A stretch of 64,000 bases of DNA from Actinokineospora inagensis DSM 44258 (GTDB lineage Bacteria > Actinomycetota > Actinomycetes > Mycobacteriales > Pseudonocardiaceae). The translations under genes and the position numbers were made by a program. Of the stretch, positions 1-64,000 are shown piece after piece. The stretch spans positions 34,576 through 98,575 of the forward strand of contig NZ_AXWW01000031.1 in the NCBI RefSeq assembly GCF_000482865.1. Reading direction: 5' to 3'. Every line of letters begins with the position of its first letter. Within the stretch, counting starts at the first letter, position 1. The notes beneath the pieces are model-generated. The model was given only the letters and a program-made list of their open reading frames with translations. It was not told the DNA's origin and did no database searches.

Positions 1-266
1 TGATGACGCAGAACCTGGCCAGGCAGATGCGGCGGGCCGAGGAGTTCCTGCAAGAGGACTGGGACGAGGCGTGGCGCGCGGCCGCCGCGATGGGGCACTG
101 GGTGCTGCGGCTGGACCCGGACGCGCTGCTGGCGCTGGGCCACGAGATCACCGCCGTACTCGAACGGCACGAGGCGCTGTCCCGGGAAGCTCCCCGGGAG
201 CCGGGGGTCGAAGACGTGATCTTCCAGCTCCAGGTGTTCCCCCGGCGACGGGCGGACGAGGCATGA
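1..266 (+). CDS. C-terminal part of a winged-helix (ArsR-type) transcriptional regulator, cut by the window edge
   Basis: The reading frame is open from the first base, with no stop before the in-frame ATG at 3, so the true start lies outside the window. The 87 visible residues have the pattern WDEAWRAAAAMGHWVLRLDPD followed by ALLALGHEITAVLERH and a closing VFPRR. This resembles the C-terminal half of actinobacterial ArsR-like regulators that sit upstream of MFS exporters. No DNA-binding domain is visible. Its stop overlaps the start of the MFS gene as ATGA, so the two are probably translated together and the regulator may control the exporter. The family call rests on general resemblance. 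Confidence 0.5.
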   Translation, partial: MTQNLARQMRRAEEFLQEDWDEAWRAAAAMGHWVLRLDPDALLALGHEITAVLERHEALSREAPREPGVEDVIFQLQVFPRRRADEA

Positions 267-1537
267 CCGAACCCGCGGCGACTGGGATCGGGGTATTGCG
301 CAGTCGGACCTTCCGGTTGTTCTGGGCGGGTGAGACCACCAGCAAGTTCGGTAGCGCGATGACCGTGGTCGTGCTGCCGCTGGTCGCCGTCGACACGCTG
401 CACGCGAGCACGTTCCTGGTCGGGGTGCTGCAGGCGGCGGCGTGGATACCGTGGCTGGCCATCGGGTTCCTGGTGGGCGCCTGGGTTGATCGGGCGTCCA
501 GGTGGCGGGTGATGCTGCTCAGCGACATAGCGTCCGCGCTGGCGTTCGCGTCGGTGCCGGTGGCCTGGTGGCTCGGCGTGCTGACCATGTGGCACCTGCT
601 CGCCACCGCGCTCGTCGCCGGGGTGGCGTCGGTGTTCTTCTCCACGGCCTACAGTGCGTACCTGCCCGTACTGCTGCCCGGCGCCGACCTCGGCGCGGCG
701 AACAGCAGGTTGCAGGGCACGGAGAAGGCCGCGCAGGTGGCGGGCCCCGGCATCGGTGGGGTGATCGCCCAACTCCTGGGCTCGGTCGGCGTGCTGTTGA
801 TCGATGCCCTGACCTTCGTGGTGTCCGCGGTGTGCCTACGTTTCCTTCGTGTGCCCGAACCGCACGTCCAGGCTGACGCCAGTGGTGCGAGGCCAGGTCT
901 GCTGACGGAGATCGGTGCCGGTGTCCGTTTCTTGTGGACGGATGGCTACCTGCGTTCGCTCAGCCTCTACGCGGCCGGGTCCAACCTGGCGGCGGGCGCG
1001 TTGCAGGCCGTGCTGGTGGTCTTCCTGGTCCGCGAGGTCGGGTTGCCGCCCGCCGCCATCGGCATCCTGCTCGGCGGCATCGGCGTCGGCGGCATCCTCG
1101 GCGCGCTGGCCGCCGCCCCGCTGGCCCGCCGGTTCGGCACCGCCCGGACGATCATCCTCTGCGAACTGGTCGCGATGCCGTTCGCGCTGCTCATCCCGCT
1201 GACCGGTACCGGTTTCGGGGTCGTGTTCCTGCTCGTCGGCGGCGCCGTGGTGAGCGCGGGCATCGTGCCGCCCAACGTGATCAGCGCGACCTTCGTCCAG
1301 ACCTACTGCCCGGACGGCATGATCGGTCGGGTCTCGGCAGGCATGCGGGTGGTCAACTTCGGCACCCTGCCGCTGGGTGCCCTGCTCGGCGGTGCGCTCG
1401 GCGACTCCCTCGGTACCCGGACCACGATGTGGATCATCGCGGGCACCCTCGTCGCGTGCATCGCTCTCCTGCTGTGCGGACCGGTGGGCCGGGTACGCGA
1501 CCTGCCCAGCAGGCCGCAACCCCTACCGCGTGCGTGA
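263..1537 (+). CDS. MFS exporter (MFS_3 / EntS-like)
   Basis: The 424-residue integral membrane protein starts at the ATG overlapping the upstream stop (ATGA). The N-terminal FRLFWAGETTSKFGS segment followed by VVVLPLVAVDTL is typical of the MFS_3 group of drug and siderophore exporters. Helices alternate with basic loops such as DRASRWR, and a second half begins near residue 210. The length is normal for a 12-helix MFS protein. Pairing with an ArsR-type regulator suggests inducible efflux of a small molecule. The substrate cannot be read from sequence. Confidence 0.88.
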   Translation: MTEPAATGIGVLRSRTFRLFWAGETTSKFGSAMTVVVLPLVAVDTLHASTFLVGVLQAAAWIPWLAIGFLVGAWVDRASRWRVMLLSDIASALAFASVPVAWWLGVLTMWHLLATALVAGVASVFFSTAYSAYLPVLLPGADLGAANSRLQGTEKAAQVAGPGIGGVIAQLLGSVGVLLIDALTFVVSAVCLRFLRVPEPHVQADASGARPGLLTEIGAGVRFLWTDGYLRSLSLYAAGSNLAAGALQAVLVVFLVREVGLPPAAIGILLGGIGVGGILGALAAAPLARRFGTARTIILCELVAMPFALLIPLTGTGFGVVFLLVGGAVVSAGIVPPNVISATFVQTYCPDGMIGRVSAGMRVVNFGTLPLGALLGGALGDSLGTRTTMWIIAGTLVACIALLLCGPVGRVRDLPSRPQPLPRA

Positions 1538-1688
1538 CATGGCTTGATCTCCGTGGCGGCCGGGAGCGGGCAGTTGGCTCAACTGTCGCTCGTGGACCGT
1601 GTCGTCGCTGCCGGACCCAGTCGGCATGGCGAGTGGTGGTGGCGGCTGGGTGCGGGACAATGGTGGTGGCTCGACGTTGGGAGGAGTC

Positions 1689-2207
1689 ATGGTGGTTTAC
1701 GCCGGTCCGCGCTGGCTCACGGCTGCTCGTGGGGTGCTGGCCCTGGTGTTCGGCCTGCTCGCGATTCTGCTTCCCGGGTTGACGCTCGTCAGCCTGGCGG
1801 TCGTCTTCGGTGTGTATGCCCTGGTCGGTGGTGTGGTCGCGGCGGTCGCGGCGGCTGGGACGAGGGTGCGTGGGCCGTACCTGTGGGAGGCGGTCGTCTT
1901 GATTGTGACCGGTGTCGTCACGCTTGTGTGGCCGGGTGTCACGATTCTGGTGCTGGTGACAGTGCTGGGCATCTGGTCGATCGTGTCCGGTCTGGGGCAG
2001 TTGGGGTTCGCGTCCCGTGCTTTGCGTGAACACCGGGCGGCGTGGCTTGTTTTCCTGTCGGGCGCGTTTGGTGTGTTGTTCGGGATTCTGGTGATCGCCC
2101 GGCCGTCTGCGGGAGTCGCCGTGATCGCGTTCTTGATTGGGCTTTACGCGATCCTGCACGGGGTCATGCTGTTGGCGCTCACATATGTCACGCGGCGGGT
2201 GGGGTAG
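1689..2207 (+). CDS. HdeD/DUF308 family six-helix membrane protein
   Basis: The start is the ATG preceded by GGGAGGAG at good spacing; longer in-frame starts have no such site. The 172 residues form about six hydrophobic helices in three similar hairpins: RGVLALVFGLLAILLPG, then a VVLIVTGVVTLVWPGV stretch, then FLSGAFGVLFGILVIARP. Each ends near a Pro-Gly or Arg-Pro turn. This threefold helical pattern with conserved LxWPG-like turns is the DUF308/HdeD signature. Relatives include acid-resistance HdeD, but the function in actinobacteria is not established. It stands alone between a rightward MFS gene and a convergent Excalibur gene whose stop abuts its own. Confidence 0.8.
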   Translation: MVVYAGPRWLTAARGVLALVFGLLAILLPGLTLVSLAVVFGVYALVGGVVAAVAAAGTRVRGPYLWEAVVLIVTGVVTLVWPGVTILVLVTVLGIWSIVSGLGQLGFASRALREHRAAWLVFLSGAFGVLFGILVIARPSAGVAVIAFLIGLYAILHGVMLLALTYVTRRVG

Positions 2208-2660
2208 CTATTTCTCGCATGCCACGCCGTCGTGGTCCTTGTCGAGCGCGGCGCGGTAGCCGGGGTCGCCTTGGTGGAGGGGCGCGGCGCCTGCGGCCTT
2301 GGCTTCGGTGCAGTTCTTGTAGTAGGCCTGCGCGGGTTTGGCGACTTCCGGCTCCGCGGCCTCAACGGTCGTCACCGGGGCGGCTGGAACCGTGGTGACC
2401 GGCGGTGGTTTCGGCGCGGCGGTCGTGGTGGTGGGTGCCACTGTTGTCACCTTTGCCACTGTTGTCACCGGCTGGGCGGCGGCGCTGGTGATGTCAGCCG
2501 GGGTGACCACAACTGTTGTCGCAGGTACGTTCGCCACGGGCTGTACTGGCTGGGTGGGATTTCGCGGACTTCCGGCGATCCCGGCGATCACGATCAATGC
2601 CACGAGTCCGGCGCCCGCTACCCACAGCCACTTGAGCCTGAGATTGCGCCACCACCGCAT
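2208..2660 (-). CDS. Membrane-anchored Excalibur-domain protein
   Basis: The protein has about 150 residues. An in-frame ATG lies 9 bases further upstream, but the Shine-Dalgarno-like AAGGGG touches that codon and is well spaced for the ATG at 2660, so the shorter start is preferred. An N-terminal helix (WLWVAGAGLVALIVIAGIAG) is followed by a Thr/Val/Pro-rich stalk. The C-terminus is an Excalibur domain: YYKNCTEAKAAGAAPL through DKDHDGVACEK, with the paired cysteines and the DxDxDGxxCE calcium-binding loop. It is probably an extracellular, membrane-tethered protein. Excalibur domains often accompany nucleases, but no nuclease domain is present here. Confidence 0.85.
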   Translation of the reverse strand: MRWWRNLRLKWLWVAGAGLVALIVIAGIAGSPRNPTQPVQPVANVPATTVVVTPADITSAAAQPVTTVAKVTTVAPTTTTAAPKPPPVTTVPAAPVTTVEAAEPEVAKPAQAYYKNCTEAKAAGAAPLHQGDPGYRAALDKDHDGVACEK

Positions 2661-2972
2661 CGCGCTCATCCCCTTTGTCCGAAGACGGAATTGTGCTGAT
2701 GGGATCGTGTGTCTTTTGCGGTCTGTTACCGGGTGATCGGCCGGTGACCCGCGTGCCCAGGTCGGGCCGGTGGCGCTTCAGCTACTTGGCGGTGGTGTGT
2801 CCCATCGAGGTCGGGACATTTGTCGCTGGGATGGGTTAGGGTGGTGGTGGCTGCCAGGGAGCCACCGGTCCGCGGGAATGGGCTCAGCCCACCTGGCTCG
2901 CGCACCGCGTGTCACCATTGTTCTCCTTTCGGCCCGAGGACGCGGACATCGGGCGGACGAGAGGAGATCGTC
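2661..2972. other. Divergent intergenic region between the Excalibur and ankyrin genes
   Basis: No gene is visible. It should hold both promoters. A TAGGGT hexamer resembling an actinobacterial -10 lies at 2837-2842 on the + strand, but no convincing -35 is correctly spaced. A 7-bp hairpin (GGTGGCT, 2846-2852, with AGCCACC, 2860-2866) follows and would sit in the 5' leader of the ankyrin gene. Confidence 0.3.
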
Positions 2973-4445
2973 GTGGCTGACATGCCGGAACGCCCGCACA
3001 TCGACAACTTCCGCAAGCAGGCCCGCGCACTGCAGCGAGCGGTGCGGGCAGGTGACGCCGAGGCGGTCGCGCGGGTGGCGGGCCATCATCCGGGTGGGGT
3101 GTCCGCGGAGTTCCCGCTGAGTGGGGCGCAGTTGGTGGTCGCGCGGGAGTACGGGTTCGCCAGTTGGCCGCGACTCGTGCGGTACCTCGACACGGTGGCT
3201 GAGCACGGTTGGGACACGAAGCTCGGGGCGGCGGCGGTCTCGGATCCGGCCGACGAGTTCTGCCGGTTGGCGTGCCTGACGTATGGCGACGACAAGCCGG
3301 AGCGGTGGGCGCAGGCGCGTGCGGTGCTGGCCGAGCATCCTGAGTTGACCAGGGGGAACATCTGGGCCGCCGCCGCTGCCGCGCGGGTTGACGACGTTCG
3401 GGTATTGCTGGCCGAGCGCCCCGGTCTGGCGCGTGAGCGGGGTGGGCCGATGCGGTGGCGGCCGTTGTTCTACCTCGCGTATTCGCGGTTCGATCCGGAT
3501 GTTGCTGCCGCGGATGTGCTTGGAGTTGCGCGGTTGTTGCTGGACGCGGGGGGTGATCCGAATGAGGGGTACTTGTTTGACGCGCTTCCGTCGCCGTTCA
3601 CTGTGTTGACAGGGGTGTTCGGTGGGGGCGAACAGGGGCAGCCTGCTCATCCGCATTGTCTTCCGCTGGCCCAGCTTGTGCTCGAAGCGGGCGCGAGCCC
3701 GAATGATGCGCAGGCTCTTTACAATCGGATGTTTGATTCTGATGACTCGCATTTGGAGTTGCTTTTCGCTCACGGGTTGGGTCGGGATGACGGTGGGCCG
3801 TGGTGGGAACGGGTTACCGAATTGGGGACGCCTGCGGATATGCTGCGGGTTCAGCTCCGGTGGGCTGTTGAACATCGGCAGCTCGGTCGGGTCCGGTTGT
3901 TGGCTTCGAATGGTGTGGACGTTTCGTCACCATTTGCGGGGCGGCGGCCGGTGTGGAGTCCTGGCGATGGTCGGACGCCGGTGGAAGTGGCTCATCTCAA
4001 TGGGGATGTTGAGATAGTGTCGTATTTGGGGTCTCTCGGGATTGCGGTGCCTGCGGTTTCGCCGGTGGATGATCTCATTGCGGCGGTTTTTCGGGGGGAT
4101 CGGTCTGTCTTGCTCGCTGGGGCTGAGGTGATTGCTGAAGCTCGTCGGGAGCGGCCGGGGTTGATTGTTTGGGCTGCTGGGCGGGGGGTGGTGGAGGTGG
4201 TTGTTTTGCTGGTGGAGCTGGGGTTTGATGTGAATGCTTACGGGCGGGGGGATGTGCCGATTGAGGATGCTTGGGAGACGGCGTTGCACGTGAGTGCCGG
4301 TGCGGGGGATGTGGAGATGACTCGGCGGTTGCTGGAGTTGGGGGGTGATCCGGGGCTTCGGGACAAGCGGTTTGGGGGGACGGCGGTGGGGTGGGCTCGG
4401 CATTTCGGGTGGGCGGGGGTGGTGGCGCTGTTGGAGGGGTGGTGA
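2973..4445 (+). CDS. Ankyrin-repeat protein
   Basis: The start is GTG, six bases after GAGGAG; an ATG three codons later is an alternative. The 490-residue soluble protein opens with HIDNFRKQARALQRAVRAGD, a usual N-terminal helix pair of actinobacterial ankyrin proteins. Ankyrin-like units then recur, for example LLLDAGGDPN (near 195), LVLEAGASPN (near 235), LLASNGVDV (near 305), LLVELGFDVNAYGRG (near 415) and LLELGGDPGLRDK (near 460). The role is probably protein binding and the partner is unknown. The 3' half uses many more G- and T-ending codons than neighbouring genes, and the same G/T bias continues into the repeat region downstream. Confidence 0.8.
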   Translation: MADMPERPHIDNFRKQARALQRAVRAGDAEAVARVAGHHPGGVSAEFPLSGAQLVVAREYGFASWPRLVRYLDTVAEHGWDTKLGAAAVSDPADEFCRLACLTYGDDKPERWAQARAVLAEHPELTRGNIWAAAAAARVDDVRVLLAERPGLARERGGPMRWRPLFYLAYSRFDPDVAAADVLGVARLLLDAGGDPNEGYLFDALPSPFTVLTGVFGGGEQGQPAHPHCLPLAQLVLEAGASPNDAQALYNRMFDSDDSHLELLFAHGLGRDDGGPWWERVTELGTPADMLRVQLRWAVEHRQLGRVRLLASNGVDVSSPFAGRRPVWSPGDGRTPVEVAHLNGDVEIVSYLGSLGIAVPAVSPVDDLIAAVFRGDRSVLLAGAEVIAEARRERPGLIVWAAGRGVVEVVVLLVELGFDVNAYGRGDVPIEDAWETALHVSAGAGDVEMTRRLLELGGDPGLRDKRFGGTAVGWARHFGWAGVVALLEGW

Positions 4446-4481
4446 GTTGATCTTGTTGCTGGTGTTGTCGGTGTGGTGGGT

Positions 4482-4667
4482 TAGGGTGTGTATTCGGGGG
4501 CTTTGCTGCTGGTTGATCATGGGTGGGCGGACTGTGGGTGGGTGCGTCTAGGCTGTGTATTCGAGGCTTTCCGGCGGGTTGATCATGGTGCATGGGCGGC
4601 TGGGCGTTCTTGTCGGTAGGCTTGGGTAGGCTGTGTATTCGGGGGCTTTGCTGGCGGTTGATCTTGG
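4482..4667 (+). repeat. Three copies of a 41-nt box (A block)
   Basis: Copies lie at 4482-4522, 4549-4588 and 4627-4667. The core is TAGGCTGTGTATTCGGGGGC, then a variable middle, then GTTGATC(A/T)TGG. Further copies are at 38250-38290 (same strand) and a diverged one at 47549-47588. The spacer before each box tends to contain GTCGGT. There is no coding potential and no internal dyad. The box precedes the ~85-nt B block and 148-bp palindrome here and at 38.3 kb. Confidence 0.75.
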
Positions 4668-4670
4668 TGT

Positions 4671-4757
4671 GAGGGGGCACTGGGCCTCGCTGCGCTCGGG
4701 GGTCGGCCTGGTCGCCTTCGGCGACGCCGGCCTCGGGCGCCAGATTCAAGCTGGAGT
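4671..4757 (+). repeat. B block of the composite repeat module (copy 1)
   Basis: An ~85-nt block running from GAGGGGGCACTGGGCCTCGC to CGCCAGATTCAAG, containing GGTCGCCTTCGGCGACGCC, a GTCGCC/GGCGAC dyad. Homologous blocks are at 38304-38390 (same orientation), and at 33462-33545 and 38123-38207 (reversed). It always abuts the same arm of the 148-bp palindrome. Confidence 0.75.
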
Positions 4758-4905
4758 GCCCGTTGTGGTGAAGTTGTTTTGTTTGGGGCCCCTAGCGGTA
4801 GCCTGGGTAAGGCTAAAAGGCGGGGCCACTGGAAAGCGTGGCCTTACCCGCCTGCCGGCTTAGGCCACCGCTCCCCCCAAACAAAACAACTTCACCACAA
4901 CGGGC
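4758..4905 (+). repeat. 148-bp palindromic element, copy 1 (C block)
   Basis: The outer arms are perfect 31-bp inverted repeats (4758-4788 and 4875-4905), beginning GCCCGTTGTGGTGAAGTTG and ending in TTTGGGG. The interior is a nested imperfect palindrome: AGCGGTAGCC pairs with GGCTTAGGCCACCGCT, and GGGTAAGGC pairs with GTGGCCTTACCC. The apex, near GGGGCCACTGGAAAG, breaks strand symmetry and gives orientation. Three other copies are exactly the same length. No flanking target-site duplication or open reading frame is evident. It lies between the convergent ankyrin and SipW/LamG genes, so it could form a very long stem in RNA or cruciform DNA. Confidence 0.85.
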
Positions 4906-5080
4906 GGTTGGGATCGGCGGGTTTCGAGGCGCGCGGTGCGAGTGTGGGGCTTCGTCGATGGGGGGGTGGGTTGGCGGCTTTCGTCGATTTGGGGTGGTTT
5001 TTTGAGGCGCGCGATGCGGGGGTGGTGCTTTGTTGATGAGGGGTGGGGTTGTTATGAGGCGCGTGGGGTTGGTGTGTTGT
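4906..5080 (+). repeat. D block: degenerate tandem units with TTCGTCGAT (copy 1)
   Basis: Three to four decaying units follow the palindrome. Each has a TTTCGAGGCGCGCGG-like stretch, then GTGTGG, then GCTTCGTCGAT and a run of G. The last recognisable CTTTGTTGATGAGGGG is at about 5030-5045. Homologous arrays lie at 33060-33313, 37850-37974 and 38539-38665, always against the same arm of the palindrome. The rest of the gap to the LamG gene (to 5163) is G/T-rich with nothing recognisable. Confidence 0.6.
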
Positions 5081-5163
5081 GGCGCTTCTTCGCCTGGTTG
5101 GTGTTGGTGGGTTGTTGTTGGCGTTTTTGGGTTCTGCTGAATTGCCACCTTGGGTCTCTGGTG

Positions 5164-8100
5164 TTAGTGGTTGGCGTGGTAGTGGCGGCGGATTTGGGCG
5201 TCGGTGAGTTGGGTGGGGTAGACGGCTAGTTCGTCCAGGGTGCCGACTAGGTAGTCGCTGGAGGGGCGGTTGGGGTAGTTGACCAGGGTGCCGCCGCCCC
5301 AGCGCCAGTAGCCGGTGAAGTTTTGGGCGGTGGTGGTTGTCGCGTCTTGGGCGATGAGGTTGCCGTCGACGTAGAGTTTCATGCCTGCGGTGCCCAGGCT
5401 GGCGGCGACGTGGTGCCAGGTGGCGTCGGTGTAGGAGGCGGTGGAGGTGATCGACTTCACCGTGGCGGGTTTGACGGCGAAGACGAGTTTGCCGGTGTTG
5501 TCGATGTAGAGGAGGCGGTCGCGGTTGGTGCTTGACGAGCTTGTCGTGTCGTAGAAGCCGGTGATGAGGCCGCCCCAGGGGCTGCCGGTGCGGAACCACG
5601 TTTCGATCGTGAACGACGTGGGGTTCGCGAAGCTGGTGAGGTTGGCGGCGTTGCCCGCGCCGTTGAAAGCCACCGCGGTGCTGGATGACTGGCCCTGTTG
5701 GGCGCCCTGGAGTGCGCCGGGGGCACCGGCGGTCATGGGGGATAGGGCGCCTGCGACGGGGAGCGGGTCCGGCGGTGGGGACTGCTCGTTGTAGAGGTCC
5801 TGCACCTGCGAAGCCGACAGCGCGGCCTGGATGGTGCGGATTTTGTCCAGGTACCCATAAAAATAGTCCATTTGGGACCCGCTGCGCAGCGCGCGTCCGG
5901 TTTGGACGGTGCCGGTCGCGTTCCACTTGGTACCGCCGCGGGTGGTGGAGTCCTGCAACACCCCGTTGACGTAGAGCTTCAGCGTTTCCGCGCCTGCCTG
6001 GTAGACGCCGACGATGTGGTACCAGCCGTTTTGTTGGGCGATGGCCTGGCTGTAGACCGCGTCGTACGTCGGGGAACTGGTGTCGGTGCGGGGAATGCGG
6101 AAACACCACCGCGTCGAGCTGATGTCCGCGCCCAGCAGGTAGCCGCTGCCGACGGTGCCCTGTTGCGCGATGATGCTGCGGTCGCCGTTCGGTGTGGTCA
6201 GGTACGCCCACCCCGAGACCGTGAAGCTCTCGTCGGTGCGCAGCGACGCGGCCTGGCTGACGGTCCAACTGCTGGAGCCGTCGAAGTAGCCGGAGGTGCC
6301 CGCGACCGCGGTGTCCGACCACTGGACGTTGTTCATCGCGCCGCTGTTGCCGTTGCCGGAGGAGTCCGAGACGGTGACGGCCAGGTTGTCGTCGTACTGC
6401 CAGTCCAGACTGGGCCGGGTGTAGATGTCGTCGATCTCGGCGGCGGTGACGGCGCGGTTGTAGAACTGGACCTCGTCGACCTTGCCCGGCCAGTACTGCG
6501 CCCCACCGCCGTTGTAGCCGCGGCCGATGGAGATCTGCCCGGTCGCGTTCCACCCGCCGCCGCGGCTGGTCGTGCCCTCCAGCGCGCCGTTGAGGTAGAT
6601 CTTCATCTGCCCGTTGATCGAGTCCCACACACCGACCACGTACGTCCACGCGTTGGCGAGGGCACTGGTGCTGCTCGACACCCGCACGGTCGACGCGCCG
6701 GCCGAGTCGGACGCGGGCATGGTGAAGGCGTACTTGCCGGTCGAGGTGATGTAGGACAGCGCGAACGAGTTGACGTTGGTCCCGTCCTTGGCCAGGAATG
6801 TCCGGTCCGCGCCGCCCGCGCTGCTGATGTACACCCAGGCCGCGGCGGTGAAGCTGGTGTCGGTGCGCATGACGAAGGTCGACGCGCTGACGTAGTCGTC
6901 GACGCCGTCGAGGGACAACGCGCGCCCGGTGCGGCCCGACGTGCTCCAAGTCGCGCCGTTCTGCAGGGTGCCCGTGTAGCCGAACGGCCCGCTGTCGGTC
7001 GCGGTCGTGCCGGTCTGCTCCATGTTGTACTGGGCGTTGGGCGCGGTGGCGGCGCCGTAGATCCCGGACACCTCGCTCGCGCCGACCACGCGCGCGTAGA
7101 TCCGGCCCTCGTCGAGGGCGCCCGCCCACGGGAACAGCCAGCTACCGCCCCGGTAGATGGACCCGGCGACGAGCCACCCGGTGGCCTTCCACTCGTAGGC
7201 GTCCGCCCGCGCGGTCGAGGCTTCCAGGGACCCGTTGACGTAGAGCTTGATGACGTTGTTCGGGTCGTCGTACACGCCGACCAGGTGCACCCAGGTGTTG
7301 GCGACGACCGAGGTGGTCGACTGGGCGTAGTCCTCGGTGCCGCTGGACGCGTCGCTGCGGGGCAGGCCGAACCGCCACTTGCCGCCCTGCTGGTACAGGT
7401 ACCAGGCCCCGACGTTGCTGCCCTGCTGGGTGAACGCCACCGCCGTGGCGCTCGCCGAGGTCGTCTTGACCCACATGGACACGGAGAAGCTTGTGTCGGT
7501 CGCGACCGGTGACGGGTTCACGCTGGCCACCCGGTCGTTGACGCCGTCGAAGTTCACCGCGCCGCCCGCGATGCCGGTTGTCCAAGTAGGACCGTTGGTC
7601 AGCACGCCGGTGTTGACCCCGCCCGAGGAGTCGCCCGCGTTGGTCCCGGTTCCCTCGTCGAACCGCCAGTGCGTGGACGGCCCGTTGGTGGTGTTGTTGT
7701 ACTGGCCCGGCCTGCTGTTGCCGGACGAGTCGGCCGCCGTGCTGGTCGACGAGGAAGACTGGCTCTCCTCCTGGCGGTGGTAGAACAGCGGGCTGTCGCC
7801 GGTCACCGAGGCCGAATACGTGGGGAACGTGGTCGCCGCCCCCAGGCCGTTGCCCGTGTTGCCGCCGGTACCGGTGAACGCCGCGAAGCCCCCGCTGACG
7901 GAGGCGACCAGTAAGACGACCGTTGCGACCGCGCCCGCGGTCAGCCATTCGACGTTCCGCACGCCCGCGATCGGGCCCGGTGCGTGACCGCCGATGCCGA
8001 TCAGCGGTCGCGGCGGGGGAGCGGGCACCGGTCGGCCCCCGAACGTCCAGGCCAGCGCGGTCAGCCCCACCAGCGCGACGAGTGCGATGGTGAGGCTCAG

Positions 8101-8595
8101 CCAGTCGCCGGAGTGCACCCAGTACGAGGGCAGCCCGACCCACGGGACCCGCAGCCTGCCCTGCCCGTGGACGGCGTCCTCGGTGATCGGGGTGCTGTCG
8201 GCCTCGGCGTTCGCGTCGCCCTTGGTGATCAGTCCCGCGTCCGGGTCGACCCGGACCAGCCGGTGCAGCAGCGTGCGGTCGGCGTGGGTGGGGTCGTCGA
8301 ACGCCAGCACCGCGCCGGGGGCCGGGTGGTCGGTCAACAGCCCGCCGACCACCACCACGTCACCCGGTCGGATGGCGGGGCTCATCGACCCCGACAGCAC
8401 GACGTGCGACTGCCAGCCCACCAGGAACGGCGCCACGCTCCAGAACACCAGCCACACCAACACCGACAGCGTCGCCCCCGCGACGAACGCCACCAACTCA
8501 CACGCGTACGCACGCGTCCGGGACCCACCGGTGACGGTGGGTCCGAGCTGGGTGAATCGGGGGCGGCGCACGGTCACGCACCCCGGGCTTCCCAC
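5164..8595 (-). CDS. SipW-type signal peptidase I fused to a secreted four-LamG protein
   Basis: The 1143-residue protein has four parts. First, a membrane helix (about 31-57) precedes a signal peptidase domain. LSGSMSP carries catalytic Ser70, and TLLHRLVRV carries His111 where bacterial Lep enzymes have Lys. TKGDAN contains Asp127, so the domain is of the SipW/ER Ser-His type. Second, a helix lies at about 165-183. Third, residues 214-255 form a third helix running into VSGGFAAFTGTGGNTGNG, which resembles the signal region of SipW-dependent substrates such as TasA. Fourth, four LamG (jelly-roll) domains lie at about 305-515, 522-726, 729-937 and 945-1143. Peptidase and apparent substrate are thus on one chain, and cleavage near 236-240 would release the LamG part. 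The GTG start is uncertain; other GTGs follow within six codons. Confidence 0.85.
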   Translation of the reverse strand: MGSPGCVTVRRPRFTQLGPTVTGGSRTRAYACELVAFVAGATLSVLVWLVFWSVAPFLVGWQSHVVLSGSMSPAIRPGDVVVVGGLLTDHPAPGAVLAFDDPTHADRTLLHRLVRVDPDAGLITKGDANAEADSTPITEDAVHGQGRLRVPWVGLPSYWVHSGDWLSLTIALVALVGLTALAWTFGGRPVPAPPPRPLIGIGGHAPGPIAGVRNVEWLTAGAVATVVLLVASVSGGFAAFTGTGGNTGNGLGAATTFPTYSASVTGDSPLFYHRQEESQSSSSTSTAADSSGNSRPGQYNNTTNGPSTHWRFDEGTGTNAGDSSGGVNTGVLTNGPTWTTGIAGGAVNFDGVNDRVASVNPSPVATDTSFSVSMWVKTTSASATAVAFTQQGSNVGAWYLYQQGGKWRFGLPRSDASSGTEDYAQSTTSVVANTWVHLVGVYDDPNNVIKLYVNGSLEASTARADAYEWKATGWLVAGSIYRGGSWLFPWAGALDEGRIYARVVGASEVSGIYGAATAPNAQYNMEQTGTTATDSGPFGYTGTLQNGATWSTSGRTGRALSLDGVDDYVSASTFVMRTDTSFTAAAWVYISSAGGADRTFLAKDGTNVNSFALSYITSTGKYAFTMPASDSAGASTVRVSSSTSALANAWTYVVGVWDSINGQMKIYLNGALEGTTSRGGGWNATGQISIGRGYNGGGAQYWPGKVDEVQFYNRAVTAAEIDDIYTRPSLDWQYDDNLAVTVSDSSGNGNSGAMNNVQWSDTAVAGTSGYFDGSSSWTVSQAASLRTDESFTVSGWAYLTTPNGDRSIIAQQGTVGSGYLLGADISSTRWCFRIPRTDTSSPTYDAVYSQAIAQQNGWYHIVGVYQAGAETLKLYVNGVLQDSTTRGGTKWNATGTVQTGRALRSGSQMDYFYGYLDKIRTIQAALSASQVQDLYNEQSPPPDPLPVAGALSPMTAGAPGALQGAQQGQSSSTAVAFNGAGNAANLTSFANPTSFTIETWFRTGSPWGGLITGFYDTTSSSSTNRDRLLYIDNTGKLVFAVKPATVKSITSTASYTDATWHHVAASLGTAGMKLYVDGNLIAQDATTTTAQNFTGYWRWGGGTLVNYPNRPSSDYLVGTLDELAVYPTQLTDAQIRRHYHANH
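7831..7956 (-). other. Internal SipW-substrate-like signal segment of the LamG protein
   Basis: Residues 214-255 read as a hydrophobic helix ending in SVSGGFAAF followed by TGTGGNTGNG. TasA/CalY-type substrates show a similar Gly-Gly, aromatic/Ala-Ala-Phe, then Thr/Asn-rich order around the SipW cut. A cut after an Ala in GGFAAF is the likely position. This is inferred from resemblance. Confidence 0.55.
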
Positions 8596-8818
8596 AGGGA
8601 CATGACGGCGCGCGGGAGCAGCGTGCTCCCGGTGCCTACGCGCAGTCCCATGGTCGGTACCCGTCTCGTGATCGTTGTGCGGATTGGTTCACCGAGGGAT
8701 TCGGCGCAGGCGCTGTCCATCGGGGTGCCACACGGTTGCGAACCGGTTGCGCGGGGCCCGAACGCGAATTACCTGACGGTAACCGGGGATCGCGTTCGCA
8801 CAGCACACCGACTACGGC

Positions 8819-9331
8819 TCAGGTGTGCCGCTCGGTGTGGTCCCACGGTGGTCTGCCGGAACGGTGGTCCCGGAGCGGCCTGCCCGCGGCGCCGGGGCCG
8901 GGCAACATGTCGATGTCGTTGGCGTGCATGGGTTCGCCGCAGTGCGGGCAGCGCAGGTCGACGGCCGCGATCTCGCCGCAGGCGCGGTGGCGGTAGAGCA
9001 CCGGCGGACCCGCCTCGCCCGCGAGCCACCTGTCACCCCAGCCCGCCATGACCATGAGCAGGTCGACCAGCTCGGTGCCCTTCTCGGTCAGCACGTACTC
9101 GTGCCGGGGCCGCTGGTCGTACGGGCGGCGCTCCAGCACGCCCTGGTCGACCAGGTGGTTGAGCCGCTCGGTCAGGACCTTGCGGGAGATCCCCAGGTCA
9201 GCCTGGAGTTGGTCGAACCGGGTGAACCCCACCCACACGTCCCGCAGGATCAGCGGTGACCAGGGCTCCCCGATGACGTCCCAAGTCCGCGCGATCGAGC
9301 AGGTCATCTTGCCGAAGTCCGTGCGCTGCAT
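8819..9331 (-). CDS. HxlR-family transcriptional regulator
   Basis: The protein has 170 residues. It carries the HxlR winged helix at about 8-100, with CSIARTWDVIGEPWSPLILR, then FDQLQADLGISRKVLTERLN and a wing RRPYDQRPRHEYVLTEKG. C-terminal extension residues CGEIAAVDLRCPHCGEPM hold three cysteines (CG and CPHC) and could bind a metal. The gene is divergent from the F420-type oxidoreductase gene, and the 92-bp gap holds an inverted repeat. This fits the common arrangement in which an HxlR protein controls a divergent redox gene. No clear Shine-Dalgarno precedes the ATG. Confidence 0.9.
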   Translation of the reverse strand: MQRTDFGKMTCSIARTWDVIGEPWSPLILRDVWVGFTRFDQLQADLGISRKVLTERLNHLVDQGVLERRPYDQRPRHEYVLTEKGTELVDLLMVMAGWGDRWLAGEAGPPVLYRHRACGEIAAVDLRCPHCGEPMHANDIDMLPGPGAAGRPLRDHRSGRPPWDHTERHT

Positions 9332-9352
9332 GAGCCGAGCCTAGCCGTTGGG

Positions 9353-9405
9353 GTTCCTTCAAGGAACTTTGACGTGCTACGGTCATCGGGTCTCCTGAAG
9401 GAACT
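9353..9405. promoter_or_regulatory. Candidate HxlR operator
   Basis: A perfect 15-bp inverted repeat GTTCCTTCAAGGAAC lies at 9353-9367, and AAGGAACT recurs at 9398-9405 as a second half-site preceded by CTCCTG. Both lie between the divergent HxlR gene and the oxidoreductase gene, where an autoregulatory site is expected. Confidence 0.6.
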
Positions 9406-9423
9406 CAAGTGGGGGTTGTCCCG

Positions 9424-9855
9424 ATGAGCAAGGTCCACCAGTCGAACAACGTCGTCGCGTCGCCCGAGACGGCCAAGGCGCTGAACCCCGACATTCGTGC
9501 CGTGCTCGATGGCACCCCGCTCGCCCACGTCGCCACCGTCCTTCCCGATGGCGCGCCGCACTCCGTTCCGGTGTGGATCGGCACGCACGGCGACCACGTT
9601 GTGATCTTCTCTGGCCCTGGTAGCCGGAAAGCCCGCAACCTCCGTCGCGATCCCCGGGTGGCGATCTCGCTCACCCCGCCCGACCGGCCGTTCACGCCGG
9701 TGCTGATCCGCGGTCGAGTGGTCGACTGGCTGGACGGTGAGCGGGCCTGGGAGATCGTCGACCGGGTCGCCGCCAAGTACATCGGTGGTCCGTACAGCCG
9801 CGAGGACGCGCGGGTCGTCGCGATCATCGAGCCCGATTGGCAGAGCCACGGCTGA
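9424..9855 (+). CDS. PPOX-class F420-dependent oxidoreductase
   Basis: The 143-residue protein starts at the ATG at 9424, with GTGGGGG just upstream; an in-frame GTG five codons earlier is possible. It has the split-barrel flavin/F420 fold sequence: LDGTPLAHVATVLPDGAPHS, then VPVWIGTHGDHVVIFSG and SRKARNLRRDPRVAISL. That order is typical of PPOX-class F420-dependent enzymes in actinobacteria, which reduce or oxidise small substrates. A C-terminal ARVVAIIEPDWQSHG is also usual. It is probably repressed by the divergent HxlR protein. Confidence 0.85.
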   Translation: MSKVHQSNNVVASPETAKALNPDIRAVLDGTPLAHVATVLPDGAPHSVPVWIGTHGDHVVIFSGPGSRKARNLRRDPRVAISLTPPDRPFTPVLIRGRVVDWLDGERAWEIVDRVAAKYIGGPYSREDARVVAIIEPDWQSHG

Positions 9856-9861
9856 TGCGGT

Positions 9862-9923
9862 GCAACCGATGGTTGCGCATGGCGGTAACCCGCTCTACAG
9901 TGTTGAGCAACCGATGGTTGCGC
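9862..9923 (+). promoter_or_regulatory. Promoter between two identical operator palindromes (SRPBCC-ArsR operon)
   Basis: GCAACCGATGGTTGCGC occurs twice, at 9862-9878 and 9907-9923, and contains the dyad CAACC-GAT-GGTTG. Between them a -35-like TTGCGC (9873-9878, inside the first copy) and a -10-like TACAGT (9896-9901) are spaced 17 bp. A repressor on the two sites would cover the promoter. The ArsR-type protein encoded two genes downstream is the likely ligand. Confidence 0.65.
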
Positions 9924-9936
9924 GAGAGGGAACGCT

Positions 9937-10392
9937 GTGGAGTTCGGGAGCATTGAGCGGGAAATCGAGATCGAGGCCACGCCGCAGGTGGTTTACCAGG
10001 TGGTGAGCACGCCGGAACACCTGCGGGAGTGGTGGCCGGACGACGCGGAGTTCGAGCCGGTGCCCGGGGCCACCGGGACCGTCTCGTTCGGCGCGGGAAC
10101 TTCCGCGACCGACCACGTGGCACCGATCGCGGTGGTGGAGGCGGACCCGCCGAAGCGGTTCTCGTTCCGGTGGGTGTTCGACGACGAGTTGGCCGGTCGG
10201 TCGCTGCTGGTCACGTTCGACCTGGTGCCCGCGGGGGCGGGCACGCTGCTGCGGATGACCGAGACCGGGTTCCGGGAAAAGGGCTGGGAAGCGGCCGTCC
10301 TGGAGGAGCAGTACCGCGACCACGCGTCCGGCTGGGACTTCTTCCTGCCCCGGATCGTCCCGTACGTGGCGAAACTGGTCGCGACCCGGTGA
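9937..10392 (+). CDS. SRPBCC (AHSA1-like) domain protein
   Basis: The 151-residue protein starts at GTG after GAGAGGGA. It spans one SRPBCC domain: REIEIEATPQVVYQVVSTPE, then LREWWPDDAEFEP, then RFSFRWVFD, LLVTFDLVPAGAGTLLRMTETGF and a C-terminal helix with GWDFFLPRIVPYVAKL. These proteins bind hydrophobic ligands or act as co-chaperones or enzymes; the ligand is unknown. Its stop overlaps the GTG of the ArsR gene (GTGA), the standard arrangement of AHSA1 proteins with ArsR regulators. Confidence 0.88.
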   Translation: MEFGSIEREIEIEATPQVVYQVVSTPEHLREWWPDDAEFEPVPGATGTVSFGAGTSATDHVAPIAVVEADPPKRFSFRWVFDDELAGRSLLVTFDLVPAGAGTLLRMTETGFREKGWEAAVLEEQYRDHASGWDFFLPRIVPYVAKLVATR

Positions 10393-10718
10393 CGGTCGAC
10401 GACGACCTGTGGTCCGCGGTGGGCGATCCCACCCGGCGCAGGCTGCTCGACCTGCTACTGGCCGACGGCGGCGGCACGGCGACGACGCTGAGCGAGCGGC
10501 TCCCGGTCACCAGGCAGGCGGTCGCGAAACACCTCGGCGTGCTCGACCGCGTCGGCCTCGTCCACGCCACCCCGTCCGGCCGCGAACGCCGCTACGAAGT
10601 GGACGAGGCCCAACTCGCCCGCGCTGTAGCGCAACTGTCCTCGGTCGGAGCCGCGTGGAACGCCCGCCTGCTCCGCATCAAGCGCATCGCCGAGGCGATC
10701 CAGCGCAGCCAACCTTGA
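10389..10718 (+). CDS. ArsR-family transcriptional regulator
   Basis: The 109-residue winged-helix protein starts at the GTG overlapping the upstream stop. It shows LWSAVGDPTRRRLLDLLLAD, then the recognition region TTLSERLPVTRQAVAKHLGV and the wing HATPSGRERRYEVDEAQL. There is no CxC metal site, so it belongs to the non-metal SRPBCC-linked group. It sits between two SRPBCC genes in one transcription unit and is the natural repressor for the paired operators upstream of the first gene. Confidence 0.92.
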   Translation: MTVDDDLWSAVGDPTRRRLLDLLLADGGGTATTLSERLPVTRQAVAKHLGVLDRVGLVHATPSGRERRYEVDEAQLARAVAQLSSVGAAWNARLLRIKRIAEAIQRSQP

Positions 10719-10741
10719 ACCCACAACGCGAGGAGAACAGC

Positions 10742-11173
10742 ATGGTGGACATCCGGCACAGGATCGGCGTGCGCGCCACGCCCGACGACGTCTACACCGC
10801 ACTGACCACGGTCGACGGCCTGTCCCGCTGGTGGACCGAGGACACCACCGACGACGGCGGGGTGCTCAAGTTCCGCTTCATCCCCGGGGGCTTCGACATG
10901 GTGGTCCTGGAGACCCGACCGGCCGAGTTGGTGCGCTGGGAGGTCGTGGCCGGTCCGGACGAGTGGGTCGGCACGACCGTGACCTTCGCGCTCAACGAGG
11001 AGGACGGCTACACGATCGTCCTGTTCGGACACGAGGGGTGGCGGGAGGCGGGCGAGTTCATGAGCCACTGCACGACCAAGTGGGGAACTTTCCTGCTGAG
11101 CCTGAAGAACCTCGTCGAGACCGGTGAGGGCGCCCCGGCTCCGCGCGATGTCCAGATCAGCAACTGGCACTGA
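10742..11173 (+). CDS. SRPBCC (AHSA1-like) domain protein, second copy
   Basis: The 143-residue protein starts at ATG after GAGGAG. The SRPBCC pattern is IRHRIGVRATPDDVYTALT, then GLSRWWTEDTTDD, LKFRFIPGG, LVRWEVVAGPDEWVGTTVTF and GWREAGEFMSHCTTKWGTFL. It is 23 bp downstream of the ArsR gene and probably co-transcribed. It differs clearly from the SRPBCC protein upstream, so the two likely have different ligands. A strong hairpin follows. Confidence 0.88.
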   Translation: MVDIRHRIGVRATPDDVYTALTTVDGLSRWWTEDTTDDGGVLKFRFIPGGFDMVVLETRPAELVRWEVVAGPDEWVGTTVTFALNEEDGYTIVLFGHEGWREAGEFMSHCTTKWGTFLLSLKNLVETGEGAPAPRDVQISNWH

Positions 11174-11177
11174 AGTG

Positions 11178-11210
11178 GGGTCCGGGCCGGGGCGTCCCCG
11201 GCCCGGACCC
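11178..11210. terminator. Bidirectional hairpin between convergent genes
   Basis: A perfect 15-bp stem (GGGTCCGGGCCGGGG, 11178-11192, pairing with 11196-11210) has a 3-nt CGT loop. It ends 5 bp before the convergent gene's stop. There is no T run, as is common in high-GC actinobacteria. Confidence 0.7.
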
Positions 11211-11215
11211 GCGGG

Positions 11216-11440
11216 TCACTTGCCCGCCTGCTCCAACTGCAGCAGGGCGGCGGCGAGGGTGAAGTACTTGCTGGTCGCCAGGTCGCGCACGGTCTTGATG
11301 CCGAAGGCGGCACCCAGCTTCTCCGCGTCGCCCTCGCTGACACCCGACAGGGCCGCCACCGGCGCGTCGAGCACCTCGGTCAGGCCCAGGTTCTCGTACG
11401 CCTTGTCCAACTGCTTGTCCAGGTCCACCGAGATCGCCAC
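11216..11440 (-). CDS. Small conserved helix-hairpin-helix-like protein
   Basis: The 74-residue protein starts at GTG after GGAGAGGAAG. It begins ISVDLDKQLDKAYENLGLTE and continues LDAPVAALSGVSEGDAEKLG then IKTVRDLATSKYF. The middle (LSGVSEGDAEKLGAAFGIKT) looks like a helix-hairpin-helix, a fold that often binds DNA or protein. No function is known from the sequence. It stands alone between two convergent or unrelated units. Confidence 0.65.
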   Translation of the reverse strand: MAISVDLDKQLDKAYENLGLTEVLDAPVAALSGVSEGDAEKLGAAFGIKTVRDLATSKYFTLAAALLQLEQAGK

Positions 11441-11524
11441 AGCGGTCTTCCTCTCCGGGGGTGTGTGGGAGTCGATCAGATCTGCGTCACCCTATCGAGC
11501 GACCCCGATCGGCTTGCCCGGAGT

Positions 11525-12994
11525 TCAGCCGACGGGACTGGGCTCGTCCGCCGGGGCTTGGCGGGAGCGCAGGAAGCCCCAGGCGACGAGGACGGCGGCG
11601 AGGGCGGTGAGGGTGAGGCCCGCCGCGGTGATCGCGGTGTGGAACTCGGTGGTTTGGGCGGTGGACCAGGGGGTGGTGGCGACGTCGCCGGTGAAGAGGG
11701 TGGCGAGGATGGTGCCGGTGATCGCGATGCCCGCGCCGGAGGTCACCTCGGTGGCGGTGTCGGTGAGCGCCACGCCGATGGAGGTGCGGGACTTGGGCAG
11801 GCCGCGCAGGACGTTGACCGCGGCGACCACACCGACGACGCGCAGGCCCGCGGCGACCAGCGCCAGCGAGACGGCCACCCACAGGTAGCCGAAGGTGCTG
11901 AAGAGACCGTAGACGGCCAGGCCGCAGACGACCGCGACAGCGCTGAGCCAGGCGGCTCGTTCGAGGCCGACCCGTTGGACGAAGGGGTTGACGAACGCGC
12001 CGCCCGCGATGAGCACGACCACCTGGGGGAGCATGCCGAGGGACGCGAGGGCGGGTGGCCAGCCCCAGTCGAGCTGCAGTTGCAGCGTCACCAGGTAGCC
12101 CAGGCCCGCGGTCGCGAGACCCGCGGCGGCCTTGAACGCGAGGCCGCTGGCGACGAGGGGGCGGGCGACGAGCGCCAGGTCGAGGAGCGGGTGGCGGGTT
12201 GATCGCTCGCGGCGGACGAACAGCGCGGCGGCCACGACGGCGGAGACGGTGACCGTCCACGGCGCCCACGAGCCGGTTCCCTGGTTCACGAACAGGGTCG
12301 GCGCGATGAGGGCGAGCACGATCGCGGTCGTACCCAGGACGGCGCCTGGGACGTCGGCGGGGTCGCGGTGCAGGTCGGCGGCGTCGTCCGGGGTGATGCC
12401 CGCCCGGACCCCGATGAAGGCGAGCGCGGCGATCGGCACGTTCACCAGCAGCAGGACCTGCCAGGGCGCGACCGAGAGGACCAGGCCGCCCACCGTCGGG
12501 CCGACCGCGAGCCCGACCAGGCCGACGGTGGAGATGAGCGTGGTCGCGCGGACCCGCAGGCTGTCCACATCGAACAGCCGGAAGGCGAGCGCCATCGACC
12601 CGGGGGTGGTCATCGCGGCGGCCACGCCGGTCACCACCCGGACCGCGATCAGTCCCGCCGCGCTGGTGACGAAGGCGGTCGCCAGGCTCGCTGCGCCGAG
12701 CAGCACCAGCCCGACGAGCATGACCCGCCGCCGCCCGAACCGGTCGGCGACCGCGCCGAAGACCAAAATCAGGCCGCCGAACACGACCGCGTAGGCCCCG
12801 GTCACCCACTGCAGGGCGACGGTCGAGGCGTGCAGGTCACGGCCGATGGTGGGCAGGGCGACGTTCAGGATGGAGTTGTCCAGCATCTCGAAGAGGAACA
12901 CCGCGGACAGCCCGGCCAGGGCGACCCAGGCGGCGCGCAGGGACTGCGGCCCGGGGGACCGGATCGCGGGTTCGTCGTGGTGAGGGGTGCTCAT
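11525..12994 (-). CDS. DHA2-family (14-helix) MFS drug exporter
   Basis: The 489-residue protein starts at the ATG after AAAGGAG; a start 12 codons earlier is less likely. It opens with LRAAWVALAGLSAVFLFEML and DNSILNVALPTIGRDL, the DHA2 helix-1 pattern. It continues with LQWVTGAYAVVFGGLILVFG, DRFGRRRVMLVGLVLLGAASL and the motif-C-like GPTVGGLVLSVAPWQVLLLVNVPI. Its length supports 14 helices (EmrB/QacA class). It is divergent from a TetR gene, with three operator-like repeats between, so it is probably a drug-inducible efflux pump. Confidence 0.92.
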   Translation of the reverse strand: MSTPHHDEPAIRSPGPQSLRAAWVALAGLSAVFLFEMLDNSILNVALPTIGRDLHASTVALQWVTGAYAVVFGGLILVFGAVADRFGRRRVMLVGLVLLGAASLATAFVTSAAGLIAVRVVTGVAAAMTTPGSMALAFRLFDVDSLRVRATTLISTVGLVGLAVGPTVGGLVLSVAPWQVLLLVNVPIAALAFIGVRAGITPDDAADLHRDPADVPGAVLGTTAIVLALIAPTLFVNQGTGSWAPWTVTVSAVVAAALFVRRERSTRHPLLDLALVARPLVASGLAFKAAAGLATAGLGYLVTLQLQLDWGWPPALASLGMLPQVVVLIAGGAFVNPFVQRVGLERAAWLSAVAVVCGLAVYGLFSTFGYLWVAVSLALVAAGLRVVGVVAAVNVLRGLPKSRTSIGVALTDTATEVTSGAGIAITGTILATLFTGDVATTPWSTAQTTEFHTAITAAGLTLTALAAVLVAWGFLRSRQAPADEPSPVG

Positions 12995-13020
12995 CTGAGC
13001 TCCTTTCGGCAGGTCAGTGG

Positions 13021-13096
13021 ATACGAACACTGTTCTACAGCAGAACGGCGTCCCGATCCATACGAACAGTGTTCTTATGGCGTAGAATACTGTTCC
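13021..13096. promoter_or_regulatory. Triple TetR operator candidate
   Basis: ATACGAACACTGTTCT (13021-13036) and ATACGAACAGTGTTCT (13060-13075) are near-identical and near-palindromic around GAACA-TGTTC. A third, degenerate AGAATACTGTTCC lies at 13084-13096. All lie between the divergent DHA2 exporter and TetR genes, the expected place for TetR binding. Confidence 0.7.
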
Positions 13097-13117
13097 GAGA
13101 GGCGCTAGACTCAGCCC

Positions 13118-13855
13118 ATGTCACCGACCCCGCGACAACGGCGCGCAGCCCGGCACCAGCTCGACCCGGGGCGGCAGCCCCCGGCGGCGCGGCGCGGGCC
13201 GTCCGGGGGGAGCAAGAAGCCGATCACGGTGGACGCCATCATCGACACGGCGTTCGAACTGGTGGCCCGCGCGGGGTACGAGGCCCTCACCATGCGCGGG
13301 TTGGCCACCGCGCTGGAGACCGGGCCGTCGTCGCTCTACGCGCACGTGGTCAACAAGGAGGACCTGGACGAGCTGCTCATCGGCCGCCTCTGCGCCGGGG
13401 TCACCCTCCCCGAGCCCGACCCCACCACCTGGCGCGAACAGATCATCGACGTCTGCACCCAGCTCCGCGACCAGTACCTGCGCTACCCGGGCATCTCCCG
13501 GGCCGCCCTCGCCGCCGCACCGTCCAACCTGGACACCCTCCGGGTCGGCGAGGGCCTGTTCGCCATCATGCGGGCGGGTGGCATCGACCCGCAGGCCGCG
13601 GCCTGGGCGATCGACTCGCTGACCCTCTACGTCAACGCGCACACCCTTGAGGTGTCCTTGGCCGCCAAGCGCTCCCGCACCGACGACACGTGGGTGGTGA
13701 GCCGCGCCGACCTCCTCGACCGCTTCGCCGCCCTGCCCGACACGTTCCCGACGACCAAGCGCTACGCCATCGAACTCACCGCGGGCACCACCGGCAACCG
13801 CTTCGCCTTCACCATCGCCCTCATGCTCGACGGCCTACCGGGCTTCCGGCGCTGA
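13118..13855 (+). CDS. TetR-family transcriptional regulator
   Basis: The 245-residue protein has a basic 35-residue extension. The TetR helix-turn-helix follows: ITVDAIIDTAFELVARAGYE, then TMRGLATALETGPSSLYAHV and NKEDLDELLIGRL. The C-terminal ligand domain (about 110-245) includes GISRAALAAAPSNLDTLRVG. It is divergent from a DHA2 exporter and probably represses it until a drug binds. Confidence 0.9.
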   Translation: MSPTPRQRRAARHQLDPGRQPPAARRGPSGGSKKPITVDAIIDTAFELVARAGYEALTMRGLATALETGPSSLYAHVVNKEDLDELLIGRLCAGVTLPEPDPTTWREQIIDVCTQLRDQYLRYPGISRAALAAAPSNLDTLRVGEGLFAIMRAGGIDPQAAAWAIDSLTLYVNAHTLEVSLAAKRSRTDDTWVVSRADLLDRFAALPDTFPTTKRYAIELTAGTTGNRFAFTIALMLDGLPGFRR

Positions 13856-13908
13856 CCGGCACCTGCCCGAACTCCACCATCTCCAATTCCACAGTGGACT
13901 GATCAGGT

Positions 13909-14769
13909 CTACCGGGCCCCGGCGTTGCGGAGGGTCCCGGAGAACGGGCTGTGCCCGGCGAGCATCGCCGTGCAGGCGAAGCTGCGGACGGCCTCGCCCG
14001 GTGTCCCGTTCTCGAACACCCAGACGTACCCCGACGCGTACTGGGGTCCGCCGCCGCCCAGCCAGCGCTGGGCGGCGTCGGGGCAGGTCCGGGCCTGGAA
14101 GTCCTGGATCTGGTCCATGGTCGGCATGGTGCCGAACACCGGGGTCAGGTCGCGCAGCACGGTGACCTCGTCGGTGTGCGGGCCGCTGCACGGGACGGTG
14201 GTGATGTGGTACAGGTCGCTCGGCGTGGCCAGGCAGGTACCCACCTTGATCGTCGCGAAGACGTCGCCGCGCCCGATGTCCGATCCCGCGGCGGGCATCG
14301 CGTTCGCCGTCGTCCACGGCAGAGCGCGCTGGGGTGCGGCCGCGGTCTGCCGCGGTGCGGCCTTGCTGGGCGGCTGCCCGGTCGGGTCCGGCGTGTGGGT
14401 GACCGGGACCGGGGGGACCGCGGGGGCGGCGTTGGTCGTCGTGGGGGCGGGCCGCTGCTGCGACTGGAACGGGTCACGCGACGCCGATCTCGACGTGTTC
14501 CTGATCGCGAAGACCACGACGAGCACGATCAGTCCGAGGAGGACGGTCAGCGTGCCGGTCAGCCTCGGCCCCCGCCGCCTCGCGGAGAGCACCGGAGCGG
14601 GCGCGGGCGGCGCCCACGTCCGCCACGGTTGGGGCGCGGGCACCGGCGCGGGCCGGGGCCGCCGGATGTCAGCCTCGGACACCTTCGCCGCTTGGACCCA
14701 CGCTTCGTCGAAGGCCGGTGGGTCGGCCTCCCCGTCTCCGTCGTTGTTCGTCCCCCAGGACTGTGCCAT
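13909..14769 (-). CDS. Membrane protein with septum-formation-like domain
   Basis: The 286-residue protein starts at ATG 14769; an upstream in-frame ATG would add 20 arginine-rich residues. The N-terminus is cytoplasmic and Pro-rich, then one helix (LTVLLGLIVLVVVFAI, near 75), then a Pro/Thr/Ala-rich linker. The C-terminal extracytoplasmic domain begins VGTCLATPSDLYHITTVPCS and GPHTDEV. The Gly-x-Cys ... VPCxxPHxxEV pattern, with two later cysteines (TCPD and FACTA), matches the actinobacterial septum-formation domain. Despite the name, its role is poorly defined. It is a single gene. Confidence 0.7.
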   Translation of the reverse strand: MAQSWGTNNDGDGEADPPAFDEAWVQAAKVSEADIRRPRPAPVPAPQPWRTWAPPAPAPVLSARRRGPRLTGTLTVLLGLIVLVVVFAIRNTSRSASRDPFQSQQRPAPTTTNAAPAVPPVPVTHTPDPTGQPPSKAAPRQTAAAPQRALPWTTANAMPAAGSDIGRGDVFATIKVGTCLATPSDLYHITTVPCSGPHTDEVTVLRDLTPVFGTMPTMDQIQDFQARTCPDAAQRWLGGGGPQYASGYVWVFENGTPGEAVRSFACTAMLAGHSPFSGTLRNAGAR

Positions 14770-15102
14770 GCGCGCACGGTAATTCGCCCGGGGGCGACCG
14801 CCGCAACTCCTGGTCGAGCTGGTCGCCAACTCGTCGTTCGTCGTTCAGCAAAGCACTCTTGGCGACCCCCGCCCAACTGGTCGCCCCGCCCGAGTTCGTC
14901 ACCCAGCCACGCCCAGGCATGGCCCCCACCGCCCCCCTCGCCCCCGGGCGGCCCCCACCCTTCCCGGGGGGCGTCCCCGAGGCCAGTCTACCGGGGTGGC
15001 GAGATCAACAGGGGCGAGGCAGGCGAGCTGTGGACTGCTGGGCAGGATGTGGATAACCCGCAGGATGTGGATAACCCGCGCGAAGACGCGGGCCAAGAGC
15101 CA
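14770..15102. other. Non-coding gap upstream of the septum-formation-like gene
   Basis: No gene is supported here. The stretch 14880-14990 is C-rich (CCCCC-type runs). The left end should hold the promoter of the leftward gene. The right end contains the 18-bp tandem repeat with DnaA-box-like cores. Confidence 0.4.
15042..15077 (+). repeat. Tandem 18-bp repeat carrying two perfect DnaA-box sequences
   Basis: GCAGGATGTGGATAACCC occurs twice head to tail (15042-15059, 15060-15077). Each contains TGTGGATAA (15048-15056, 15066-15074), the complement of the consensus DnaA box TTATCCACA. The two boxes are in the same orientation and 18 bp apart. Confidence 0.6.
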
Positions 15103-15404
15103 CTAGCGGCTGTGGCCCGACCCAGAAGGTTGACAGGGTCTCGACGTGCCCCACGACGTCCCCGGCGGTCCAGTACGAGGCTGTTGCGGCGCCGGGAACG
15201 CCGTGGGCAGGCCGATACCCAGCCAACCTCCGGGTCGAGCGGCTAGCGGCTCGACCCGGAACGTTGACCACGTCTCGACGTGCCCCGCGACGTCCCTGGC
15301 GGCGTTGCCGCAACGGCCAAGTACGTTCAGTACGAGGCCGTTGCGGCGCCGGGAATGCCGTGGGCAGGCCAATGTCCGGCCAACCTCCTGGGTCGAGCGG
15401 CTAG
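15103..15404. repeat. Two adjacent elements with CTAGCxGCTCGACCC terminal inverted repeats
   Basis: Unit 1 (15103-15246, 144 bp) and unit 2 (15243-15404, 162 bp) share a CTAG and about 75% of their sequence, including TCTCGACGTGCCCC, GCGGCGCCGGGAA and GCCGTGGGCAGGCC. Each is bounded by CTAGCGGC with CGACCC-type sequence on the left and GGGTCGAGCGGCTAG on the right. Unit 2 has an extra GTTGCCGCAACGGCC dyad. They end two bases before the stop of the phosphoesterase gene and may act as its terminator. Confidence 0.65.
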
Positions 15405-15405
15405 G

Positions 15406-18159
15406 TCAGTCGGTCTCGGCGGAGGGGAGGTAGGCGCCCGGTACGTCGTCCGGGCTGTACACCTTGTCCTCACCCGCGTAGGGCAGGCTCCAGCCGTGGG
15501 TCTGGTACCAGGTGAAGTGGTTCATCTGGGCCGGGTTGGCGAAGTCGGCCGTGGCGTTCGGGCCGGTCAGCCGCTGGTGCGTTTGCCATTGCTGCCACTG
15601 GGCCGCCACCTGCTGCTTGTCCGCGGGTACCGCGACCACTGGCGGCGACGCGGCTGTTGGCGCCGGGACGTCCGCGCCGCACGGTGGCAGCGTGGTCAGC
15701 CCGAGGGTCAGCGGGGTTTGGTTCGGCACCGCGGTGAACGGGGTGTAGTCCGGCTTCGTGGTGAAGGCGGTGCTCATCGGGGTGGCGGCGCTGTCCTTCT
15801 GGTTCATCGGGTGGATCCCGAGGATCTGCTCGATGGTGCGGACCATGGTGATCTGCGTGTAGTAGCGGCTGTCCACCACGCCGTGCTGGGCCCACGGGCT
15901 GATCACCTGGATCGGCGCCCGGTGGCCGTCGACGTGGTCCAGACCGGCCTGGGAGTCGTCCTCGACGACGAAGATCGCCGAGTCCTTCCAGTACGGGCTG
16001 TGCGAGATGGTGTCGACGATCTTGCCGGTGGCGAGGTCGTTGTCGGCGACCTGGGCGGCCGAGTTCGGCGGGCCGCCGGTGTGGTCGCTCGACAGCCAGA
16101 ACATGTTGAGGTTGGCCGGGCCGTTCTTCTGGAAGTCCTGCTTCCAGATCTCGTACCGGTAGATGTCCGGCACCGCGGTGTCGAACTTCGGGAAGCCCGG
16201 CACCGACACGGTGTTCAGCGACGGGATCGGCGACGACGACACGAGCGGGTACGCGGTGGGCTGGCCGGTGGCCGCCATGTTCTTGGTGTCGCAGTACAGG
16301 TTCTGCCAGGTCGCGTCCGCGGGCTTGGTCAGGAACTGGTGGAACTCGCCGAAGTCGCGCACGGTCTTGCCCGCCGCCTGGGCGCCGGACCACAGGAAAC
16401 CGGAGCTCTGGTGGCCGAGCGCGTCGTCCTCGGTGTCGTAGCTGCGCAGGTACTCACCGGCGGAGGACTCGGTGTACTCCGGGTCGTCGGCCTGCATCAG
16501 CCAGTTGTGGCCCTCGGCGGAGTTCGTGCCGATGTCGTAGGTGTTGTCGTAGAGCCCGAACTGGCGCTCCAGCGCGTGCTGGTTGGGGGTGACGGCTTCG
16601 CCGAACTGGGTCAGCTTCGGGTCGCCGTTGCCCCGGGTGTCGTCGCCGAACTGCTGGTCGTAGGTCCGGTTCTCCTTGACGATCAGGAACACGTGCTTGA
16701 TCGTCGACGGGTCGCCGAGCCGCTGCGGCACCGCGACCGGGCGCTTGCTGCCCCACCCGTCGGCCTTCTCCACAGCGGAGTGCGTCCACCCGTTCTGCCG
16801 GAACACCTTGGACGTGTAGTCGCGGATGGTTCGGTCGTCGGGCAGCGTGAACCTCTGCAGGCTGCCGGTCGTGTCGTGGGTGCCGTGCCCGGCGGCGGTG
16901 GTGGGCCGCTGGGCGTCGACGCCGCGGGTGTTGGACACCAGCACGCTGTTCCCGGACGAGGCGATCGCGGTCGGGAAGTAGTCCGTCGGCAGCAGACCGA
17001 CGTAGCTGACCGGTTCCTGTCCGCGGTTGTGCAGCCGGTAGACCGCGACCGCGTTGGCACGGCCGAGGGTCACCAGCAGGTGCCCGTCGTCGGTGACCGT
17101 GATGCCGTCCGGCTCGTAGCCGACGCTGGCCTCCGGCCACGGCTGGGTGGTGATGGTCTGCACGACCCGGTTGTTGCCGGTGTCGATGACCGAGACCGTG
17201 TTGCTGTTGGTGTTGGCCACGAACAGCGACCCGTTGCGGGCGTACAGGTCGGTCGGGTGCAGGCCGACGGGGATGTTCTTGACCGCCGCCGTCGGGTTCG
17301 CCACGTCGATCACGCTGACGGTGCCGGTGGTGGTGGCGCCGGTGACCGGGCTCGCGGGCACCTGGGTGCCGTACGAGTTCAGCGTCTTGTCACCCGCGAC
17401 CGCCGTACGGCCGCCCTCGTTGCCCACGTACACCTTGGAGCCGACCAGGACCAGGTCGCGTGGCGCGTTGCCCACGGCCCAGCTCTGCTTGATCGTGCCG
17501 GTCGCGGCGTCCAGCGCCACCACCCGGTTCTGGCCGTTGACCGCCGCGTACACGGTCGAGCCGTCCGCCGAGAACACCGCCTGGGCGACGAGCGCGTGCT
17601 TGGGGCCGTCCGCGGCGATGGTGACGAAGGTCGGGTTGGCGACGGTGCCGTCCGGGTTCACCGCGAACCGGCGGTAGCCGTCGGTCTGCGGCAGCCACAG
17701 CGTCTTGCCGTCGGGGGAGTAGGTGGGTCCTTCCTGGCCGACGTCGTTGCCGGGGATGCGCAGGTTCGCCGACGCGGAGTTGCCGACGAGCTGCTGCACC
17801 TTCCAGCTCTTGAGGTCGACGATGGTCAGCGCGATCCCACCGTCCGCGGTCAGCGCCGCGAGGTGGCCGCCGTCCGGGCTGACCGTGGACGACATGATCT
17901 TGCCGTTGGTGACCACCAGCCGGTCGCCGATGGGGTCGACGAACTGGTCGTCCGACACGACCAGGCCCTGGTCGGTGACCTGACCGACGTGGTCGGTGCC
18001 GAAGCCGAGGGTGGACGCGGAGCCGACACCGGAGCCGACCGCGACCAGGGCGACGGTGGTGGAACTGGAGACAGCGATACGCAATCTGCGGCCGCTGCGT
18101 TCACCGAGGAGGCGCGAGTGCGTCTCCTCGGTGCGCCTGCGGCGGCGCGTTACCTGCAT
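15406..18159 (-). CDS. Secreted beta-propeller/phosphoesterase (alkaline-phosphatase-fold) protein
   Basis: The 917-residue protein starts at ATG after GAAGGGA, 5 bp downstream of the ABC permease gene. A basic N-terminus (MQVTRRRRRTEE) and hydrophobic stretch (near 30-50) form a signal or anchor. Residues of about 60-430 carry YncE-like propeller repeats such as GTVSVIDVANPT and NSNTVSVIDTGNNRVVQTI. The C-terminal half is a phosphoesterase domain: HVFLIVKENRTYDQQFGD, the usual metal-site start of phospholipase C/acid phosphatase relatives. DYTSKVF precedes it and IFVVEDDSQAGLDHVDGHR carries the second metal-site group. Export is inferred. The substrate is unknown, perhaps a phosphoester. Confidence 0.85.
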   Translation of the reverse strand: MQVTRRRRRTEETHSRLLGERSGRRLRIAVSSSTTVALVAVGSGVGSASTLGFGTDHVGQVTDQGLVVSDDQFVDPIGDRLVVTNGKIMSSTVSPDGGHLAALTADGGIALTIVDLKSWKVQQLVGNSASANLRIPGNDVGQEGPTYSPDGKTLWLPQTDGYRRFAVNPDGTVANPTFVTIAADGPKHALVAQAVFSADGSTVYAAVNGQNRVVALDAATGTIKQSWAVGNAPRDLVLVGSKVYVGNEGGRTAVAGDKTLNSYGTQVPASPVTGATTTGTVSVIDVANPTAAVKNIPVGLHPTDLYARNGSLFVANTNSNTVSVIDTGNNRVVQTITTQPWPEASVGYEPDGITVTDDGHLLVTLGRANAVAVYRLHNRGQEPVSYVGLLPTDYFPTAIASSGNSVLVSNTRGVDAQRPTTAAGHGTHDTTGSLQRFTLPDDRTIRDYTSKVFRQNGWTHSAVEKADGWGSKRPVAVPQRLGDPSTIKHVFLIVKENRTYDQQFGDDTRGNGDPKLTQFGEAVTPNQHALERQFGLYDNTYDIGTNSAEGHNWLMQADDPEYTESSAGEYLRSYDTEDDALGHQSSGFLWSGAQAAGKTVRDFGEFHQFLTKPADATWQNLYCDTKNMAATGQPTAYPLVSSSPIPSLNTVSVPGFPKFDTAVPDIYRYEIWKQDFQKNGPANLNMFWLSSDHTGGPPNSAAQVADNDLATGKIVDTISHSPYWKDSAIFVVEDDSQAGLDHVDGHRAPIQVISPWAQHGVVDSRYYTQITMVRTIEQILGIHPMNQKDSAATPMSTAFTTKPDYTPFTAVPNQTPLTLGLTTLPPCGADVPAPTAASPPVVAVPADKQQVAAQWQQWQTHQRLTGPNATADFANPAQMNHFTWYQTHGWSLPYAGEDKVYSPDDVPGAYLPSAETD

Positions 18160-18164
18160 CGGGA

Positions 18165-19529
18165 CTATCCCTTCGGGGAGGTGGACAGCAGGTCGACGTT
18201 GCCGTCGAACTGCCACAGCGGGTTGGGTTGGTCCCCGTTCGGGGTCCGCACCTGGAAGTAGCCGTTCACTTCCTTCGGTCCGTCGCCGTCCGCGACGTAC
18301 CGCCCGTCCGAGGTGACGTCGAGCTGGTAGATGGCCGACCCGGTGGCGTCGATGCCGGGCAGGTGCCAGGACACGACGCACCGCCAGTCGTTGCCGGGTC
18401 CTTCGGGGGCGACCAGCCCGTCGCCCTTGGTGCAGGCCGCGGTGACCGCCAGGTGCTCCTCGGCGACGTCGGGCCGGTGGAGCTGCGCGGTTTGCAGCCG
18501 GTAGAGGTGCGCGAACGCCGTGGCGACCGAGTCCTGCAGCTCGTCCTGCCGGATGCCGGACCCGCCGGCCGGGGTGGCCACGGCGACGACACCGACTGTC
18601 GCGGCGAACAGCACCGCCAGCGGCAGGGCGCCGGCGGTGAGCGCGCGGCGTCCCGAGCCCTGGTAGGTGGAGCTGGTGAAGTCGCGGCGCAGGAACAGCG
18701 CGTACGCGAGCGCGGTCGAGGTGACCGCCCACACCAGGCTGACCACGATGCCGATCAGCAGCGGACCGGTCTGCGCCGGACTGGTGAACAGGCCGTTCCA
18801 GGCGATGAACGCGTAGCTGGGCAGCGCGAGCCGGACGGCGACCGGCAACGGCAGCATCTGCACCAGGTCCATCACCAGCGCCACGACGACCGGCAGCAGC
18901 AAGCCCATCGGCGACCGTCCGAACGCGACAGACCCGAGCAGGCCGATGGCCGCCAGGGCCAATGTCGGGGCCAGCACGCAGATCCACGCGAGCAAGACCC
19001 GCCCGGCCGCGGCCGCGGGGGACAGCAGGTGCCCGTCGAGACCGACCAGGTCCCGGTTGCCGACCGCCAAGACCCCGCCGACCGAACTGGACACCGCCAG
19101 CCCGGCGACCAGCAGCAGGATGACGGTGAGGCTCGCCAACGCCTTGGCGGTGAAGATCCGCCGGGGCGACCGGACCGCCACCAGCAGGTGCCGCCACGTG
19201 CCCAGGCGGTCCTCCGCGGCGAACACGTCGCCCGCGATCAGTGAGGTCAGCAGCGGCAGCGCGTACACGCCCGCGAAGCCGAGCACGACCAGCGGGCCCG
19301 CCCACCCGGTCGCCCCCATCCAGCGGCCGAAGAGGGTGTCCACCGGCAGCGAGTCCTGTTGACTCACCGCGGCGACGAAGACTGCGGGCGCGAGCCAGCA
19401 GGCGACGAGCAGCACCCGAACCGCCCACTGGGACAGCAGCTTCACCAGCTCGAACCGGTAACCACGGCTGAGCGGCACGGGCCGGGCGGCAGTGGTGTCA
19501 CTGGTTTCGCCGATGGTCGTCGCGGTCAT
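18165..19529 (-). CDS. ABC transporter permease with extracytoplasmic C-terminal domain
   Basis: The 454-residue protein starts at the ATG overlapping the upstream stop (ATGA). It has about six helices, for example VLLVACWLAPAVFVAAV, WAGPLVVLGFAGVYALPLL and VLLAWICVLAPTLALAAIGL, in the ABC-2 permease style with GDVFAAEDRLGTWRHLLV. After the last helix (near 325) comes a 125-residue domain with two cysteines (TAACTKG, WRCVVSW), YQLDVTSDGRYVADGDGP and a repeat of NPLWQFDGNV type. This domain is probably outside the membrane. It forms a unit with the ATPase, the junction protein and the phosphoesterase. Confidence 0.82.
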   Translation of the reverse strand: MTATTIGETSDTTAARPVPLSRGYRFELVKLLSQWAVRVLLVACWLAPAVFVAAVSQQDSLPVDTLFGRWMGATGWAGPLVVLGFAGVYALPLLTSLIAGDVFAAEDRLGTWRHLLVAVRSPRRIFTAKALASLTVILLLVAGLAVSSSVGGVLAVGNRDLVGLDGHLLSPAAAAGRVLLAWICVLAPTLALAAIGLLGSVAFGRSPMGLLLPVVVALVMDLVQMLPLPVAVRLALPSYAFIAWNGLFTSPAQTGPLLIGIVVSLVWAVTSTALAYALFLRRDFTSSTYQGSGRRALTAGALPLAVLFAATVGVVAVATPAGGSGIRQDELQDSVATAFAHLYRLQTAQLHRPDVAEEHLAVTAACTKGDGLVAPEGPGNDWRCVVSWHLPGIDATGSAIYQLDVTSDGRYVADGDGPKEVNGYFQVRTPNGDQPNPLWQFDGNVDLLSTSPKG

Positions 19530-19903
19530 CGGATGGCCTCCGGCTGGTCGGTCTGCTCGGTCAGGGCGAGAAACGCGGCTTCCAGCGGGGAGACCAGTGG
19601 GGCGAGCTCGCGCACCGCGAGGCCCGCGTGCACGAGCCGCACCACCAGGTCGTACCGGTAGCGGCTGAGCGGGATAGGCGGGGTGGCAGTGGTGTCGCTG
19701 GTTCCGCTGATTCCGCCGCCGGTGGTCTGCTTGGTGAGGGCGAGGAAAGCGGCTTCTAACGGGGAGACCAGGGGGGCGAGTTCGCGCACCGCGATACCGG
19801 CGTCCGCGAGCTGCACCACCAGGTCGTGCCAGTAGCCGCGGCCCAGCGGGACGGGCCGGGTGGCAGTGGTGTCGCTGGTTTCGCCGGTGGTCGTGGCGGT
19901 CAT
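19526..19903 (-). CDS. 125-residue ORF built from duplicated ABC ATPase tail/permease head sequence
   Basis: This reading frame has two copies of the ATPase C-terminus (VRELAPLVSPLEAAFLALT, residues 39-57 and about 98-116). Each follows a copy of the permease N-terminus (MTATTTGETSDTTATRPVPL at 1-20, then SGTSDTTATPPIPLSR). The ATPase upstream ends with the same tail and the permease downstream begins with the same head. The ATPase/permease junction (repeat period about 175-190 bp) is therefore present three times. ATGA overlaps are kept at both ends. It probably arose by tandem duplication. Whether the product is stable or functional is unknown. Confidence 0.6.
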   Translation of the reverse strand: MTATTTGETSDTTATRPVPLGRGYWHDLVVQLADAGIAVRELAPLVSPLEAAFLALTKQTTGGGISGTSDTTATPPIPLSRYRYDLVVRLVHAGLAVRELAPLVSPLEAAFLALTEQTDQPEAIR

Positions 19904-20829
19904 CGGGTGGCCTCCGGCTGGTCGGTCAGGGCGAGGAAAGCGGCTTCCAGTGGGGAGACCAGCGGGGCGAGCTCGCGCACCGCGATACCGGCGTGCACGA
20001 GCCGCACGACCAGGTCGTCGAGCGCGGGGACGAGCGTGCGGACCACGACCAGTTCCGGATCGGGGACGTCGATGAGGTGGATCCCGGGCGTCCTGGCCGC
20101 CACCTCGCGCGCGGACTCCGGGTCGGAGGTGCGCAGCCGGTAGTCCAGGTCGCTGTTCTCGTCGGACAGTTCGGCCAGCGGGCCGGAGAACACGACCTGC
20201 CCGGTCGCCAGGATCGTGACCTCGGTGCACAGCGCCTCGACGTCGTCCATCCGGTGGCTGGAGAGCACCACGGCCGTGCCCTCGGCGGCGAGCCGGGTCA
20301 GCACGCCGTGCACGTGTTTCTTGCCCGCCGGGTCGAGGCCGTTGGCGGGCTCGTCGAGCACCAGCAGTCGGGGCTTGGTCAGCAGCGCGGCGGCCAGGCC
20401 CAGCCGCTGGCGCATGCCGAGGGAGAAACCACGCACCCGGTCGTCGGCGACATCGGTGAGCCCCACGTCGTGCAACGCCTCGCCGATCCCCGCCTTCCGC
20501 GGGTTCTCGCCGCGCAGCGAGACCAGCGCGGCCAGGTTCTGCCGGGCGGTGAGCGCGGGATAGAGCCCGGGGCCCTCGACGAACCCGGCAACCCCCTCGG
20601 GCGCGGCCAGCGCCCGGCCGACCCGCGTGCCCAGCACCTCCAACGTCCCGGTGTCCGCGACGGTCAGGCCGAGCAGGAGCCCGAGCAGTGTCGTCTTCCC
20701 GGCGCCGTTGGGGCCGACCAGACCGTGGATCCGCCCGCCGACCACCGCCAGGTCCACCCGGTCGAGCGCGATGACATCACCGAAGTACTTCGATATCCCA
20801 GTGGCCCGAACCGCGAGGTTTGCGTCCAT
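19900..20829 (-). CDS. ABC transporter ATP-binding protein
   Basis: The 309-residue ATPase has Walker A GPNGAGKTT (near 38), signature FSLGMRQRLG (near 138) and Walker B LLVLDEPANGLD, then the H-loop SSHRMDD. It is of the CcmA/BcrA-type (multidrug or bacitracin-like) exporters. The C-terminal tail VRELAPLVSPLEAAFLALTD is the segment copied downstream. It is the first gene of the leftward operon, with the permease and phosphoesterase. Confidence 0.92.
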   Translation of the reverse strand: MDANLAVRATGISKYFGDVIALDRVDLAVVGGRIHGLVGPNGAGKTTLLGLLLGLTVADTGTLEVLGTRVGRALAAPEGVAGFVEGPGLYPALTARQNLAALVSLRGENPRKAGIGEALHDVGLTDVADDRVRGFSLGMRQRLGLAAALLTKPRLLVLDEPANGLDPAGKKHVHGVLTRLAAEGTAVVLSSHRMDDVEALCTEVTILATGQVVFSGPLAELSDENSDLDYRLRTSDPESAREVAARTPGIHLIDVPDPELVVVRTLVPALDDLVVRLVHAGIAVRELAPLVSPLEAAFLALTDQPEATR

Positions 20830-21102
20830 TCATCCTCTTCCGTCGGCCGGGAAAACCGTGGTGATCCGAGGAACCTAGGTACCGGACATGACGTCAGCGG
20901 GGGCCGCCGGTTGAACGTTCTCGGAACGCGTGATCGCCCATGCCGGGGCTGTCCTGGAACGGGTGGAATGCCCCTATCGCCGGGAAACGCGCCAGGTGAG
21001 CCGCCTGGCCGGTGGCAAGACCGCGTAAGGAAGCCCGGTGAGGGCGTTCGGGGTCCGTTAGGGACAGTCCCGTGCCCGCGGTGCGCGCGCTGGGATGTCG
21101 GT

Positions 21103-21531
21103 ATGCGCACACCGGTTCCGGGCGAGTTCGGGTTCCCGCTGGGGGTGGTCGTGGCCGTCGCCGCGGCTTTCGGGGCGGTCGCCGTCGGCGCGACCGGGCA
21201 GCCGGTCGTCTCCGTCGTCGCGATGGTCGCGGTGGTCGACCTGGTTGCGGTGGTGAGCACCGCTCGGGCAACCCTGGGCACCGCGGTGGTCTGCTGGTGC
21301 CTGCACTCCGGGTTCGTGCTCGGCCGGGCGGGGGAGTTGGTGTTCACCGGGCGGGCGGGGCACGACGCCCTGGTCATCGGGTTGTGCGCCGCTGTCGGGG
21401 CGCTGTTCGCGTCGTTGGCGCGCTCGGCGGTCGCCGACGTCGCCGTGGAGATCCCGCGTCCGCGTCAGCCCCGTGCCCTGGGCGGCGGGACACCGTACCC
21501 GATGGTCGGACCGGGTGCGCAGCCGTGGTGA
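21103..21531 (+). CDS. Small DUF4118-like membrane protein
   Basis: The 142-residue product begins MRTPVPGEFGFPLGVVVAV. Four hydrophobic segments follow: VVVAVAAAFGAVAVGA, VVSVVAMVAVVDLVAVVST, LGTAVVCWCLHSGFVLGRAG and ALVIGLCAAVGALFASL. The helix spacing resembles the four-helix domain of KdpD-type sensors (DUF4118), but no kinase is attached. No strong Shine-Dalgarno is visible and the start is uncertain. It lies upstream of the potassium transporter gene, same strand, with a 103-bp gap. A link to potassium is speculative. Confidence 0.55.
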   Translation: MRTPVPGEFGFPLGVVVAVAAAFGAVAVGATGQPVVSVVAMVAVVDLVAVVSTARATLGTAVVCWCLHSGFVLGRAGELVFTGRAGHDALVIGLCAAVGALFASLARSAVADVAVEIPRPRQPRALGGGTPYPMVGPGAQPW

Positions 21532-21634
21532 GCAGCCACACCCGAAGGCATTAAGAGCGCGTAAATGCGCTGGCGAGAACCCGTCATGAGACTGCATGGT
21601 CACGACTGACATGTGCCGTCCACGAGGGGACACG

Positions 21635-23548
21635 ATGGATCAGGTCGCCGGGCCGGACGCCCGACACCCAGCCCGGCTCGCGGTGGTCGTCGGCGCTCTC
21701 GGGGTCGTGTTCGGCGACATCGGCACCAGTCCGATCTACACGCTCCCCACCGTCTTCAACCCCGCCGACCCGCACCCCGTCCCGGTCAGCACCGAGAACG
21801 TCTACGGGGTGGTGTCCCTGGTGTTCTGGTCGGTGATGATCGTCGTCACGGTCACCTACGTGTTGCTCGCGATGCGCGCCGACAACGACGGCGAGGGCGG
21901 CATCATGGCCCTGATCACGCTGCTGCGCCGGTGGGGCGGCACGCGCGGGCGCAAGGTGGCCGCCGCGCTGGCCGCGTTGGGCATCTTCGGCGCCGCGCTG
22001 TTCTTCGGCGACAGCATGATCACCCCGGCGATCTCCGTGCTGTCCGCTGTGGAGGGTCTGAAGGTCGTCTCGCCCGGGTTCGACCGGTTCATCGTGCCGA
22101 TCACCGCGGTGATCATCATCGGGCTGTTCCTGGTGCAGCGCCGGGGAACCGCGGTGGTCGGCCGGTTGTTCGGGCCGGTCATGATCGTGTGGTTCGGTGT
22201 GATCGGCGCGTGCGGGGTGGTCGGCATCGCTGAGCACCCGCAGATCTTGCGGGCGCTGCTGCCGACCTACGCGCTGGGCTTCCTGGCAGGCCACTTCGGC
22301 ATCGCCTTCTTCGCCCTGGCCGCGGTCGTGCTCGCCGTCACCGGCGCGGAGGCGCTCTACGCGGACATGGGGCACTTCGGCCGTCGGGCGATCACCCGCG
22401 GCTGGCTGGTCCTGGTGTTCCCCGCCTGCACCCTGAGCTACTTCGGCCAGGGGGCGCTGATCCTGGCCGATCCGGCCAACGTCAGCAGCTCGTTCTTCCT
22501 GCTCGTCCCCGGCTGGGGCAGGCTGCCGATGGTCGTGCTGGCGACGGCGGCCACCGTGATCGCCTCCCAGGCCGTGATCACCGGCGCGTTCTCGGTCACC
22601 TCGCAGGCCGCCCAACTCGGGTACCTGCCGCGGTTGCGCATCGCGCACACGTCCGAGTCGACCATCGGCCAGATCTACGTGCCGTGGATCAACTGGCTGC
22701 TGATGTCGTCCGTGCTGACCCTGGTGTTCGTCTTCCGCGCCTCGGCCGCGCTGGCGTTCGCGTTCGGCATGGCCGTCACCGCCACGATCACCATCACCAC
22801 CCTGCTGTTCCTGTGCTACGCCCGGTGGCGCTGGCAGACCCCGCTGTGGGCGCTCGTGCCCGCGGGCGCGGTGCTGCTGACCGTCGACCTGCTGTTCGTC
22901 GCCGCCAACATGACCAAGTTCCTGCACGGCGCCTGGCTGCCGCTGCTGATCGGGCTCGCCGCGTTCACCGTCATGACCACGTGGCAACGCGGCCGCCACA
23001 TCGTCACCGCCGAACGGGAACGCCGCGAGGGCTCACTGCGCGAGTTCATCGACGAGTTGCGCGGCGAGGCGCTGGTCCGCGTCCCCGGCACCGCCGTGTT
23101 CCTCAACCGCGGCAAGAAAACCGCGCCGCTGGCCATGCGCGCCAACACCGAGCACAACCACACCCGGCACGAACACGTCGTCATCATGTCCCTGGACACC
23201 GAGCCGGTCCCGCGCGTCCCCGCCGAGCGCCGCGTCGTCGTCGACGACCTCGGCTACGCCAACGACGGCATCATCCACGTCAGCGCCCGCTTCGGGTACA
23301 TGGAGCCCCCGGACGTGCTGGCCGCCCTCACCGCTCTCGACCCGGCCACCACCGAGGGCGGCATCGACCTCACCCGGGCCTCCTACTTCCTCTCCAAAAT
23401 CGAACTCCACCGCGGCCCCGATCCCACCATGGCGCCCTGGCGCAAACGCCTCTTCATCGCCACCTCCTACATCACCGCCGACGCCGCCGAACACTTCGGC
23501 CTGCCCCGCGACCGCACCGTCATCATGGGTGCGCACATCGACGTATAG
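21635..23548 (+). CDS. kup: Kup-family potassium transporter
   Basis: The 637-residue protein starts at ATG 21635, which has GAGGGG at ideal spacing; an ATG 13 codons upstream lacks one. The N-terminus shows the Kup signature VVFGDIGTSPIYTLPTVF and then MRADNDGEGGIMALITLL. It has about 12 helices (for example FIVPITAVIIIGLFLVQRRG), with YFGQGALILADP and MDGLLFVAANMTKFLHGAWLP-like patterns, and a C-terminal cytoplasmic domain ending in TSYITADAAEHFGLPRDRTV. It should import K+ with H+. It is a single gene. Confidence 0.95.
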   Translation: MDQVAGPDARHPARLAVVVGALGVVFGDIGTSPIYTLPTVFNPADPHPVPVSTENVYGVVSLVFWSVMIVVTVTYVLLAMRADNDGEGGIMALITLLRRWGGTRGRKVAAALAALGIFGAALFFGDSMITPAISVLSAVEGLKVVSPGFDRFIVPITAVIIIGLFLVQRRGTAVVGRLFGPVMIVWFGVIGACGVVGIAEHPQILRALLPTYALGFLAGHFGIAFFALAAVVLAVTGAEALYADMGHFGRRAITRGWLVLVFPACTLSYFGQGALILADPANVSSSFFLLVPGWGRLPMVVLATAATVIASQAVITGAFSVTSQAAQLGYLPRLRIAHTSESTIGQIYVPWINWLLMSSVLTLVFVFRASAALAFAFGMAVTATITITTLLFLCYARWRWQTPLWALVPAGAVLLTVDLLFVAANMTKFLHGAWLPLLIGLAAFTVMTTWQRGRHIVTAERERREGSLREFIDELRGEALVRVPGTAVFLNRGKKTAPLAMRANTEHNHTRHEHVVIMSLDTEPVPRVPAERRVVVDDLGYANDGIIHVSARFGYMEPPDVLAALTALDPATTEGGIDLTRASYFLSKIELHRGPDPTMAPWRKRLFIATSYITADAAEHFGLPRDRTVIMGAHIDV

Positions 23549-24036
23549 CGCGTTCGCGGGTATCGGTGGTATGGGCTGGAAACTGTTCGCGGTTCGCCGC
23601 CCAAGGCCACTCGATACGTCCGGCTCTGCCGCCATCGCCGCAGTTGTGATAGGGCGCGGGGCCTGCCGGTGGTATTCCTCCGGGTGTTCCCGGCCATTCG
23701 GGTTCATATCACCGGCGGGAGCGCGCGGGTCGGTCCGGATAACAGGCGTTGCCAGTCGGGAATTCACGCGCCGGACACACGGCTATTCACCTGGAGATTC
23801 GCTGGAATCACGCGTGTCGGGTGGTTGCCGCGGATTTGCCTGATGTTGACAAACGGGCATTCCCACCATGGATTTCGTTGACTGGCGCACGGCCGCCCCC
23901 GAATGCTTGGTCGCGCTCGGTGACGCGTGCACAGCTCTGCGTCGCCAGTGCAGCCACTGGGCCGGTCGCCGGTGGGTCGCCCACGAGGCGGCGGCGAGCG
24001 GTACCGGGCGCGCAACCCTGCCCACGAGGAGCATGA
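23549..24036. other. Non-coding region upstream of the M4 peptidase gene
   Basis: No gene is supported. Base composition is less GC-rich than the flanks between about 23560 and 23880. A perfect -35-like TTGACA lies at 23846-23851, but the hexamer 17 bp downstream (TGGATT) is a poor -10. A long leader for the M4 peptidase is possible. I looked for a cyclic-di-AMP (ydaO) riboswitch, often found before secreted wall enzymes, and could not recognise its conserved segments. Confidence 0.3.
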
Positions 24037-25593
24037 ATGAAGCGCAAAGGTATGACGGCCGGGGTAGCCCTCGCCGTGCTGGCCAGCGGCGCCGTCGCGT
24101 TGACCGCGTCGCCGGTGTTCGCCAGTCAGGACCAGGCCATCGACCACCAGGCACTCGCGGTCGCCGCCGCGGACCGGGCGGCGGCCAACGGTCTGGACGC
24201 CCTGGTCAAGGGCCCGGACGAGGTGTACGCCCGGGACATGGTGACCCCGTTCGTCAACGACCTGTACTCGATCAGCTACCAGCGGACCTGGCGCGGTGTG
24301 CCGGTGGTCGGCGGCGACGCGACCGTGCTGGCCGACGGCCAGGGCACCGTCCGGGCCACGGTCGCGGGCACCAGGGCCGGGGTGGCCGTCCCGTCCACCA
24401 CCGCCAAGGTCGCCAAGGCGGCCGCCGAGCGGACCGCGCGGTCCCGGCAGGCGACCACCAGCCAGGCGCAGCCGAGCAGGCTGGTCGTCAAGGTCACCGA
24501 CGACAAGCCCGCGTTGGCCTGGGAGCAGTTGCTGATCGGCACCCGGAAGGACGGTGGCCCCAGCCACCTGACCGTCTGGGTGGACGCCACCACCGGCGCT
24601 GTCCTGGACCAGGTCGAGGACGCCGCCGAGGGCACCCTCAACAGCGAGTGGAACGGCCAGGTCTCCATCAACACCACCCACTCCGGCAGCACGTACACGC
24701 TGGCCGACCCGACCCGTCCGGGTCTGCAGTGCGCCGACTACAGCGGCGGTCGGGTGTTCTCGAAGGCCACCGACAGTTGGGGCACCGGTAGTGCCTCCAG
24801 CAAGGAGACCGGCTGCGGCGACGTCATGTACGACGCGAGCCAGGAGTGGAACATGCTCAAGGACTGGTTGGGCCGCAACGGTCACACCGGTTCTGGCCGT
24901 AGCTGGCCCGCGAAGGTGGGTCTGAACGAGCTGAACGCGTACTGGGACGGTTCCACGATCACCATCGGCCACAACTCGGCCAACAAGTGGATCGCCTCGA
25001 TGGACGTGGTCGGCCACGAGTACGGCCACGGCCTCGACCAGAACACCCCCGGCGGCACCTCGCGCGAAGCCGGTCTCGGTGAGGGCACCGGCGACATCTT
25101 CGGCGCGTTGACCGAGGCGTACGCCAACAACCCGAAGGACCGCCCGGACTACACCGTGGGCGAGACGGTCAACCTGCAGGGCTCGGGCCCGATCCGCAAC
25201 ATGTACAACCCGTCGCTGGTCAACAACGACCCGAACTGCTACAGCGCCTCGATCCCGAACGCCGAGGTGCACAAGGCGGCAGGCCCGCTCAACCACTGGT
25301 TCTACCTGCTGGCCGAGGGCTCGGCCCCCGGCGGCGGCAAGCCGAACAGCCCGACCTGCAACAGCTCCAGCGTCACCGGGGTCGGCGTGAAGGACGCGGG
25401 CCGGGTCTTCTACGGCGCCATGCTGCTCAAGACCAGCGGCATGACCTACAAGAAGTACCGGGTCGCCACCCTGACCGCCGCGAAGAACCTCGACAAGACG
25501 TGCAACCTGTACAACCGCACCAAGGCCGCGTGGAACGCGATCTCGCTGCCCGCGCAAACCGGTGAGCCGACCACCTGCACTCCGCAGGTCTAG
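24037..25593 (+). CDS. Secreted M4 (thermolysin-like) metallopeptidase
   Basis: The 518-residue preproenzyme starts six bases after GAGGA. The signal peptide is [20 protein letters not shown] with a likely cut near VFA-SQ. The propeptide (FTP/PepSY-like, about 30-195) includes [19 protein letters not shown]. The catalytic domain has HEYGHGLDQ (zinc ligands His332 and His336 region, Glu as base) and [14 protein letters not shown], with the third zinc ligand Glu in the GEGTGD segment. [18 protein letters not shown] holds the transition-state His. The enzyme should hydrolyse extracellular proteins on the N-terminal side of hydrophobic residues. Confidence 0.93.
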
Positions 25594-25623
25594 GCAGGTC
25601 TAGGCAGGTCTAGGCAGGTCTGA
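25584..25623 (+). repeat. Four tandem GCAGGTCTAG decamers across a stop codon
   Basis: GCAGGTCTAG occurs three times head to tail (25584-25613) with a fourth, GCAGGTCTGA (25614-25623). The first copy contains the last codons and TAG of the M4 peptidase. The period is 10 bp, so each copy presents its stop in a different frame. Confidence 0.85.
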
Positions 25624-25643
25624 TCGCGCACAGAATGGCACGA

Positions 25644-25682
25644 CCCGGTGGGGTGGGACGACTTTCGTCCCACCCCACCGGG
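25644..25682 (+). terminator. Strong hairpin terminator of the M4 peptidase gene
   Basis: A perfect 18-bp stem (CCCGGTGGGGTGGGACGA, 25644-25661, with 25665-25682) has a CTT loop. It lies about 50 bp after the peptidase stop. Only a weak T run (GCTTTG) follows. Confidence 0.85.
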
Positions 25683-25704
25683 CTTTGACCTGGGGTTTCA
25701 CCCT

Positions 25705-25780
25705 GTGGTGCCATCGGTGGCACATGGCCTGAGCCAAGATGGCTTGCAGCGGTGCCAAGCGTGTGCCATAGTGGTGCCAT
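25705..25780. promoter_or_regulatory. Cluster of TGCCA half-sites overlapping the RHH gene start
   Basis: GTGGTGCCATCGGTGGCAC (25705-25723) holds the inverted pair GTGCCA/TGGCAC. Further GTGCCA copies at 25752, 25763 and 25773 run into the start codon. Ribbon-helix-helix proteins bind short repeated half-sites, so the downstream RHH protein may autoregulate here. Confidence 0.5.
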
Positions 25781-26303
25781 GGACTTGACCACATACGTGA
25801 GCAACCTCGGCCGCGAGTTCGCCGCGCTCGCCGAGGCGGGTGGCGAGGACGCGCGCGCGCTGGTCGAGCGCCTGACCGGGCCGCTCGAGTCGGCGATCCG
25901 GATGGCCATGCTGGACGCGCTGTCCGCCGCGGCCGACGAGATCACCCGCGACCTGGCCCCGGGGTCGGTCGAGCTGCGCCTGCGCGGCCGCGACCCCAAC
26001 TTCGTCGTCACCGCGCCCCCCGCCGAGCCGTTCGAGCCCGCGGGCGAGGCGCCCCCAGTCGACGGCGCGCCGGACGACCTGCTGTTCGCCGAGGACGGTC
26101 CCGCCGCCCGGATCAACGTCCGGCTGCCCGAGCAGCTCAAGGCCGCGGTCGAGGCGGCCGCCGCCAAGGAGGGCCGCTCGGTCAACGCCTGGCTGGTCCG
26201 GGCCGCGGCCGCCGCCCTGCAGCGCTCCGACCGCGAACCGCGCCCGGAGCCGCACGGCACCGCCAAGCGCGGCAAGCAGCGGCTCACCGGCTGGGTCCGC
26301 TAA
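25779..26303 (+). CDS. Ribbon-helix-helix (HicB/CopG-like) protein
   Basis: The 174-residue protein starts at ATG 25779, where MDLTTYVSNLGREF begins the conserved part. The N-terminal half is helical (LVERLTGPLESAIRMAMLDA) and is followed by a short acidic linker. The C-terminal RHH fold is at about 118-156: ARINVRLPEQLKAAVEAAA then EGRSVNAWLVRAAAAALQ. It is similar to antitoxin-type RHH proteins, but no toxin gene adjoins. It heads an operon with a DUF4097 protein and an ABC exporter and is probably their regulator. Confidence 0.8.
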   Translation: MDLTTYVSNLGREFAALAEAGGEDARALVERLTGPLESAIRMAMLDALSAAADEITRDLAPGSVELRLRGRDPNFVVTAPPAEPFEPAGEAPPVDGAPDDLLFAEDGPAARINVRLPEQLKAAVEAAAAKEGRSVNAWLVRAAAAALQRSDREPRPEPHGTAKRGKQRLTGWVR

Positions 26304-26373
26304 CCACCAGCCGTTCCCCCTTACGTCCCCGACCTGCGGGGACGGTTCAACCACTCATCTCCTGGAGACAGCC

Positions 26374-27219
26374 ATGCCAAAATTCGACACCCCCGAAGCC
26401 ATCTCCCTCGTCGTCGAGCTCGGTGTCGGCGACGTGCGGATCACCGCGAGCGACCGGGGCGACACCGTCGTCGAGGTCCGCCCGAGCGACGAGACCGACG
26501 AGTCCGACGTGAAGGCCGCGCGCCAGGTCACCGTCGAGTACGCCAACGGGACCCTGCAGATCAGCGGCCCCAAGGCGCGCGTGTTCGACTTCTCCCGCAA
26601 GACCAGGGCGGTCGACATCAGCATCGAGCTGCCCACCGGCTCCCGGGTGTCCGCCGACCTGCAGGCGGGTGGCTTCCGCGGCGCGGGCGTGCTGGGGGAG
26701 TGCCGGTTCAAGACGTCGATCGGCAACGTCGGGCTCGACCGCACCGGGCCGCTGCGCCTGGACACCGGCACCGGCCACGTGACCGTCGAAGGCGTCGCCG
26801 GGAGCGCGGAGGTCACCACCGGGTCCGGCAAGATCCGGATCGGCGATGTCGACGGCGGCGCGGTCGTCAAGAACTCCAACGGGAACACCACGATCGGCGC
26901 GGTCGCCGGTGACCTGCGGGTGCGCTCGGCCAACGGCGAGATCGAGGTCGAACGGGCGGGCGCCGGGGTCGACGCGAAGACCTCGAACGGCGGCATCCGG
27001 ATCGGCGAGGTGGTCCGCGGCGCGGTCACCCTGGCGACCGCCCTGGGCGACCTGGAGATCGGCGTCGCCGCGGGCACCGCCGCCTGGCTCGAGGTCAACA
27101 CCGCGTTCGGGCACGTGCACAACCTGCTGGACAACGCCACCCGGCCCGAGGACGCCGACGAGACCGTCGAGGTCCGCGGCCGCACGTCCTGCGGCGACGT
27201 CACCATCCGCCGCTCCTGA
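26374..27219 (+). CDS. DUF4097 beta-strand-repeat protein
   Basis: The 281-residue protein starts after GGAGAC. It has no signal peptide. Short beta-helix repeats recur: LRLDTGTGHVTVEGVAG, then VTTGSGKIRIGDVDGG, KNSNGNTTIGAVAG, RSANGEIEVERAGAG and KTSNGGIRIGEV, with the Asn-Gly/Ser-Gly turns typical of DUF4097. The function is unknown; it is probably a cytoplasmic scaffold. In this operon it lies 70 bp after the RHH gene and 20 bp before the ABC ATPase. Confidence 0.85.
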   Translation: MPKFDTPEAISLVVELGVGDVRITASDRGDTVVEVRPSDETDESDVKAARQVTVEYANGTLQISGPKARVFDFSRKTRAVDISIELPTGSRVSADLQAGGFRGAGVLGECRFKTSIGNVGLDRTGPLRLDTGTGHVTVEGVAGSAEVTTGSGKIRIGDVDGGAVVKNSNGNTTIGAVAGDLRVRSANGEIEVERAGAGVDAKTSNGGIRIGEVVRGAVTLATALGDLEIGVAAGTAAWLEVNTAFGHVHNLLDNATRPEDADETVEVRGRTSCGDVTIRRS

Positions 27220-27239
27220 TCTCCCGGAAGGGGAAAACC

Positions 27240-28166
27240 ATGCACGCCATCTCCGTGACCGGACTGCGCAAGTCGTTCGGCGACCACGTCGTGCTCGACG
27301 GCCTGGACCTGTCCGTCCACTCCGGAACGGTCTTCGCGTTGCTCGGTGCGAACGGCGCCGGGAAGACCACCACGGTCAAGATCCTGTCCACTTTGCTCAG
27401 TGCGGACGCGGGCGATGCCCGGGTCGCCGGGCACGACCTCGCCCGCGAACCCGACGCGGTGCGCGCCGCGATCGGCGTCACCGGCCAGTTCTCCGCGGTG
27501 GACACCCTGCTCACCGGCGAGGAGAACCTCCTGCTGATGGCGGACCTGAACCACCTCGGCCGCGGCGCGCGGCGCGCGCGCGTCGCCCAGTTGCTCGACC
27601 AGTTCGACCTGGTGGACGCCGCCAAGAAGCCCGCGATGAGCTACTCCGGCGGCATGCGGCGGCGGCTCGACCTGGCGATGACCCTGGTCGGCAGCCCACG
27701 GGTGATCTTCCTGGACGAGCCGACCACCGGGCTGGACCCGCGCAGCCGCCGGACCATGTGGCAGATCATCCGCGACCTGGTGGCAGGCGGCGTCACCATC
27801 TTCCTGACCACGCAGTACCTCGAAGAGGCCGATGAGCTGGCCGACCGGATCGCGGTCCTCGACGGCGGCAAGCTCGTCGCCGAGGGCACCGCGGCCGAGT
27901 TGAAGCGCCGCATCCCCGGTGGCCACGTCCGCCTCCGCTTCGCCGACCAGCACGGCCTCGACACCGCCATGTCCGTGCTGGGTCAGGCTTCCCGCGACAA
28001 CGACGCCCTCGCCCTGCGCGTCCCCAGCGACGGCAGCCTCCGCGCGCTCAAGGCGTTGATCGACCAGCTCGACCACCGGTCCATCCAGGTCGACGAGCTG
28101 TCCGTGCACACCCCCGACCTCGACGACGTCTTCCTCGCCCTCACCGACCAGAAGGTGACCCGATGA
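27240..28166 (+). CDS. DrrA-type ABC exporter ATPase
   Basis: The 308-residue ATPase starts after GGAAGGGG. It has Walker A GANGAGKTT, signature SYSGGMRRRLD, Walker B VIFLDEPTTGLDPRSR and the switch region FLTTQYLEEADELADRI, the last being typical of the daunorubicin-resistance (DrrA) family. A C-terminal DrrA-like domain ends LDDVFLALTDQKVTR. It overlaps the permease gene by ATGA. The pair should export a hydrophobic drug or lipid. Confidence 0.94.
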   Translation: MHAISVTGLRKSFGDHVVLDGLDLSVHSGTVFALLGANGAGKTTTVKILSTLLSADAGDARVAGHDLAREPDAVRAAIGVTGQFSAVDTLLTGEENLLLMADLNHLGRGARRARVAQLLDQFDLVDAAKKPAMSYSGGMRRRLDLAMTLVGSPRVIFLDEPTTGLDPRSRRTMWQIIRDLVAGGVTIFLTTQYLEEADELADRIAVLDGGKLVAEGTAAELKRRIPGGHVRLRFADQHGLDTAMSVLGQASRDNDALALRVPSDGSLRALKALIDQLDHRSIQVDELSVHTPDLDDVFLALTDQKVTR

Positions 28167-28957
28167 CCACCATCAGCCCGCCCCTGCGCTTCCACCCCCT
28201 GCGCGACTCCGCGACGATGCTCCGCCGCAACCTCAAACGCATGCTCCGCTACCCGTCGATGACGGTGATGCTCGTCGGCATGCCAGTCGTGTTCCTGCTC
28301 CTGTTCGTCTACGTCTTAGGCGGAACCCTCGGCGCGGGCCTGGGCGGCGGCCGCTCCGCGTACGCCAACTACGTCGCCCCCGCGATCATCCTGATGACCG
28401 TGACGGCGGTGGTCCAGGGAACCGCCATCTCGGTCGCCATGGACATGACCGAGGGCGTGATCGCCCGGTTCCGCACCATGCACATCGCCCGCGTCTCCGT
28501 CCTCACCGGACACGTGGTGGGCAGCGTGATCCAAGCCCTGTTCAGCCTGACCATCGTCATCGGCGTCGCCCTGCTCGTCGGTTTCCGCCCCACGGCGGGG
28601 GTGTTGGCCTGGCTGGCCACCGCGGGGTTCCTGGTGCTGGTGACCTTCGCCCTCGTCTGGCTGTCGGTCGCCCTCGGCCAAGTCAGCAAGACAGTCGAGA
28701 CGGCCAGCAACCTCCCCATGCCGCTGATCCTCCTCCCCTTCCTCGGCAGCGGCTTCGTCCCCACCGACTCCATGCCCACCGCCCTCCGCTGGTTCGCCGA
28801 GTACCAGCCCTTCACCCCGATCATCGAGACCATCCGCGCCCTCCTGATGTCCCACCCCCTCGGCAACCACGCCTGGCTCGCCCTGACCTGGTGCGCCGCC
28901 ATCACCCTCACCGGCTACCTCTGGTCCAAACACCTCTTCAACCGCGAATCCCACTGA
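28163..28957 (+). CDS. DrrB-type ABC-2 exporter permease
   Basis: The 264-residue membrane protein starts at the ATGA overlap. It has six helices with the ABC-2 pattern RNLKRMLRYPSMTVMLVGMP, then YVAPAIILMTVTAVVQGTAI, SVAMDMTEGVIARFRTM and MPLILLPFLGSGFVPTDSMP. PTALRWFAEYQPFTPIIETI is the usual DrrB C-terminal motif. It is the last gene of the RHH-DUF4097-DrrAB operon. No clear hairpin follows. Confidence 0.93.
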   Translation: MTTISPPLRFHPLRDSATMLRRNLKRMLRYPSMTVMLVGMPVVFLLLFVYVLGGTLGAGLGGGRSAYANYVAPAIILMTVTAVVQGTAISVAMDMTEGVIARFRTMHIARVSVLTGHVVGSVIQALFSLTIVIGVALLVGFRPTAGVLAWLATAGFLVLVTFALVWLSVALGQVSKTVETASNLPMPLILLPFLGSGFVPTDSMPTALRWFAEYQPFTPIIETIRALLMSHPLGNHAWLALTWCAAITLTGYLWSKHLFNRESH

Positions 28958-29183
28958 CCCGCCGCGCACCTGCCACGGGGATCGGCACATGCGGACAATG
29001 ATCCGCTCGACCCCGTGGTCGGCTGCTGATCACCGCCGAGTGGGTGCCGGTCGCGACTGTGGGGTGGGCTCGGTCCGCCTGCGCTGGGTCGGCCATAACC
29101 TGGTTCAAGCGCGCACCATCGCCCACGACGCCGAATGCGGGCTCGGGCGTGTACCGCCCAGGTTTCTCATCCACACCCACCGG

Positions 29184-30539
29184 TTACCGAGCACCGCCGT
29201 CCGGTTGTTTTGTGACCTGCGCCGGTGGTTGCCGTTGGTCGGGGAGGCGGGCCACGGCGGTCAGTCGCAACCGCAGGTCCTTCGGTCGCAGCGTGGCGGC
29301 GGGGACGGCGCGGACGGTGCCGGAACTCGTTGGCGTCACGTACCAGTGGCGCAGGATGGTGGTCAGTGCGATCGCGATCTCGGTCAGCGCGTACTGGGTG
29401 CCGACGCACTTGCGGGCGCCGCTGCTGAACGGGATGTACGCCGTGCGCGGTGGTTGCCGGTCGATCCAACGGTCCGGGTCGAACTCGTCGCCGCGCGGGT
29501 AGACGTCGTCGCGGAGGTGCAGCAGGTACGGGCTGACGACCACGGCGGTGCCCGCCGGAATCCGGTGTCCGGCCAGTTCGGTGTCCGCGCTGGTGGTGCG
29601 GGTGAACATCCACACCGGCGGCCACCGGCGCAGCGATTCGGTGATCACCCGGCCGGTGAGCGTCTCGTGACCGGGCGCGGTCCCGGCGGCGAGCACCTGG
29701 TCGGCCTCGGCGCGCACCCGCTCTTGCAGGTCCGGCCGGGTGGCGAGCAGGTGCAGTGTCCACGTCAGACAGCTCGCGGCCGTCTCGGTGCCCGCGATGA
29801 AGAAGGTGACGAGCTCGTCGGTCAGGCCGTCGTCCAGGTCTGAAGCCAGCAGCGCGGAGAGCAGGTCGCCGCGGTCCTTGTTGGGGTTCGCACGGCGATT
29901 GGCCACGACGTTGTCGAGCACGCCGCGCAGCCGGTCGGTCGCCTGGTGGTAGCCGCGGTTGCCCGGTGTGGGCAGGTTGTTCACCGCGGCGGGCCGCATC
30001 ATCCGGTGGTACAGGCCGGTCATCAACGTGGACACGTCGGCCAGCGCCTGCTTGAGTTCGGACGTGGTCAGGGCGTCGGAGAACATGGTGACGGCGACCG
30101 TGCGCGAGGTGATGTCCATCATCCCGTCGAGCACGTCGAGCGGTGCGCCGTTGGTCCAGGTCTCGGCCACGGCGCCTGCCTCGCGGGCCATCACCTCGGC
30201 GTACCCGGGCAGCCGGTCGGCGTGGAAGGCGGGCTGGACGAGCCGCCGTTGCCGCCGGTGCAGGGCGTGCGGGCAGGAGGACAGGCCGTTGCCCGCGAAC
30301 TCCCGGACCCGGTCCCAGAACGGGCCGCCCTTGTCGAAGACGTGGTCGTCGCGCAGCACCTGGTCGGCCAGGTCCGCCCCGCACACCACCACGGCGCGCA
30401 CCGGCCCCAGCCGCACCGCGACCAGGTCGCCGTGGCGGGGCAGGGATTCCAGCAGCCCCAAGGGATCGCGCATCAGCGACAGGGCGTGCCCCAGCAGGGG
30501 CAGCGCTCCGGGTGCGACGGGGATGTCAGTGGTCGTCAT
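29184..30539 (-). CDS. Cytochrome P450
   Basis: The 451-residue enzyme starts at ATG 30539 (MTTTDIPVAPG). It has the I-helix oxygen-binding motif FFIAGTETAAS, the K-helix ESLRRWPP, and the haem loop FSSGARKCVGTQYALTE with the cysteine ligand. The N-terminal VAPGALPLLGHALSLMRDPL resembles the PtlI-type group that oxidises terpenes or fatty-acid-like substrates. No terpene cyclase, ferredoxin or reductase gene is adjacent, so the partner and substrate are unknown. It is a single gene. Confidence 0.93.
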   Translation of the reverse strand: MTTTDIPVAPGALPLLGHALSLMRDPLGLLESLPRHGDLVAVRLGPVRAVVVCGADLADQVLRDDHVFDKGGPFWDRVREFAGNGLSSCPHALHRRQRRLVQPAFHADRLPGYAEVMAREAGAVAETWTNGAPLDVLDGMMDITSRTVAVTMFSDALTTSELKQALADVSTLMTGLYHRMMRPAAVNNLPTPGNRGYHQATDRLRGVLDNVVANRRANPNKDRGDLLSALLASDLDDGLTDELVTFFIAGTETAASCLTWTLHLLATRPDLQERVRAEADQVLAAGTAPGHETLTGRVITESLRRWPPVWMFTRTTSADTELAGHRIPAGTAVVVSPYLLHLRDDVYPRGDEFDPDRWIDRQPPRTAYIPFSSGARKCVGTQYALTEIAIALTTILRHWYVTPTSSGTVRAVPAATLRPKDLRLRLTAVARLPDQRQPPAQVTKQPDGGAR

Positions 30540-30929
30540 CGCGGAGCGCCCTCCCGGGTCCGGTGTGAGCAGGCGGTCACCGTCCCCCAAACGCTAGGGG
30601 GACCGCCACCGCCGACCAAGGCACGTCACCCGTCCAGATGAAGCGGCACGGCCACGGGCGCCGCGGTTCTGCTCACCGGAGCTGAATCAGCCTGCCGGTG
30701 CTGTTCTCGCGGGCAACGATGGGGTACCGGGCTCGTCGCCTGCGTGGCGGTTGAGCCGGGGCGGCGCGGTGAGTGGTCGCGGCCGCCGGTCATCCGCTGT
30801 GCGGAGTCCGGGTGAATGTGCCGCACGGTGGAGTGACGGCGTCCGAACAGGTGCAACCGCGGGCCGGCGTGTCGCGATGGACCCCGTGGCTCGACGGTCG
30901 AGTGCTGGTGTCGTCTGTGGAGGTTCGCG
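30540..30929. other. Divergent non-coding region between the P450 and a surface-protein gene
   Basis: No gene is supported here. It must contain the leftward P450 promoter and the rightward surface-protein promoter. I see no clear -35/-10 pair or dyad. The right end has GGAGG (30919-30923) as the ribosome site of the surface-protein gene. Confidence 0.3.
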
Positions 30930-32603
30930 GTGGACGTCTGGTCATGGGCACGCGGCAGTCGGTTCGTCATGGGAATAGTCGCCGTGGGGCTGGTGGGGTC
31001 GGGCCTGGCGGTCGGCGCGACGACCGCGGCCGCCGAGCCCGTTGCGCCGCGACCGCCGGTGGTGGTGTTCGCGGAGAACTTCGAGAATGGTCAAGGTTCC
31101 GCCATCACCTGGGTGAACCGCTACGTCGGCGCGGCGCCGCTGGGGCAGACGTACACCGCGGACCCGGTGTGGTTGGCCTCGTGCAACGGGATCATCGCGT
31201 CCGAGCTCAACCAGGCGACCGATCCGCCCGGCGCGGGCTGCGGCGGCTGGTGGCCACGGGTCAAGGACCTGGCGGGCGTGCTCGGTGACTGGGCGGACGG
31301 CAGCGGCGCGACCAACCACGCGGTCACCGCGTACACGCACACCGACCCGGGCGCGGGCCGGACCCAACTGCAGAGCACCGCCCCGATCCCGATCTCGGCG
31401 CCGAACCGGTTCATCGCGTTCTCGGTCGACGTCGCCGAGCAGAACTGCTACGGCCAGCACACGAAGTACGCGTTCTACCTGCTCGACGGCGCCACCGCCA
31501 TCCCCGCGTCCACCCGCCCGATCGCGCCCTGCGAGGACGCGACCACGGTGATCAACGGGACCGCGGTCGGCACGTTCCACAGCGACGCGCCGGTGCTGTT
31601 CGCCGGGACCTCGCTCGGCCTGCGCCTGGTGAACCAGCAGCCCAGCGGCAACGGCAACGACAGCGCCTTCGACAACGTGCGGGTCCTCGACGTGACACCA
31701 CAGGTGGGGATCGCGTTCGACCCGAACCCGGTGGAGGTCGGCAAGACCTCGAACCTGACGCTGACGGTCACCAACACCACCGAGTTGAGCGCCAAGGCAG
31801 GCTGGTCCTTCACCCTCGCGCTCCCCCCTGGCCTCACCCAGGCACCCACGGTCGCAACGACCTGCGCAGGCACCACGTTCACCCCAGTGGCAGGTGCGTT
31901 CAGCGCCACCGGAACCCTCCCCGCAGGCGCCGAGTCGTGCACCATCACGCTCCCGGTGCGCGCCGCCCGGACCGGGACCTACACAAGCTGCGGCGGTGAC
32001 TTCGCGCCACTCGTCGGCCTGAACCCGCCCGGTTGCGCCACCCTCAAGGTCGTCGGCCCCACCCTCGCCTACGCCGCCCACGCCCACGGTGTCCGAGTGT
32101 CCACACTGCTCGGTCCGCTCCCCCCGCTGGCACCCGCCGACCTCACCTGCACCACCACCCCCACCACCGACTCGGCCACCCTCGCGACCGCTTCCGTGCT
32201 GGGCTCCACCAGCGCCCTCGTCGACACCGCCACCGGCACCACAGACCCCGACGGCCTGCGCACCGCCCACGCGACCTCCCACACCGCCGTGGTCAACCTC
32301 CTCGCGGGCCTCATCACCGCCGACGAACTCCACTCCGAGGCGATCGCCGCCACCACACCAACCGGCGCCATCACCGTGTCCGGCTCCAGCGGCCTGACCA
32401 ACCTGCGCGTCGCGGGCGTGCCGGTGATCCCGAAGGTCAACCTCAACCTGACCATCCCCCTCGTCGGCTCAATCACCACCGACGAACAGATCCCCGGACC
32501 CAACGGCATCACCGTCAACGCCCTGCACGTCAGACTGCTCGCGGGCACCGATCTGGTGGTCGGCCAGACCACCGCCTCCCTCGGCACCCCCTGCCTGGGC
32601 TGA
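30930..32603 (+). CDS. Secreted protein with DUF11-like and choice-of-anchor P-like domains
   Basis: The 557-residue product starts at GTG, six bases after GGAGG. The signal peptide includes FVMGIVAVGLVGSGLAVG with a probable cut after AAA-EP. Residues of about 45-255 form a beta-rich carbohydrate-binding-like domain starting VVVFAENFENGQGSAITW and ending NDSAFDNVRVLDVTP. A DUF11-like domain (NPVEVGKTSNLTLTVTNTTE) follows to about 375. The C-terminal third (HSEAIAATTPTG, GLTNLRVAGVPV, LHVRLLAGTDLVVG) fits the choice-of-anchor P family. It is probably surface or extracellular. No LPXTG motif is visible. Confidence 0.75.
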   Translation: MDVWSWARGSRFVMGIVAVGLVGSGLAVGATTAAAEPVAPRPPVVVFAENFENGQGSAITWVNRYVGAAPLGQTYTADPVWLASCNGIIASELNQATDPPGAGCGGWWPRVKDLAGVLGDWADGSGATNHAVTAYTHTDPGAGRTQLQSTAPIPISAPNRFIAFSVDVAEQNCYGQHTKYAFYLLDGATAIPASTRPIAPCEDATTVINGTAVGTFHSDAPVLFAGTSLGLRLVNQQPSGNGNDSAFDNVRVLDVTPQVGIAFDPNPVEVGKTSNLTLTVTNTTELSAKAGWSFTLALPPGLTQAPTVATTCAGTTFTPVAGAFSATGTLPAGAESCTITLPVRAARTGTYTSCGGDFAPLVGLNPPGCATLKVVGPTLAYAAHAHGVRVSTLLGPLPPLAPADLTCTTTPTTDSATLATASVLGSTSALVDTATGTTDPDGLRTAHATSHTAVVNLLAGLITADELHSEAIAATTPTGAITVSGSSGLTNLRVAGVPVIPKVNLNLTIPLVGSITTDEQIPGPNGITVNALHVRLLAGTDLVVGQTTASLGTPCLG

Positions 32604-32617
32604 GGCCCCCGTTCGGC

Positions 32618-32650
32618 GGCGCCGACGTCCCCGGGCCTGACGTCGGCGCC
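32618..32650. terminator. Hairpin between convergent genes
   Basis: A perfect 12-bp stem GGCGCCGACGTC (32618-32629) pairs with GACGTCGGCGCC (32639-32650). It lies between the surface-protein stop and the convergent PRC-barrel stop. Confidence 0.7.
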
Positions 32651-32654
32651 CCGG

Positions 32655-33008
32655 TCACCGCCGCGCCAGCCTGCGCTCCGGCCCGACCCCGTAGTCCAAG
32701 TGGTAGTGCGCGAACACCTTCGGCTCATCAACCGCAGGCAACTCCCCATCCACCGCGATCTGCGGCGCGTCACGCACAAGATCCTTCGAGTACCGCACCC
32801 GCACCGACTTCGGAGTCACGGTAACGTCGATGGCAGGCACGAACACCAGATGATGCTTGCCGATGAGCCCACCCACGTCGATCGTGAGAAAACTGGGCTC
32901 ATCACTGATCGTGTCGACGTAGACCGCCTCCAGGACGCCGATCTTCTTCGAATCCGGGTCCAGCACATCTATCCCAACCCAGTCGCGCAAATTTTCCACG
33001 GTGAACAT
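32655..33008 (-). CDS. PRC-barrel domain protein
   Basis: The 117-residue protein starts at the ATG giving MFTVENLRDWVGIDVL; longer in-frame starts lie in the repeat region. It reads as a PRC barrel: DWVGIDVLDPDSKKIGVLEA, then VYVDTISDEPSFLTIDVGGL, then HHLVFVPAIDVTVTPKSVRV and RYSKDLVRDAPQI. PRC barrels bind RNA or protein in ribosome maturation or photosynthetic reaction centres. Here the role is unknown. It is a single gene. Confidence 0.85.
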   Translation of the reverse strand: MFTVENLRDWVGIDVLDPDSKKIGVLEAVYVDTISDEPSFLTIDVGGLIGKHHLVFVPAIDVTVTPKSVRVRYSKDLVRDAPQIAVDGELPAVDEPKVFAHYHLDYGVGPERRLARR

Positions 33009-33059
33009 GCCCCAGGAGTACCCCGTTACCACCGCAGCACACCTCCACCCCCGAAGGAC

Positions 33060-33313
33060 CCCAACCGAGCTACCCCCCGCCTCGACCCCACCCCCACAGA
33101 GGGCTTCCGCCCCACATCGACGAAGCCCCCCGGCGCCGCGCGCCTCAAAAACCGCCCCCATATCGACAAAGCGCCACACCCGCACCGCACACCTCGAAAC
33201 CCCACCTCACATCGACGAAGGCCGCCAGCCCACCCCCCGCGCCTCGGGACCCGCCCCATATCAGCGAAGTCCCACACTGGCCCCACGCGCCTCGGGACCC
33301 GCCGATGCCAACT
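33060..33313 (-). repeat. D block of module copy 2 (reverse orientation)
   Basis: Five to six decaying units contain ATCGACGAAG (reverse of CTTCGTCGAT), CCCACAC-like spacers and GCGCCTCGGGACCCGCC. They abut the left arm of the palindrome at 33314. The gap 33009-33059 shows nothing else. Confidence 0.6.
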
Positions 33314-33461
33314 GCCCGTTGTGGTGGAGTTGTTTTGTTTGGGGGGAGCGGTGGCCTAAGCCGGCTGGCGGGTAAGGCCACGCTTTCCAGTGGCCCCGCC
33401 TTTTAGCCTTACCCAGGCTGCCGCTAGAGGCCCCAAACAAAACAACTTCACCACAACGGGC
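33314..33461 (-). repeat. 148-bp palindromic element, copy 2 (reverse orientation)
   Basis: The 31-bp arms (33314-33344 and 33431-33461) match copy 1 with one mismatch (GTGGTGGAG on the left arm). The interior is the reverse complement of copy 1: CCACGCTTTCCAGTGGCCCC. It lies downstream of the VOC gene stop and upstream of the PRC-barrel gene start. Confidence 0.85.
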
Positions 33462-33545
33462 ACCACCGCTTTCATCTGGCGCCCGAGGCCGGCGTCGCCG
33501 AAGGCGACCAGACCCAACCCCGAGCGCAGCGAGGTCCAGAGATCC
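33462..33545 (-). repeat. B block of module copy 2 (reverse orientation)
   Basis: It begins ACCACCGCTTTCATCTGGCG and contains GGCGTCGCCGAAGGCGACC, ending near the VOC stop. It matches copy 1's B block in reverse. Confidence 0.7.
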
Positions 33546-33974
33546 TCAACTCACACAAAACTCATTCCCCTGCGGATCCGCTAGAGTCACCCACCGAAAC
33601 GGCCCCTGATCCCCATCGTGAAGCTTGACCGCCCCCCGCGCGATCAACCCCTCCACCGCAGCAGCCACATTCTCCCTCCCCACCCACACATCCACATGTA
33701 CCCGGTTCTTCACCGTCTTCGCTTCAGGCACCCACTGAAACAACATCCGCCGCTTAACAGTCGGATGGTTGATCGCCGCCCCCGTCTTCCACACCAGCGC
33801 GCCATTGTGCGTTGTGGTGTCAGACTCACGAGCGTGACCTTCGGTCACCATTCTGCGGATGAACTCCTCGTCAGTGGGTTCCACCGCCCAGCCGAGGGTC
33901 TCGGCCCACCAGTCGGCGAGAGTGTGCGGGTCGCTGGAGTCGACCACGACCTGGAAGTCGTGCGGTGTGCTCAT
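33546..33974 (-). CDS. VOC-superfamily (glyoxalase/bleomycin-resistance-like) protein
   Basis: The 142-residue protein has the glyoxalase-fold layout: HDFQVVVDSSDPHTLADWWA, GWAVEPTDEEFIRRMV, LFQWVPEAKTVKNRVHVDVW and the closing WVTLADPQGNEFCVS, where D-P-x-G-N-E-F-C is typical of VOC proteins. Metal-ligand His and Glu positions are present in the first and last strands, but the substrate is unknown. Its stop lies at the edge of the repeat module. Confidence 0.85.
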   Translation of the reverse strand: MSTPHDFQVVVDSSDPHTLADWWAETLGWAVEPTDEEFIRRMVTEGHARESDTTTHNGALVWKTGAAINHPTVKRRMLFQWVPEAKTVKNRVHVDVWVGRENVAAAVEGLIARGAVKLHDGDQGPFRWVTLADPQGNEFCVS

Positions 33975-33983
33975 GCGGCCACC

Positions 33984-34478
33984 CTAGAGGCCATTCCGGA
34001 CGATTAGTGTCCGCTCACGGGCTCCCTGCGCGGTGAACCGGCACCGCACCGTGAACGCCCGCGGGCTCGGGCCGTTCGCCCGGAGGTAGGCCAACCGCGC
34101 CAACCCGTCGGCCGGGCTCGGGCGTTGGCCGACCCTGATCCACCACAGCGCCGTGGCCGGGAGCGGGACGCGCTCGAACCATTCCCTGCGGTGCCGGACG
34201 AATCGGCCGTGTTCGGCGCGGTAGGCGTAGTCGTGCAGCACCCGGTACGACTCCCACACCGAGATGTTCAGCGCCATCCGCTCGTCTCCGAGCAGGTCCG
34301 CGCCGTTGAGGCGGTCGCCCGGCGATGGCAGCCGCCACACGAATCCCGGCGCCGACTCGGCGAGCCGGTTGACCCGGCGCAGCACGCTGAGGAAGGTCGC
34401 CAGTCGTGGATCGTCCGGCGGTACCCGCAGTTTGGACACGTTGACCTGCGCGAGGTGGAACCGGCCCCCGATCAGCAT
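33984..34478 (-). CDS. DUF3291 domain protein
   Basis: The 164-residue protein starts at the ATG giving MLIGGRFHLAQVNVSKL, where the conserved part begins. It shows RLATFLSVLRRVNRLAESAP, GFVWRLPS, LNISVWESYRVLHDYAYRAE, HRREWFERV and ALWWIRVGQRPSPADGLARL. This order is that of DUF3291, a heme-degrading/ABM-like fold with no proven function. It is next to the VOC gene (9-bp gap) and probably co-transcribed with it. Confidence 0.85.
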   Translation of the reverse strand: MLIGGRFHLAQVNVSKLRVPPDDPRLATFLSVLRRVNRLAESAPGFVWRLPSPGDRLNGADLLGDERMALNISVWESYRVLHDYAYRAEHGRFVRHRREWFERVPLPATALWWIRVGQRPSPADGLARLAYLRANGPSPRAFTVRCRFTAQGARERTLIVRNGL

Positions 34479-34500
34479 GCGACCGAGGGTAACGGGGGTG

Positions 34501-35475
34501 TCACGAGTTGAGGGTGTGGCTCGGCAGCACACCGAACGCCGAGCGGTAGTAGCCGGTGAACCTACCGGCGTTGAAGAAACCCCACCGGGCGGCCACGGCC
34601 GTCACGGTGTCCGCCCCGGGCGAGGCGTTCACGAGTTCCCGGTGCGCGTGTTCGAGCCGGATCCGCCGCAGGTAGGCCAGGGGAGTGGTGTCGAGGTGGC
34701 GGCGGAACGCGAGCTGGACCGCCCGCACCGTCACCCTGGACGCGACGGCGACGTCGGCGAGTGAGATGTCGGTGCCCGCGTTCTCCTCGATGTAGGCGAT
34801 CGCGCGGCGCAGCGTCGGCGGGTACGCGTCGTGCCGGTCGGTTCCGGTTGGTTCGAGGACGGCGGTGCTCGGGAAGGTCGCCAGCGCGGTGGCGGCCAGC
34901 AACCGGGCCGCGTTCGCCAGCACCAGCGTCTCCGCGCCGGTGCCGAGCACGTCGTCGACCAGGAACTCCACCGTGCGCCGCCACCGCCGGGCGCCCACCT
35001 CGGTCAGCGGCCGGTACCCGGTGAACCGCGGCCGCCCGCTCGCCACCTCGCCCAGCAGCTCCGCCTCGAAGGTGACCGACCGCAGCTCGGCCAGCCAGGC
35101 CCGGGTCGCGAACCGCTCACCCGGCCGCGAGTGCACCAGTACGTCCCCGGGGGCGATCCGGTCGAACTCGGTGCCCAGGGTCCGCTCCGCGCGGCCGGCG
35201 TGCAGGTCGACGAACACCGGCCCGGTCGCCTCGGCGCTGTAGGCCAGGTCCAGTGGCAACCGCAGGTCGTCGATGGTGAACCGGCCGCCGCTGGCCCGCT
35301 GGTGGGCCAGCGTCCCGGCGCTGAGCCGGTCCACGGTCAGGTCGTGGTCGAGCGTCTCCACCAGGTACTGGTTCGCCCGGTCTGGGTCGTCGGTCTCGAA
35401 CCGGGTGATCCGGTCCGGCTGCCGCTCCTGCTCGGGAACGGCCGTTCGGGACATGGTCTCCATCGCCGTCTCCAT
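34501..35475 (-). CDS. AraC-family transcriptional regulator
   Basis: The 324-residue protein starts at ATG 35475; ATGs 4 and 7 codons later are alternatives. The N-terminal 200 residues form a sensing domain (FVDLHAGRAERTLGTEFDRI, GDVLVHSRPGERF). The C-terminal AraC DNA-binding domain is at about 220-320: LRRAIAYIEENAGTDISLAD, VAVASRVTVRAVQLAFRRH, PLAYLRRIRLEHAHRELV and the second motif VAARWGFFNAGRFTGYYRSA. It is divergent from the two-repeat protein gene at 35648 and may control that gene. Confidence 0.9.
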   Translation of the reverse strand: METAMETMSRTAVPEQERQPDRITRFETDDPDRANQYLVETLDHDLTVDRLSAGTLAHQRASGGRFTIDDLRLPLDLAYSAEATGPVFVDLHAGRAERTLGTEFDRIAPGDVLVHSRPGERFATRAWLAELRSVTFEAELLGEVASGRPRFTGYRPLTEVGARRWRRTVEFLVDDVLGTGAETLVLANAARLLAATALATFPSTAVLEPTGTDRHDAYPPTLRRAIAYIEENAGTDISLADVAVASRVTVRAVQLAFRRHLDTTPLAYLRRIRLEHAHRELVNASPGADTVTAVAARWGFFNAGRFTGYYRSAFGVLPSHTLNS

Positions 35476-35647
35476 CGCCCTGCCTTCCACCCTGGTTCCT
35501 TGCCGACTACCCCGTCCCGCCGCGCCCGAACCTGGCAACCGGCTGTGGAACCCATGAGTTGGCTGTGCGCGGCCGCCGTTCGCTCGGAAGGGCGAACCGG
35601 AGGCCGAACCCCCGGTGGCAAGCGAACCCCACCGCGAGGCAGGAAGC

Positions 35648-36418
35648 ATGACTGTGAGCACGATCTCGAGTGCGTCGAGCACCGCGCTGGCCCAACTCCA
35701 GCAGACCCAGCAGACCCAGGGCACCCACCGCCACGGCGAGATGCGCAAGGCGTTCGACGCCGCCGCCAAGACCCTCGGCATGTCGACCGACGACCTGCGC
35801 AGCGCGCTGCAGAGCGGTCAGAGCATGACCTCGCTGGCGCAGAGCAAGGGCATCAGCACCGACGCCCTCACCTCCGCCATCAGCGACGCGCTGACCAGCG
35901 CGGACTCCAGCCTGACCGCCGACAAGGCCAAGGAGATCGCCCAGCGCGTCGTCGCGGGCCCCGGCCAGGGCGGCCCGGGTGGTCCCGGCGGCGCGGGCGG
36001 GCCGGGTGGCCCGCCGCCCGGCGGCAAACCCGACTCGCGGATCGAGAGCGCCCTTTCGTCCGTCGCGGGCGCCCTCGGCATGTCCGACGACGACCTGAAG
36101 GACGCCCTCAGCTCCGGCCAGTCCCTCACCGACGTCGCCGCCGCCAACGGCATGGACGCCGACACCCTCAAGACCACCCTCACCACCGCCATCAGCAAGG
36201 CCGACTCGTCGCTGTCGTCGGACGCGGTCAGCGCGCTCGCCGACAAGATCATCCAGGGCCCGCCGAAGAAGGAGCAGGACAACCAGACCGACCGGCAGGG
36301 CTTCGACCTGTCCCAGCTCAGCAGCTCGCTGGACAGCTCGTCGATCAGCAAGCAACTGCTGAGCAGCGTGTACTCGCAGCAGTCGTCACAGTTGGCCGCC
36401 GCAGGCAGTTGGGCCTGA
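35648..36418 (+). CDS. Unrecognised protein with two 72-residue helical repeats and a Gly/Pro linker
   Basis: The 256-residue protein starts at ATG 35648. Repeat 1 (about 32-103) has LGMSTDDLRSALQSGQSM then SLAQSKGISTDALTSAI. Repeat 2 (about 132-203) has LGMSDDDLKDALSSGQSL then DVAAANGMDADTLKTTL. A Gly/Pro-rich linker (104-126) joins them. A Gln/Ser-rich tail follows. No signal peptide or membrane helix is visible. The LGMSxDDLxxAL-SGQSL-GxxxDxL pattern occurs in uncharacterised actinobacterial proteins. It is divergent from the AraC regulator. Confidence 0.75.
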   Translation: MTVSTISSASSTALAQLQQTQQTQGTHRHGEMRKAFDAAAKTLGMSTDDLRSALQSGQSMTSLAQSKGISTDALTSAISDALTSADSSLTADKAKEIAQRVVAGPGQGGPGGPGGAGGPGGPPPGGKPDSRIESALSSVAGALGMSDDDLKDALSSGQSLTDVAAANGMDADTLKTTLTTAISKADSSLSSDAVSALADKIIQGPPKKEQDNQTDRQGFDLSQLSSSLDSSSISKQLLSSVYSQQSSQLAAAGSWA

Positions 36419-36424
36419 CCCGCC

Positions 36425-36454
36425 CCGGCTCCCACCCGATCGGGTGGGAGCCGG
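36425..36454. terminator. Perfect 30-bp palindrome after the two-repeat protein gene
   Basis: CCGGCTCCCACCCGA (36425-36439) is directly followed by its reverse complement (to 36454) with no loop. It lies 6 bp after the stop and may act as a terminator, though a few central bases must unpair to form a hairpin. Confidence 0.65.
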
Positions 36455-36531
36455 TTAGGGTGTCCTCAGTCATGCCCCGCCGGTGCCCGCGCCACGCGTA
36501 GCATTCGGGGGACGTCGAGGGAGGACCACAA

Positions 36532-36864
36532 ATGGCGACATCACACGCCCGCGTCGCGACCGACCGCCCCGGCCGGTACGCCAAGCAGTTGGCGGCGCAC
36601 ATGGCCCGCAAGGTCGAGACCGAGTGGGACCCGGACACCGGCGTCGGTGAGCTCCGCTTCCCGTTTGGCACCTCGGCGCTGCGCGCCGAGCCCGACGCCC
36701 TGCTGCTCACCGTGGACGGCGCGCCCGAGGACCTGGAGCGCCTGGAGGCCGTGGTCGGCAAACACCTCGTCCGCTTCGGCGCCAAGGACGAGTTGGTGGT
36801 CGCCTGGACCCGCGACACGGGCACCCCCGGCACCGAGTGGCGCAACGACGAGGACCCCGCCTGA
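36532..36864 (+). CDS. DUF2218 domain protein
   Basis: The 110-residue protein starts at ATG after GGAGG. It has the DUF2218 pattern: HARVATDRPGRYAKQLAAHM, ARKVETEWDPDTGVGELRFP, FGTSALRAEPDALLLTVDG and LERLEAVVGKHLVRFGAKDE. Members often lie beside iron-siderophore genes, but none is visible here. The function is unknown. Confidence 0.88.
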   Translation: MATSHARVATDRPGRYAKQLAAHMARKVETEWDPDTGVGELRFPFGTSALRAEPDALLLTVDGAPEDLERLEAVVGKHLVRFGAKDELVVAWTRDTGTPGTEWRNDEDPA

Positions 36865-36928
36865 CCCCCGTCACCCACCCGGGTCGCCCCGCTCAAGCTC
36901 CGGTCACCCGACCGCCGATGACCCCCAC

Positions 36929-37801
36929 ATGGTCATCAAGCCGACCCTGGTCGCCCTCCTCCTGCTGCTCACCGCCTGCGCCCACCCGGTCCCCTTCGCG
37001 ACCGCGCCGCCACGCGCCCACGAGCCCGACCAAATCGGCTGCCTCACCACCCCCGTGACGTCGTCGCCGACCACGTCCACCACCGCCGCAGCCCCGTTGT
37101 CCCTGCGCACCGCCCCCACTTTGGGCGTGTCGCTCCAGGGCAGCCCCGCCGTCTGGACCGAGATCCAACGGGAACTCGCGACGTACGAGAAGTCGGACTA
37201 CCAGCACGTCACCACGGTCAACCGCTCCACAGGCACCTACATCGTCGACTGCTCAGGCTGGGGCAACGTCCTGCTCCGCACCGCCTCCTGCGCCGCCTAC
37301 GCCGACCTCGTCGCCTCGGCCAACAACACCCGAGGCACCACCTTCACCGCGTCCTGCGACCTCGGCGCAGGCCAAATAGAACACGGCCCCTACGCGGTGG
37401 ACTGGGCCCACATGCTCTCGTCAATCCCCCCGGGCACCCCCAACGCCCACTGGTCCCGCCTGACCTCCGTCGCCACCCTCACCCCCGGCGACGTCATCAC
37501 CTACGCCCTCGGCCCCAACGCCACCGACACCGGCCACGTAATGTTCTGCGCAGGCCACCCCACCCAAACCTCCCCCACCGAATGGACCGTCCCCATCGCC
37601 GACTCAACAGCCAGCGAACACGGCCCAACCGACACCCGCCACAACAACCCGAAAAACATCAACGGCACAGGAATCGGCACCTCGTCACTGACCCTCATCA
37701 CCGATACCAACGGCACCCCAACCCCCCAATTCCGCTGGTACCCGACTGACCCAAACATTGATACCGTTCCAGCCCCCGTTCTCCTGGGTCACCTGAACTA
37801 A
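36929..37801 (+). CDS. Lipoprotein with a possible NlpC/P60- or CHAP-like cysteine-peptidase domain
   Basis: The 290-residue protein starts MVIKPTLVALLLLLTAC, a lipoprotein signal with the lipobox Cys at 17. A Thr/Ser/Pro linker follows. The C-terminal domain (about 80-290) begins QHVTTVNRSTGTYIVDCSGW and later GDVITYALGPNATDTGHVMF. The DCSGW/GHVM pair with G-D-V is the Cys and His pattern of papain-like NlpC/P60 and CHAP domains, so a peptidoglycan-type amidase role is possible. The third catalytic residue is not clear. No strong Shine-Dalgarno is visible. The 3' part has many A- and C-ending codons. Confidence 0.65.
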   Translation: MVIKPTLVALLLLLTACAHPVPFATAPPRAHEPDQIGCLTTPVTSSPTTSTTAAAPLSLRTAPTLGVSLQGSPAVWTEIQRELATYEKSDYQHVTTVNRSTGTYIVDCSGWGNVLLRTASCAAYADLVASANNTRGTTFTASCDLGAGQIEHGPYAVDWAHMLSSIPPGTPNAHWSRLTSVATLTPGDVITYALGPNATDTGHVMFCAGHPTQTSPTEWTVPIADSTASEHGPTDTRHNNPKNINGTGIGTSSLTLITDTNGTPTPQFRWYPTDPNIDTVPAPVLLGHLN

Positions 37802-37849
37802 CCCTCTCGCACCCGCCCACCCACCCACCGGAAATCGCCATCGAGACTA

Positions 37850-37974
37850 CGCCGCGAAACCCACACCTCATCGACGAAGTGCCACACCCACACCCCCCTC
37901 CCAAAAAAACCCACGCCCTATCGACGAAGGCCGCCAGCCTGCGCCGCGCGCCTCGGGACCCGCCGACACCAACT
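37850..37974 (-). repeat. D block of module copy 3 (reverse orientation)
   Basis: Decaying units with ATCGACGAAG at about 37870 and 37920 are separated by CCACACCCACACCCCCCTCC and A-rich runs. They end GCGCCTCGGGACCCGCC just before the palindrome. Confidence 0.6.
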
Positions 37975-38122
37975 GCCCGTTGTGGTGGAGTTGTTTTGTT
38001 TGGGGGGGGCGGTGGCCTAAGCCGGCGGGCGGGTAAGGCCACGCTTTCCAGTGGCCCCGCCTTTTTGCCTTACCCAGGCCACCGCTAGGGGCCCCAAACA
38101 AAACAACTTCACCACAACGGGC
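37975..38122 (-). repeat. 148-bp palindromic element, copy 3 (reverse orientation)
   Basis: The same length and arms as the other copies. Left arm 37975-38005, right arm 38092-38122, one mismatch (GTGGTGGAG). The apex reads CCACGCTTTCCAGTGGCCCC, so it points opposite to copy 4, 269 bp away. Confidence 0.85.
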
Positions 38123-38207
38123 ACCACCGCTTTTATCTGGCGCCCGGGGCCGGCGTCGCCGCCAGGCGACAAGGCCGAATCTCGAGGCGCAGCCGAGGCC
38201 TGGAGTC
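38123..38207 (-). repeat. B block of module copy 3 (reverse orientation)
   Basis: Begins ACCACCGCTTTTATCTGGCG and contains GCGTCGCCGCCAGGCGAC. It mirrors the B block at 38304-38390. Confidence 0.7.
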
Positions 38208-38249
38208 CCTGTGTGGGCTCGTCGGGCCAGGACTGTCGGTGGGCTCGTC

Positions 38250-38290
38250 TAGGCTGTGTATTCAGGGGCTCAAGTCTAGGTTGATCATGG
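38250..38290 (+). repeat. 41-nt A box, copy 4
   Basis: TAGGCTGTGTATTCAGGGGC then GTTGATCATGG, at the centre between the two head-to-head modules. Same strand as the copies at 4.5 kb. The stretch 38208-38249 holds GTCGG-rich spacer sequence. Confidence 0.7.
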
Positions 38291-38303
38291 TTCGAGTGCT
38301 CAC

Positions 38304-38390
38304 AGAGGGCACTGAGCCTCGCTTCGCTCGGGTTTCGGCCTTGTCGCCTGGCGGCGACGCCGGCCCCGGGCGCCAGATTAAAACGGTAGT
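38304..38390 (+). repeat. B block of module copy 4
   Basis: Begins GAGGGCACTGAGCCTCGC and contains GTCGCCTGGCGGCGACGCC, the same order as copy 1. Confidence 0.7.
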
Positions 38391-38538
38391 GCCCGTTGTG
38401 GTGAAGTTGTTTTGTTTGGGGCCCCTAGCGGTAGCCTGGGTAAGGCTAAAAGGCGGGGCCACTGGAAAGCGTGGCCTTACCCGCCAGCCGGCTTAGGCCA
38501 CCGCTCCCCCCAAACAAAACAACTCCACCACAACGGGC
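38391..38538 (+). repeat. 148-bp palindromic element, copy 4
   Basis: The arms are 38391-38421 and 38508-38538. The right arm has one mismatch (CTCCACC). It is nearly identical to copy 1 through the interior and apex (GGGGCCACTGGAAAGC) and lies in the same orientation. Confidence 0.85.
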
Positions 38539-38665
38539 AGTTGGTGTCGGCGGGTCCCGAGGCGCGCGGGGCAGGCGTGGGACTTCGTCGATATGGGGGA
38601 GGTCTCTATTTTTTTTGGGGGGGGGGCGGTGTGGGTGTGGCGCTTCGTCGATGAGGGGTAGGGGT
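38539..38665 (+). repeat. D block of module copy 4
   Basis: Units with CTTCGTCGATATGGGGG (near 38584) and CTTCGTCGATGAGGGG (near 38643). Between them is a homopolymer tract of eight T then ten G (about 38609-38626). The rest of the gap to pobA (to 38721) shows only G/T-rich sequence. Confidence 0.6.
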
Positions 38666-38721
38666 TCTTAGGCGGGCGGTGCAAGAATGTGGCGGTGTGG
38701 CGGTGTGATTCTGGGGTGTTG

Positions 38722-39867
38722 TTAGAGTGGGGTGGTGCCGGTGTAGTTTTCGGCTAGGGATTGGGTGGTGGGGGGTGAGGTGGTGGTGTGGTGGAGGTGG
38801 GAGAGTTGGAGTTGGGTTTCGAATTCCGTTTGGTCTGGTGAGATGTGCAGCATGGTTGTCATGGTGTTGGAGAAGTGTTGGGCTCGCCAGATTCTGCGGA
38901 GGCAGGTCTCCGTGTAAGCGTCCAGGAGTTCGGGGGAGCCGGTTTGAGACAGGTGGGTGAAGGCTTCGGCTAGGACGGTCACATCGTGGGCGGCGAGGTT
39001 GAGGCCTTTGGCGCCGGTTGGGGGGACGATGTGGGCGGCGTCGCCTGCTAGGAAGAGGGGGCCTTGTTGCATTGACTGGCGGACGGAGGCTCGCATGGGG
39101 AGGACTGATTTGGCGGTGATGCGGCCTTCGTTGGGGGTGTGGGGGGTGAGGCGGGTGGTGAGTTCGGACCAGATTCGGTCGTCTGGCCATGTGTCGGGGG
39201 TGGTGCCGTTGGGGACCTGCAGGTACAGGCGGCTGATGGTGGGGGAGCGCATGCTGGCCAGGGCGAAGCCGTGGCGGGAGTGGGCGTAGACGAGTTCGTG
39301 GTGCACGGGGGGTGCGTCGACGAGGATGCCGAGCCAGGAGTAGGGGAAGGAGCGGGAGAGGACCGGGGCGGGGACCAGGTCGCGGGTCACTCCGTGGAAG
39401 CCGTCGCAGCCGACGATGTAGTCGCACGAGAAGGTGTGGGGTTGGCCGTCGTGGCGGTAGTGGATCATGGGTGGGTCGAGGGTGATCGACTGGACTTCGG
39501 CTTCGAACAGCAGTGGCAGGTCGTCGGCGAGGCGGAGGGCGATGAGGTCTTTGACGACCTCGGTTTGGGCGTAGATCCAGACCCGGGCGCCGGTGAGTTC
39601 GACGAAGTCGACCCGGTGTGCGGCGCCGTCGTAGACGAGGTCGATGCCGTCGTGGGGGATGCCGAGTCGGTCGAGGCGGTCGGCGGCGCCCGCGGCGCGG
39701 AGGGTGTTGACGGTGCCCTGTTCGAGGATTCCGGCGCGTTGGCGTTGTTCGACGTAGTCGCGGTCGCGGTTCTCGAACACCACGCTGTCGATCCCGGCGC
39801 GGTGCAGCAGGCGGCCCAAGAGGAGACCGGCCGGGCCCGCGCCGACGATGCCCACGGTGAAACTCAT
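38722..39867 (-). CDS. pobA: 4-hydroxybenzoate 3-monooxygenase
   Basis: The 381-residue FAD enzyme starts at the ATGA overlap with pcaL. It has the FAD dinucleotide motif VGIVGAGPAGLLLGRLL, the DG motif IVGCDGFHGVTRD and the GD motif PLFLAGDAAHIVPPTGAKG. QRQRAGILEQGTVNTLRAAG is typical of PobA. It should oxidise 4-hydroxybenzoate with NAD(P)H and O2 to protocatechuate, the substrate of the enzymes encoded upstream. It is the last gene of the leftward pca operon. The 3' end has many A- and C-ending codons and lies next to a repeat module. Confidence 0.93.
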   Translation of the reverse strand: MSFTVGIVGAGPAGLLLGRLLHRAGIDSVVFENRDRDYVEQRQRAGILEQGTVNTLRAAGAADRLDRLGIPHDGIDLVYDGAAHRVDFVELTGARVWIYAQTEVVKDLIALRLADDLPLLFEAEVQSITLDPPMIHYRHDGQPHTFSCDYIVGCDGFHGVTRDLVPAPVLSRSFPYSWLGILVDAPPVHHELVYAHSRHGFALASMRSPTISRLYLQVPNGTTPDTWPDDRIWSELTTRLTPHTPNEGRITAKSVLPMRASVRQSMQQGPLFLAGDAAHIVPPTGAKGLNLAAHDVTVLAEAFTHLSQTGSPELLDAYTETCLRRIWRAQHFSNTMTTMLHISPDQTEFETQLQLSHLHHTTTSPPTTQSLAENYTGTTPL

Positions 39868-41000
39868 CCGAGAACTTCTTGCGCCACAGCGAAAGCACGG
39901 TTGGCGGCGGGCACTCCACAGTAGATCGCGGACTGCAGCAGGACCTCGCCGATCTCCTCGCGGGTGAGGCCGTTGCGCAGCGCGGCCCGGACGTGCATGG
40001 CGAGTTCTTCGAAGTGGCCGTGGGCGATCAGCGCGGTCAGGGTGACGCAACTGCGGGTGCGCCGGTCCAGTCCGGGGCGGGTCCAGATCTCGCCCCAGGC
40101 GTAGCGGGTGATCAGGTCCTGGAAGTCGGCGGTGAAGGCGGTGGTCTTGGCGACCGCGCGGTCGACGTGGTCGTCGCCGAGGACTTCGCGGCGCACGCGC
40201 ATGCCCGCGTCGGGGGTGCCGTCGCTGGGGAGGTGGCCGCCGGGGAGGTGGTGGCGCAGCGCGGCGGACACCGCGGTGGGTTGGTCGACGACGGTCAGGT
40301 GCCCGCCCCCGTTGATCTCCACGAGGTTCGCGGGCCGGATGCCGTCGGCGAGTTCGCGGGCGTGCGCGGGCGGGGTGGCCGGGTCCTGGCGGCCCGCGAT
40401 GATCAGGGTGGGCGTGTCGATCTCGTCGAGCCGGGCGCGGATGTCGTATGTGGACAGTGCGTCGCAGCAGGCGGCGTAGCCCGCCGGGTCGACGGTGACC
40501 AGGTCGCTGATCAACCGCTCGCCCAGCGGGGACGCCGGGGAGTCCGGGTTGGCGAACCAGCGGCCGACGGTGGAGGCGACCAGGGACATCGTGCCCTCCG
40601 CCCGCACGGTCGCCGCGCGGTCGCGCCAGGTCTTGGGGTCGCCGAACCGGGCCGACGAGCAGATCATCGCCAGGGAGAGCACGCGGTCGGGCTCGCGCAG
40701 CGCCATGACCGCACCGGTGGCGCCCGCGATGGAGACGCCCGCGTAGTGGAACGTCGACCAGCCAAGGGAATCGGCCAGGGCGAGCACCGAGGTGGCGATG
40801 TCGTCGACGGTGGCCCCGGCGGGGAGCGGGGGAGCGCCGTTGTGGCCGGGGAGGTCGTAGCGGCACACGCGGAACCGGTCGACGAGGGTGGGCAGCACCG
40901 CGTCCCACACCGCGGTCGAGGTACCCACCGACGGGCCGAGCAGCAGCGGGGGCGCCCCGGCGGGGCCGTCCATGCGGTGGTTCAGCTCAACGGAGGTCAA
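39864..41000 (-). CDS. pcaL: 3-oxoadipate enol-lactonase/4-carboxymuconolactone decarboxylase fusion
   Basis: The 378-residue fusion starts at TTG (14-nt overlap with pcaG); an ATG eight codons later is the alternative. Residues 1-255 are the PcaD alpha/beta-hydrolase: VCRYDLPGHNGAPPLP, the nucleophile elbow HYAGVSIAGATG, LIIAGRQDPATPP and the His in NGGGHLTVVDQP. Residues 258-378 are the PcaC decarboxylase: MRVRREVLGDDHVDRAV, then RTRSCVTLTALIAHGHFEEL and EIGEVLLQSAIYCGVPAANR. It catalyses two successive steps. Fused PcaL is common in actinobacteria. Confidence 0.95.
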   Translation of the reverse strand: MTSVELNHRMDGPAGAPPLLLGPSVGTSTAVWDAVLPTLVDRFRVCRYDLPGHNGAPPLPAGATVDDIATSVLALADSLGWSTFHYAGVSIAGATGAVMALREPDRVLSLAMICSSARFGDPKTWRDRAATVRAEGTMSLVASTVGRWFANPDSPASPLGERLISDLVTVDPAGYAACCDALSTYDIRARLDEIDTPTLIIAGRQDPATPPAHARELADGIRPANLVEINGGGHLTVVDQPTAVSAALRHHLPGGHLPSDGTPDAGMRVRREVLGDDHVDRAVAKTTAFTADFQDLITRYAWGEIWTRPGLDRRTRSCVTLTALIAHGHFEELAMHVRAALRNGLTREEIGEVLLQSAIYCGVPAANRAFAVAQEVLG

Positions 41001-41556
41001 CGAAGATCGTCTCCCGATCGCCTTGCAGGCGGATGTCGAAGCGGTACCGGCGGTCGCGTTCGCGCGTCGCCAGCAGGGTGGCCAGCCGGTCCGCCCCGGT
41101 GTCCGGGAAGTCGGCGCGCAGGGCGTCGGCGTGGTCGGGCAGGTAGATCCGGGTGTGCAGGTGGTGCAGCAGACCGCGGGCGAACACCGCCACCGCGAGG
41201 TACGGGGTGGCGCCGGGCCGGTGCGGGCCGGGGGCGACGGTGCGCACCGCCCAGTGGCCGTCCGCGTCGGTGGGGACCCTACCGAAGCCGGTGAAGTCCA
41301 GGCCGTGCCTGCCGATGACCTCGCCCGTCACCTGGTCGTGGCGCAGCGAGCCGGGGGCGCCGGTGAGCGAGCCGTCCCGGTCGGCCTGCCAGATCTCGAC
41401 CAGGGCGTCCGGCACTGGGTCGCCCGCGCCGTCGAGCACCAGGCCGTGCACGGTGATCGACTCGGGGCCCTCGGCGATGTCGCCGCCGCCGGTGAACGGG
41501 AGCGCGTAGCCGAAGAACGGGCCGACGGTCTGGGCTGGGGTGGGGGGCAGGCTCAT
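40987..41556 (-). CDS. pcaG: Protocatechuate 3,4-dioxygenase, alpha subunit
   Basis: The 189-residue subunit starts at the ATGA overlap with pcaH. It shows TPAQTVGPFFGYALPFTGGG, LVEIWQADRDGSLTG, DFTGFGRVPTDADGHWAVRT and IYLPDHADALRADFP. It keeps the beta-sandwich pattern of PcaH but lacks the second Tyr/His set of iron ligands, as expected for the alpha chain. It pairs with PcaH to open the ring of protocatechuate. Confidence 0.95.
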   Translation of the reverse strand: MSLPPTPAQTVGPFFGYALPFTGGGDIAEGPESITVHGLVLDGAGDPVPDALVEIWQADRDGSLTGAPGSLRHDQVTGEVIGRHGLDFTGFGRVPTDADGHWAVRTVAPGPHRPGATPYLAVAVFARGLLHHLHTRIYLPDHADALRADFPDTGADRLATLLATRERDRRYRFDIRLQGDRETIFVDLR

Positions 41557-42307
41557 CGGTCCTCGAACAGGGTGCTGATGGGGCCGTCCAGGACGATGTC
41601 CCAGCGGAAGCCGAGCGACCACTCGGCGACAGAAAGATCGTGGTCGTAGCGGGCGACCAGCCGGTCCCTGGCCGCTTGGTCGGTGACTGACCGCAGCACC
41701 GGGTCGTACCGGAACAGCGGGTCGCCCGGGAAGTACATCTGGGTGACCATCCGCTGGGTGAACGCGGTGCCGAACAGCGAGAAGTGGATGTGCGCGGGTC
41801 GCCACGCGTTGACGTGGTTGCGCCACGGGTACGCGCCGGGCCGGATGGTGGTGAACGCGTAGCTGCCGTCGTCGTCGGTGAGGCAGCGGCCGAATCCGGT
41901 GAAGTTCGGGTCCAGCGGCGCCGGGTGCTGGTCCAGGTCGTGCGCGTACCGGCCCGCGGCGTTGGCCTGCCAGATCTCGACGAGTTGCCGCGGCACCGGC
42001 CTGCCCGAGCGGTCCACCACCCGCCCGGTCACCGTGATCCGCTGGCCCGCGGGCTCGCCAGCCAAGCCGAGGGTGAGGTCGCTGTCCAAAGAGGACACGT
42101 CGGTCGCCCCGAACACCGGACCGGCCAGCTCCACCGCCTCCGGGTCGACAATCGGCAACAGCGGCTGCCTCGGGTGCCGCAGCGCGCTGCTCCGGTACGG
42201 CGGGTAGTCCCGGTTCGGGTGGTGCGGGTCCGGCGGCGCGGTCCGGTCCGCCTCGACGATGGCGGCGTCGATCTCCGCCTGAGTCGGTGCAGTGGTCGGT
42301 GGAGTGG

Positions 42308-42311
<4 letters not shown>
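41553..42311 (-). CDS. pcaH: Protocatechuate 3,4-dioxygenase, beta subunit
   Basis: The 252-residue subunit starts at the ATGA overlap with pcaJ. It carries the non-haem Fe(III) ligands: Tyr in [13 protein letters not shown], Tyr in [11 protein letters not shown] and the His pair in [12 protein letters not shown]. The N-terminus ([20 protein letters not shown]) is typical. With PcaG it cleaves protocatechuate between the hydroxylated carbons to 3-carboxy-cis,cis-muconate. Confidence 0.96.
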
Positions 42312-42951
<640 letters not shown>

Positions 42952-42952
<1 letters not shown>

Positions 42953-43713
42953 CAGTCCACCTGCCGGGTCGTGCGGAACTCGATCTTCTTGTCGGCGGCC
43001 TGCGCCGGGGCCAGTTCGACCACCCGCTGCACGAACACGCCGGGCAGGTGCACGTGGTCGGGGTCGATCTCGCCCGGCTCGACCAGCCGCTCGACCTCGG
43101 CGACGGTGACCCGCCCGGCCATCGCGGCGAGCGGGTTGAAGTTCCGCGCGGACTTGGCGAACACCAGGTTCCCGTGCCGGTCGCCCACCGCCGCCCGCAC
43201 CAGCGCGAAGTCGGTCCTGATGCCGTGCTCCAGGACGTGCTCGACGCCGTCGAACTCGCGGGTCTCCTTCGCGGGCGACGCGATCGCGACCGTGCCGTCC
43301 GGGTGGTACCGCCACGGCATGCCGCCCTCGGCGACCTGGGTGCCCACACCGGCCGGGGTGTAGAAGGCGGGGATGCCGTGGCCACCGGAGCGCAGCCGCT
43401 CGGCCAGGGTGCCCTGCGGGATCAGCTCGACCTCCAGCTCACCGGCCAGGTACTGCCGCGCGAACTCCGCGTTCGCCCCGATGTACGAGCCCGTCACCCG
43501 CGCGATCCGCCCGGCGGCGAGCAGCACGGCCAGCCCGGACTCCAGCGCGCCGCAGTTGTTGGACACCACGTGCAGCCCGCCGACGCCTGCCCGGTGCAGG
43601 GCGTCGATCAGCGTGGTCGGGACCCCGGCCAGGCCGAAACCGCCCACGGCCAGGCTCGCCCCGTGTCCCACGTCGGCCACCGCCGCCGCGGCGCCGTCGA
43701 TCACCTTGTCCAT
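42952..43713 (-). CDS. pcaI: 3-oxoacid CoA-transferase, subunit A
   Basis: The 253-residue subunit starts [20 protein letters not shown]. It has the SCOT alpha motif [17 protein letters not shown], then [17 protein letters not shown] and [20 protein letters not shown]. It is the first gene of the leftward pca operon. The 122-bp gap to the IclR regulator holds a promoter-proximal dyad and the regulator's terminator. Confidence 0.93.
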
Positions 43714-43738
43714 GGACCGCCTCGACGCTTGTTCGCCT

Positions 43739-43756
43739 GGTGAACTTGACTTCACC
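43739..43756. promoter_or_regulatory. Candidate IclR operator for the pca operon
   Basis: GGTGAACTTGACTTCACC is an inverted repeat with arms GGTGAA/TTCACC and a 6-bp centre. It lies 26-43 bp upstream of the pcaI start, where an activator or repressor of the pca operon would bind. The tandem IclR protein encoded just upstream is the likely ligand. Confidence 0.6.
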
Positions 43757-43802
43757 GGATCGGGTTGAGTTTCAGCCCGCGCCCGTGCGGTGTCAACCGC
43801 CC

Positions 43803-43826
43803 GGCACCCGGAACTTCGTGGGTGCC
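43803..43826 (-). terminator. Hairpin terminating the IclR gene
   Basis: GGCACCC (43803-43809) pairs with GGGTGCC (43820-43826) around a 10-nt loop. It lies 10 bp downstream of the leftward regulator's stop and before the pca promoter. Confidence 0.55.
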
Positions 43827-43835
43827 CGAGCGCGG

Positions 43836-45443
43836 TCAGGTCACCGGGACAGTCGCATAGCGCTCGGTGACGTGCAGGTCGGCCTCGATCGCGGACGCGG
43901 CCGCGCGCAGGCGGGGGAGCACGTCGGCGACGCATTCGGCGGCCGTGCGGCGTTCGCTGTGCATGGCCACGTTGACCGCGGCCAGGACCGTTCCCGCGTG
44001 GTCGCGGACCGGGACGGCGATGGAACGGACGCCGATCCCCAACTCCTCGGTGACCAGGGCGTAACCGTCGTGGCGGACCCGGGACAGGGCCTCGGTGAGA
44101 TCGGTGGTCGGGAGGTGGGCGAGCAGCACCTGGCCCAGGGCGGTGGCGGTGGCGGGGAAGCGGGTGCCGGGGGTGATGTCGACGTCCATGATCCGGCGGG
44201 TCGCCGCGCGGGCGACGTACTGGATGTCCTGGATGTCCTGGATATCACCGTCCGCGGTGGCGACCGCGAGGGACGACGAGTCCCTGACGTCGGCGGCGAG
44301 GGCGTCGAGGTGCGGGGTGGCGATCTTGGCGAGGGTGCTGGCGGCCAGCACCGGGAAGCCGAGGCCGAGGACACGGGGGGTGGGCCGGAACAGCCTGCCG
44401 TCGGTGCTGACGTAGCCGAGGTGGTCGAGGGTGATCAACGCGCGGCGGGCGGTGGCGCGGGCGAGACCGGTGGCCTCGGCGACGGCGCTGAGGGTCAATT
44501 CCGGCCTGCCCGCGCCGAAGGCGGTGAGCACGGTGAGGCCGCGGGCCAGCGACTCGACGAACTCGCGCCCCAGTTCCTGTTTGGACTCCCCGGTCCACTC
44601 GGCGAGACCGGTGCCGTAGGGGTCCACGGTCTGAGCGGAGGTGGTCAGCTCGGCCGTCATGTCCCGGACGGCGTCGGTCAGGCACGGCTGGACCTGGGCG
44701 AGCAGCGACTCGGCGGTGTGTCTGCTGGTGTGGCTGGACACGCTCGTCACACAGGCGACCCGGCCGTCCACGCCGTGGACCGGCATCGCCACGGCGACCA
44801 GGCCGCGTTCGACGAGTTGGTCGTCGACGGCCCACCCGCGCTCGGCGGCGTCGGCCACCCGGGCCGGGAAGTCGACGTCCAGGTGACGGGGGCTGATGGC
44901 GGGGAACCCACGCCCCTCGGGGTCCTCGGCCCGCCGGGTCCGCCACCGCGCCCACTCGGCGTCCGTCCACTCGACCGCGACCAGCGGACCGGCGGCGGTG
45001 CGTTCGACGGGAAGTAGGTCGCCGATCCCGAAGGTCAACGACACAGCGCGGCGACGGGGGGAGTGGCGGACGAACCGGATGCCGTCACCGTCTCCGACAG
45101 ACAACGACACCGACTCGTCCAGCCGCTCACCCAGCCGCCGCACGCTAGGACCCAAGCGGTCCGGTAGGGCTAAGGCGGCCAGGTAGGCGTTGCCGAGTTC
45201 GAGCAGCCGAGGAGCCAAGGTGACTTCTCGGCGGTTCACACGCAGGTAGCCCATACGGGCCAGCGTTGCGACGATCCGGTCCACGGTGGACCGGGCGAGG
45301 CCGCTGGCGCGCTGCAGTTCGCTCGGGGTCAGCGTCCCGCCCGCCTCGGTGAGGACCCTTGTCACCGCCAGCCCCCGGACCAACGGCGCGACGACGTCGG
45401 CGGGCACGGCCGCCGGGTCGGGGTCGTCGGGGGTCGGTCGCAT
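43836..45443 (-). CDS. Tandem double-IclR transcriptional regulator
   Basis: The 535-residue protein contains two full IclR halves. The first has an HTH at about 25-80 (LTPSELQRASGLARSTVDRI, VATLARMGYLRVN) and an effector domain to about 265. The second has an HTH at about 285-345 (LTLSAVAEATGLARATARRA, LITLDHLGYVSTDG) and an effector domain (MDVDITPGTRFPATATALG) to 525. Single IclR regulators have about 260 residues. It probably regulates the downstream pca-pob operon in response to an aromatic ligand. A 9-bp repeat gives DIQDIQDIQ (about 44220-44246). Confidence 0.92.
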   Translation of the reverse strand: MRPTPDDPDPAAVPADVVAPLVRGLAVTRVLTEAGGTLTPSELQRASGLARSTVDRIVATLARMGYLRVNRREVTLAPRLLELGNAYLAALALPDRLGPSVRRLGERLDESVSLSVGDGDGIRFVRHSPRRRAVSLTFGIGDLLPVERTAAGPLVAVEWTDAEWARWRTRRAEDPEGRGFPAISPRHLDVDFPARVADAAERGWAVDDQLVERGLVAVAMPVHGVDGRVACVTSVSSHTSRHTAESLLAQVQPCLTDAVRDMTAELTTSAQTVDPYGTGLAEWTGESKQELGREFVESLARGLTVLTAFGAGRPELTLSAVAEATGLARATARRALITLDHLGYVSTDGRLFRPTPRVLGLGFPVLAASTLAKIATPHLDALAADVRDSSSLAVATADGDIQDIQDIQYVARAATRRIMDVDITPGTRFPATATALGQVLLAHLPTTDLTEALSRVRHDGYALVTEELGIGVRSIAVPVRDHAGTVLAAVNVAMHSERRTAAECVADVLPRLRAAASAIEADLHVTERYATVPVT

Positions 45444-45518
45444 AGGGTCTCCGTCCGGAACGCGCGAGTGGGTCGCGCCTGGACGGTAGAAGACCGCGGA
45501 CCGACCCCGCCACTCCCG

Positions 45519-46130
45519 TCAGTTGCCGCCCTGGGTGGGCGCGGTGCCGTTCGGGGCGGCGCCGCCGGGCATGCCGCCGCCGTCCGGGGTGCTGCCCTTC
45601 TCGCGGATGGACGTGGCGGTGGCGGTGTCACCGGACTCGGTCGCGATGAGGGTCACGCTCTCGCCGTTGGTCACGGCGGCCGACGAGCTGGACGAGCCGG
45701 TGGTGGTGGCGCCGATGGTGGTGCTGGAGTCGATGACGTAGGTCTTGGTGTAGTTGTCGTCGCTGACCACGGTGATGGAGGTGGCGCTGATCGCGGTGAC
45801 CTTGCCGGTCTGCAGCAGCTCGGTCTTGGTGCCGCCGGAGCTGTCGGAGACCAGGAACTCGCCGTGCAGCGCGTTCATGATGTCCGCGCCGCCGCCCATC
45901 CCGCCGCGCATGCCGCCCATCCCGCCGGGGCCGCCCTGGCTGCTGGTCTGGCTGGAGTCGCTGCTCGACGCCGCCCACGCGACCGCGCCGCCGACCCCGG
46001 CGATGCCCAACGCGACCGCCACGGTGACCGCCGTCTTCTTCCCGGTCCAGCGGCGGCCACCCGGGTTCGGGGCCTGCTGCCCGCCCCAGGCGGACTCGGT
46101 GGCCGGGGTCTCGGTGGACTGGGGGTTCAT
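45519..46130 (-). CDS. Membrane-anchored DUF5666-like protein with Gly/Met linker
   Basis: The 203-residue protein starts at ATG after GAGGAG. One helix (TAVTVAVALGIAGVGGAVAW, about 32-52) is followed by a Ser/Gly/Met-rich stretch (GPGGMGGMRGGMGGG). The C-terminal beta domain (TGKVTAISATSITVVSDDNY, TYVIDSSTTIGATTTG, ESGDTATATSIRE) resembles DUF5666, a small OB-like extracytoplasmic domain. The Gly/Met run could bind metal (speculation). It is divergent from the deacetylase gene. Confidence 0.75.
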   Translation of the reverse strand: MNPQSTETPATESAWGGQQAPNPGGRRWTGKKTAVTVAVALGIAGVGGAVAWAASSSDSSQTSSQGGPGGMGGMRGGMGGGADIMNALHGEFLVSDSSGGTKTELLQTGKVTAISATSITVVSDDNYTKTYVIDSSTTIGATTTGSSSSSAAVTNGESVTLIATESGDTATATSIREKGSTPDGGGMPGGAAPNGTAPTQGGN

Positions 46131-46296
46131 CTCGGTGCTCCTCTGCTCGGTGGGTACGCACCAAGGTTCGGCGGCGCCGCTGTGTCCGACCTGTGCGGTC
46201 GGCCTGATGATCCTGTGGTCCGCTGTGGGTTGCCTGTGCCGTCGAGATGCTGGATTCCCAAGGCGTGGTTCCAAGATCCATTGGTCCGGCTTTACT

Positions 46297-47145
46297 GTGC
46301 GCGACGTGCTCAAACACCTCGCCCTGGCGGCCGCCGCGCTCGTCGCCGTCGCCACCCCCGCCGCCGCTGCCACGCCCACGTCCGACGTCGTCTACTCGGC
46401 CCGCTCCACCGGCCAGGTCCTCGCCCTCACCTTCGACGACGGCCCGTCGCCGGACTGGACGCCGAAGGTGCTGGAACTGTTACGCCTGCAGAAAGTCCGC
46501 GCCGTCTTCTGCCTGCTCGGCAGCGAGGCCACCAAGTACCCCGACCTGGTCCGCCAGATCGTCGCCGACGGCCACCCGCTGTGCAACCACACGATGACCC
46601 ACGACGACCTGTCGGCCATGACCGCGGACCAGATCCGCGCCGACCTCACCGCCACCGACACCGCCATCCGCACGGCCGCGGGCAACCCGAACCTCCCCAT
46701 CCCGTACTTCCGCGCGCCGTTCGGCATCTGGGGCAACAACGTCCCCACCATCGCCGCCTCCCTCGGCCACACCTCCCTCGGCTGGTCCGTGGACCCCCGC
46801 GACTGGGACGGCTCCCCGTCAACCGTGATCATCGACCGCCTCAGCACGTCGGTGTACCCGGGCGCGGTAGTCCTCTCCCACGATGGTGGGGGAGACCGCA
46901 ACCCGACGCTGACCGCGTACCAACAACTGATCCCCCAGTGGAAAACCGCGGGCTGGAAGTTCGACCTCCCCGTCAACACCGCGGGCACCTACCCGTGCAC
47001 CGCGGGTTCGTGGCAGCGCAACGGAACCTACGTGGCAGGCACCCGCGTCACCCAGGACGGCAAGCTCTACCAAGCCAACTGGTGGACCCGCGACGAACGC
47101 CCCACCGCAGCGCCGTGGACCTGGACCAACCTCGGCACCTGCTGA
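46297..47145 (+). CDS. Secreted polysaccharide deacetylase with C-terminal chitin-binding-like domain
   Basis: The 282-residue protein starts at GTG 46297; a GTG three codons later is an alternative and neither has a strong ribosome site. The signal peptide is LKHLALAAAALVAVATPAAA. The NodB domain (about 38-205) has motif 1 LALTFDDGPSPDW, motif 2 HPLCNHTMTHDDLS (the HxxxH metal site) and motif 3 YFRAPFGIWGNNVP, then VVLSHDGGG. The C-terminal 55 residues (YVAGTRVTQDGKLYQANWWT) match a CBM5/12 chitin-binding module. It probably removes acetyl groups from chitin or peptidoglycan-like glycans. Confidence 0.9.
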   Translation: MRDVLKHLALAAAALVAVATPAAAATPTSDVVYSARSTGQVLALTFDDGPSPDWTPKVLELLRLQKVRAVFCLLGSEATKYPDLVRQIVADGHPLCNHTMTHDDLSAMTADQIRADLTATDTAIRTAAGNPNLPIPYFRAPFGIWGNNVPTIAASLGHTSLGWSVDPRDWDGSPSTVIIDRLSTSVYPGAVVLSHDGGGDRNPTLTAYQQLIPQWKTAGWKFDLPVNTAGTYPCTAGSWQRNGTYVAGTRVTQDGKLYQANWWTRDERPTAAPWTWTNLGTC

Positions 47146-47151
47146 CCGATC

Positions 47152-47184
47152 GGGGCCTGCGCCTCCGCCAGGCCCCTTCGTTTT
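47152..47184 (+). terminator. Rho-independent terminator of the deacetylase gene
   Basis: GGGGCCTG (47152-47159) pairs with CAGGCCCC (47169-47176) and is followed by TTCGTTTT. It is 7 bp after the stop and is the most canonical terminator in the window. Confidence 0.85.
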
Positions 47185-47744
47185 GGCGTTGCTATCAACT
47201 ATTGACTATCCCGATGCCGTGGTTGTGTATGCTCGCTGGTAAAAATATCCACTATGCACTATAAAGATAACGGAGAATTGCCACACAGTGGGCGACACCG
47301 GTCAACCGGGAATCCATGAGTTCGCACAACCGCAAGGACGGGAAGGGATGTCCACAGGGCGTGATGCCCGCAGATGTCGGCTTCCCGGAAGGCGTCGGTG
47401 CCGATCAGGCCCGCGGGTCTGCCGGCCGGTGATCGCCACGATCGGCACCGAGTCCATGTTCGCGTCGGCTGTTCGTCGAGATGAGGACTGGCACCGAGGT
47501 ATCCACAGGGCTGTGCGTCGAGGTGTGGGACTTGTCGGTGGCTGGGGCTAGGCCGGAAATCGGGGGCTGCTCTGCACGGTGATCTTGGACGGAGCGGATT
47601 CGATTGCGCGGCAACGGCTTTCGCCGCGAGCATGCGCCATGGCCACTGACCTGATCAGCCACTACGCCACCGGCCCCGGTGTGGCCACTCGAGTGGGATC
47701 CGCATCTGGTCAACGCCTGCGCACCTGTTGTCTGTCTACTGTGG
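47185..47744. other. Non-coding gap with low-GC patch and a decayed repeat module
   Basis: No gene is supported in 560 bp between convergent genes. The first 100 bp (47185-47285) is strikingly AT-rich (ACTAT repeated, AAAAATATCC, TATAAAGATAA). The rest includes CGTCGAGATGAGGACT (47475) and CGTCGAGGTGTGGGACT (47516), which look like decayed D-block units, and a diverged A box at 47549. Confidence 0.4.
47549..47588 (+). repeat. 41-nt A box, diverged copy 5
   Basis: TAGGCCGGAAATCGGGGGCT then GGTGATCTTGG keeps the ends and the CGGGGGCT core of the other A boxes. The 20 bp before it (GTCGGTGGCTGGGGC) also match the spacer at 38235-38249. Confidence 0.5.
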
Positions 47745-48530
47745 TCAGTTGGTGGCCGCCTGGGCGCAGGGGATGGCGTAGGGGGAGTCGGGGAATGAGG
47801 GTGTGAGCACCTGTTGCAGGGCGGCTCGCAGCACGGGGCCGGGTTCCAGGCCGTGCTCGTCGACCAGGCGGGTGCGGATGGTGTTCAGTACGGCCACCGC
47901 TTCGGCTTGGCGGCCGCAGGCGGTGAGGAGGCGGGCCCAGCTCGCGTAGACGGCCTCGTCCAGGGGGCGTTCGATGGCGAGGGCGGCCAGGGCTGGGACG
48001 GCGGTGAGGTGGTGGCCGGAGGTGATCGCGGCTTCGGCGAGGGTGCAGGCGGCGGCGGTGCGGGTGAGGTCCCATCCCGCTGTGGTGGGGAAATCCGCGG
48101 CGACCGGGTGGGCGTCGAGGACGGGGCCGCGCCACAAGGCCAGGGCGGCGGTGAGGTGTTGGACGCGGCAGTGGGTTCGCGGGTCGAGGCCGCGGCCTGC
48201 GAGGTCTTCGAAGCGGTCCGCGTCGGTGCCGAAGGGGCCGAGGTCGAGGTGGTAGCTGTCGTGGTCGTGGTTGATCCGGGCGCCGGGGAGGGCGTCGCGG
48301 AGCCAGCCGCGCAGGCGGGACACGGCCACGTGCAGGGCCTTCATGCCGGAGGGCGGGAGCGAGTCGGGCCAGGCCAGGTCGAGCAGGTGGCGTTGGGTGA
48401 CGGCTCGACGGGCGACGGCGAGGGCCATCAGGACCACCCGTTGCACGCCGACCGGGGTGGGCAGCGGGTGGCCGCCGCGGTGGGCGCGCAGCGGGCCGAG
48501 GATGTCGAGTCCGCCTGGGTCGTCGCGCAC
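47745..48530 (-). CDS. SARP/AfsR-type regulator (BTAD domain)
   Basis: The 261-residue protein starts at GTG 48530. The N-terminal OmpR-like winged helix (GLDILGPLRAHRGGHPLPTP, VLMALAVARRAVTQRHLLDL, SGMKALHVAVSRLRGWLRD) is followed by the BTAD domain (about 95-255). It includes DADRFEDLAGRGL, ALALWRGPVLDAHP, RPLDEAVYASWARLL and TRLVDEHGLEPGPVLRAAL. SARPs activate antibiotic clusters. No large biosynthetic cluster is present here, so the target is unknown. Confidence 0.9.
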   Translation of the reverse strand: MRDDPGGLDILGPLRAHRGGHPLPTPVGVQRVVLMALAVARRAVTQRHLLDLAWPDSLPPSGMKALHVAVSRLRGWLRDALPGARINHDHDSYHLDLGPFGTDADRFEDLAGRGLDPRTHCRVQHLTAALALWRGPVLDAHPVAADFPTTAGWDLTRTAAACTLAEAAITSGHHLTAVPALAALAIERPLDEAVYASWARLLTACGRQAEAVAVLNTIRTRLVDEHGLEPGPVLRAALQQVLTPSFPDSPYAIPCAQAATN

Positions 48531-48635
48531 CTGGCCTCCCGGAAAGTCGGTGGTACCGGCGGAAAGCGCCAGCCCCGACTATGCCACCGTCCACAATCAC
48601 CGTGGGGTGACCCGGAAAGCGGCGCAACCCGTGCG

Positions 48636-48687
48636 GCGCCGGTCGGCTGACCGCCGGAATGGAGCAGGCGGGTCAGCCGACCGGCGC
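48636..48687 (-). terminator. Long perfect hairpin after the PLL-propeller gene
   Basis: A 17-bp stem (GCGCCGGTCGGCTGACC, 48636-48652, with 48671-48687) encloses an 18-nt loop. It lies 5 bp after the leftward propeller gene's stop. Confidence 0.8.
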
Positions 48688-48692
48688 GGTGG

Positions 48693-49808
48693 TCAGTCGG
48701 TGATGGTGAACCGTGCGTAACCGGCGTCCGGCGCGGTCTGGACCGCGGACCAGACCTGCCGGTCGGTGCCGACCCCGAAGACCTGCAGTCGACCGTCCAC
48801 GTTGACGCCGAGCGCGGCGCCGCCGGAGAACTTGCCGCCGATGCTGACCGGGGCGGTGAAGGTGCCCGCGCCCGCCGAGGTCTCGGTGACGGTCCAGAAC
48901 GCGTTGTCGCCGCCCCGGTTGACGGTGGTGAGTCGGCCGTCGGCCTGCCTGCTCACGGCGAACTGGTCCGGGGTCCAGTAGCCGCCGATGTAGGCGTACG
49001 TGCCGTAGGCGCCGCTCGGCTCGGTCTGCGGCAGCACGTAGAGGGCGCCGTCGGTGCCGCGGACGAACAGGTAGAGCTTGCCGTCCACGCCGCGCTGGGC
49101 GGCCGGGGGAGCGGTGATGACGCCGCCGAGGTAGCCGTAGTCGGGCTGCCAGCCGCCGTTGATGTCGGACTGGGTCTTGACGTAGACGGCGTTGTCGGTA
49201 CCGCGGACCACGGCGACCAGGCGGCCGTCGGACTGGGCGGCGATCGCGGGGGTGCCGACGATGCCGCCGCCGAGCCCGGTCCAGGTGCCGGTCGTGCCGC
49301 TGGGCGCGTCCTGCTTCCACGCCCACAGGTCACCGGCGGTGCCGCGGACCAGGGCGGTCAGCGAGCCGTCGGCGTCGCGGGCCACGGCCGGGTCGTCGGT
49401 GAGGCCGCCGCCGATGCGGACCCACGGGCCGAACGGTCCCGCGTCGGTCTGGGTGCGCCACCAGAGGGCGTTGTCGGTGCCGCGGGCGAAGGCGACCAGG
49501 TGGCCGTCCGCGTCCCGGTCGACCACGGGTTTGCCCGCGACCTGGCCGGAGCCGATGTTGCGCCAGCCGCCCCAGCCCGCGCCGGGGGTGGCCTGGTTGT
49601 CGTACCACAGCGACTTGTCGGCGCCGCGGGTGAACACGGCCAGCGAGCCGTCGACGTCCCGGCCGACCGAGGGGCTCAAGGTGGCGACGGGGCCGAAGCC
49701 GACGTCGTTACGCTGGTTCTGCGTGGCCCCGGCCGATCCCGCCACGCCGACCAGCGCGGTGGCCGCGGCGAGGGTGGTGGCCAGCGCCCGGTGCAGCAAC
49801 GCGCGCAT
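48693..49808 (-). CDS. Secreted PLL-like beta-propeller protein
   Basis: The 371-residue protein starts at ATG after AGGAGG. The signal peptide is RALLHRALATTLAAATALVG with a probable cut after AGA. About seven propeller blades recur with DxDGxLxxFxRGxDxxLW patterns: GRDVDGSLAVFTRGADKSLW, DRDADGHLVAFARGTDNALW, ARDADGSLTALVRGTAGDLW and QRGVDGKLYLFVRGTDGALY. This matches PLL/fungal-lectin-like propellers that bind sugars. It is an extracellular protein and probably a lectin. It is a single gene. Confidence 0.85.
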   Translation of the reverse strand: MRALLHRALATTLAAATALVGVAGSAGATQNQRNDVGFGPVATLSPSVGRDVDGSLAVFTRGADKSLWYDNQATPGAGWGGWRNIGSGQVAGKPVVDRDADGHLVAFARGTDNALWWRTQTDAGPFGPWVRIGGGLTDDPAVARDADGSLTALVRGTAGDLWAWKQDAPSGTTGTWTGLGGGIVGTPAIAAQSDGRLVAVVRGTDNAVYVKTQSDINGGWQPDYGYLGGVITAPPAAQRGVDGKLYLFVRGTDGALYVLPQTEPSGAYGTYAYIGGYWTPDQFAVSRQADGRLTTVNRGGDNAFWTVTETSAGAGTFTAPVSIGGKFSGGAALGVNVDGRLQVFGVGTDRQVWSAVQTAPDAGYARFTITD

Positions 49809-50006
49809 CCTGGTTCCTCCTGACCGCTCCCCGTGCGGGCGTGGACCGCCCACCAGCACCCGGGGGGCGCTCGGGGCCGATGTTCGGCGGTCCGGTTTGC
49901 CCGGTGCTTGCAGTGGCCTTGCCCGGCGCTGATGGCGTTGTGGGACAACCGGTTCGGCCGCACCGGGGGTGACGCTGCGTGCGTGTCGGCCCGGTGTTGG
50001 TCCGGG

Positions 50007-50402
50007 TCAGGTGGTGCGGCGGAAGCGGGCCAGCAGGGTGGTGGCGCCGTCGGCGTGGTCGAGGCTGACGTGTTCGGCCAGGGCGGTGATGAGCGGCAGC
50101 CCCCACCCGTTGGTGAGACCGGGTTGGCCGGTGGGTGGTTTCCACGTGCCGTGGTCGGTGACCGTCACGGTGACGGTGTGTTCGTCCGCCGTGGCGCGCA
50201 GGTGGACCTCGCCGACGTCGGTTCCGGCGTAGCCGTGTTCGATGGCGTTGGCGAGCGCCTCGTCGGCGGCGAGGATGATGTCGCCGCCGCGGGCGGTGGA
50301 CACGGCGGCCGCGGTGAGCCAGGCGCGCAGTTCGCCGCGCAGCACGGCGAGGTGGTCCGGCTTGGCGGGCACGCGCACCGAGAGGGGTGGGGGCGTGTCC
50401 AT
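50007..50402 (-). CDS. RsbW-like anti-sigma/serine-kinase ATPase
   Basis: The 131-residue HATPase_c_2 protein shows the N box DEALANAIEHGYAG, the G1 box VTDHGTWKP and the G2 box TNGWGLPLITALAEHVS. The sequence fits an anti-sigma-factor kinase of the partner-switching type. No sigma factor or antagonist gene is adjacent. The SpoIIE-type phosphatase encoded at 55030 could act on the same partner, but this is inference. Confidence 0.88.
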   Translation of the reverse strand: MDTPPPLSVRVPAKPDHLAVLRGELRAWLTAAAVSTARGGDIILAADEALANAIEHGYAGTDVGEVHLRATADEHTVTVTVTDHGTWKPPTGQPGLTNGWGLPLITALAEHVSLDHADGATTLLARFRRTT

Positions 50403-50536
50403 CCGCGGGGTGCCTTCCTTGCCGGGGGTCGGTGTGAGGGTACCGCCCGGACGCGGGACGTACGCGCTGGCGGGCTTGAGTACGGTTACCGGTGTTCCCT
50501 CCGCCGACCGGCGGGCACCGTGACGAGGGATGGGCG

Positions 50537-53500
50537 ATGAGCGACCCGCGAGTGGACAGCGCCCAAACCGGGCCGGGCAGACCGGCCGCGCACGGGGTGG
50601 GTGAGGCCGAGTTGCGGCGGCTGCTGGCCGGGTTGACCGCGGTGCGCGACGGGGATTTCGGCACCCGGCTGCCGGACGCGTCGGACGGGTTGCTCGGTGA
50701 GATCGCCACGGTGTTCAACGGCATGGTGGACCAGTTGTCGCTGTTCACCTCGGAGGTCACCCGGGTGGCGCGCGAGGTGGGCACCGAGGGTCGGTTGGGT
50801 GGTCAGGCCGACGTCAAGGGGGTGTCGGGGACCTGGCGGGACCTGACCGACTCGGTGAACGCGATGGCGGGGAACCTGACGACCCAGGTGCGCGACATCG
50901 CCCAGGTGGCGACGGCGGTGGCGAAGGGCGACCTGTCGCAGAAGATCGATGTCGACGCGCGGGGCGAGATCCTGGAGCTCAAGGAGACCGTCAACACGAT
51001 GGTCGACCAGTTGCGCGCGTTCGCCGACGAGGTCACCCGGGTGGCGCGCGAGGTGGGCAGCGAGGGTCGGTTGGGTGGTCAGGCCGAGGTGCCCGGGGTG
51101 GGTGGCACCTGGCGGGACCTGACCGACTCGGTGAACTTCATGGCGGGCAACCTGACCAACCAGGTCCGCAACATCGCCCAGGTGACCACCGCGGTCGCCG
51201 GTGGTGACCTGTCCCAGAAGATCACCGTGGACGCGCGCGGTGAGATCCTGGAGTTGAAGAACACGATCAACACGATGGTCGACCAGCTCTCGGCGTTCGC
51301 CGATGAGGTGACCCGGGTGGCTCGCGAGGTGGGCACCGAGGGCATCCTCGGTGGTCAGGCCGACGTCAAGGGTGTGTCCGGTACCTGGCGGGACCTGACC
51401 GACTCGGTGAACTTCATGGCCGGGAACCTCACCGCGCAGGTGCGGTCGATCGCCCAGGTCGCGACCGCCGTCGCCCGCGGTGACCTGTCCCAGAACATCT
51501 CCGTGGACGCGCGCGGTGAGATCCTGGAGTTGAAGAACACGATCAACACGATGGTCGACCAGCTCTCGGCGTTCGCCGATGAGGTGACCCGGGTGGCTCG
51601 CGAGGTGGGCACCGAGGGCAGGCTGGGTGGCCAGGCGGACGTGAAGGGCGTGTCCGGTACGTGGAAGGCGCTCACCGAGTCGGTGAACGTCATGGCGGAC
51701 AACCTGACCGCGCAGGTGCGGTCGATCGCCCAGGTCACCACCGCCGTCGCGAAGGGCGACCTGTCGCAGAAGATCCGGGTCGACGCGCGCGGTGAGATCC
51801 TGGAGCTCAAGGAGACCATCAACACGATGGTCGACCAGCTCTCCGCCTTCGCCGACGAAGTGACCCGGGTGGCGCGCGAGGTGGGCACCGAGGGGAACCT
51901 GGGTGGTCAGGCGACCGTGCGGGGCGTGTCGGGCACGTGGAAGGCGCTCACCGAGTCGGTGAACGTGATGGCGTCGAACCTGACCGGCCAGGTGCGCTCG
52001 ATCGTGCAGGTGGCGACGGCGGTGGCGAAGGGCGATCTGTCGCGGAAGATCAACGTCGACGCCAAGGGCGAGGTCGCGGCGTTGGCCGGGGTCATCAACG
52101 TCATGGTCGACACGCTGTCCGCGTTCGCCGACGAGGTCACCCGGGTCGCCCGCGAGGTCGGCACGGACGGCATGCTCGGCGGGCAGGCGCGGGTGCCGAA
52201 CGTGGCGGGCACCTGGAAGGACCTGACCGACAACGTCAACTCGATGGCGAACAACCTGACCAGCCAGGTCCGCAACATCGCCCAGGTGACCACCGCCGTC
52301 GCGCAGGGCGACCTGACCCGCAAGATCGACGTGGACGCGTCCGGGGAGATCCTGGAGCTCAAGACCACGATCAACACCATGGTCGACCGGCTCTCGTCGT
52401 TCGCCTCCGAAGTCACCCGGGTGGCCCGCGAGGTGGGCACCGAGGGTCGGCTGGGTGGTCAGGCCGAGGTGGAGGGCGTGTCCGGGACCTGGAAGCGGCT
52501 GACCGAGAACGTCAACGAGCTGGCCGGGAACCTGACCCGGCAGGTGCGGGCGATCGCCGAGGTGACCTCCGCGGTGGCCGAGGGCGACCTGACCCGGTCG
52601 ATCAGCGTGGACGCCTCCGGTGAGGTGTCCGAGCTGAAGGACAACATCAACTCGATGGTGGAGTCGCTGCGCCAGTCGACCCAGGCCAACCAGGAACAGG
52701 ACTGGCTCAAGTCGAACCTGGCCCGGATCTCCGGGTTGATGCAGGGCCACCGGGACCTCAGCGTCGTCGCCGCGCTGGTGATGGACGAGCTGGTCCCGCT
52801 GGTCGGCGCCCAGTACGGCGGGTTCTACCTGGCCGAGGACGGTGCCGGGCTGCGGCTGATCGGGTCCTACGGGCACCCGGGCGGGCCGGGCGGGCGGCGG
52901 TTCGCGCCGGGGCAGTCGCTGGTGGGGCAGGCGGCGCGGAGCAGGCGGACGATCGCGGTCGACGACCTGCCCGCCGGGTACGTGCGGATCACCTCGGGGC
53001 TGGGTGAGGCGGACCCGTCGGCGCTGGTGGTGCTGCCGATCCTGGTCGAGGACCAGGTGCTCGGGGTGATCGAGCTGGCCTCGGTGCGGGCGTTCACCCA
53101 GGTGCACCGGGCGTTCCTGGACCAGCTCATGGAGACCATCGGCGTCAACGTCAACACGATCGTCGCCAACGCGCGCACCGACGAGCTGCTGGAGCAGTCG
53201 CAGCGGCTCACCGAGGAGCTGCGGGCCCGGTCCAGCGAGCTGCAGGTGCGCCAGGACGAGCTGCAGTCGTCGAACGCGGAGCTGGAGGACAAGGCGGCGT
53301 TGCTGGCCGCGCAGAACCGGGACATCGAGACCAAGAACCTGGAGATCGAGCAGGCCCGCCAGGAGCTGGAGGCGCGGGCGCAGCAGTTGGCGCTGGCGTC
53401 GAAGTACAAGTCGGAGTTCCTGGCGAACATGAGCCACGAGCTGCGCACCCCGCTCAACAGCCTGCTGATCCTGGCCCAGTTGCTGGCGCAGAACCCGACC

Positions 53501-55021
53501 CGCAACCTGTCCGCCAAGCAGGTCGAGTACGCCGGGATCATCCACTCGGCTGGCTCCGACCTGCTGCAACTGATCAACGACATCCTCGACCTGTCCAAAG
53601 TGGAGGCTGGGAAGATGGACGTCACCCCGGAGCGGGTGGCGGTGCGGCAGTTGCTGGACTACGTGGAGGCCACGTTCCGGCCGCTGACCACGCAGAAGAA
53701 CCTCGGGTTCCGGGTGACCACGGCGGTCGACGTGCCGTCGCACCTGCTGACCGACGACTCGCGGCTGCGGCAGGTGCTGCGCAACCTGCTGTCCAACGCG
53801 GTGAAGTTCACCGAGGCCGGCGAGGTGGAGTTGGTGATAGAGCTGGCCGAGCGGGCGGAGCCGCCGCACCCGGTGTCCCCGCACGGGCCGGTGGTGGCGT
53901 TCCGGGTCCGCGACACCGGCATCGGCATCGCCGAGGAGCAACTGGAGTCGATCTTCGGGGCGTTCCAGCAGGCGGACGGCACGACCAGCCGCAAGTACGG
54001 CGGCACCGGGCTGGGGCTGTCCATCAGCCGGGAGATCGCGCACCTGCTCGGCGGGGCGGTCACCGCGCAGAGCGCGCCCGGTCGCGGGTCCACCTTCACC
54101 CTGTACCTGCCGGTGACCCGGCCGGACTTCGAGTCCCGGCCGGAGACCGGTCCGGGGGAGAACGCCGAACCCGGCCAGGTCGAGCCGCGCCGGTTGCTGG
54201 TCGTCGAGCAGCGGGCCCGCGGGCTGCTGTCGCTGGTCGCGGAGAGCGCGGTGATCGACGTGACCGGGGAGCTGGGCGAGCGGCACCGGCCGATCGAGGT
54301 GATCACCACCGTCGGCGCGCAGGAGGCGGCGGCCGCGTTGGCCGGTGGGCCGTTCCACTGCGTCGCGGTGGAACTGGACATGCCGGACGACGCCGCGGTC
54401 CGGCTGCTGCGGGACCTGCCCGGCGACCCGACGTCCCGCGCGGTCCCGGTGCTGGCCTACAACAACCGGCGCCTCGCCCCCGAGCAGGAGGCGTCGCTGC
54501 GCGCGAACGGCGACCGGCGGCGACTGGAGCTGCTGTCCAGTTTGGACGAACTGCGCGAGCGGATAGCGCTGCACCTCGGTGCCGACGACGTGCTGCCGCT
54601 GGTGCGGTCCACCGGGTCGGTACAGGCGCCGAGCGTGGACGACCGGTTGGCGGGTCGCAAGGTGCTGGTGGTCGACGACGACGCCCGCAACGTGTTCGCG
54701 CTGACCAGCATCCTGGAGCTGAACGGGATGCGGGTGCTGCAGGCGGAGAACGGCCGCCGCGGCATCGAGATCCTCGACCAGCACCCGGACGTCGACCTGA
54801 TCCTGATGGACGTGATGATGCCGGAGCTCGACGGCTACGCGGCCACCGCGTCGATCCGGTCCAGGCCCGAGCACGCCGAGTTGCCGATCATCGCCGTCAC
54901 CGCCAAGGCCATGCCGGGCGACCGGGAGAAAAGCCTGGCGTCGGGCGCCACCGACTACGTCACGAAACCGCTGGACGCCGACGACCTGATGGCCCGCGTG
55001 CACCGCTGGCTGGGCGACTGA
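50537..55021 (+). CDS. Poly-HAMP cytoplasmic hybrid histidine kinase
   Basis: The 1494-residue protein starts at ATG after GAGGGA; an upstream GTG at 50492 is weaker. No membrane helix is visible. A first HAMP (about 15-75) is followed by seven repeats of 92 residues, each with a [18 protein letters not shown] half and a [14 protein letters not shown] half. Next are GAF (about 740-880), a coiled coil (to 960) and HisKA with [10 protein letters not shown] (His967). HATPase (about 1070-1195) has RVRDTGIGI and [11 protein letters not shown] degenerate receiver-like region (about 1215-1350) and a receiver with [13 protein letters not shown] (Asp1425) complete the protein. This is the Nik1/group III layout, suggesting an osmotic or stress sensor. 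It is followed by the phosphatase gene. Confidence 0.93.
50765..52697 (+). repeat. Seven tandem 276-bp repeats encoding HAMP pairs
   Basis: The unit GTGGC(G/T)CGCGAGGTGGGCA recurs at 50765, 51041, 51317, 51593, 51869, 52145 and 52421, exactly 276 bp apart. Units differ mostly at synonymous or variable linker sites. Repeat identity this high suggests recent duplication or gene conversion. Confidence 0.9.
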
Positions 55022-55029
55022 GGCCGCCC

Positions 55030-57495
55030 GTGCCGACTCCCCGCGAGCTGCCCGGCCAGGGCCGCCCTGACGTGCTGGACTCACTGGACACGGTGGGCGC
55101 GGCAGACAAGGTGGACCGGTTGGCGGACACGGTCGAGCGGCTGCGCGCCCAGGTCCGGCACGCGCAGGCCAACGCCGACGGCCGCGCGCTGCTGGAGTTG
55201 GCCCGCGGGGTGCTGGTGGAGCGGTTGCACTGCGGTCCGGCGGCGGCAGCGGCGCAGTTGGCCGGGCTGGCGCGGCGGGCCGGGCGCTCGGAGCTGGAAC
55301 TGGCGGCCGACATCGTCGACCAGGCGGCCCAGGACGGGCTGAGCGAGGCCGCGCGCCAGTTCATCACCGAACTGGTTGCCGGGGACGCCGACAGCACCAA
55401 GGCCACAGAGGACACAAGGGCCGCTCAGGACACTGTGGACACTCGGGACGCTGTGGGCTCCGAGAGCGCCGGGGATGGTGGGACCGCCGTGCCGGTGGCG
55501 TTGCGGCTGCGGATGGCGGAAACCGGTGTGGTGGCGGCGAACGACACGCAGGGCATCGCGGAGTCGTTGCTGGAACACGCTTTGGTGCCGTTGGACGCCA
55601 TCGCGGTCGCGGTGTGGTCGGTGGGCGCCGACCTGTCGTTGGCGCTGGTCGGCGCCGCCGGGTTCGCCGCGGACGAGGGCGGCCGCTGGCAGTACGTGCC
55701 GCCCGGGGTGGAGACCCCGGCCCGGCGCGCGGTGGACCAGCGCGACGTCGAGTGGGTGCCGTCGCTCTCGGCGTCGACACTGCCCTCGATCGGGCAGCGG
55801 GACGTGCCGGACGGGGCGCGCGCCGCGGTCCCGGCGATGCTCGGCGGCCGGATCGTCGGTGTGTTGGAGGTGTGCTGGCCGCGGCCGGTGGGCGAGTTGG
55901 CGCCGACCGCGTGGCGGCAGTTGGTCGCGCTGGCGCGGTTGTGCGCGCACACCCTGGACGAGCCCGGCACCGTGGTGGCGGGGGCGAACGCGGGTGACGA
56001 GGTGGGTGAGTTGGCCGTTCTCGCCGACAGCCTGCGCGACCCGGCCATGGTGCTGCGCCCGCACCGCGACAGCACCGGCGGCCTGGCCGATTTCCGGATC
56101 ACGCACGCCAACCCGCGGCTGCTCGGCCTGCTCGGCAGACCGGGCGACGAGGTCATCGGGGCGTTGCTGCTGGAGGCGTACCCGCTCTCGGCGAGTGGGC
56201 TGTCGGACCGGGTGGAGCGGGTGTTCGCGACGGGTGAGCCGTTCCGCGCCGACCGGGTCGACTTCGCGGCACTGGTGCGGCAGGTCCCGCTGACCGCCGC
56301 CATCGGTCTCGCGGTCAGCCGGGTCGGCGGCGCGGTACTGGTCGTCTGGCACGTCGAGGACGAGGCGACCAGGCTGGCGAACCTGCTGCAGCACGCGCAG
56401 CGGCTGGGCCGGATCGGCGGGTTCGAGGAGAACCTGGTGACCGGCGAGATCGACTGGAACAGCGAGCTGTTCGCCCTCTACGGGCTGCCGCCCACCGCGG
56501 ACCCGGTGCCGCTGGAGCAGTTGACCCGGCACGCGCACCCGGACGACGCCGTGGTCATCGGCCGGTTCCTGCGGACCGTGCTGCACCACCACCGGCCCGC
56601 GTCCACCGCGTTCCGGCTGCGCCGTCCGGACGGGGTGGCCAGGCACATCCGGGTCATCGCCGAACCGGTGCCCGACAACGGTCACGCCGTCCGCGGCGCC
56701 TACCAGGACATCTCGGCCCAGCACTGGACCGAGGTGGCGCTCGCGGCGACCCGGGAGCAGTTGGCGCACAGCGAACAGCAGGCCGTCGAACGCAACCGGC
56801 TGACCCTGCAGTTGCAGCACGCGATCATGCCGCCCGCGCAGAACGCCCTGCGCACCCCGCACCTGGACGTCGCCGTCCGCTACCGCCCCGCCGAGAAGGA
56901 ACACCTCATCGGCGGCGACTGGTACGACGCGGTCGTGCTGCCCTCGAAGCAGATCCTGCTGTGCGTCGGCGACATCGCCGGGCACGGCATCGAGGCCGCC
57001 ACCAGCATGGTCGTCCTGCGCAACGCCCTGCGCGGCCTGACCGCCACCGGCGCCGGTCCCGCGCAACTGCTGAGCTGGTTGAACCTGGTGACCCGCCACC
57101 TCACCGACCACGTCACCGCGACCGCCGTCTGCGCCCTGTTCGACCCGCCCACCCGATCGCTGCGGTGGGCGCGAGCCGGTCACCTGCCGCCGGTGCTGAT
57201 CCAACAGGGCCAAGCCGCGACCCTGCCCCTGATCGGCGGCCCCCTCCTCGGCGGCCTGGCGTCGCCCGCCTACGAGGAATCACAACTCACCATCTCCCCC
57301 GGCGACACCCTGCTCCTCTACACCGACGGCCTCATCGAACGAAAAGACCGCACCGTCGAGGAGTCCCTGTCCCGCCTCCTGGTCACCGCCGCCCGCGGCA
57401 CCCCCACCCTCGACCAACGCCTCGACCGCCTCCTCACCCACAGCAACTCGGACACGGACGACGACACCTGCATCGTCGGCTTCCAGTTGCGGTGA
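55030..57495 (+). CDS. ANTAR-GAF-PAS-PAS-SpoIIE phosphatase
   Basis: The 821-residue protein starts at GTG, 8 bp after the kinase gene. Residues of about 46-98 are ANTAR-like (LLELARGVLVERLHCGPAAA, LARRAGRSELELAADIV). GAF is at about 165-320, then two PAS-like domains (about 335-440 and 455-570, the second with FEENLVTGEIDWNSELFALY). SpoIIE/PP2C (about 605-821) has metal motifs GGDWYDAVVL, GDIAGHGIEAA, LLLYTDGLIE and DDDTCIVGF. It should dephosphorylate a phosphoserine protein, typically an anti-anti-sigma factor. ANTAR domains often bind RNA. It is coupled to the kinase operon. Confidence 0.88.
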   Translation: MPTPRELPGQGRPDVLDSLDTVGAADKVDRLADTVERLRAQVRHAQANADGRALLELARGVLVERLHCGPAAAAAQLAGLARRAGRSELELAADIVDQAAQDGLSEAARQFITELVAGDADSTKATEDTRAAQDTVDTRDAVGSESAGDGGTAVPVALRLRMAETGVVAANDTQGIAESLLEHALVPLDAIAVAVWSVGADLSLALVGAAGFAADEGGRWQYVPPGVETPARRAVDQRDVEWVPSLSASTLPSIGQRDVPDGARAAVPAMLGGRIVGVLEVCWPRPVGELAPTAWRQLVALARLCAHTLDEPGTVVAGANAGDEVGELAVLADSLRDPAMVLRPHRDSTGGLADFRITHANPRLLGLLGRPGDEVIGALLLEAYPLSASGLSDRVERVFATGEPFRADRVDFAALVRQVPLTAAIGLAVSRVGGAVLVVWHVEDEATRLANLLQHAQRLGRIGGFEENLVTGEIDWNSELFALYGLPPTADPVPLEQLTRHAHPDDAVVIGRFLRTVLHHHRPASTAFRLRRPDGVARHIRVIAEPVPDNGHAVRGAYQDISAQHWTEVALAATREQLAHSEQQAVERNRLTLQLQHAIMPPAQNALRTPHLDVAVRYRPAEKEHLIGGDWYDAVVLPSKQILLCVGDIAGHGIEAATSMVVLRNALRGLTATGAGPAQLLSWLNLVTRHLTDHVTATAVCALFDPPTRSLRWARAGHLPPVLIQQGQAATLPLIGGPLLGGLASPAYEESQLTISPGDTLLLYTDGLIERKDRTVEESLSRLLVTAARGTPTLDQRLDRLLTHSNSDTDDDTCIVGFQLR

Positions 57496-57520
57496 CCCTT
57501 GGTCGTCGCAACGCTCGTGG

Positions 57521-58336
57521 ATGATGTCTACAGTGGATCGCATGGCACTCGACCTCGCCACCGCGGGCCCGTTCACCGAGTTGGACCACGAACTGTCGTT
57601 GCCCGCCGACCCGGTCGCCATCTGTGCTCTCGTGCGCGAACTGGTCATCCAACCGCACGAGGCGCCCGACCAGACCCGCCTCGCCGAGAACCAACTGCGG
57701 CCCGCCCGCGACCTGGTCCGGACGTTGCTCACCCTCGACCCGGGCCCGCTCACCGCCGGACGGCCGCCGGAGCACCGGGTCATCGGTACCTGCCGCCACT
57801 TCGCCGTGCTCGCCTGCGCGTTGCTGCGGTACCAGGGCATAGCCGCCCGCGCTCGCTGTGGCTTCGCCACCTACTTCCAGCCCGACCGCGGGCTCGACCA
57901 CTGGATCGTCGAGTACCACGCAGGCACCCGCTGGATCCGCCTCGACCCCGAAACCCTCGGCGGAACCGTTGTCGCCAACGCCCACGACCTCACCCCCGAC
58001 CAGTTCCGCACCGGCGGCGAAGCCTGGCAAGCACACCGCTGCGGCCAGATCGACGCCGCCCACTACGGCGTGTACGGCACGGAGAACTTCGGACCGGCCG
58101 AGATCAGCGGCAACGCCGTCCGTGACCTGGCTTGCCTCAACAAAGTCGAGACCCTCCCCTGGGACGAATGGGGCCAGATGACCGCTGCCTACGCGGGCAC
58201 CACCGACTCGGAGTACGACACCCTAATCGACCGGGTCGCTGCCGTGTGCGCCACCGACGACCCCGCGGCGATCGCAGACCTCTACACCCACCCCGACCTG
58301 CGCGTTCCGGACACCCTGATCCGGTCGAGCCATTAG
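57521..58336 (+). CDS. Transglutaminase-like protein
   Basis: The 271-residue protein starts MMSTVDRMALD, or at ATG 57542 (MALDLATAG), where TACAGT 9 bp upstream could be a -10 for a leaderless start. It has the transglutaminase/cysteine-protease triad pattern: Cys in VIGTCRHFAVLACALLR, His in RGLDHWIVEYHA and Asp in RWIRLDPETLGG. Its domain is about 80-170 in a longer protein. No signal peptide is present. The function is unknown, perhaps peptide cross-linking or cleavage. Confidence 0.8.
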   Translation: MMSTVDRMALDLATAGPFTELDHELSLPADPVAICALVRELVIQPHEAPDQTRLAENQLRPARDLVRTLLTLDPGPLTAGRPPEHRVIGTCRHFAVLACALLRYQGIAARARCGFATYFQPDRGLDHWIVEYHAGTRWIRLDPETLGGTVVANAHDLTPDQFRTGGEAWQAHRCGQIDAAHYGVYGTENFGPAEISGNAVRDLACLNKVETLPWDEWGQMTAAYAGTTDSEYDTLIDRVAAVCATDDPAAIADLYTHPDLRVPDTLIRSSH

Positions 58337-58390
58337 TGGTTCGCGGGCGGGGGTTGGGGCTCGGTAGGGTCCGCGACCGGGGAGGTGGCG

Positions 58391-58735
58391 GTGGTGGAGA
58401 CGACCACGTTGTGGCGGCCGGTGGGGCCGGTGGAGTTGCGGTTGGTCGAGGAGTCCGGGTGGCGTGCCTGGCCGCCGAGGTTGCCGGAGCAGCCCGTCTT
58501 CTACCCGGTGCTCAACGAGGACTACGCCGTTCGGATCGCGCGGGACTGGAATGTTCGGCACGACGGTGCGGGCTATGTCACCAGGTTCGAAGTGGACAGT
58601 GCGTTCCTCGGGCGGTACCCGGTGCGGCAGGCGGGTGGGCGGACGATCCTGGAGTTGTGGGTCCCGGCTGAGGAGTTGGCCGAGTTCAACGACCACATCG
58701 TCGGTCTGATCGAGGTGGTGCGCGAGTTCCGCTGA
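58391..58735 (+). CDS. Small protein of the ADP-ribosylation/crystallin J1 annotation group
   Basis: The 114-residue protein starts at GTG with GGGGAGG five bases upstream; GTG codons at 58385 and 58394 are alternatives. It shows LWRPVGPVELRLVEESGWRA, QPVFYPVLNEDYAVRIARDW, YVTRFEVDSAFLGRYPVRQA and ILELWVPAEELAEFNDHIVG. This pattern is that of short actinobacterial proteins commonly labelled ADP-ribosylation/crystallin J1. No ADP-ribosylhydrolase metal site is visible, so the name may mislead. The function is unknown. Confidence 0.75.
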   Translation: MVETTTLWRPVGPVELRLVEESGWRAWPPRLPEQPVFYPVLNEDYAVRIARDWNVRHDGAGYVTRFEVDSAFLGRYPVRQAGGRTILELWVPAEELAEFNDHIVGLIEVVREFR

Positions 58736-58742
58736 CGGGGCC

Positions 58743-61052
58743 TCACGGACTCGTCGGCGCCGTGGGGGATGGCTCGGAGGTCGGGACTGTTGTCGAGGGT
58801 TCCGATGTCGGTGCCTCCGACGACGTGTTGTGTGTCGTCGTGGGGGTTGCGGACGACGACGGCGGCGGGGTGCTGGTGGTTGTGCTGGTGGCCTTGGTCG
58901 ACGTGGTCACCGGCGCGCTCGACGACGGTGGGGCGTCCTTCTGCAGTACGGCCGCGATGTCCTGTTTGACGCCTTCCAGGGCCGCGTCGATCTGGGTGGC
59001 GGTCATGCCGCGGAGTTGGGTGGCGAGGGCGGTCATGCGGGACCAGATGGTGGTGATCTCGGTGAGTGCGGCCGCGCTCGGTTGGTGGGACACGGTGACC
59101 ACTAGCTGGGAGGCCAGGGCGTAGGTCAGGCATTCCACACAGGAGTGGTTCACCGCCACCGCGATGTTCTCCGGGACGATCACGTTGGCCTGGCCGACGA
59201 TCAGCACGACCTGGAACGCGATCGCGACGGTGGCGCAGGTGTGGCAGCTCGCGAGGGCCCAGGCCTCGTTGCGGTTGTCGACCGTGTCGCCGGTGGCCCA
59301 GACGAGGGCGAAGGAGACCTCGTACTTCACCGAGCCGTCGGTGGTGTTGATGGCCAGCGCCTGGTTGTCGCCGGGGCGGGGCGGGTCCGGGCGGTCGAAC
59401 GGGAAGACCCAGCCGGGGGTCGACGGGTCGGCGCCGACCGGGCGCAGCACGAGCGCGGGGACGGGCTTGTCCCGGGTGGGCACGGTGGAACCCTGCGGCA
59501 TCAACAGTTTCCGCGTGGAGGCAACGGGGGCAGCGGCGGTTCCCCGGTCGGCGACCCCGCGCGGCGCGGCGGCGCCCATGGGCAGGACGTCCTGGACGGT
59601 GCCGCGTTCGTTCGGCTGGATCGGACGGTAGCGGTCGCTGTCCGGCCACCACGCCCACGCCAAACCGGCCAGTACCGCCGCCAGCGCGACCACGGCGACA
59701 ACCCGTCGGCCGGGTTTGCCCGCGGACCAGCGACCCACCTTGGCGCCTGTCCGTTTCACCATCCGGACCATCATGTACAGCGAGCCCAGGACCGGCACCG
59801 CCACGGCGATGATCGCCAGGACGCGCACGCCCGCTCGGGCCAGGTCGCCCTTGTCGAACGCCACCCCCAGCGCCAGCGACTGCTGTTGCACGCTGTGCAC
59901 GGCGGTTCCGACCAGCCGGGGCAGCGTCAGCACCATCAGCAGCAGGCTGGTGATCAGCATCGGGACCACCACGACCACCCAGAGCGTCACCACCGCCCGT
60001 GCCCACGGCTTGAGGACGGTCGCTTCCGGTGAGCGCCACTTGTGCGGCAGCAGACCGACCAGCGTCGGCTTGATCCGGTGGAACAGGTCCGGCACGCCGG
60101 TCAGGTCGGCCAGCACGTGGTAGCCGTCGAAGCGGACCATCGGCGCCAGTTGGCGGACCATCTGCAGCAACTGCGTCGCGATGACCAGCAGCAACGCGTC
60201 CCAATGGGACAGCCACCACGCGCCGAACATGGCGACGGCGATGATGGCGTTGAAGTACAGCCCGCCGAGGTCGGTGCGCAGGCGACCCGCGCGGCCGAGG
60301 CGGTAGCTGTCGGTGACGTCGGTGTAGAACGCGGGCCACAGCAGGTAGACGCCGAACCCCATCGCGCCCGGAGTCGCGCCGCCGTAGCGGGCCGCGGCGG
60401 CGTGGCCGAACTCGTGGAAGCCCGCGGACACGATGGTCACCGCGAACACCAGCAGCAGCAACGAAGGCTGGCTGAACGCCTGGTACGCCGCGCCCGCCAG
60501 GCCCTTGTCGAACAGGACCCAGTAGCCGACCCCGACGAACGCGGCGACCAGCGCCAGCACCACCAGCGGGTGGAACAGCCAGGTGAACGGCGCGGTCACC
60601 CGGCGGGTCAGCTCCGGCTTCGAGATCACGCACCGCAGCCGCAACCCCAGCAGCGGGTTCGCCTTGCGCGGCCGGGGATCGCTTCCGTCGGCGCCCTTCA
60701 GCACGCCCAGCGGACGCAGTTTCGCGTCCAGCAGGGTCCGGATGTCGTCTGCGGTCACCCGGCGGCCGATGGCGGTGCCGACCCGGGCGGCGATGCCGTC
60801 GTGGTCGGTCTCGCCGTCGACCGCTTCCAGGACCCGGTACAGCAGGGGCGTCAACTGCAGCACCTGACCGTCCGCGCGGCGCACCAGCGCCGGTGGGCGC
60901 CGGTAGCCGGAACCGCGCATCTCCCCGATCAACCGCACCCCGTCCGCGCGGCGCGGCGGGGCTTCGGAATTGGGTCGGCGCGGAACCACCGCCGGGCGGG
61001 ACGCGCTCGCGTCCCGCCCGGTCGAGGTGCCGGGCCCCGAGGTGACACTCAT
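58743..61052 (-). CDS. PqqD-like/M50 membrane metalloprotease with extracytoplasmic tail domain
   Basis: The 769-residue protein has four parts. A PqqD-like winged helix (about 40-120) contains ALVRRADGQVLQLTPLLYRV. The M50 site-2-protease-like membrane core (about 155-480) has zinc motif GFHEFGHAAAARYGG (His213, Glu214, His217) and a later MVRFDGYHVLADL, where the Asp is the third ligand. An extracytoplasmic domain (about 490-700) has four cysteines in pairs, ASCHTCATVAIAFQVV and NHSCVECLTYALASQLV. A Thr/Ser/Pro tail runs from about 705. It is in an operon with the repeat polypeptide at 61068. Its GQANVIVPENIAVAVN resembles that polypeptide's repeats. Confidence 0.8.
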   Translation of the reverse strand: MSVTSGPGTSTGRDASASRPAVVPRRPNSEAPPRRADGVRLIGEMRGSGYRRPPALVRRADGQVLQLTPLLYRVLEAVDGETDHDGIAARVGTAIGRRVTADDIRTLLDAKLRPLGVLKGADGSDPRPRKANPLLGLRLRCVISKPELTRRVTAPFTWLFHPLVVLALVAAFVGVGYWVLFDKGLAGAAYQAFSQPSLLLLVFAVTIVSAGFHEFGHAAAARYGGATPGAMGFGVYLLWPAFYTDVTDSYRLGRAGRLRTDLGGLYFNAIIAVAMFGAWWLSHWDALLLVIATQLLQMVRQLAPMVRFDGYHVLADLTGVPDLFHRIKPTLVGLLPHKWRSPEATVLKPWARAVVTLWVVVVVPMLITSLLLMVLTLPRLVGTAVHSVQQQSLALGVAFDKGDLARAGVRVLAIIAVAVPVLGSLYMMVRMVKRTGAKVGRWSAGKPGRRVVAVVALAAVLAGLAWAWWPDSDRYRPIQPNERGTVQDVLPMGAAAPRGVADRGTAAAPVASTRKLLMPQGSTVPTRDKPVPALVLRPVGADPSTPGWVFPFDRPDPPRPGDNQALAINTTDGSVKYEVSFALVWATGDTVDNRNEAWALASCHTCATVAIAFQVVLIVGQANVIVPENIAVAVNHSCVECLTYALASQLVVTVSHQPSAAALTEITTIWSRMTALATQLRGMTATQIDAALEGVKQDIAAVLQKDAPPSSSAPVTTSTKATSTTTSTPPPSSSATPTTTHNTSSEAPTSEPSTTVPTSEPSPTAPTSP

Positions 61053-61067
61053 CAGGGCGGCCCTTCC

Positions 61068-61760
61068 TTACTGGTGGATGTCGGCGCTCTGCTCGCCGGT
61101 GGCCTCGGCGTTGCCCTGGATGTCCTGGTTGATCACGGCGGTCTGGTGCGCGACGGCGGCGGACTGGGAGGCGTCCGAGCCGATGTTGGCCGACACGGCG
61201 GCGTCGATCGGGGCGGCCACGTTGGCCTGGGCGGCGACCGCGCCGTTGATCGGGGCGGTGAGGTTGAGGTCGCCCTTGATGTTGGCGTCCACGTTGAGCA
61301 GGCCGCCGTTGAGCGCGCCCTCGATGTCGCCGGGCACGTCGGCCGTGCTGCCGGTGTGGGCGGGCGGCGTGGTCGGGGTGGTCGGGCCGGTGGGGTTGGT
61401 CGGGGCCGGGTTGCCGTGGTCGGTCGCCGACTGGTCGATCCCGCTGTCCTGGTGCGAGTGCGCGACCGAGTTGCCGTGGATGCCCTGGGTGATGCCCGCG
61501 GCCTGCTCGGCCATGGCCTGCGCGGTCGAGCCGTGCGAGAGCACGTTCGCGCCGACCGCGGCGTCGATGGGCGCGGCGACGTTGGCGTTCGCGGCCACCG
61601 CCAGGTCGATCGGGGCGGCCAGGTCGAGCCCGAGGTCGAGGTCGACGTTCAGGTCGAGCAGCGAGTACACCTCTTTGTCCGGCAGCGCGGTGCCCGCCTC
61701 GGCGGCCAGGTCGGCGGCGGACAACGGCGGCAGGTCATTGGCCTGGTTGGTTCGCTCCAT
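61068..61760 (-). CDS. Two-repeat polypeptide, likely partner or substrate of the M50 protease
   Basis: The 230-residue protein starts MERTNQANDLPPLSAADLAA, with no strong ribosome site. It has no signal peptide or helix of membrane length. Repeat 1 (about 37-100) has DLDLGLDLAAPIDLAVAANA then NVAAPIDAAVGANV. Repeat 2 (about 155-220) has DLNLTAPINGAVAAQANVAA then PIDAAVSANIGS. Each ends in A-x-x-Q-x-A-x-I-x-Q and GN. A Pro/Thr linker (117-140) joins them. It lies 15 bp upstream of the protease gene. Its role is unknown. The pairing and shared QANVxxP motif suggest interaction or processing. Confidence 0.65.
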   Translation of the reverse strand: MERTNQANDLPPLSAADLAAEAGTALPDKEVYSLLDLNVDLDLGLDLAAPIDLAVAANANVAAPIDAAVGANVLSHGSTAQAMAEQAAGITQGIHGNSVAHSHQDSGIDQSATDHGNPAPTNPTGPTTPTTPPAHTGSTADVPGDIEGALNGGLLNVDANIKGDLNLTAPINGAVAAQANVAAPIDAAVSANIGSDASQSAAVAHQTAVINQDIQGNAEATGEQSADIHQ

Positions 61761-62230
61761 GTCGCGATCGGTACCACTGGCGCGGGCCGGTGAAACGGTG
61801 TGAAGGAACAGTGAGACGTCGTCGGAGAAATGTTTCTCGGTGGTCGAGAGACATTTTCCGGGCCTCCCGGTGCTGATGGTGGCCTTGCAGGCGTTGTTTC
61901 GTGATCTAGCCCGCCGGGTATCCAAGCACTATTTTGCCAATCGTCTACACGTGGGGTGAAAAGACTTCACGATCCACTGTGAACACCTCGGCTGATCCGA
62001 TTTGGACGACCGTTGAGCAGCGCTCACTTCACCGTCCCGGCCACCCGAATGTCGTAGTGACGTCACACACACGGGGAGCGCTACCAGTCATCCGGTGGTC
62101 CCGTGCGTGGTCAAGATCGAACATGGTGTACGGCATTGCGCCAATCGGGTGGTGACTCGCCGGGAGGTATCCCGCTGCACCGGAGAAGGCCCATATCCTC
62201 CCGGGCGCACACCACGAAGAAGTGAGGACC
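61761..62230. other. Non-coding region with a regulatory hairpin, between the protease operon and GPP34 gene
   Basis: No gene is supported. A hairpin at 61823-61860 (CGGAGAAATGTTTCTCG with CGAGAGACATTTTCCG) contains the inner dyad GAGAAA-TG-TTTCTC and lies 63-100 bp upstream of the leftward polypeptide start, as an operator or leader stem. The stretch 61925-62060 is less GC-rich than the flanks and should contain promoters. Confidence 0.45.
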
Positions 62231-62320
62231 GTGAGTCGACCTGTCCAGTGGCGGCGGACAACCCGCCCGGACCAGTACACCCGGCCACCGCGCTGCCAAA
62301 CGCAGCGGTGTCCGGCATGA
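62231..62320 (+). CDS. Possible 29-codon leader ORF coupled to the GPP34 gene
   Basis: It starts at GTG after a GTGAGGA-type ribosome site. The 29-residue basic product begins MSRPVQWRRTTRPDQYTRPP. Its TGA overlaps the GPP34 ATG as ATGA (62317-62320). It could be a translated leader peptide, or the true N-terminus of GPP34 if there were a frameshift. No homologue is recognised. Confidence 0.3.
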   Translation: MSRPVQWRRTTRPDQYTRPPRCQTQRCPA

Positions 62321-62985
62321 CCCGACCGGCGCAATACGGAAAGAGCGAACCGGGACTGCTCGCCGACGAGTTCTTCCTCTCCGGACTGGACGACATGACC
62401 GGCGAACAACGGTTGGAACCGCAGGCCCTCGCGGTGGGGCTGGCCGCCGCCGTGCTGGGCGAGCTGGTGCTGACCCGGCACGTCGTGATCGACGACGGCA
62501 GGCTGCGCGTCGCGGACGTCGCGGTGGCCGACGAGCTGCAGGAACGGGTCCGGCAGTGGGTGCGCAAGGACCAGACCGTGGTGGTCGCCAAGGACTGGAT
62601 CCGGGTCCTGGTCGCCCGGAACATCGCCGACCTGGTGCGGCACCGGATGCTGGCGGCGGGCAAGGTGGTGCGGACCTCCCGGCGCAGGCTGCTGCGCAGG
62701 CCGCTGGAGCTGTACGTGCCGCCGTCGCTGAGCACGGCGGCCGCCGCGGGCGTGCGCATCGCGGGCACGCTGGGCGTCCCGCGGCCGCTGTCACCGACCG
62801 ACCTGCTGCTCGCCGCGCTGCTGCGCGCCACCGGCCGGGACCGGGAAATCCTCAGCCACTGCGCCCCGTCGGTACACGAGGAACTCGACCGGCAACTACA
62901 CGACCACCTCACCTCCAGCGCACGCCAACTCGTCAACCACGCGACCGAGGTACTGGTCACCGAGGCCGTGACGCCGCTGTTCTGA
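62317..62985 (+). CDS. GPP34 (GOLPH3/Vps74-like) phosphoprotein
   Basis: The 222-residue protein starts at ATG 62317, overlapping the leader ORF stop. It has the GPP34 layout: LLADEFFLSGLDDMTGEQRL, QALAVGLAAAVLGELVLTRH and a C-terminal all-helical region with LSPTDLLLAALLRATGRDR and ATEVLVTEAVTPLF. Eukaryotic GOLPH3 binds PI4P at the Golgi; bacterial members are common in actinobacteria and of unknown role. It may act at the membrane. Confidence 0.88.
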   Translation: MTRPAQYGKSEPGLLADEFFLSGLDDMTGEQRLEPQALAVGLAAAVLGELVLTRHVVIDDGRLRVADVAVADELQERVRQWVRKDQTVVVAKDWIRVLVARNIADLVRHRMLAAGKVVRTSRRRLLRRPLELYVPPSLSTAAAAGVRIAGTLGVPRPLSPTDLLLAALLRATGRDREILSHCAPSVHEELDRQLHDHLTSSARQLVNHATEVLVTEAVTPLF

Positions 62986-63366
62986 CCCGCCTCCGATCCG
63001 CCCCGACCCCCGCCGTGACCAAGGACCAAGCCGCGACCAAGGCCCGGATCCGGCCTTGACCCAGCTTGATCCGACTCGACCAAGTCTCGACCTGGTCCTG
63101 ATCCAGTGCCCGCCCCGACGTGAGTTCAGCGTTCACCCGGACCCGACCCACCTGGCCCAGCCCCGACCCGACCAAGCCGCGACTCAGTCCTGATCCAGCC
63201 CGCACCGACGCGAGCCCGCGACCACCTGGTCCCGACCGGGCCTTGACCCACTTGATCGCCTACAACCCGACCTGACCGAGCCTCGACCCGGTCCTGATCC
63301 GGCGTCTGCCCCCTGTCCGCCCGAACCGACCGCCATCTTCCCCACCTGGTCCCAAGAGGAGAGACC
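62986..63366. repeat. Degenerate GACC-rich repeats upstream of a permease gene
   Basis: No gene is supported. Three diverged segments of about 50 bp, about 95-105 bp apart, share GACCAAG-type starts, CGACC-type runs and TCCTGATCC: near 63075-63120, 63168-63210 and 63275-63312. The rest is also rich in GACC. The right end holds GAGGAGAG before the permease GTG. Confidence 0.45.
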
Positions 63367-64000
63367 GTGTCCACAACCGCAGCCCAAACACTGGCCGGGC
63401 AACGCGTGTCGACCGCGGGCGTGGTGTTCTTCACCGCGTCCGCCGCCACCCCGCTGACGGTGTGCGCCGCGATCGTGACGACCGGGCTGGCCGCCACCGG
63501 CAAGCTCGGGTTACCGCTCGCGTTCATCATCATCGCCGCCGTGTTGGCCGTGTTCAGCGTCGGCTATGTCGCGATGGCCCGCCGGGTGCCCAACGCGGGC
63601 GCCTTCTACACCTACGTCAGCCTCGGCCTCGGCAGGCCTGCCGGGGTCGGCGCGTCCTGGGTGGCGTTGTTGGCCTACAACGCCCTGCAGATCGGACTGT
63701 ACGGGGCGATTGGCCCGACTCTCGCGCCGTTGCTCGCCAAGTGGTTCGGCGTCGACGTGCCGTGGTGGGGGATCGCGCTCGTGGCGTGGGCGGTGGTCGC
63801 GGTGCTGGGTCTGCGCCGGATCAAGCACTCCGCGCGGGTGCTGCTCGTGCTGCTGGCCGCCGAGGTGGCGCTGCTGTTGGTCTACAGTGTGGCGAACGTG
63901 GCGCACCCGGCGCCGGGTGGGCCGAACCTCGCGGGCCTGAACGTGGGTGACCTGCTCGGTGCCGCGCTCGGTCCGCTGCTGGGTCTCGCGGTGCTCGGGT
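63367..64000 (+). CDS. APC-family amino acid permease (3' end outside the window)
   Basis: It starts at GTG after GAGGAGAGACC and is open to the window edge (211 codons visible). The product begins MSTTAAQTLAGQRVSTAGVV and has helices such as VVFFTASAATPLTVCAAIVT and LGLPLAFIIIAAVLAVFSVG, then YVAMARRVPNAGAFYTYVSL and LGRPAGVGASWVALLAYNAL. The A-R-R-V-P-N-A-G-A-F-Y-T-Y segment is a typical APC-superfamily motif. It should import or exchange amino acids or polyamines. The substrate is unknown. Confidence 0.88.
   Translation, partial: MSTTAAQTLAGQRVSTAGVVFFTASAATPLTVCAAIVTTGLAATGKLGLPLAFIIIAAVLAVFSVGYVAMARRVPNAGAFYTYVSLGLGRPAGVGASWVALLAYNALQIGLYGAIGPTLAPLLAKWFGVDVPWWGIALVAWAVVAVLGLRRIKHSARVLLVLLAAEVALLLVYSVANVAHPAPGGPNLAGLNVGDLLGAALGPLLGLAVLG

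Follow-up and report, generated by a model that had tools for sequence, protein, structure and literature searches.

The 64,000-nucleotide stretch of Actinokineospora inagensis DNA analyzed here (the window) carries four copies of a palindromic 148-bp element that belongs to a large family of dispersed repeats. Since the arms of these repeats keep pairing despite their change from species to species and promoter-like signals occupy a constant position on one strand in most sequence types examined, the element is likely a small mobile element with a predicted attraction for RNA polymerase upon hairpin folding of that strand. In our preferred though tentative reading, these dispersed palindromes (ca. 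115 to 150 bp) are non-autonomous mobile elements of which one strand forms a hairpin with promoter-like −35 and −10 signals and may serve as a single-stranded-DNA promoter like Frpo or ssoA.

Copies in the window, the genome, and relatives

Copy 1 (4758–4905; arms 4758–4788 and 4875–4905, 31/31 paired) lies on the − strand as the strand preferred by models R2 and R3 (R3: 113.7 bits on −, 61.8 on +), and so does copy 4 (38391–38538; arms 38391–38421 and 38508–38538; R3: 113.9 bits on −, 57 on +). Copies 2 (33314–33461; arms 33314–33344 and 33431–33461; R3: 109.8 bits on +, 57 on −; single arm mismatch a G.T on +) and 3 (37975–38122; arms 37975–38005 and 38092–38122; R3: 112.8 bits on +, 56.4 on −) lie on the + strand. 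A sequence-only reading of the window had correctly placed four 148-bp elements at these positions, two pointing right and two left, with 31-bp outer arms that are perfect in copy 1 and show one mismatch in each other copy. In all three, we find the mismatch at arm position 14. The nested dyad and strand-asymmetric apex that it described are present as well; only one side of the apex shows GGGGCCCCTA, or a variant of it differing in one letter. Oriented alike, the copies are pairwise identical at 142 to 146 of 148 positions, and a 250-nt inverted repeat of 96% complementarity holds copy 3 in one arm and copy 4 in the other. Non-coding and shorter than 200 bp, the repeat has terminal inverted repeats as well as a stem-loop, and the DNA-fold z-scores of the eight window strands range from −8.8 to −11.4 (0 of 200 shuffles equally good). 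Across the genome, arm matches number 136 in forward and 134 in reverse orientation, which means that it holds about 135 copies. Judged by the fold scores and by these 270 matches compared to 0 for the control pattern read backwards, the palindromy of the four copies is far above chance.

The relatives belong to Actinokineospora. Model R1 matches 15 of the 16 same-genus genomes, all except G006, and model R3 matches at least 63 of 390 Pseudonocardiaceae genomes in at least 12 of 46 genera (best candidates per genome, strict filters). Across the class, R3 matches 2 of 394 genomes among the best candidates scored, both of them Actinokineospora; in scans over 40 genomes, the best 8 or 16 candidates per genome were scored with strict filters, and weak matches outside the family may be missed. 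Because one palindrome can match on both strands, R1 and R3 match counts are not copy counts, and the four window copies give eight covariance-model matches plus a chance-like one at E 0.0008. The copies of the A. inagensis genome are homogeneous (54 of the ~135 compared), and those taken from genomes G003, G005, G008, and G014 are mostly the best-scoring ones.

Placement among genes is uneven, with 60 of 112 placed copies in convergent gaps, 50 in tandem gaps, and 2 in divergent gaps, so that the element is rare between divergent genes. This pattern depends little on the threshold (60 to 63, 49 to 50, and 2 to 5, respectively, over four settings), and it stems from a simple custom gene caller that gave no call for 12 of 124 copies, counted paired copies in one gap twice, and was wrong for one of the four window copies (the gap of copy 2 was called convergent by missing a PRC-barrel gene at 32655–33185 on −). 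In tandem gaps, the favored strand coincides with the one transcribed in the neighbors about as often as not, without a clear preference (++ 27, −− 23). A 3′-end element of one neighboring gene was hinted at by 25 of 29 cases in the A. inagensis genome and not borne out by the larger set. A CRISPR array was rejected, as the copies listed occur singly or in pairs and are scattered over many contigs. We also rejected a replication-strand bias, as the 72 copies among the up to 150 G003 matches listed, all on one 7.68-Mb contig, are evenly split in both contig halves (18+/15− and 19+/20−; tallied by hand, assuming a contig start near the origin).

Compensatory evolution and one-strand signals

In alignment A3, made up of 28 sequences that represent 15 genomes, 99.4% of arm cells are paired compared to 77.1% after shuffling and 32% to 50% after sliding, and double-sided changes preserve pairing at 21 of 28 arm pairs. 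In alignment A4, which comprises 36 sequences with other genera added, pairing amounts to 96.4% versus 70.3%, with double-sided change at 20 of 22 pairs. The arms have been rewritten between species by compensatory evolution that kept their pairing, and the “selection for pairing” suggested by the sequence-only reading is thereby supported. The outermost arm pair is G-C in 28 of 28 A3 sequences. On the favored strand, the non-Watson–Crick arm pairs of 146 elements (with up to 9 copies entering twice and at least 2 copies without the anchor motif excluded) comprise 196 G.T, 12 A.C, and 20 others, with G.T sites recurring at arm positions 14 and 25–27. The G.T excess is 12 to 8 in a set of 20 sequences with 17 from other genera; it stems from Actinokineospora, and strand specificity is a feature shown within this genus. 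Counting against the preferred reading, the DNA fold of the favored strand is the more stable one in only 69 of the 90 elements folded.

Promoter-like signals are concentrated on this same strand. A −35-like hexamer TTGTTT occupies element positions 22–27 in the paired 5′ arm (33335–33340 on +; equivalents read from the sequence at 37996–38001 on +, 4879–4884 on −, and 38512–38517 on −), and most family sequences have TT[GC] there. The −10 place at positions 44–49 is TAAGCC in the window (33357–33362 and 38018–38023 on +, 4857–4862 and 38490–38495 on −) and TANNNT in most other subfamilies read. Next comes an inner stem-loop GGCCAC..GTGGCC followed by CCGCC and TTTT, a terminator-like arrangement (33376–33404 on +; copy 3: 38037–38065 on +). 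At the level of primary sequence, the motif best conserved across the genus (alignments A3 and A4) is a TAGGGG in the 3′ bulge beside the arm CCCC (38086–38091 on +; equivalents 4789–4794 and 38422–38427 on −; variant TAGAGG at 33425–33430 on +). The layout TT[GC]NNN-N15-19-TANNNT, a pattern recognized after looking at sequences, is found on the favored strand of 122 of 180 distinct elements and on the other strand of 9, and the 21 elements from loci added once the pattern was fixed show it in 13 versus 0 cases. Smaller sets agree, with 38 versus 1 of 49 sequences and 27 versus 1 of 36 (200 rounds of letter shuffling for the latter: mean 2.4, maximum 8 of 36), and an interior TTTT is similarly biased (151 versus 1 of 180). 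We folded a random 90 of the 180 elements under DNA parameters. In the 62 of them that carry the pattern, the mean unpaired probability is 0.02 at the −35 (i.e., paired) and 0.48 at the −10 compared to an interior average of 0.37, a moderate openness that exceeds the interior in only 41 of the 62.

The A. inagensis subfamily departs from this layout, with TAAGCC at the −10 place in 36 of 40 copies and the pattern on the favored strand of 2 of 40 copies versus the other strand of 8 of 40. Given this −10 sequence, the window copies may have little or no promoter activity, and a standard sigma-70 scan of 37800–38750 found no promoter. Strand specificity and promoter-like signals lie beyond what the sequence-only reader could see.

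Likely mobility, flanks, and a possible mechanism

Orthologous gaps differ in their occupancy between species. The clearest case is a gap with matched flanks that measures 664 bp with an element in A. globicatena (L209) and 38 bp in A. diospyrosa (L199), and an element of genome G003 adjoining window positions 47145–47808 is absent there with both flanks matched. At another gap, two species each carry an element, the two being of different type (G008 L213 and G013 L157). Since the unit present or absent at the clear gap is a whole block of ~660 bp comprising the element and flanking repeats, we infer rather than observe that the 148-bp unit moves on its own. Together with ~135 copies and species-specific subfamilies, these gaps support the “recent mobility” that the sequence-only reading had proposed as the other option; none of the outcomes it named as speaking against a mobile or functional element was seen, with copies beyond the window, compensatory changes, and empty sites all found. 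Its remarks on missing hallmarks hold too: 130 element sites reveal no general target duplication (2 bp, 11 matches versus 7.8 in shuffled pairing, and 3 bp, slightly enriched at 7 versus 2.2; 4 bp, 1 versus 0.34; 5–7 and 9 bp, 0; 8 bp, 1 versus 0.02), and a Y1 transposase (PF01797, the only transposase family searched) is absent from the A. inagensis genome and present in 2 of 16 genus genomes. As 14 of the 16 lack this enzyme, we rejected a REP/RAYT origin. With PF01797 as the one family searched, no cognate transposase, relaxase, or Rep came to light. Phage or plasmid cargo was dismissed given that no phage or plasmid record matches the element, and a known RNA family given 0 Rfam matches at gathering score in the window; five sub-gathering matches in a further search are all to microRNA hairpin families.

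Conservation within the A. inagensis genome extends beyond the 148 bp, with GC-rich hairpins flanking it on one side and irregular tandem repeats of ~50 bp on the opposite side. Around copy 1, these flanks, common to the aligned copies of this genome, are small hairpins GCCTCGCTGCGCTCGGGG.., GTCGCCTTCGGCGAC, and GGGCGCCAGAT (4668–4757 on +) and, opposite, GGTTGG..TCGGCGGGT..CGAGGCGCG followed by the irregular tandem repeats (4906–5000 on +). This copy is adjoined by three units, spaced by 67 and 78 bp, that contain TAGG(C/G)TGTGTATT, a sequence found at 89 genome places with at most 1 mismatch (units at 4482–4647 on +). A flanking promoter TAGGCTGTGTATT was discarded as driver of the element, as it points along the less favored strand and constitutes a tandem repeat in its own right, and so was a DnaA box in the flank, since TTGTCCACA has 0 matches in the window though it is present in the flanks of relatives.

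Under the preferred reading, one strand is probably conserved as a long hairpin with a promoter-like −35 in the stem and, in most subfamilies examined, a promoter-like −10 beside a bulge, and non-autonomous mobility is the likely way in which the repeat spreads. We take the folded molecule to be DNA rather than RNA, and this strand would recruit housekeeping RNA polymerase in the predicted manner of Frpo or ssoA, with a short RNA, putatively a primer, as the product. It is a bolder and rather improbable proposal that a protein-less hairpin of ~150 nt travels as single-stranded DNA, with its own fold as the single-stranded promoter that primes duplex conversion, and represents a new class of mobile element with ~135 copies here that is rewritten per species in Pseudonocardiaceae.

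Alternative readings and known systems

An unlikely competitor is a repeat similar to ERIC or NEMIS that acts as RNA, so that read-through transcripts fold and end transcription or alter mRNA stability, with the hexamers being incidental. Known bacterial repeats of ~100 to 200 bp are described to yield long stem-loop transcripts (PMC2229807), and the placement in convergent and tandem rather than divergent gaps, the inner stem with its T-run, and G.T wobble as the expected residue of selection on RNA all fit. However, the favored strand has no clear bias to the transcribed strand of its neighbors, and the constant TT[GC]/TANNNT spacing on one strand is left unexplained. That promoter-like signals and the inner stem with its T-run share one strand could instead reflect a tiny transcription unit in duplex DNA, in which an internal promoter and an inner terminator after ~40 nt make a small hairpin RNA and the arms serve for transposition only. 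A T-run after an inner stem fits transcription of a duplex better than that of a folded single strand, which counts against the preferred reading. We hold the duplex unit to be quite improbable: single-strand arm pairing and a G.T bias are not accounted for by a duplex promoter, and the A. inagensis subfamily, abundant as it is, has lost the −10.

We consider it very improbable that the repeats are functionless, with palindromy upheld by the replication machinery through template switching between arms and gene conversion among copies. Template switching can perfect quasi-palindromes and the A. inagensis copies are homogeneous, yet arm repair alone cannot yield strand-biased mismatches, a conserved unpaired TAGGGG, and hexamers kept in several genera. 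G.T sites also recur at the same arm positions. Finally, the long hairpin with an asymmetric bulge and promoter-like layout resembles 6S RNA, and a decoy RNA of the favored strand that titrates RNA polymerase by imitating an open promoter would be compatible with the strand bias. This idea is barely plausible, as there is no Rfam 6S match, DNA hexamers would serve no purpose in an RNA, and ~135 copies contrast with 6S RNA, which is usually a single gene.

Targeted literature searches revealed no description of this repeat family, a dispersed palindrome that combines very strong covariation (double-sided changes at 21 of 28 arm pairs) with a promoter-like core and a structure confined to one strand. 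If the preferred reading is true, a chromosome can bear more than 100 single-stranded promoters outside plasmids, with implications for the spread of protein-less repeats such as ERIC and Correia and for the roles of their hairpins. The many species-specific subfamilies amount to a set of natural variants on which the recognition of promoters in folded DNA can be tested.

Like REP/BIME/REPIN sequences, described as extragenic palindromes in more than 100 copies and sometimes in inverted pairs (PMC2817692), the element is extragenic, palindromic, abundant, and partly found in inverted pairs, but unlike those with RAYT, it is accompanied by no Y1 transposase in its own genome or in 13 of 15 other genus genomes. 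ssoA is a ~160-nt sequence that folds when single-stranded and is primed by RNA polymerase (PMC5703833); size and strand-specific imperfect hairpin are shared, with priming established for ssoA and predicted for the element, which differs from this part of rolling-circle plasmids in its ~135 dispersed copies per genome without a plasmid BLAST match. Frpo of the F plasmid leading region joins −35 and −10 on one strand by a stem-loop (PMC9849209), as predicted for our element, which is not known from a conjugative plasmid and whose predicted promoter points into the loop. The strand-specific stem-loop of both systems is seen in Actinokineospora (the G.T excess being 12 to 8 in the set drawn mostly from other genera) and their rolling-circle or conjugative replicon is not, with no plasmid or phage match and the listed G003 copies on the 7.68-Mb contig. 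MITE-like repeats of the ERIC and Correia (NEMIS) type are similar in being non-coding, dispersed, shorter than 200 bp, and able to form a long stem-loop, and Correia elements have been suggested to contain promoters (PMC2229807). Unlike these, the element has no general target duplication and no terminal 5′-TA-3′ in A3 (outermost pair G-C in 28/28), it was matched in only one family among the best candidates scored with strict filters, and it combines arms that change between species yet pair with a strand-specific promoter layout.

A dispersed palindrome of Actinokineospora

The window carries four 148-bp palindromes at 4758-4905, 33314-33461, 37975-38122 and 38391-38538 (named here by their starts), each with 31-bp arms as the sequence-only reading had claimed, and its account of the arms also holds, with copy 4758 perfect and the other three each carrying one mismatch, at arm position 14. 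Folded with DNA parameters, both strands of all four copies reach z values of -8.8 to -11.4, equaled by none of 200 shuffles. Covariance models of the element (R1, R2 and R3) find no fifth confident copy across the 64-kb window, and a lone R1 match (E 0.0008) and a lone R2 match (0.13) elsewhere in it look like chance.

Across the own genome of A. inagensis (7.28 Mb, 97 contigs), the arm matches 136 times forward and 134 times reverse with up to 3 mismatches, which amounts to about 135 copies; the same arm read backward as a control has no match there. Among the 54 non-redundant copies in extracted loci, 45 measure 148 bp, 5 measure 149 bp, and one each 147 and 151 bp, and the remaining 2 are interrupted. 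The interrupted palindromes lie on contig C1 at 16.4 and 19.5 kb (loci L032 and L034) with 361 and 351 bp between the outer arms, both including unresolved bases, and the insert in L032 looks IS-like. R2 and R3 additionally detect own-genome copies with a different arm type, at loci L243 and L265. A copy or arm lies within about 300 bp of a contig end in at least 8 contigs (C1, C2, C7, C26, C52, C60, C70 and C81), so the assembly is interrupted by the repeat, and there may be more copies than counted.

Within the genus, R1 is positive in 15 of 16 genomes, nine of them with at least 87 matches (counted up to a maximum of 150), where copies may be about half of the matches since a single palindrome can match on both strands. 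The only genome of the 16 without any R1 or R3 match, G006, is a natural outgroup for tracing a partner gene of the palindrome. Two genomes of the genus encode a Y1 transposase (PF01797; G001, C1:3353181, and G012, C1:4831705), and their R1 matches are low (14 and 23, respectively). R3 is positive in 63 of 390 family genomes, covering 12 of 46 genera of Pseudonocardiaceae, and in 2 of 394 class genomes, both Actinokineospora. In a separate scan covering 116 stretches, all 80 loci listed belong to this genus. Searches of plasmid and phage records gave no match to the element, and a search confined to the open-licence PMC literature returned no description of such a repeat family. We are very probably dealing with a new family of structure-conserved, dispersed palindromic repeats.

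Conserved pairing and strand asymmetry

Across the family, the structure is maintained while the sequence changes. In alignment A3 (28 sequences from 15 genomes), 99.4% of 784 cells are paired and 21 of 28 pairs show double-sided change, compared to 77.1% and 14.6 pairs in shuffles, none of 500 being as high. Kinship of the sequences inflates this shuffle test, yet sliding A3 out of register retains the kinship and lowers the paired fraction to 32-50%. With other genera included (alignment A4), 96.4% are paired and double-sided change affects 20 of 22 pairs.

We define the "-" strand as the one that begins GCCCGTTGTGGTG(G/A)AG and carries TAGGGGCCCC toward its 3' side. In all four window copies it obtains 110-114 bits from R3, versus 56-62 for the opposite strand; "-" is the window + strand for copies 33314 and 37975 and the window - strand for 4758 and 38391, bearing out the claimed split of two copies each way. 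For a duplex-only palindrome, G.T and A.C would be expected to be equally frequent; the arm pairs on "-" in a set of 146 comprise 4231 Watson-Crick, 196 G.T, 12 A.C and 20 other pairs. Arm positions 14 and 25-27 are recurrent G.T sites, and the G.T excess stems from Actinokineospora, with 12 versus 8 over the outer 20 pairs in a 20-sequence set including 17 from other genera.

A promoter-like pattern (TT[GC]NNN-15..19-TANNNT) is present on "-" in 38 of 49 elements and on "+" in 1 of 49, in a set of 180 in 122 and 9, respectively, and in A4 in 27 of 36 versus 1 of 36 (in letter shuffles, 2.4 on average and 8 at most), one of these 27 carriers, L243, having it away from the usual place. The pattern was first recognised by inspecting sequences; among 21 elements from loci fetched afterward, some in genomes already used, it occurs in 13 on "-" versus 0. 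The -35-like hexamer (TTGTGT, TTGCGT, TTGACT or TTGATT, among others) sits within the paired arm and the -10-like hexamer (including TAGCGT, TAAGCT, TAGCCT, TAAACT and TACCCT) at the 5' bulge past the second stem. In the own genome, 36 of 40 copies carry TAAGCC at the -10 place, and consequently only 2 of 40 have the pattern on "-", against 8 of 40 on "+". An interior TTTT is found on "-" in 151 of 180 elements and on "+" in 1 of 180, though its position varies and is in the loop instead of 3' of the inner stem in some subfamilies. Elements from other genera (n = 17 read) are 116-146 bp long, and GGGG/CCCC, AGGGG and the -10-place motif are retained in most, though not all, of them.

Turnover and gene context

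A filled gap of 664 bp in A. globicatena (L209, 2675-3339) corresponds to 38 bp in A. diospyrosa (L199, 5087-5125) with both flanks matched. The difference is the palindrome plus flanking repeats, so the unit gained or lost at this gap may be larger than 148 bp. Also with both flanks matched, the window lacks an element at 47145-47808 where genome G003 carries one, own locus L095 has two elements versus one full element in G003, G003 (L174) has two versus one in A. globicatena (L205), and A. globicatena (L213) and genome G013 (L157) have one each of differing arm type. With one flank matched, A. diospyrosa carries an element next to the gene at 29184, a place unoccupied in the window, and another next to the gene at 30984-32603 that runs opposite to copy 33314. 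An A. terrae copy (L220) without flanking repeats stands immediately behind a gene. We read these occupancy differences as gain, loss and replacement, which points to mobility. As the sequence-only reading had it, target duplication is not general (130 sites), with a small 3-bp excess of 7 vs 2.2.

Using a crude gene caller, we placed 112 of 124 copies from five genomes, 60 of them in convergent gaps, 27 and 23 in tandem gaps of the two orientations and 2 in divergent ones (60-63, 49-50 and 2-5 under other thresholds). Window copies 4758, 37975 and 38391 lie in convergent gaps between Pfam-supported or called ORFs, and copy 33314 is flanked by two minus-strand genes (PRC-barrel and glyoxalase). 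At 5164-8592 (-), the window also encodes a large protein in which Pfam recognises four Laminin_G_3 stretches. A second repeat with TAGGCTGTGTATTYRGGGGCT and a unit spacing of about 67-79 bp frequently adjoins the palindrome (window 4482-4647 and 38250-38270), and the own genome has 89 such places. Loci of A. diospyrosa and A. globicatena hold similar units (TAGGCTGTGTATT.., preceded upstream by TTGTCCACA), and a long poly-C run immediately follows the palindrome in A. terrae (L133, from about 1647).

A possible single-stranded-DNA promoter

We tentatively favor, by analogy, that the palindrome may be a single-stranded-DNA promoter, whose "-" strand would fold into a hairpin with the -35 in the stem and the -10 by the bulge. 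This reading accounts jointly for pairing, strand bias and hexamers, but the T-run fits it poorly, and the TAAGCC of the own subfamily speaks against present promoter activity of these copies. A repeat acting as RNA, like the dispersed ERIC/NEMIS hairpins, would account for the bias between strands and for the gene context, but leaves the hexamers unexplained, and we consider it somewhat less likely. More doubtful still is a protein-less mobile hairpin that would travel as single-stranded DNA with its own single-stranded promoter; that the filled and the empty gap differ by a larger block counts slightly against it.

Single-stranded-DNA promoters have precedents. The single-strand origin ssoA is described as ~160 nt that fold when single-stranded and are primed by RNA polymerase (PMC5703833), sso action is shown to depend on orientation (PMC4595007), and Frpo appears as a single-stranded-DNA promoter of this hairpin layout (PMC9849209). 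The palindrome resembles Frpo as described there in its strand-specific hairpin, where the -35-like and -10-like hexamers would lie in the stem and by the bulge.
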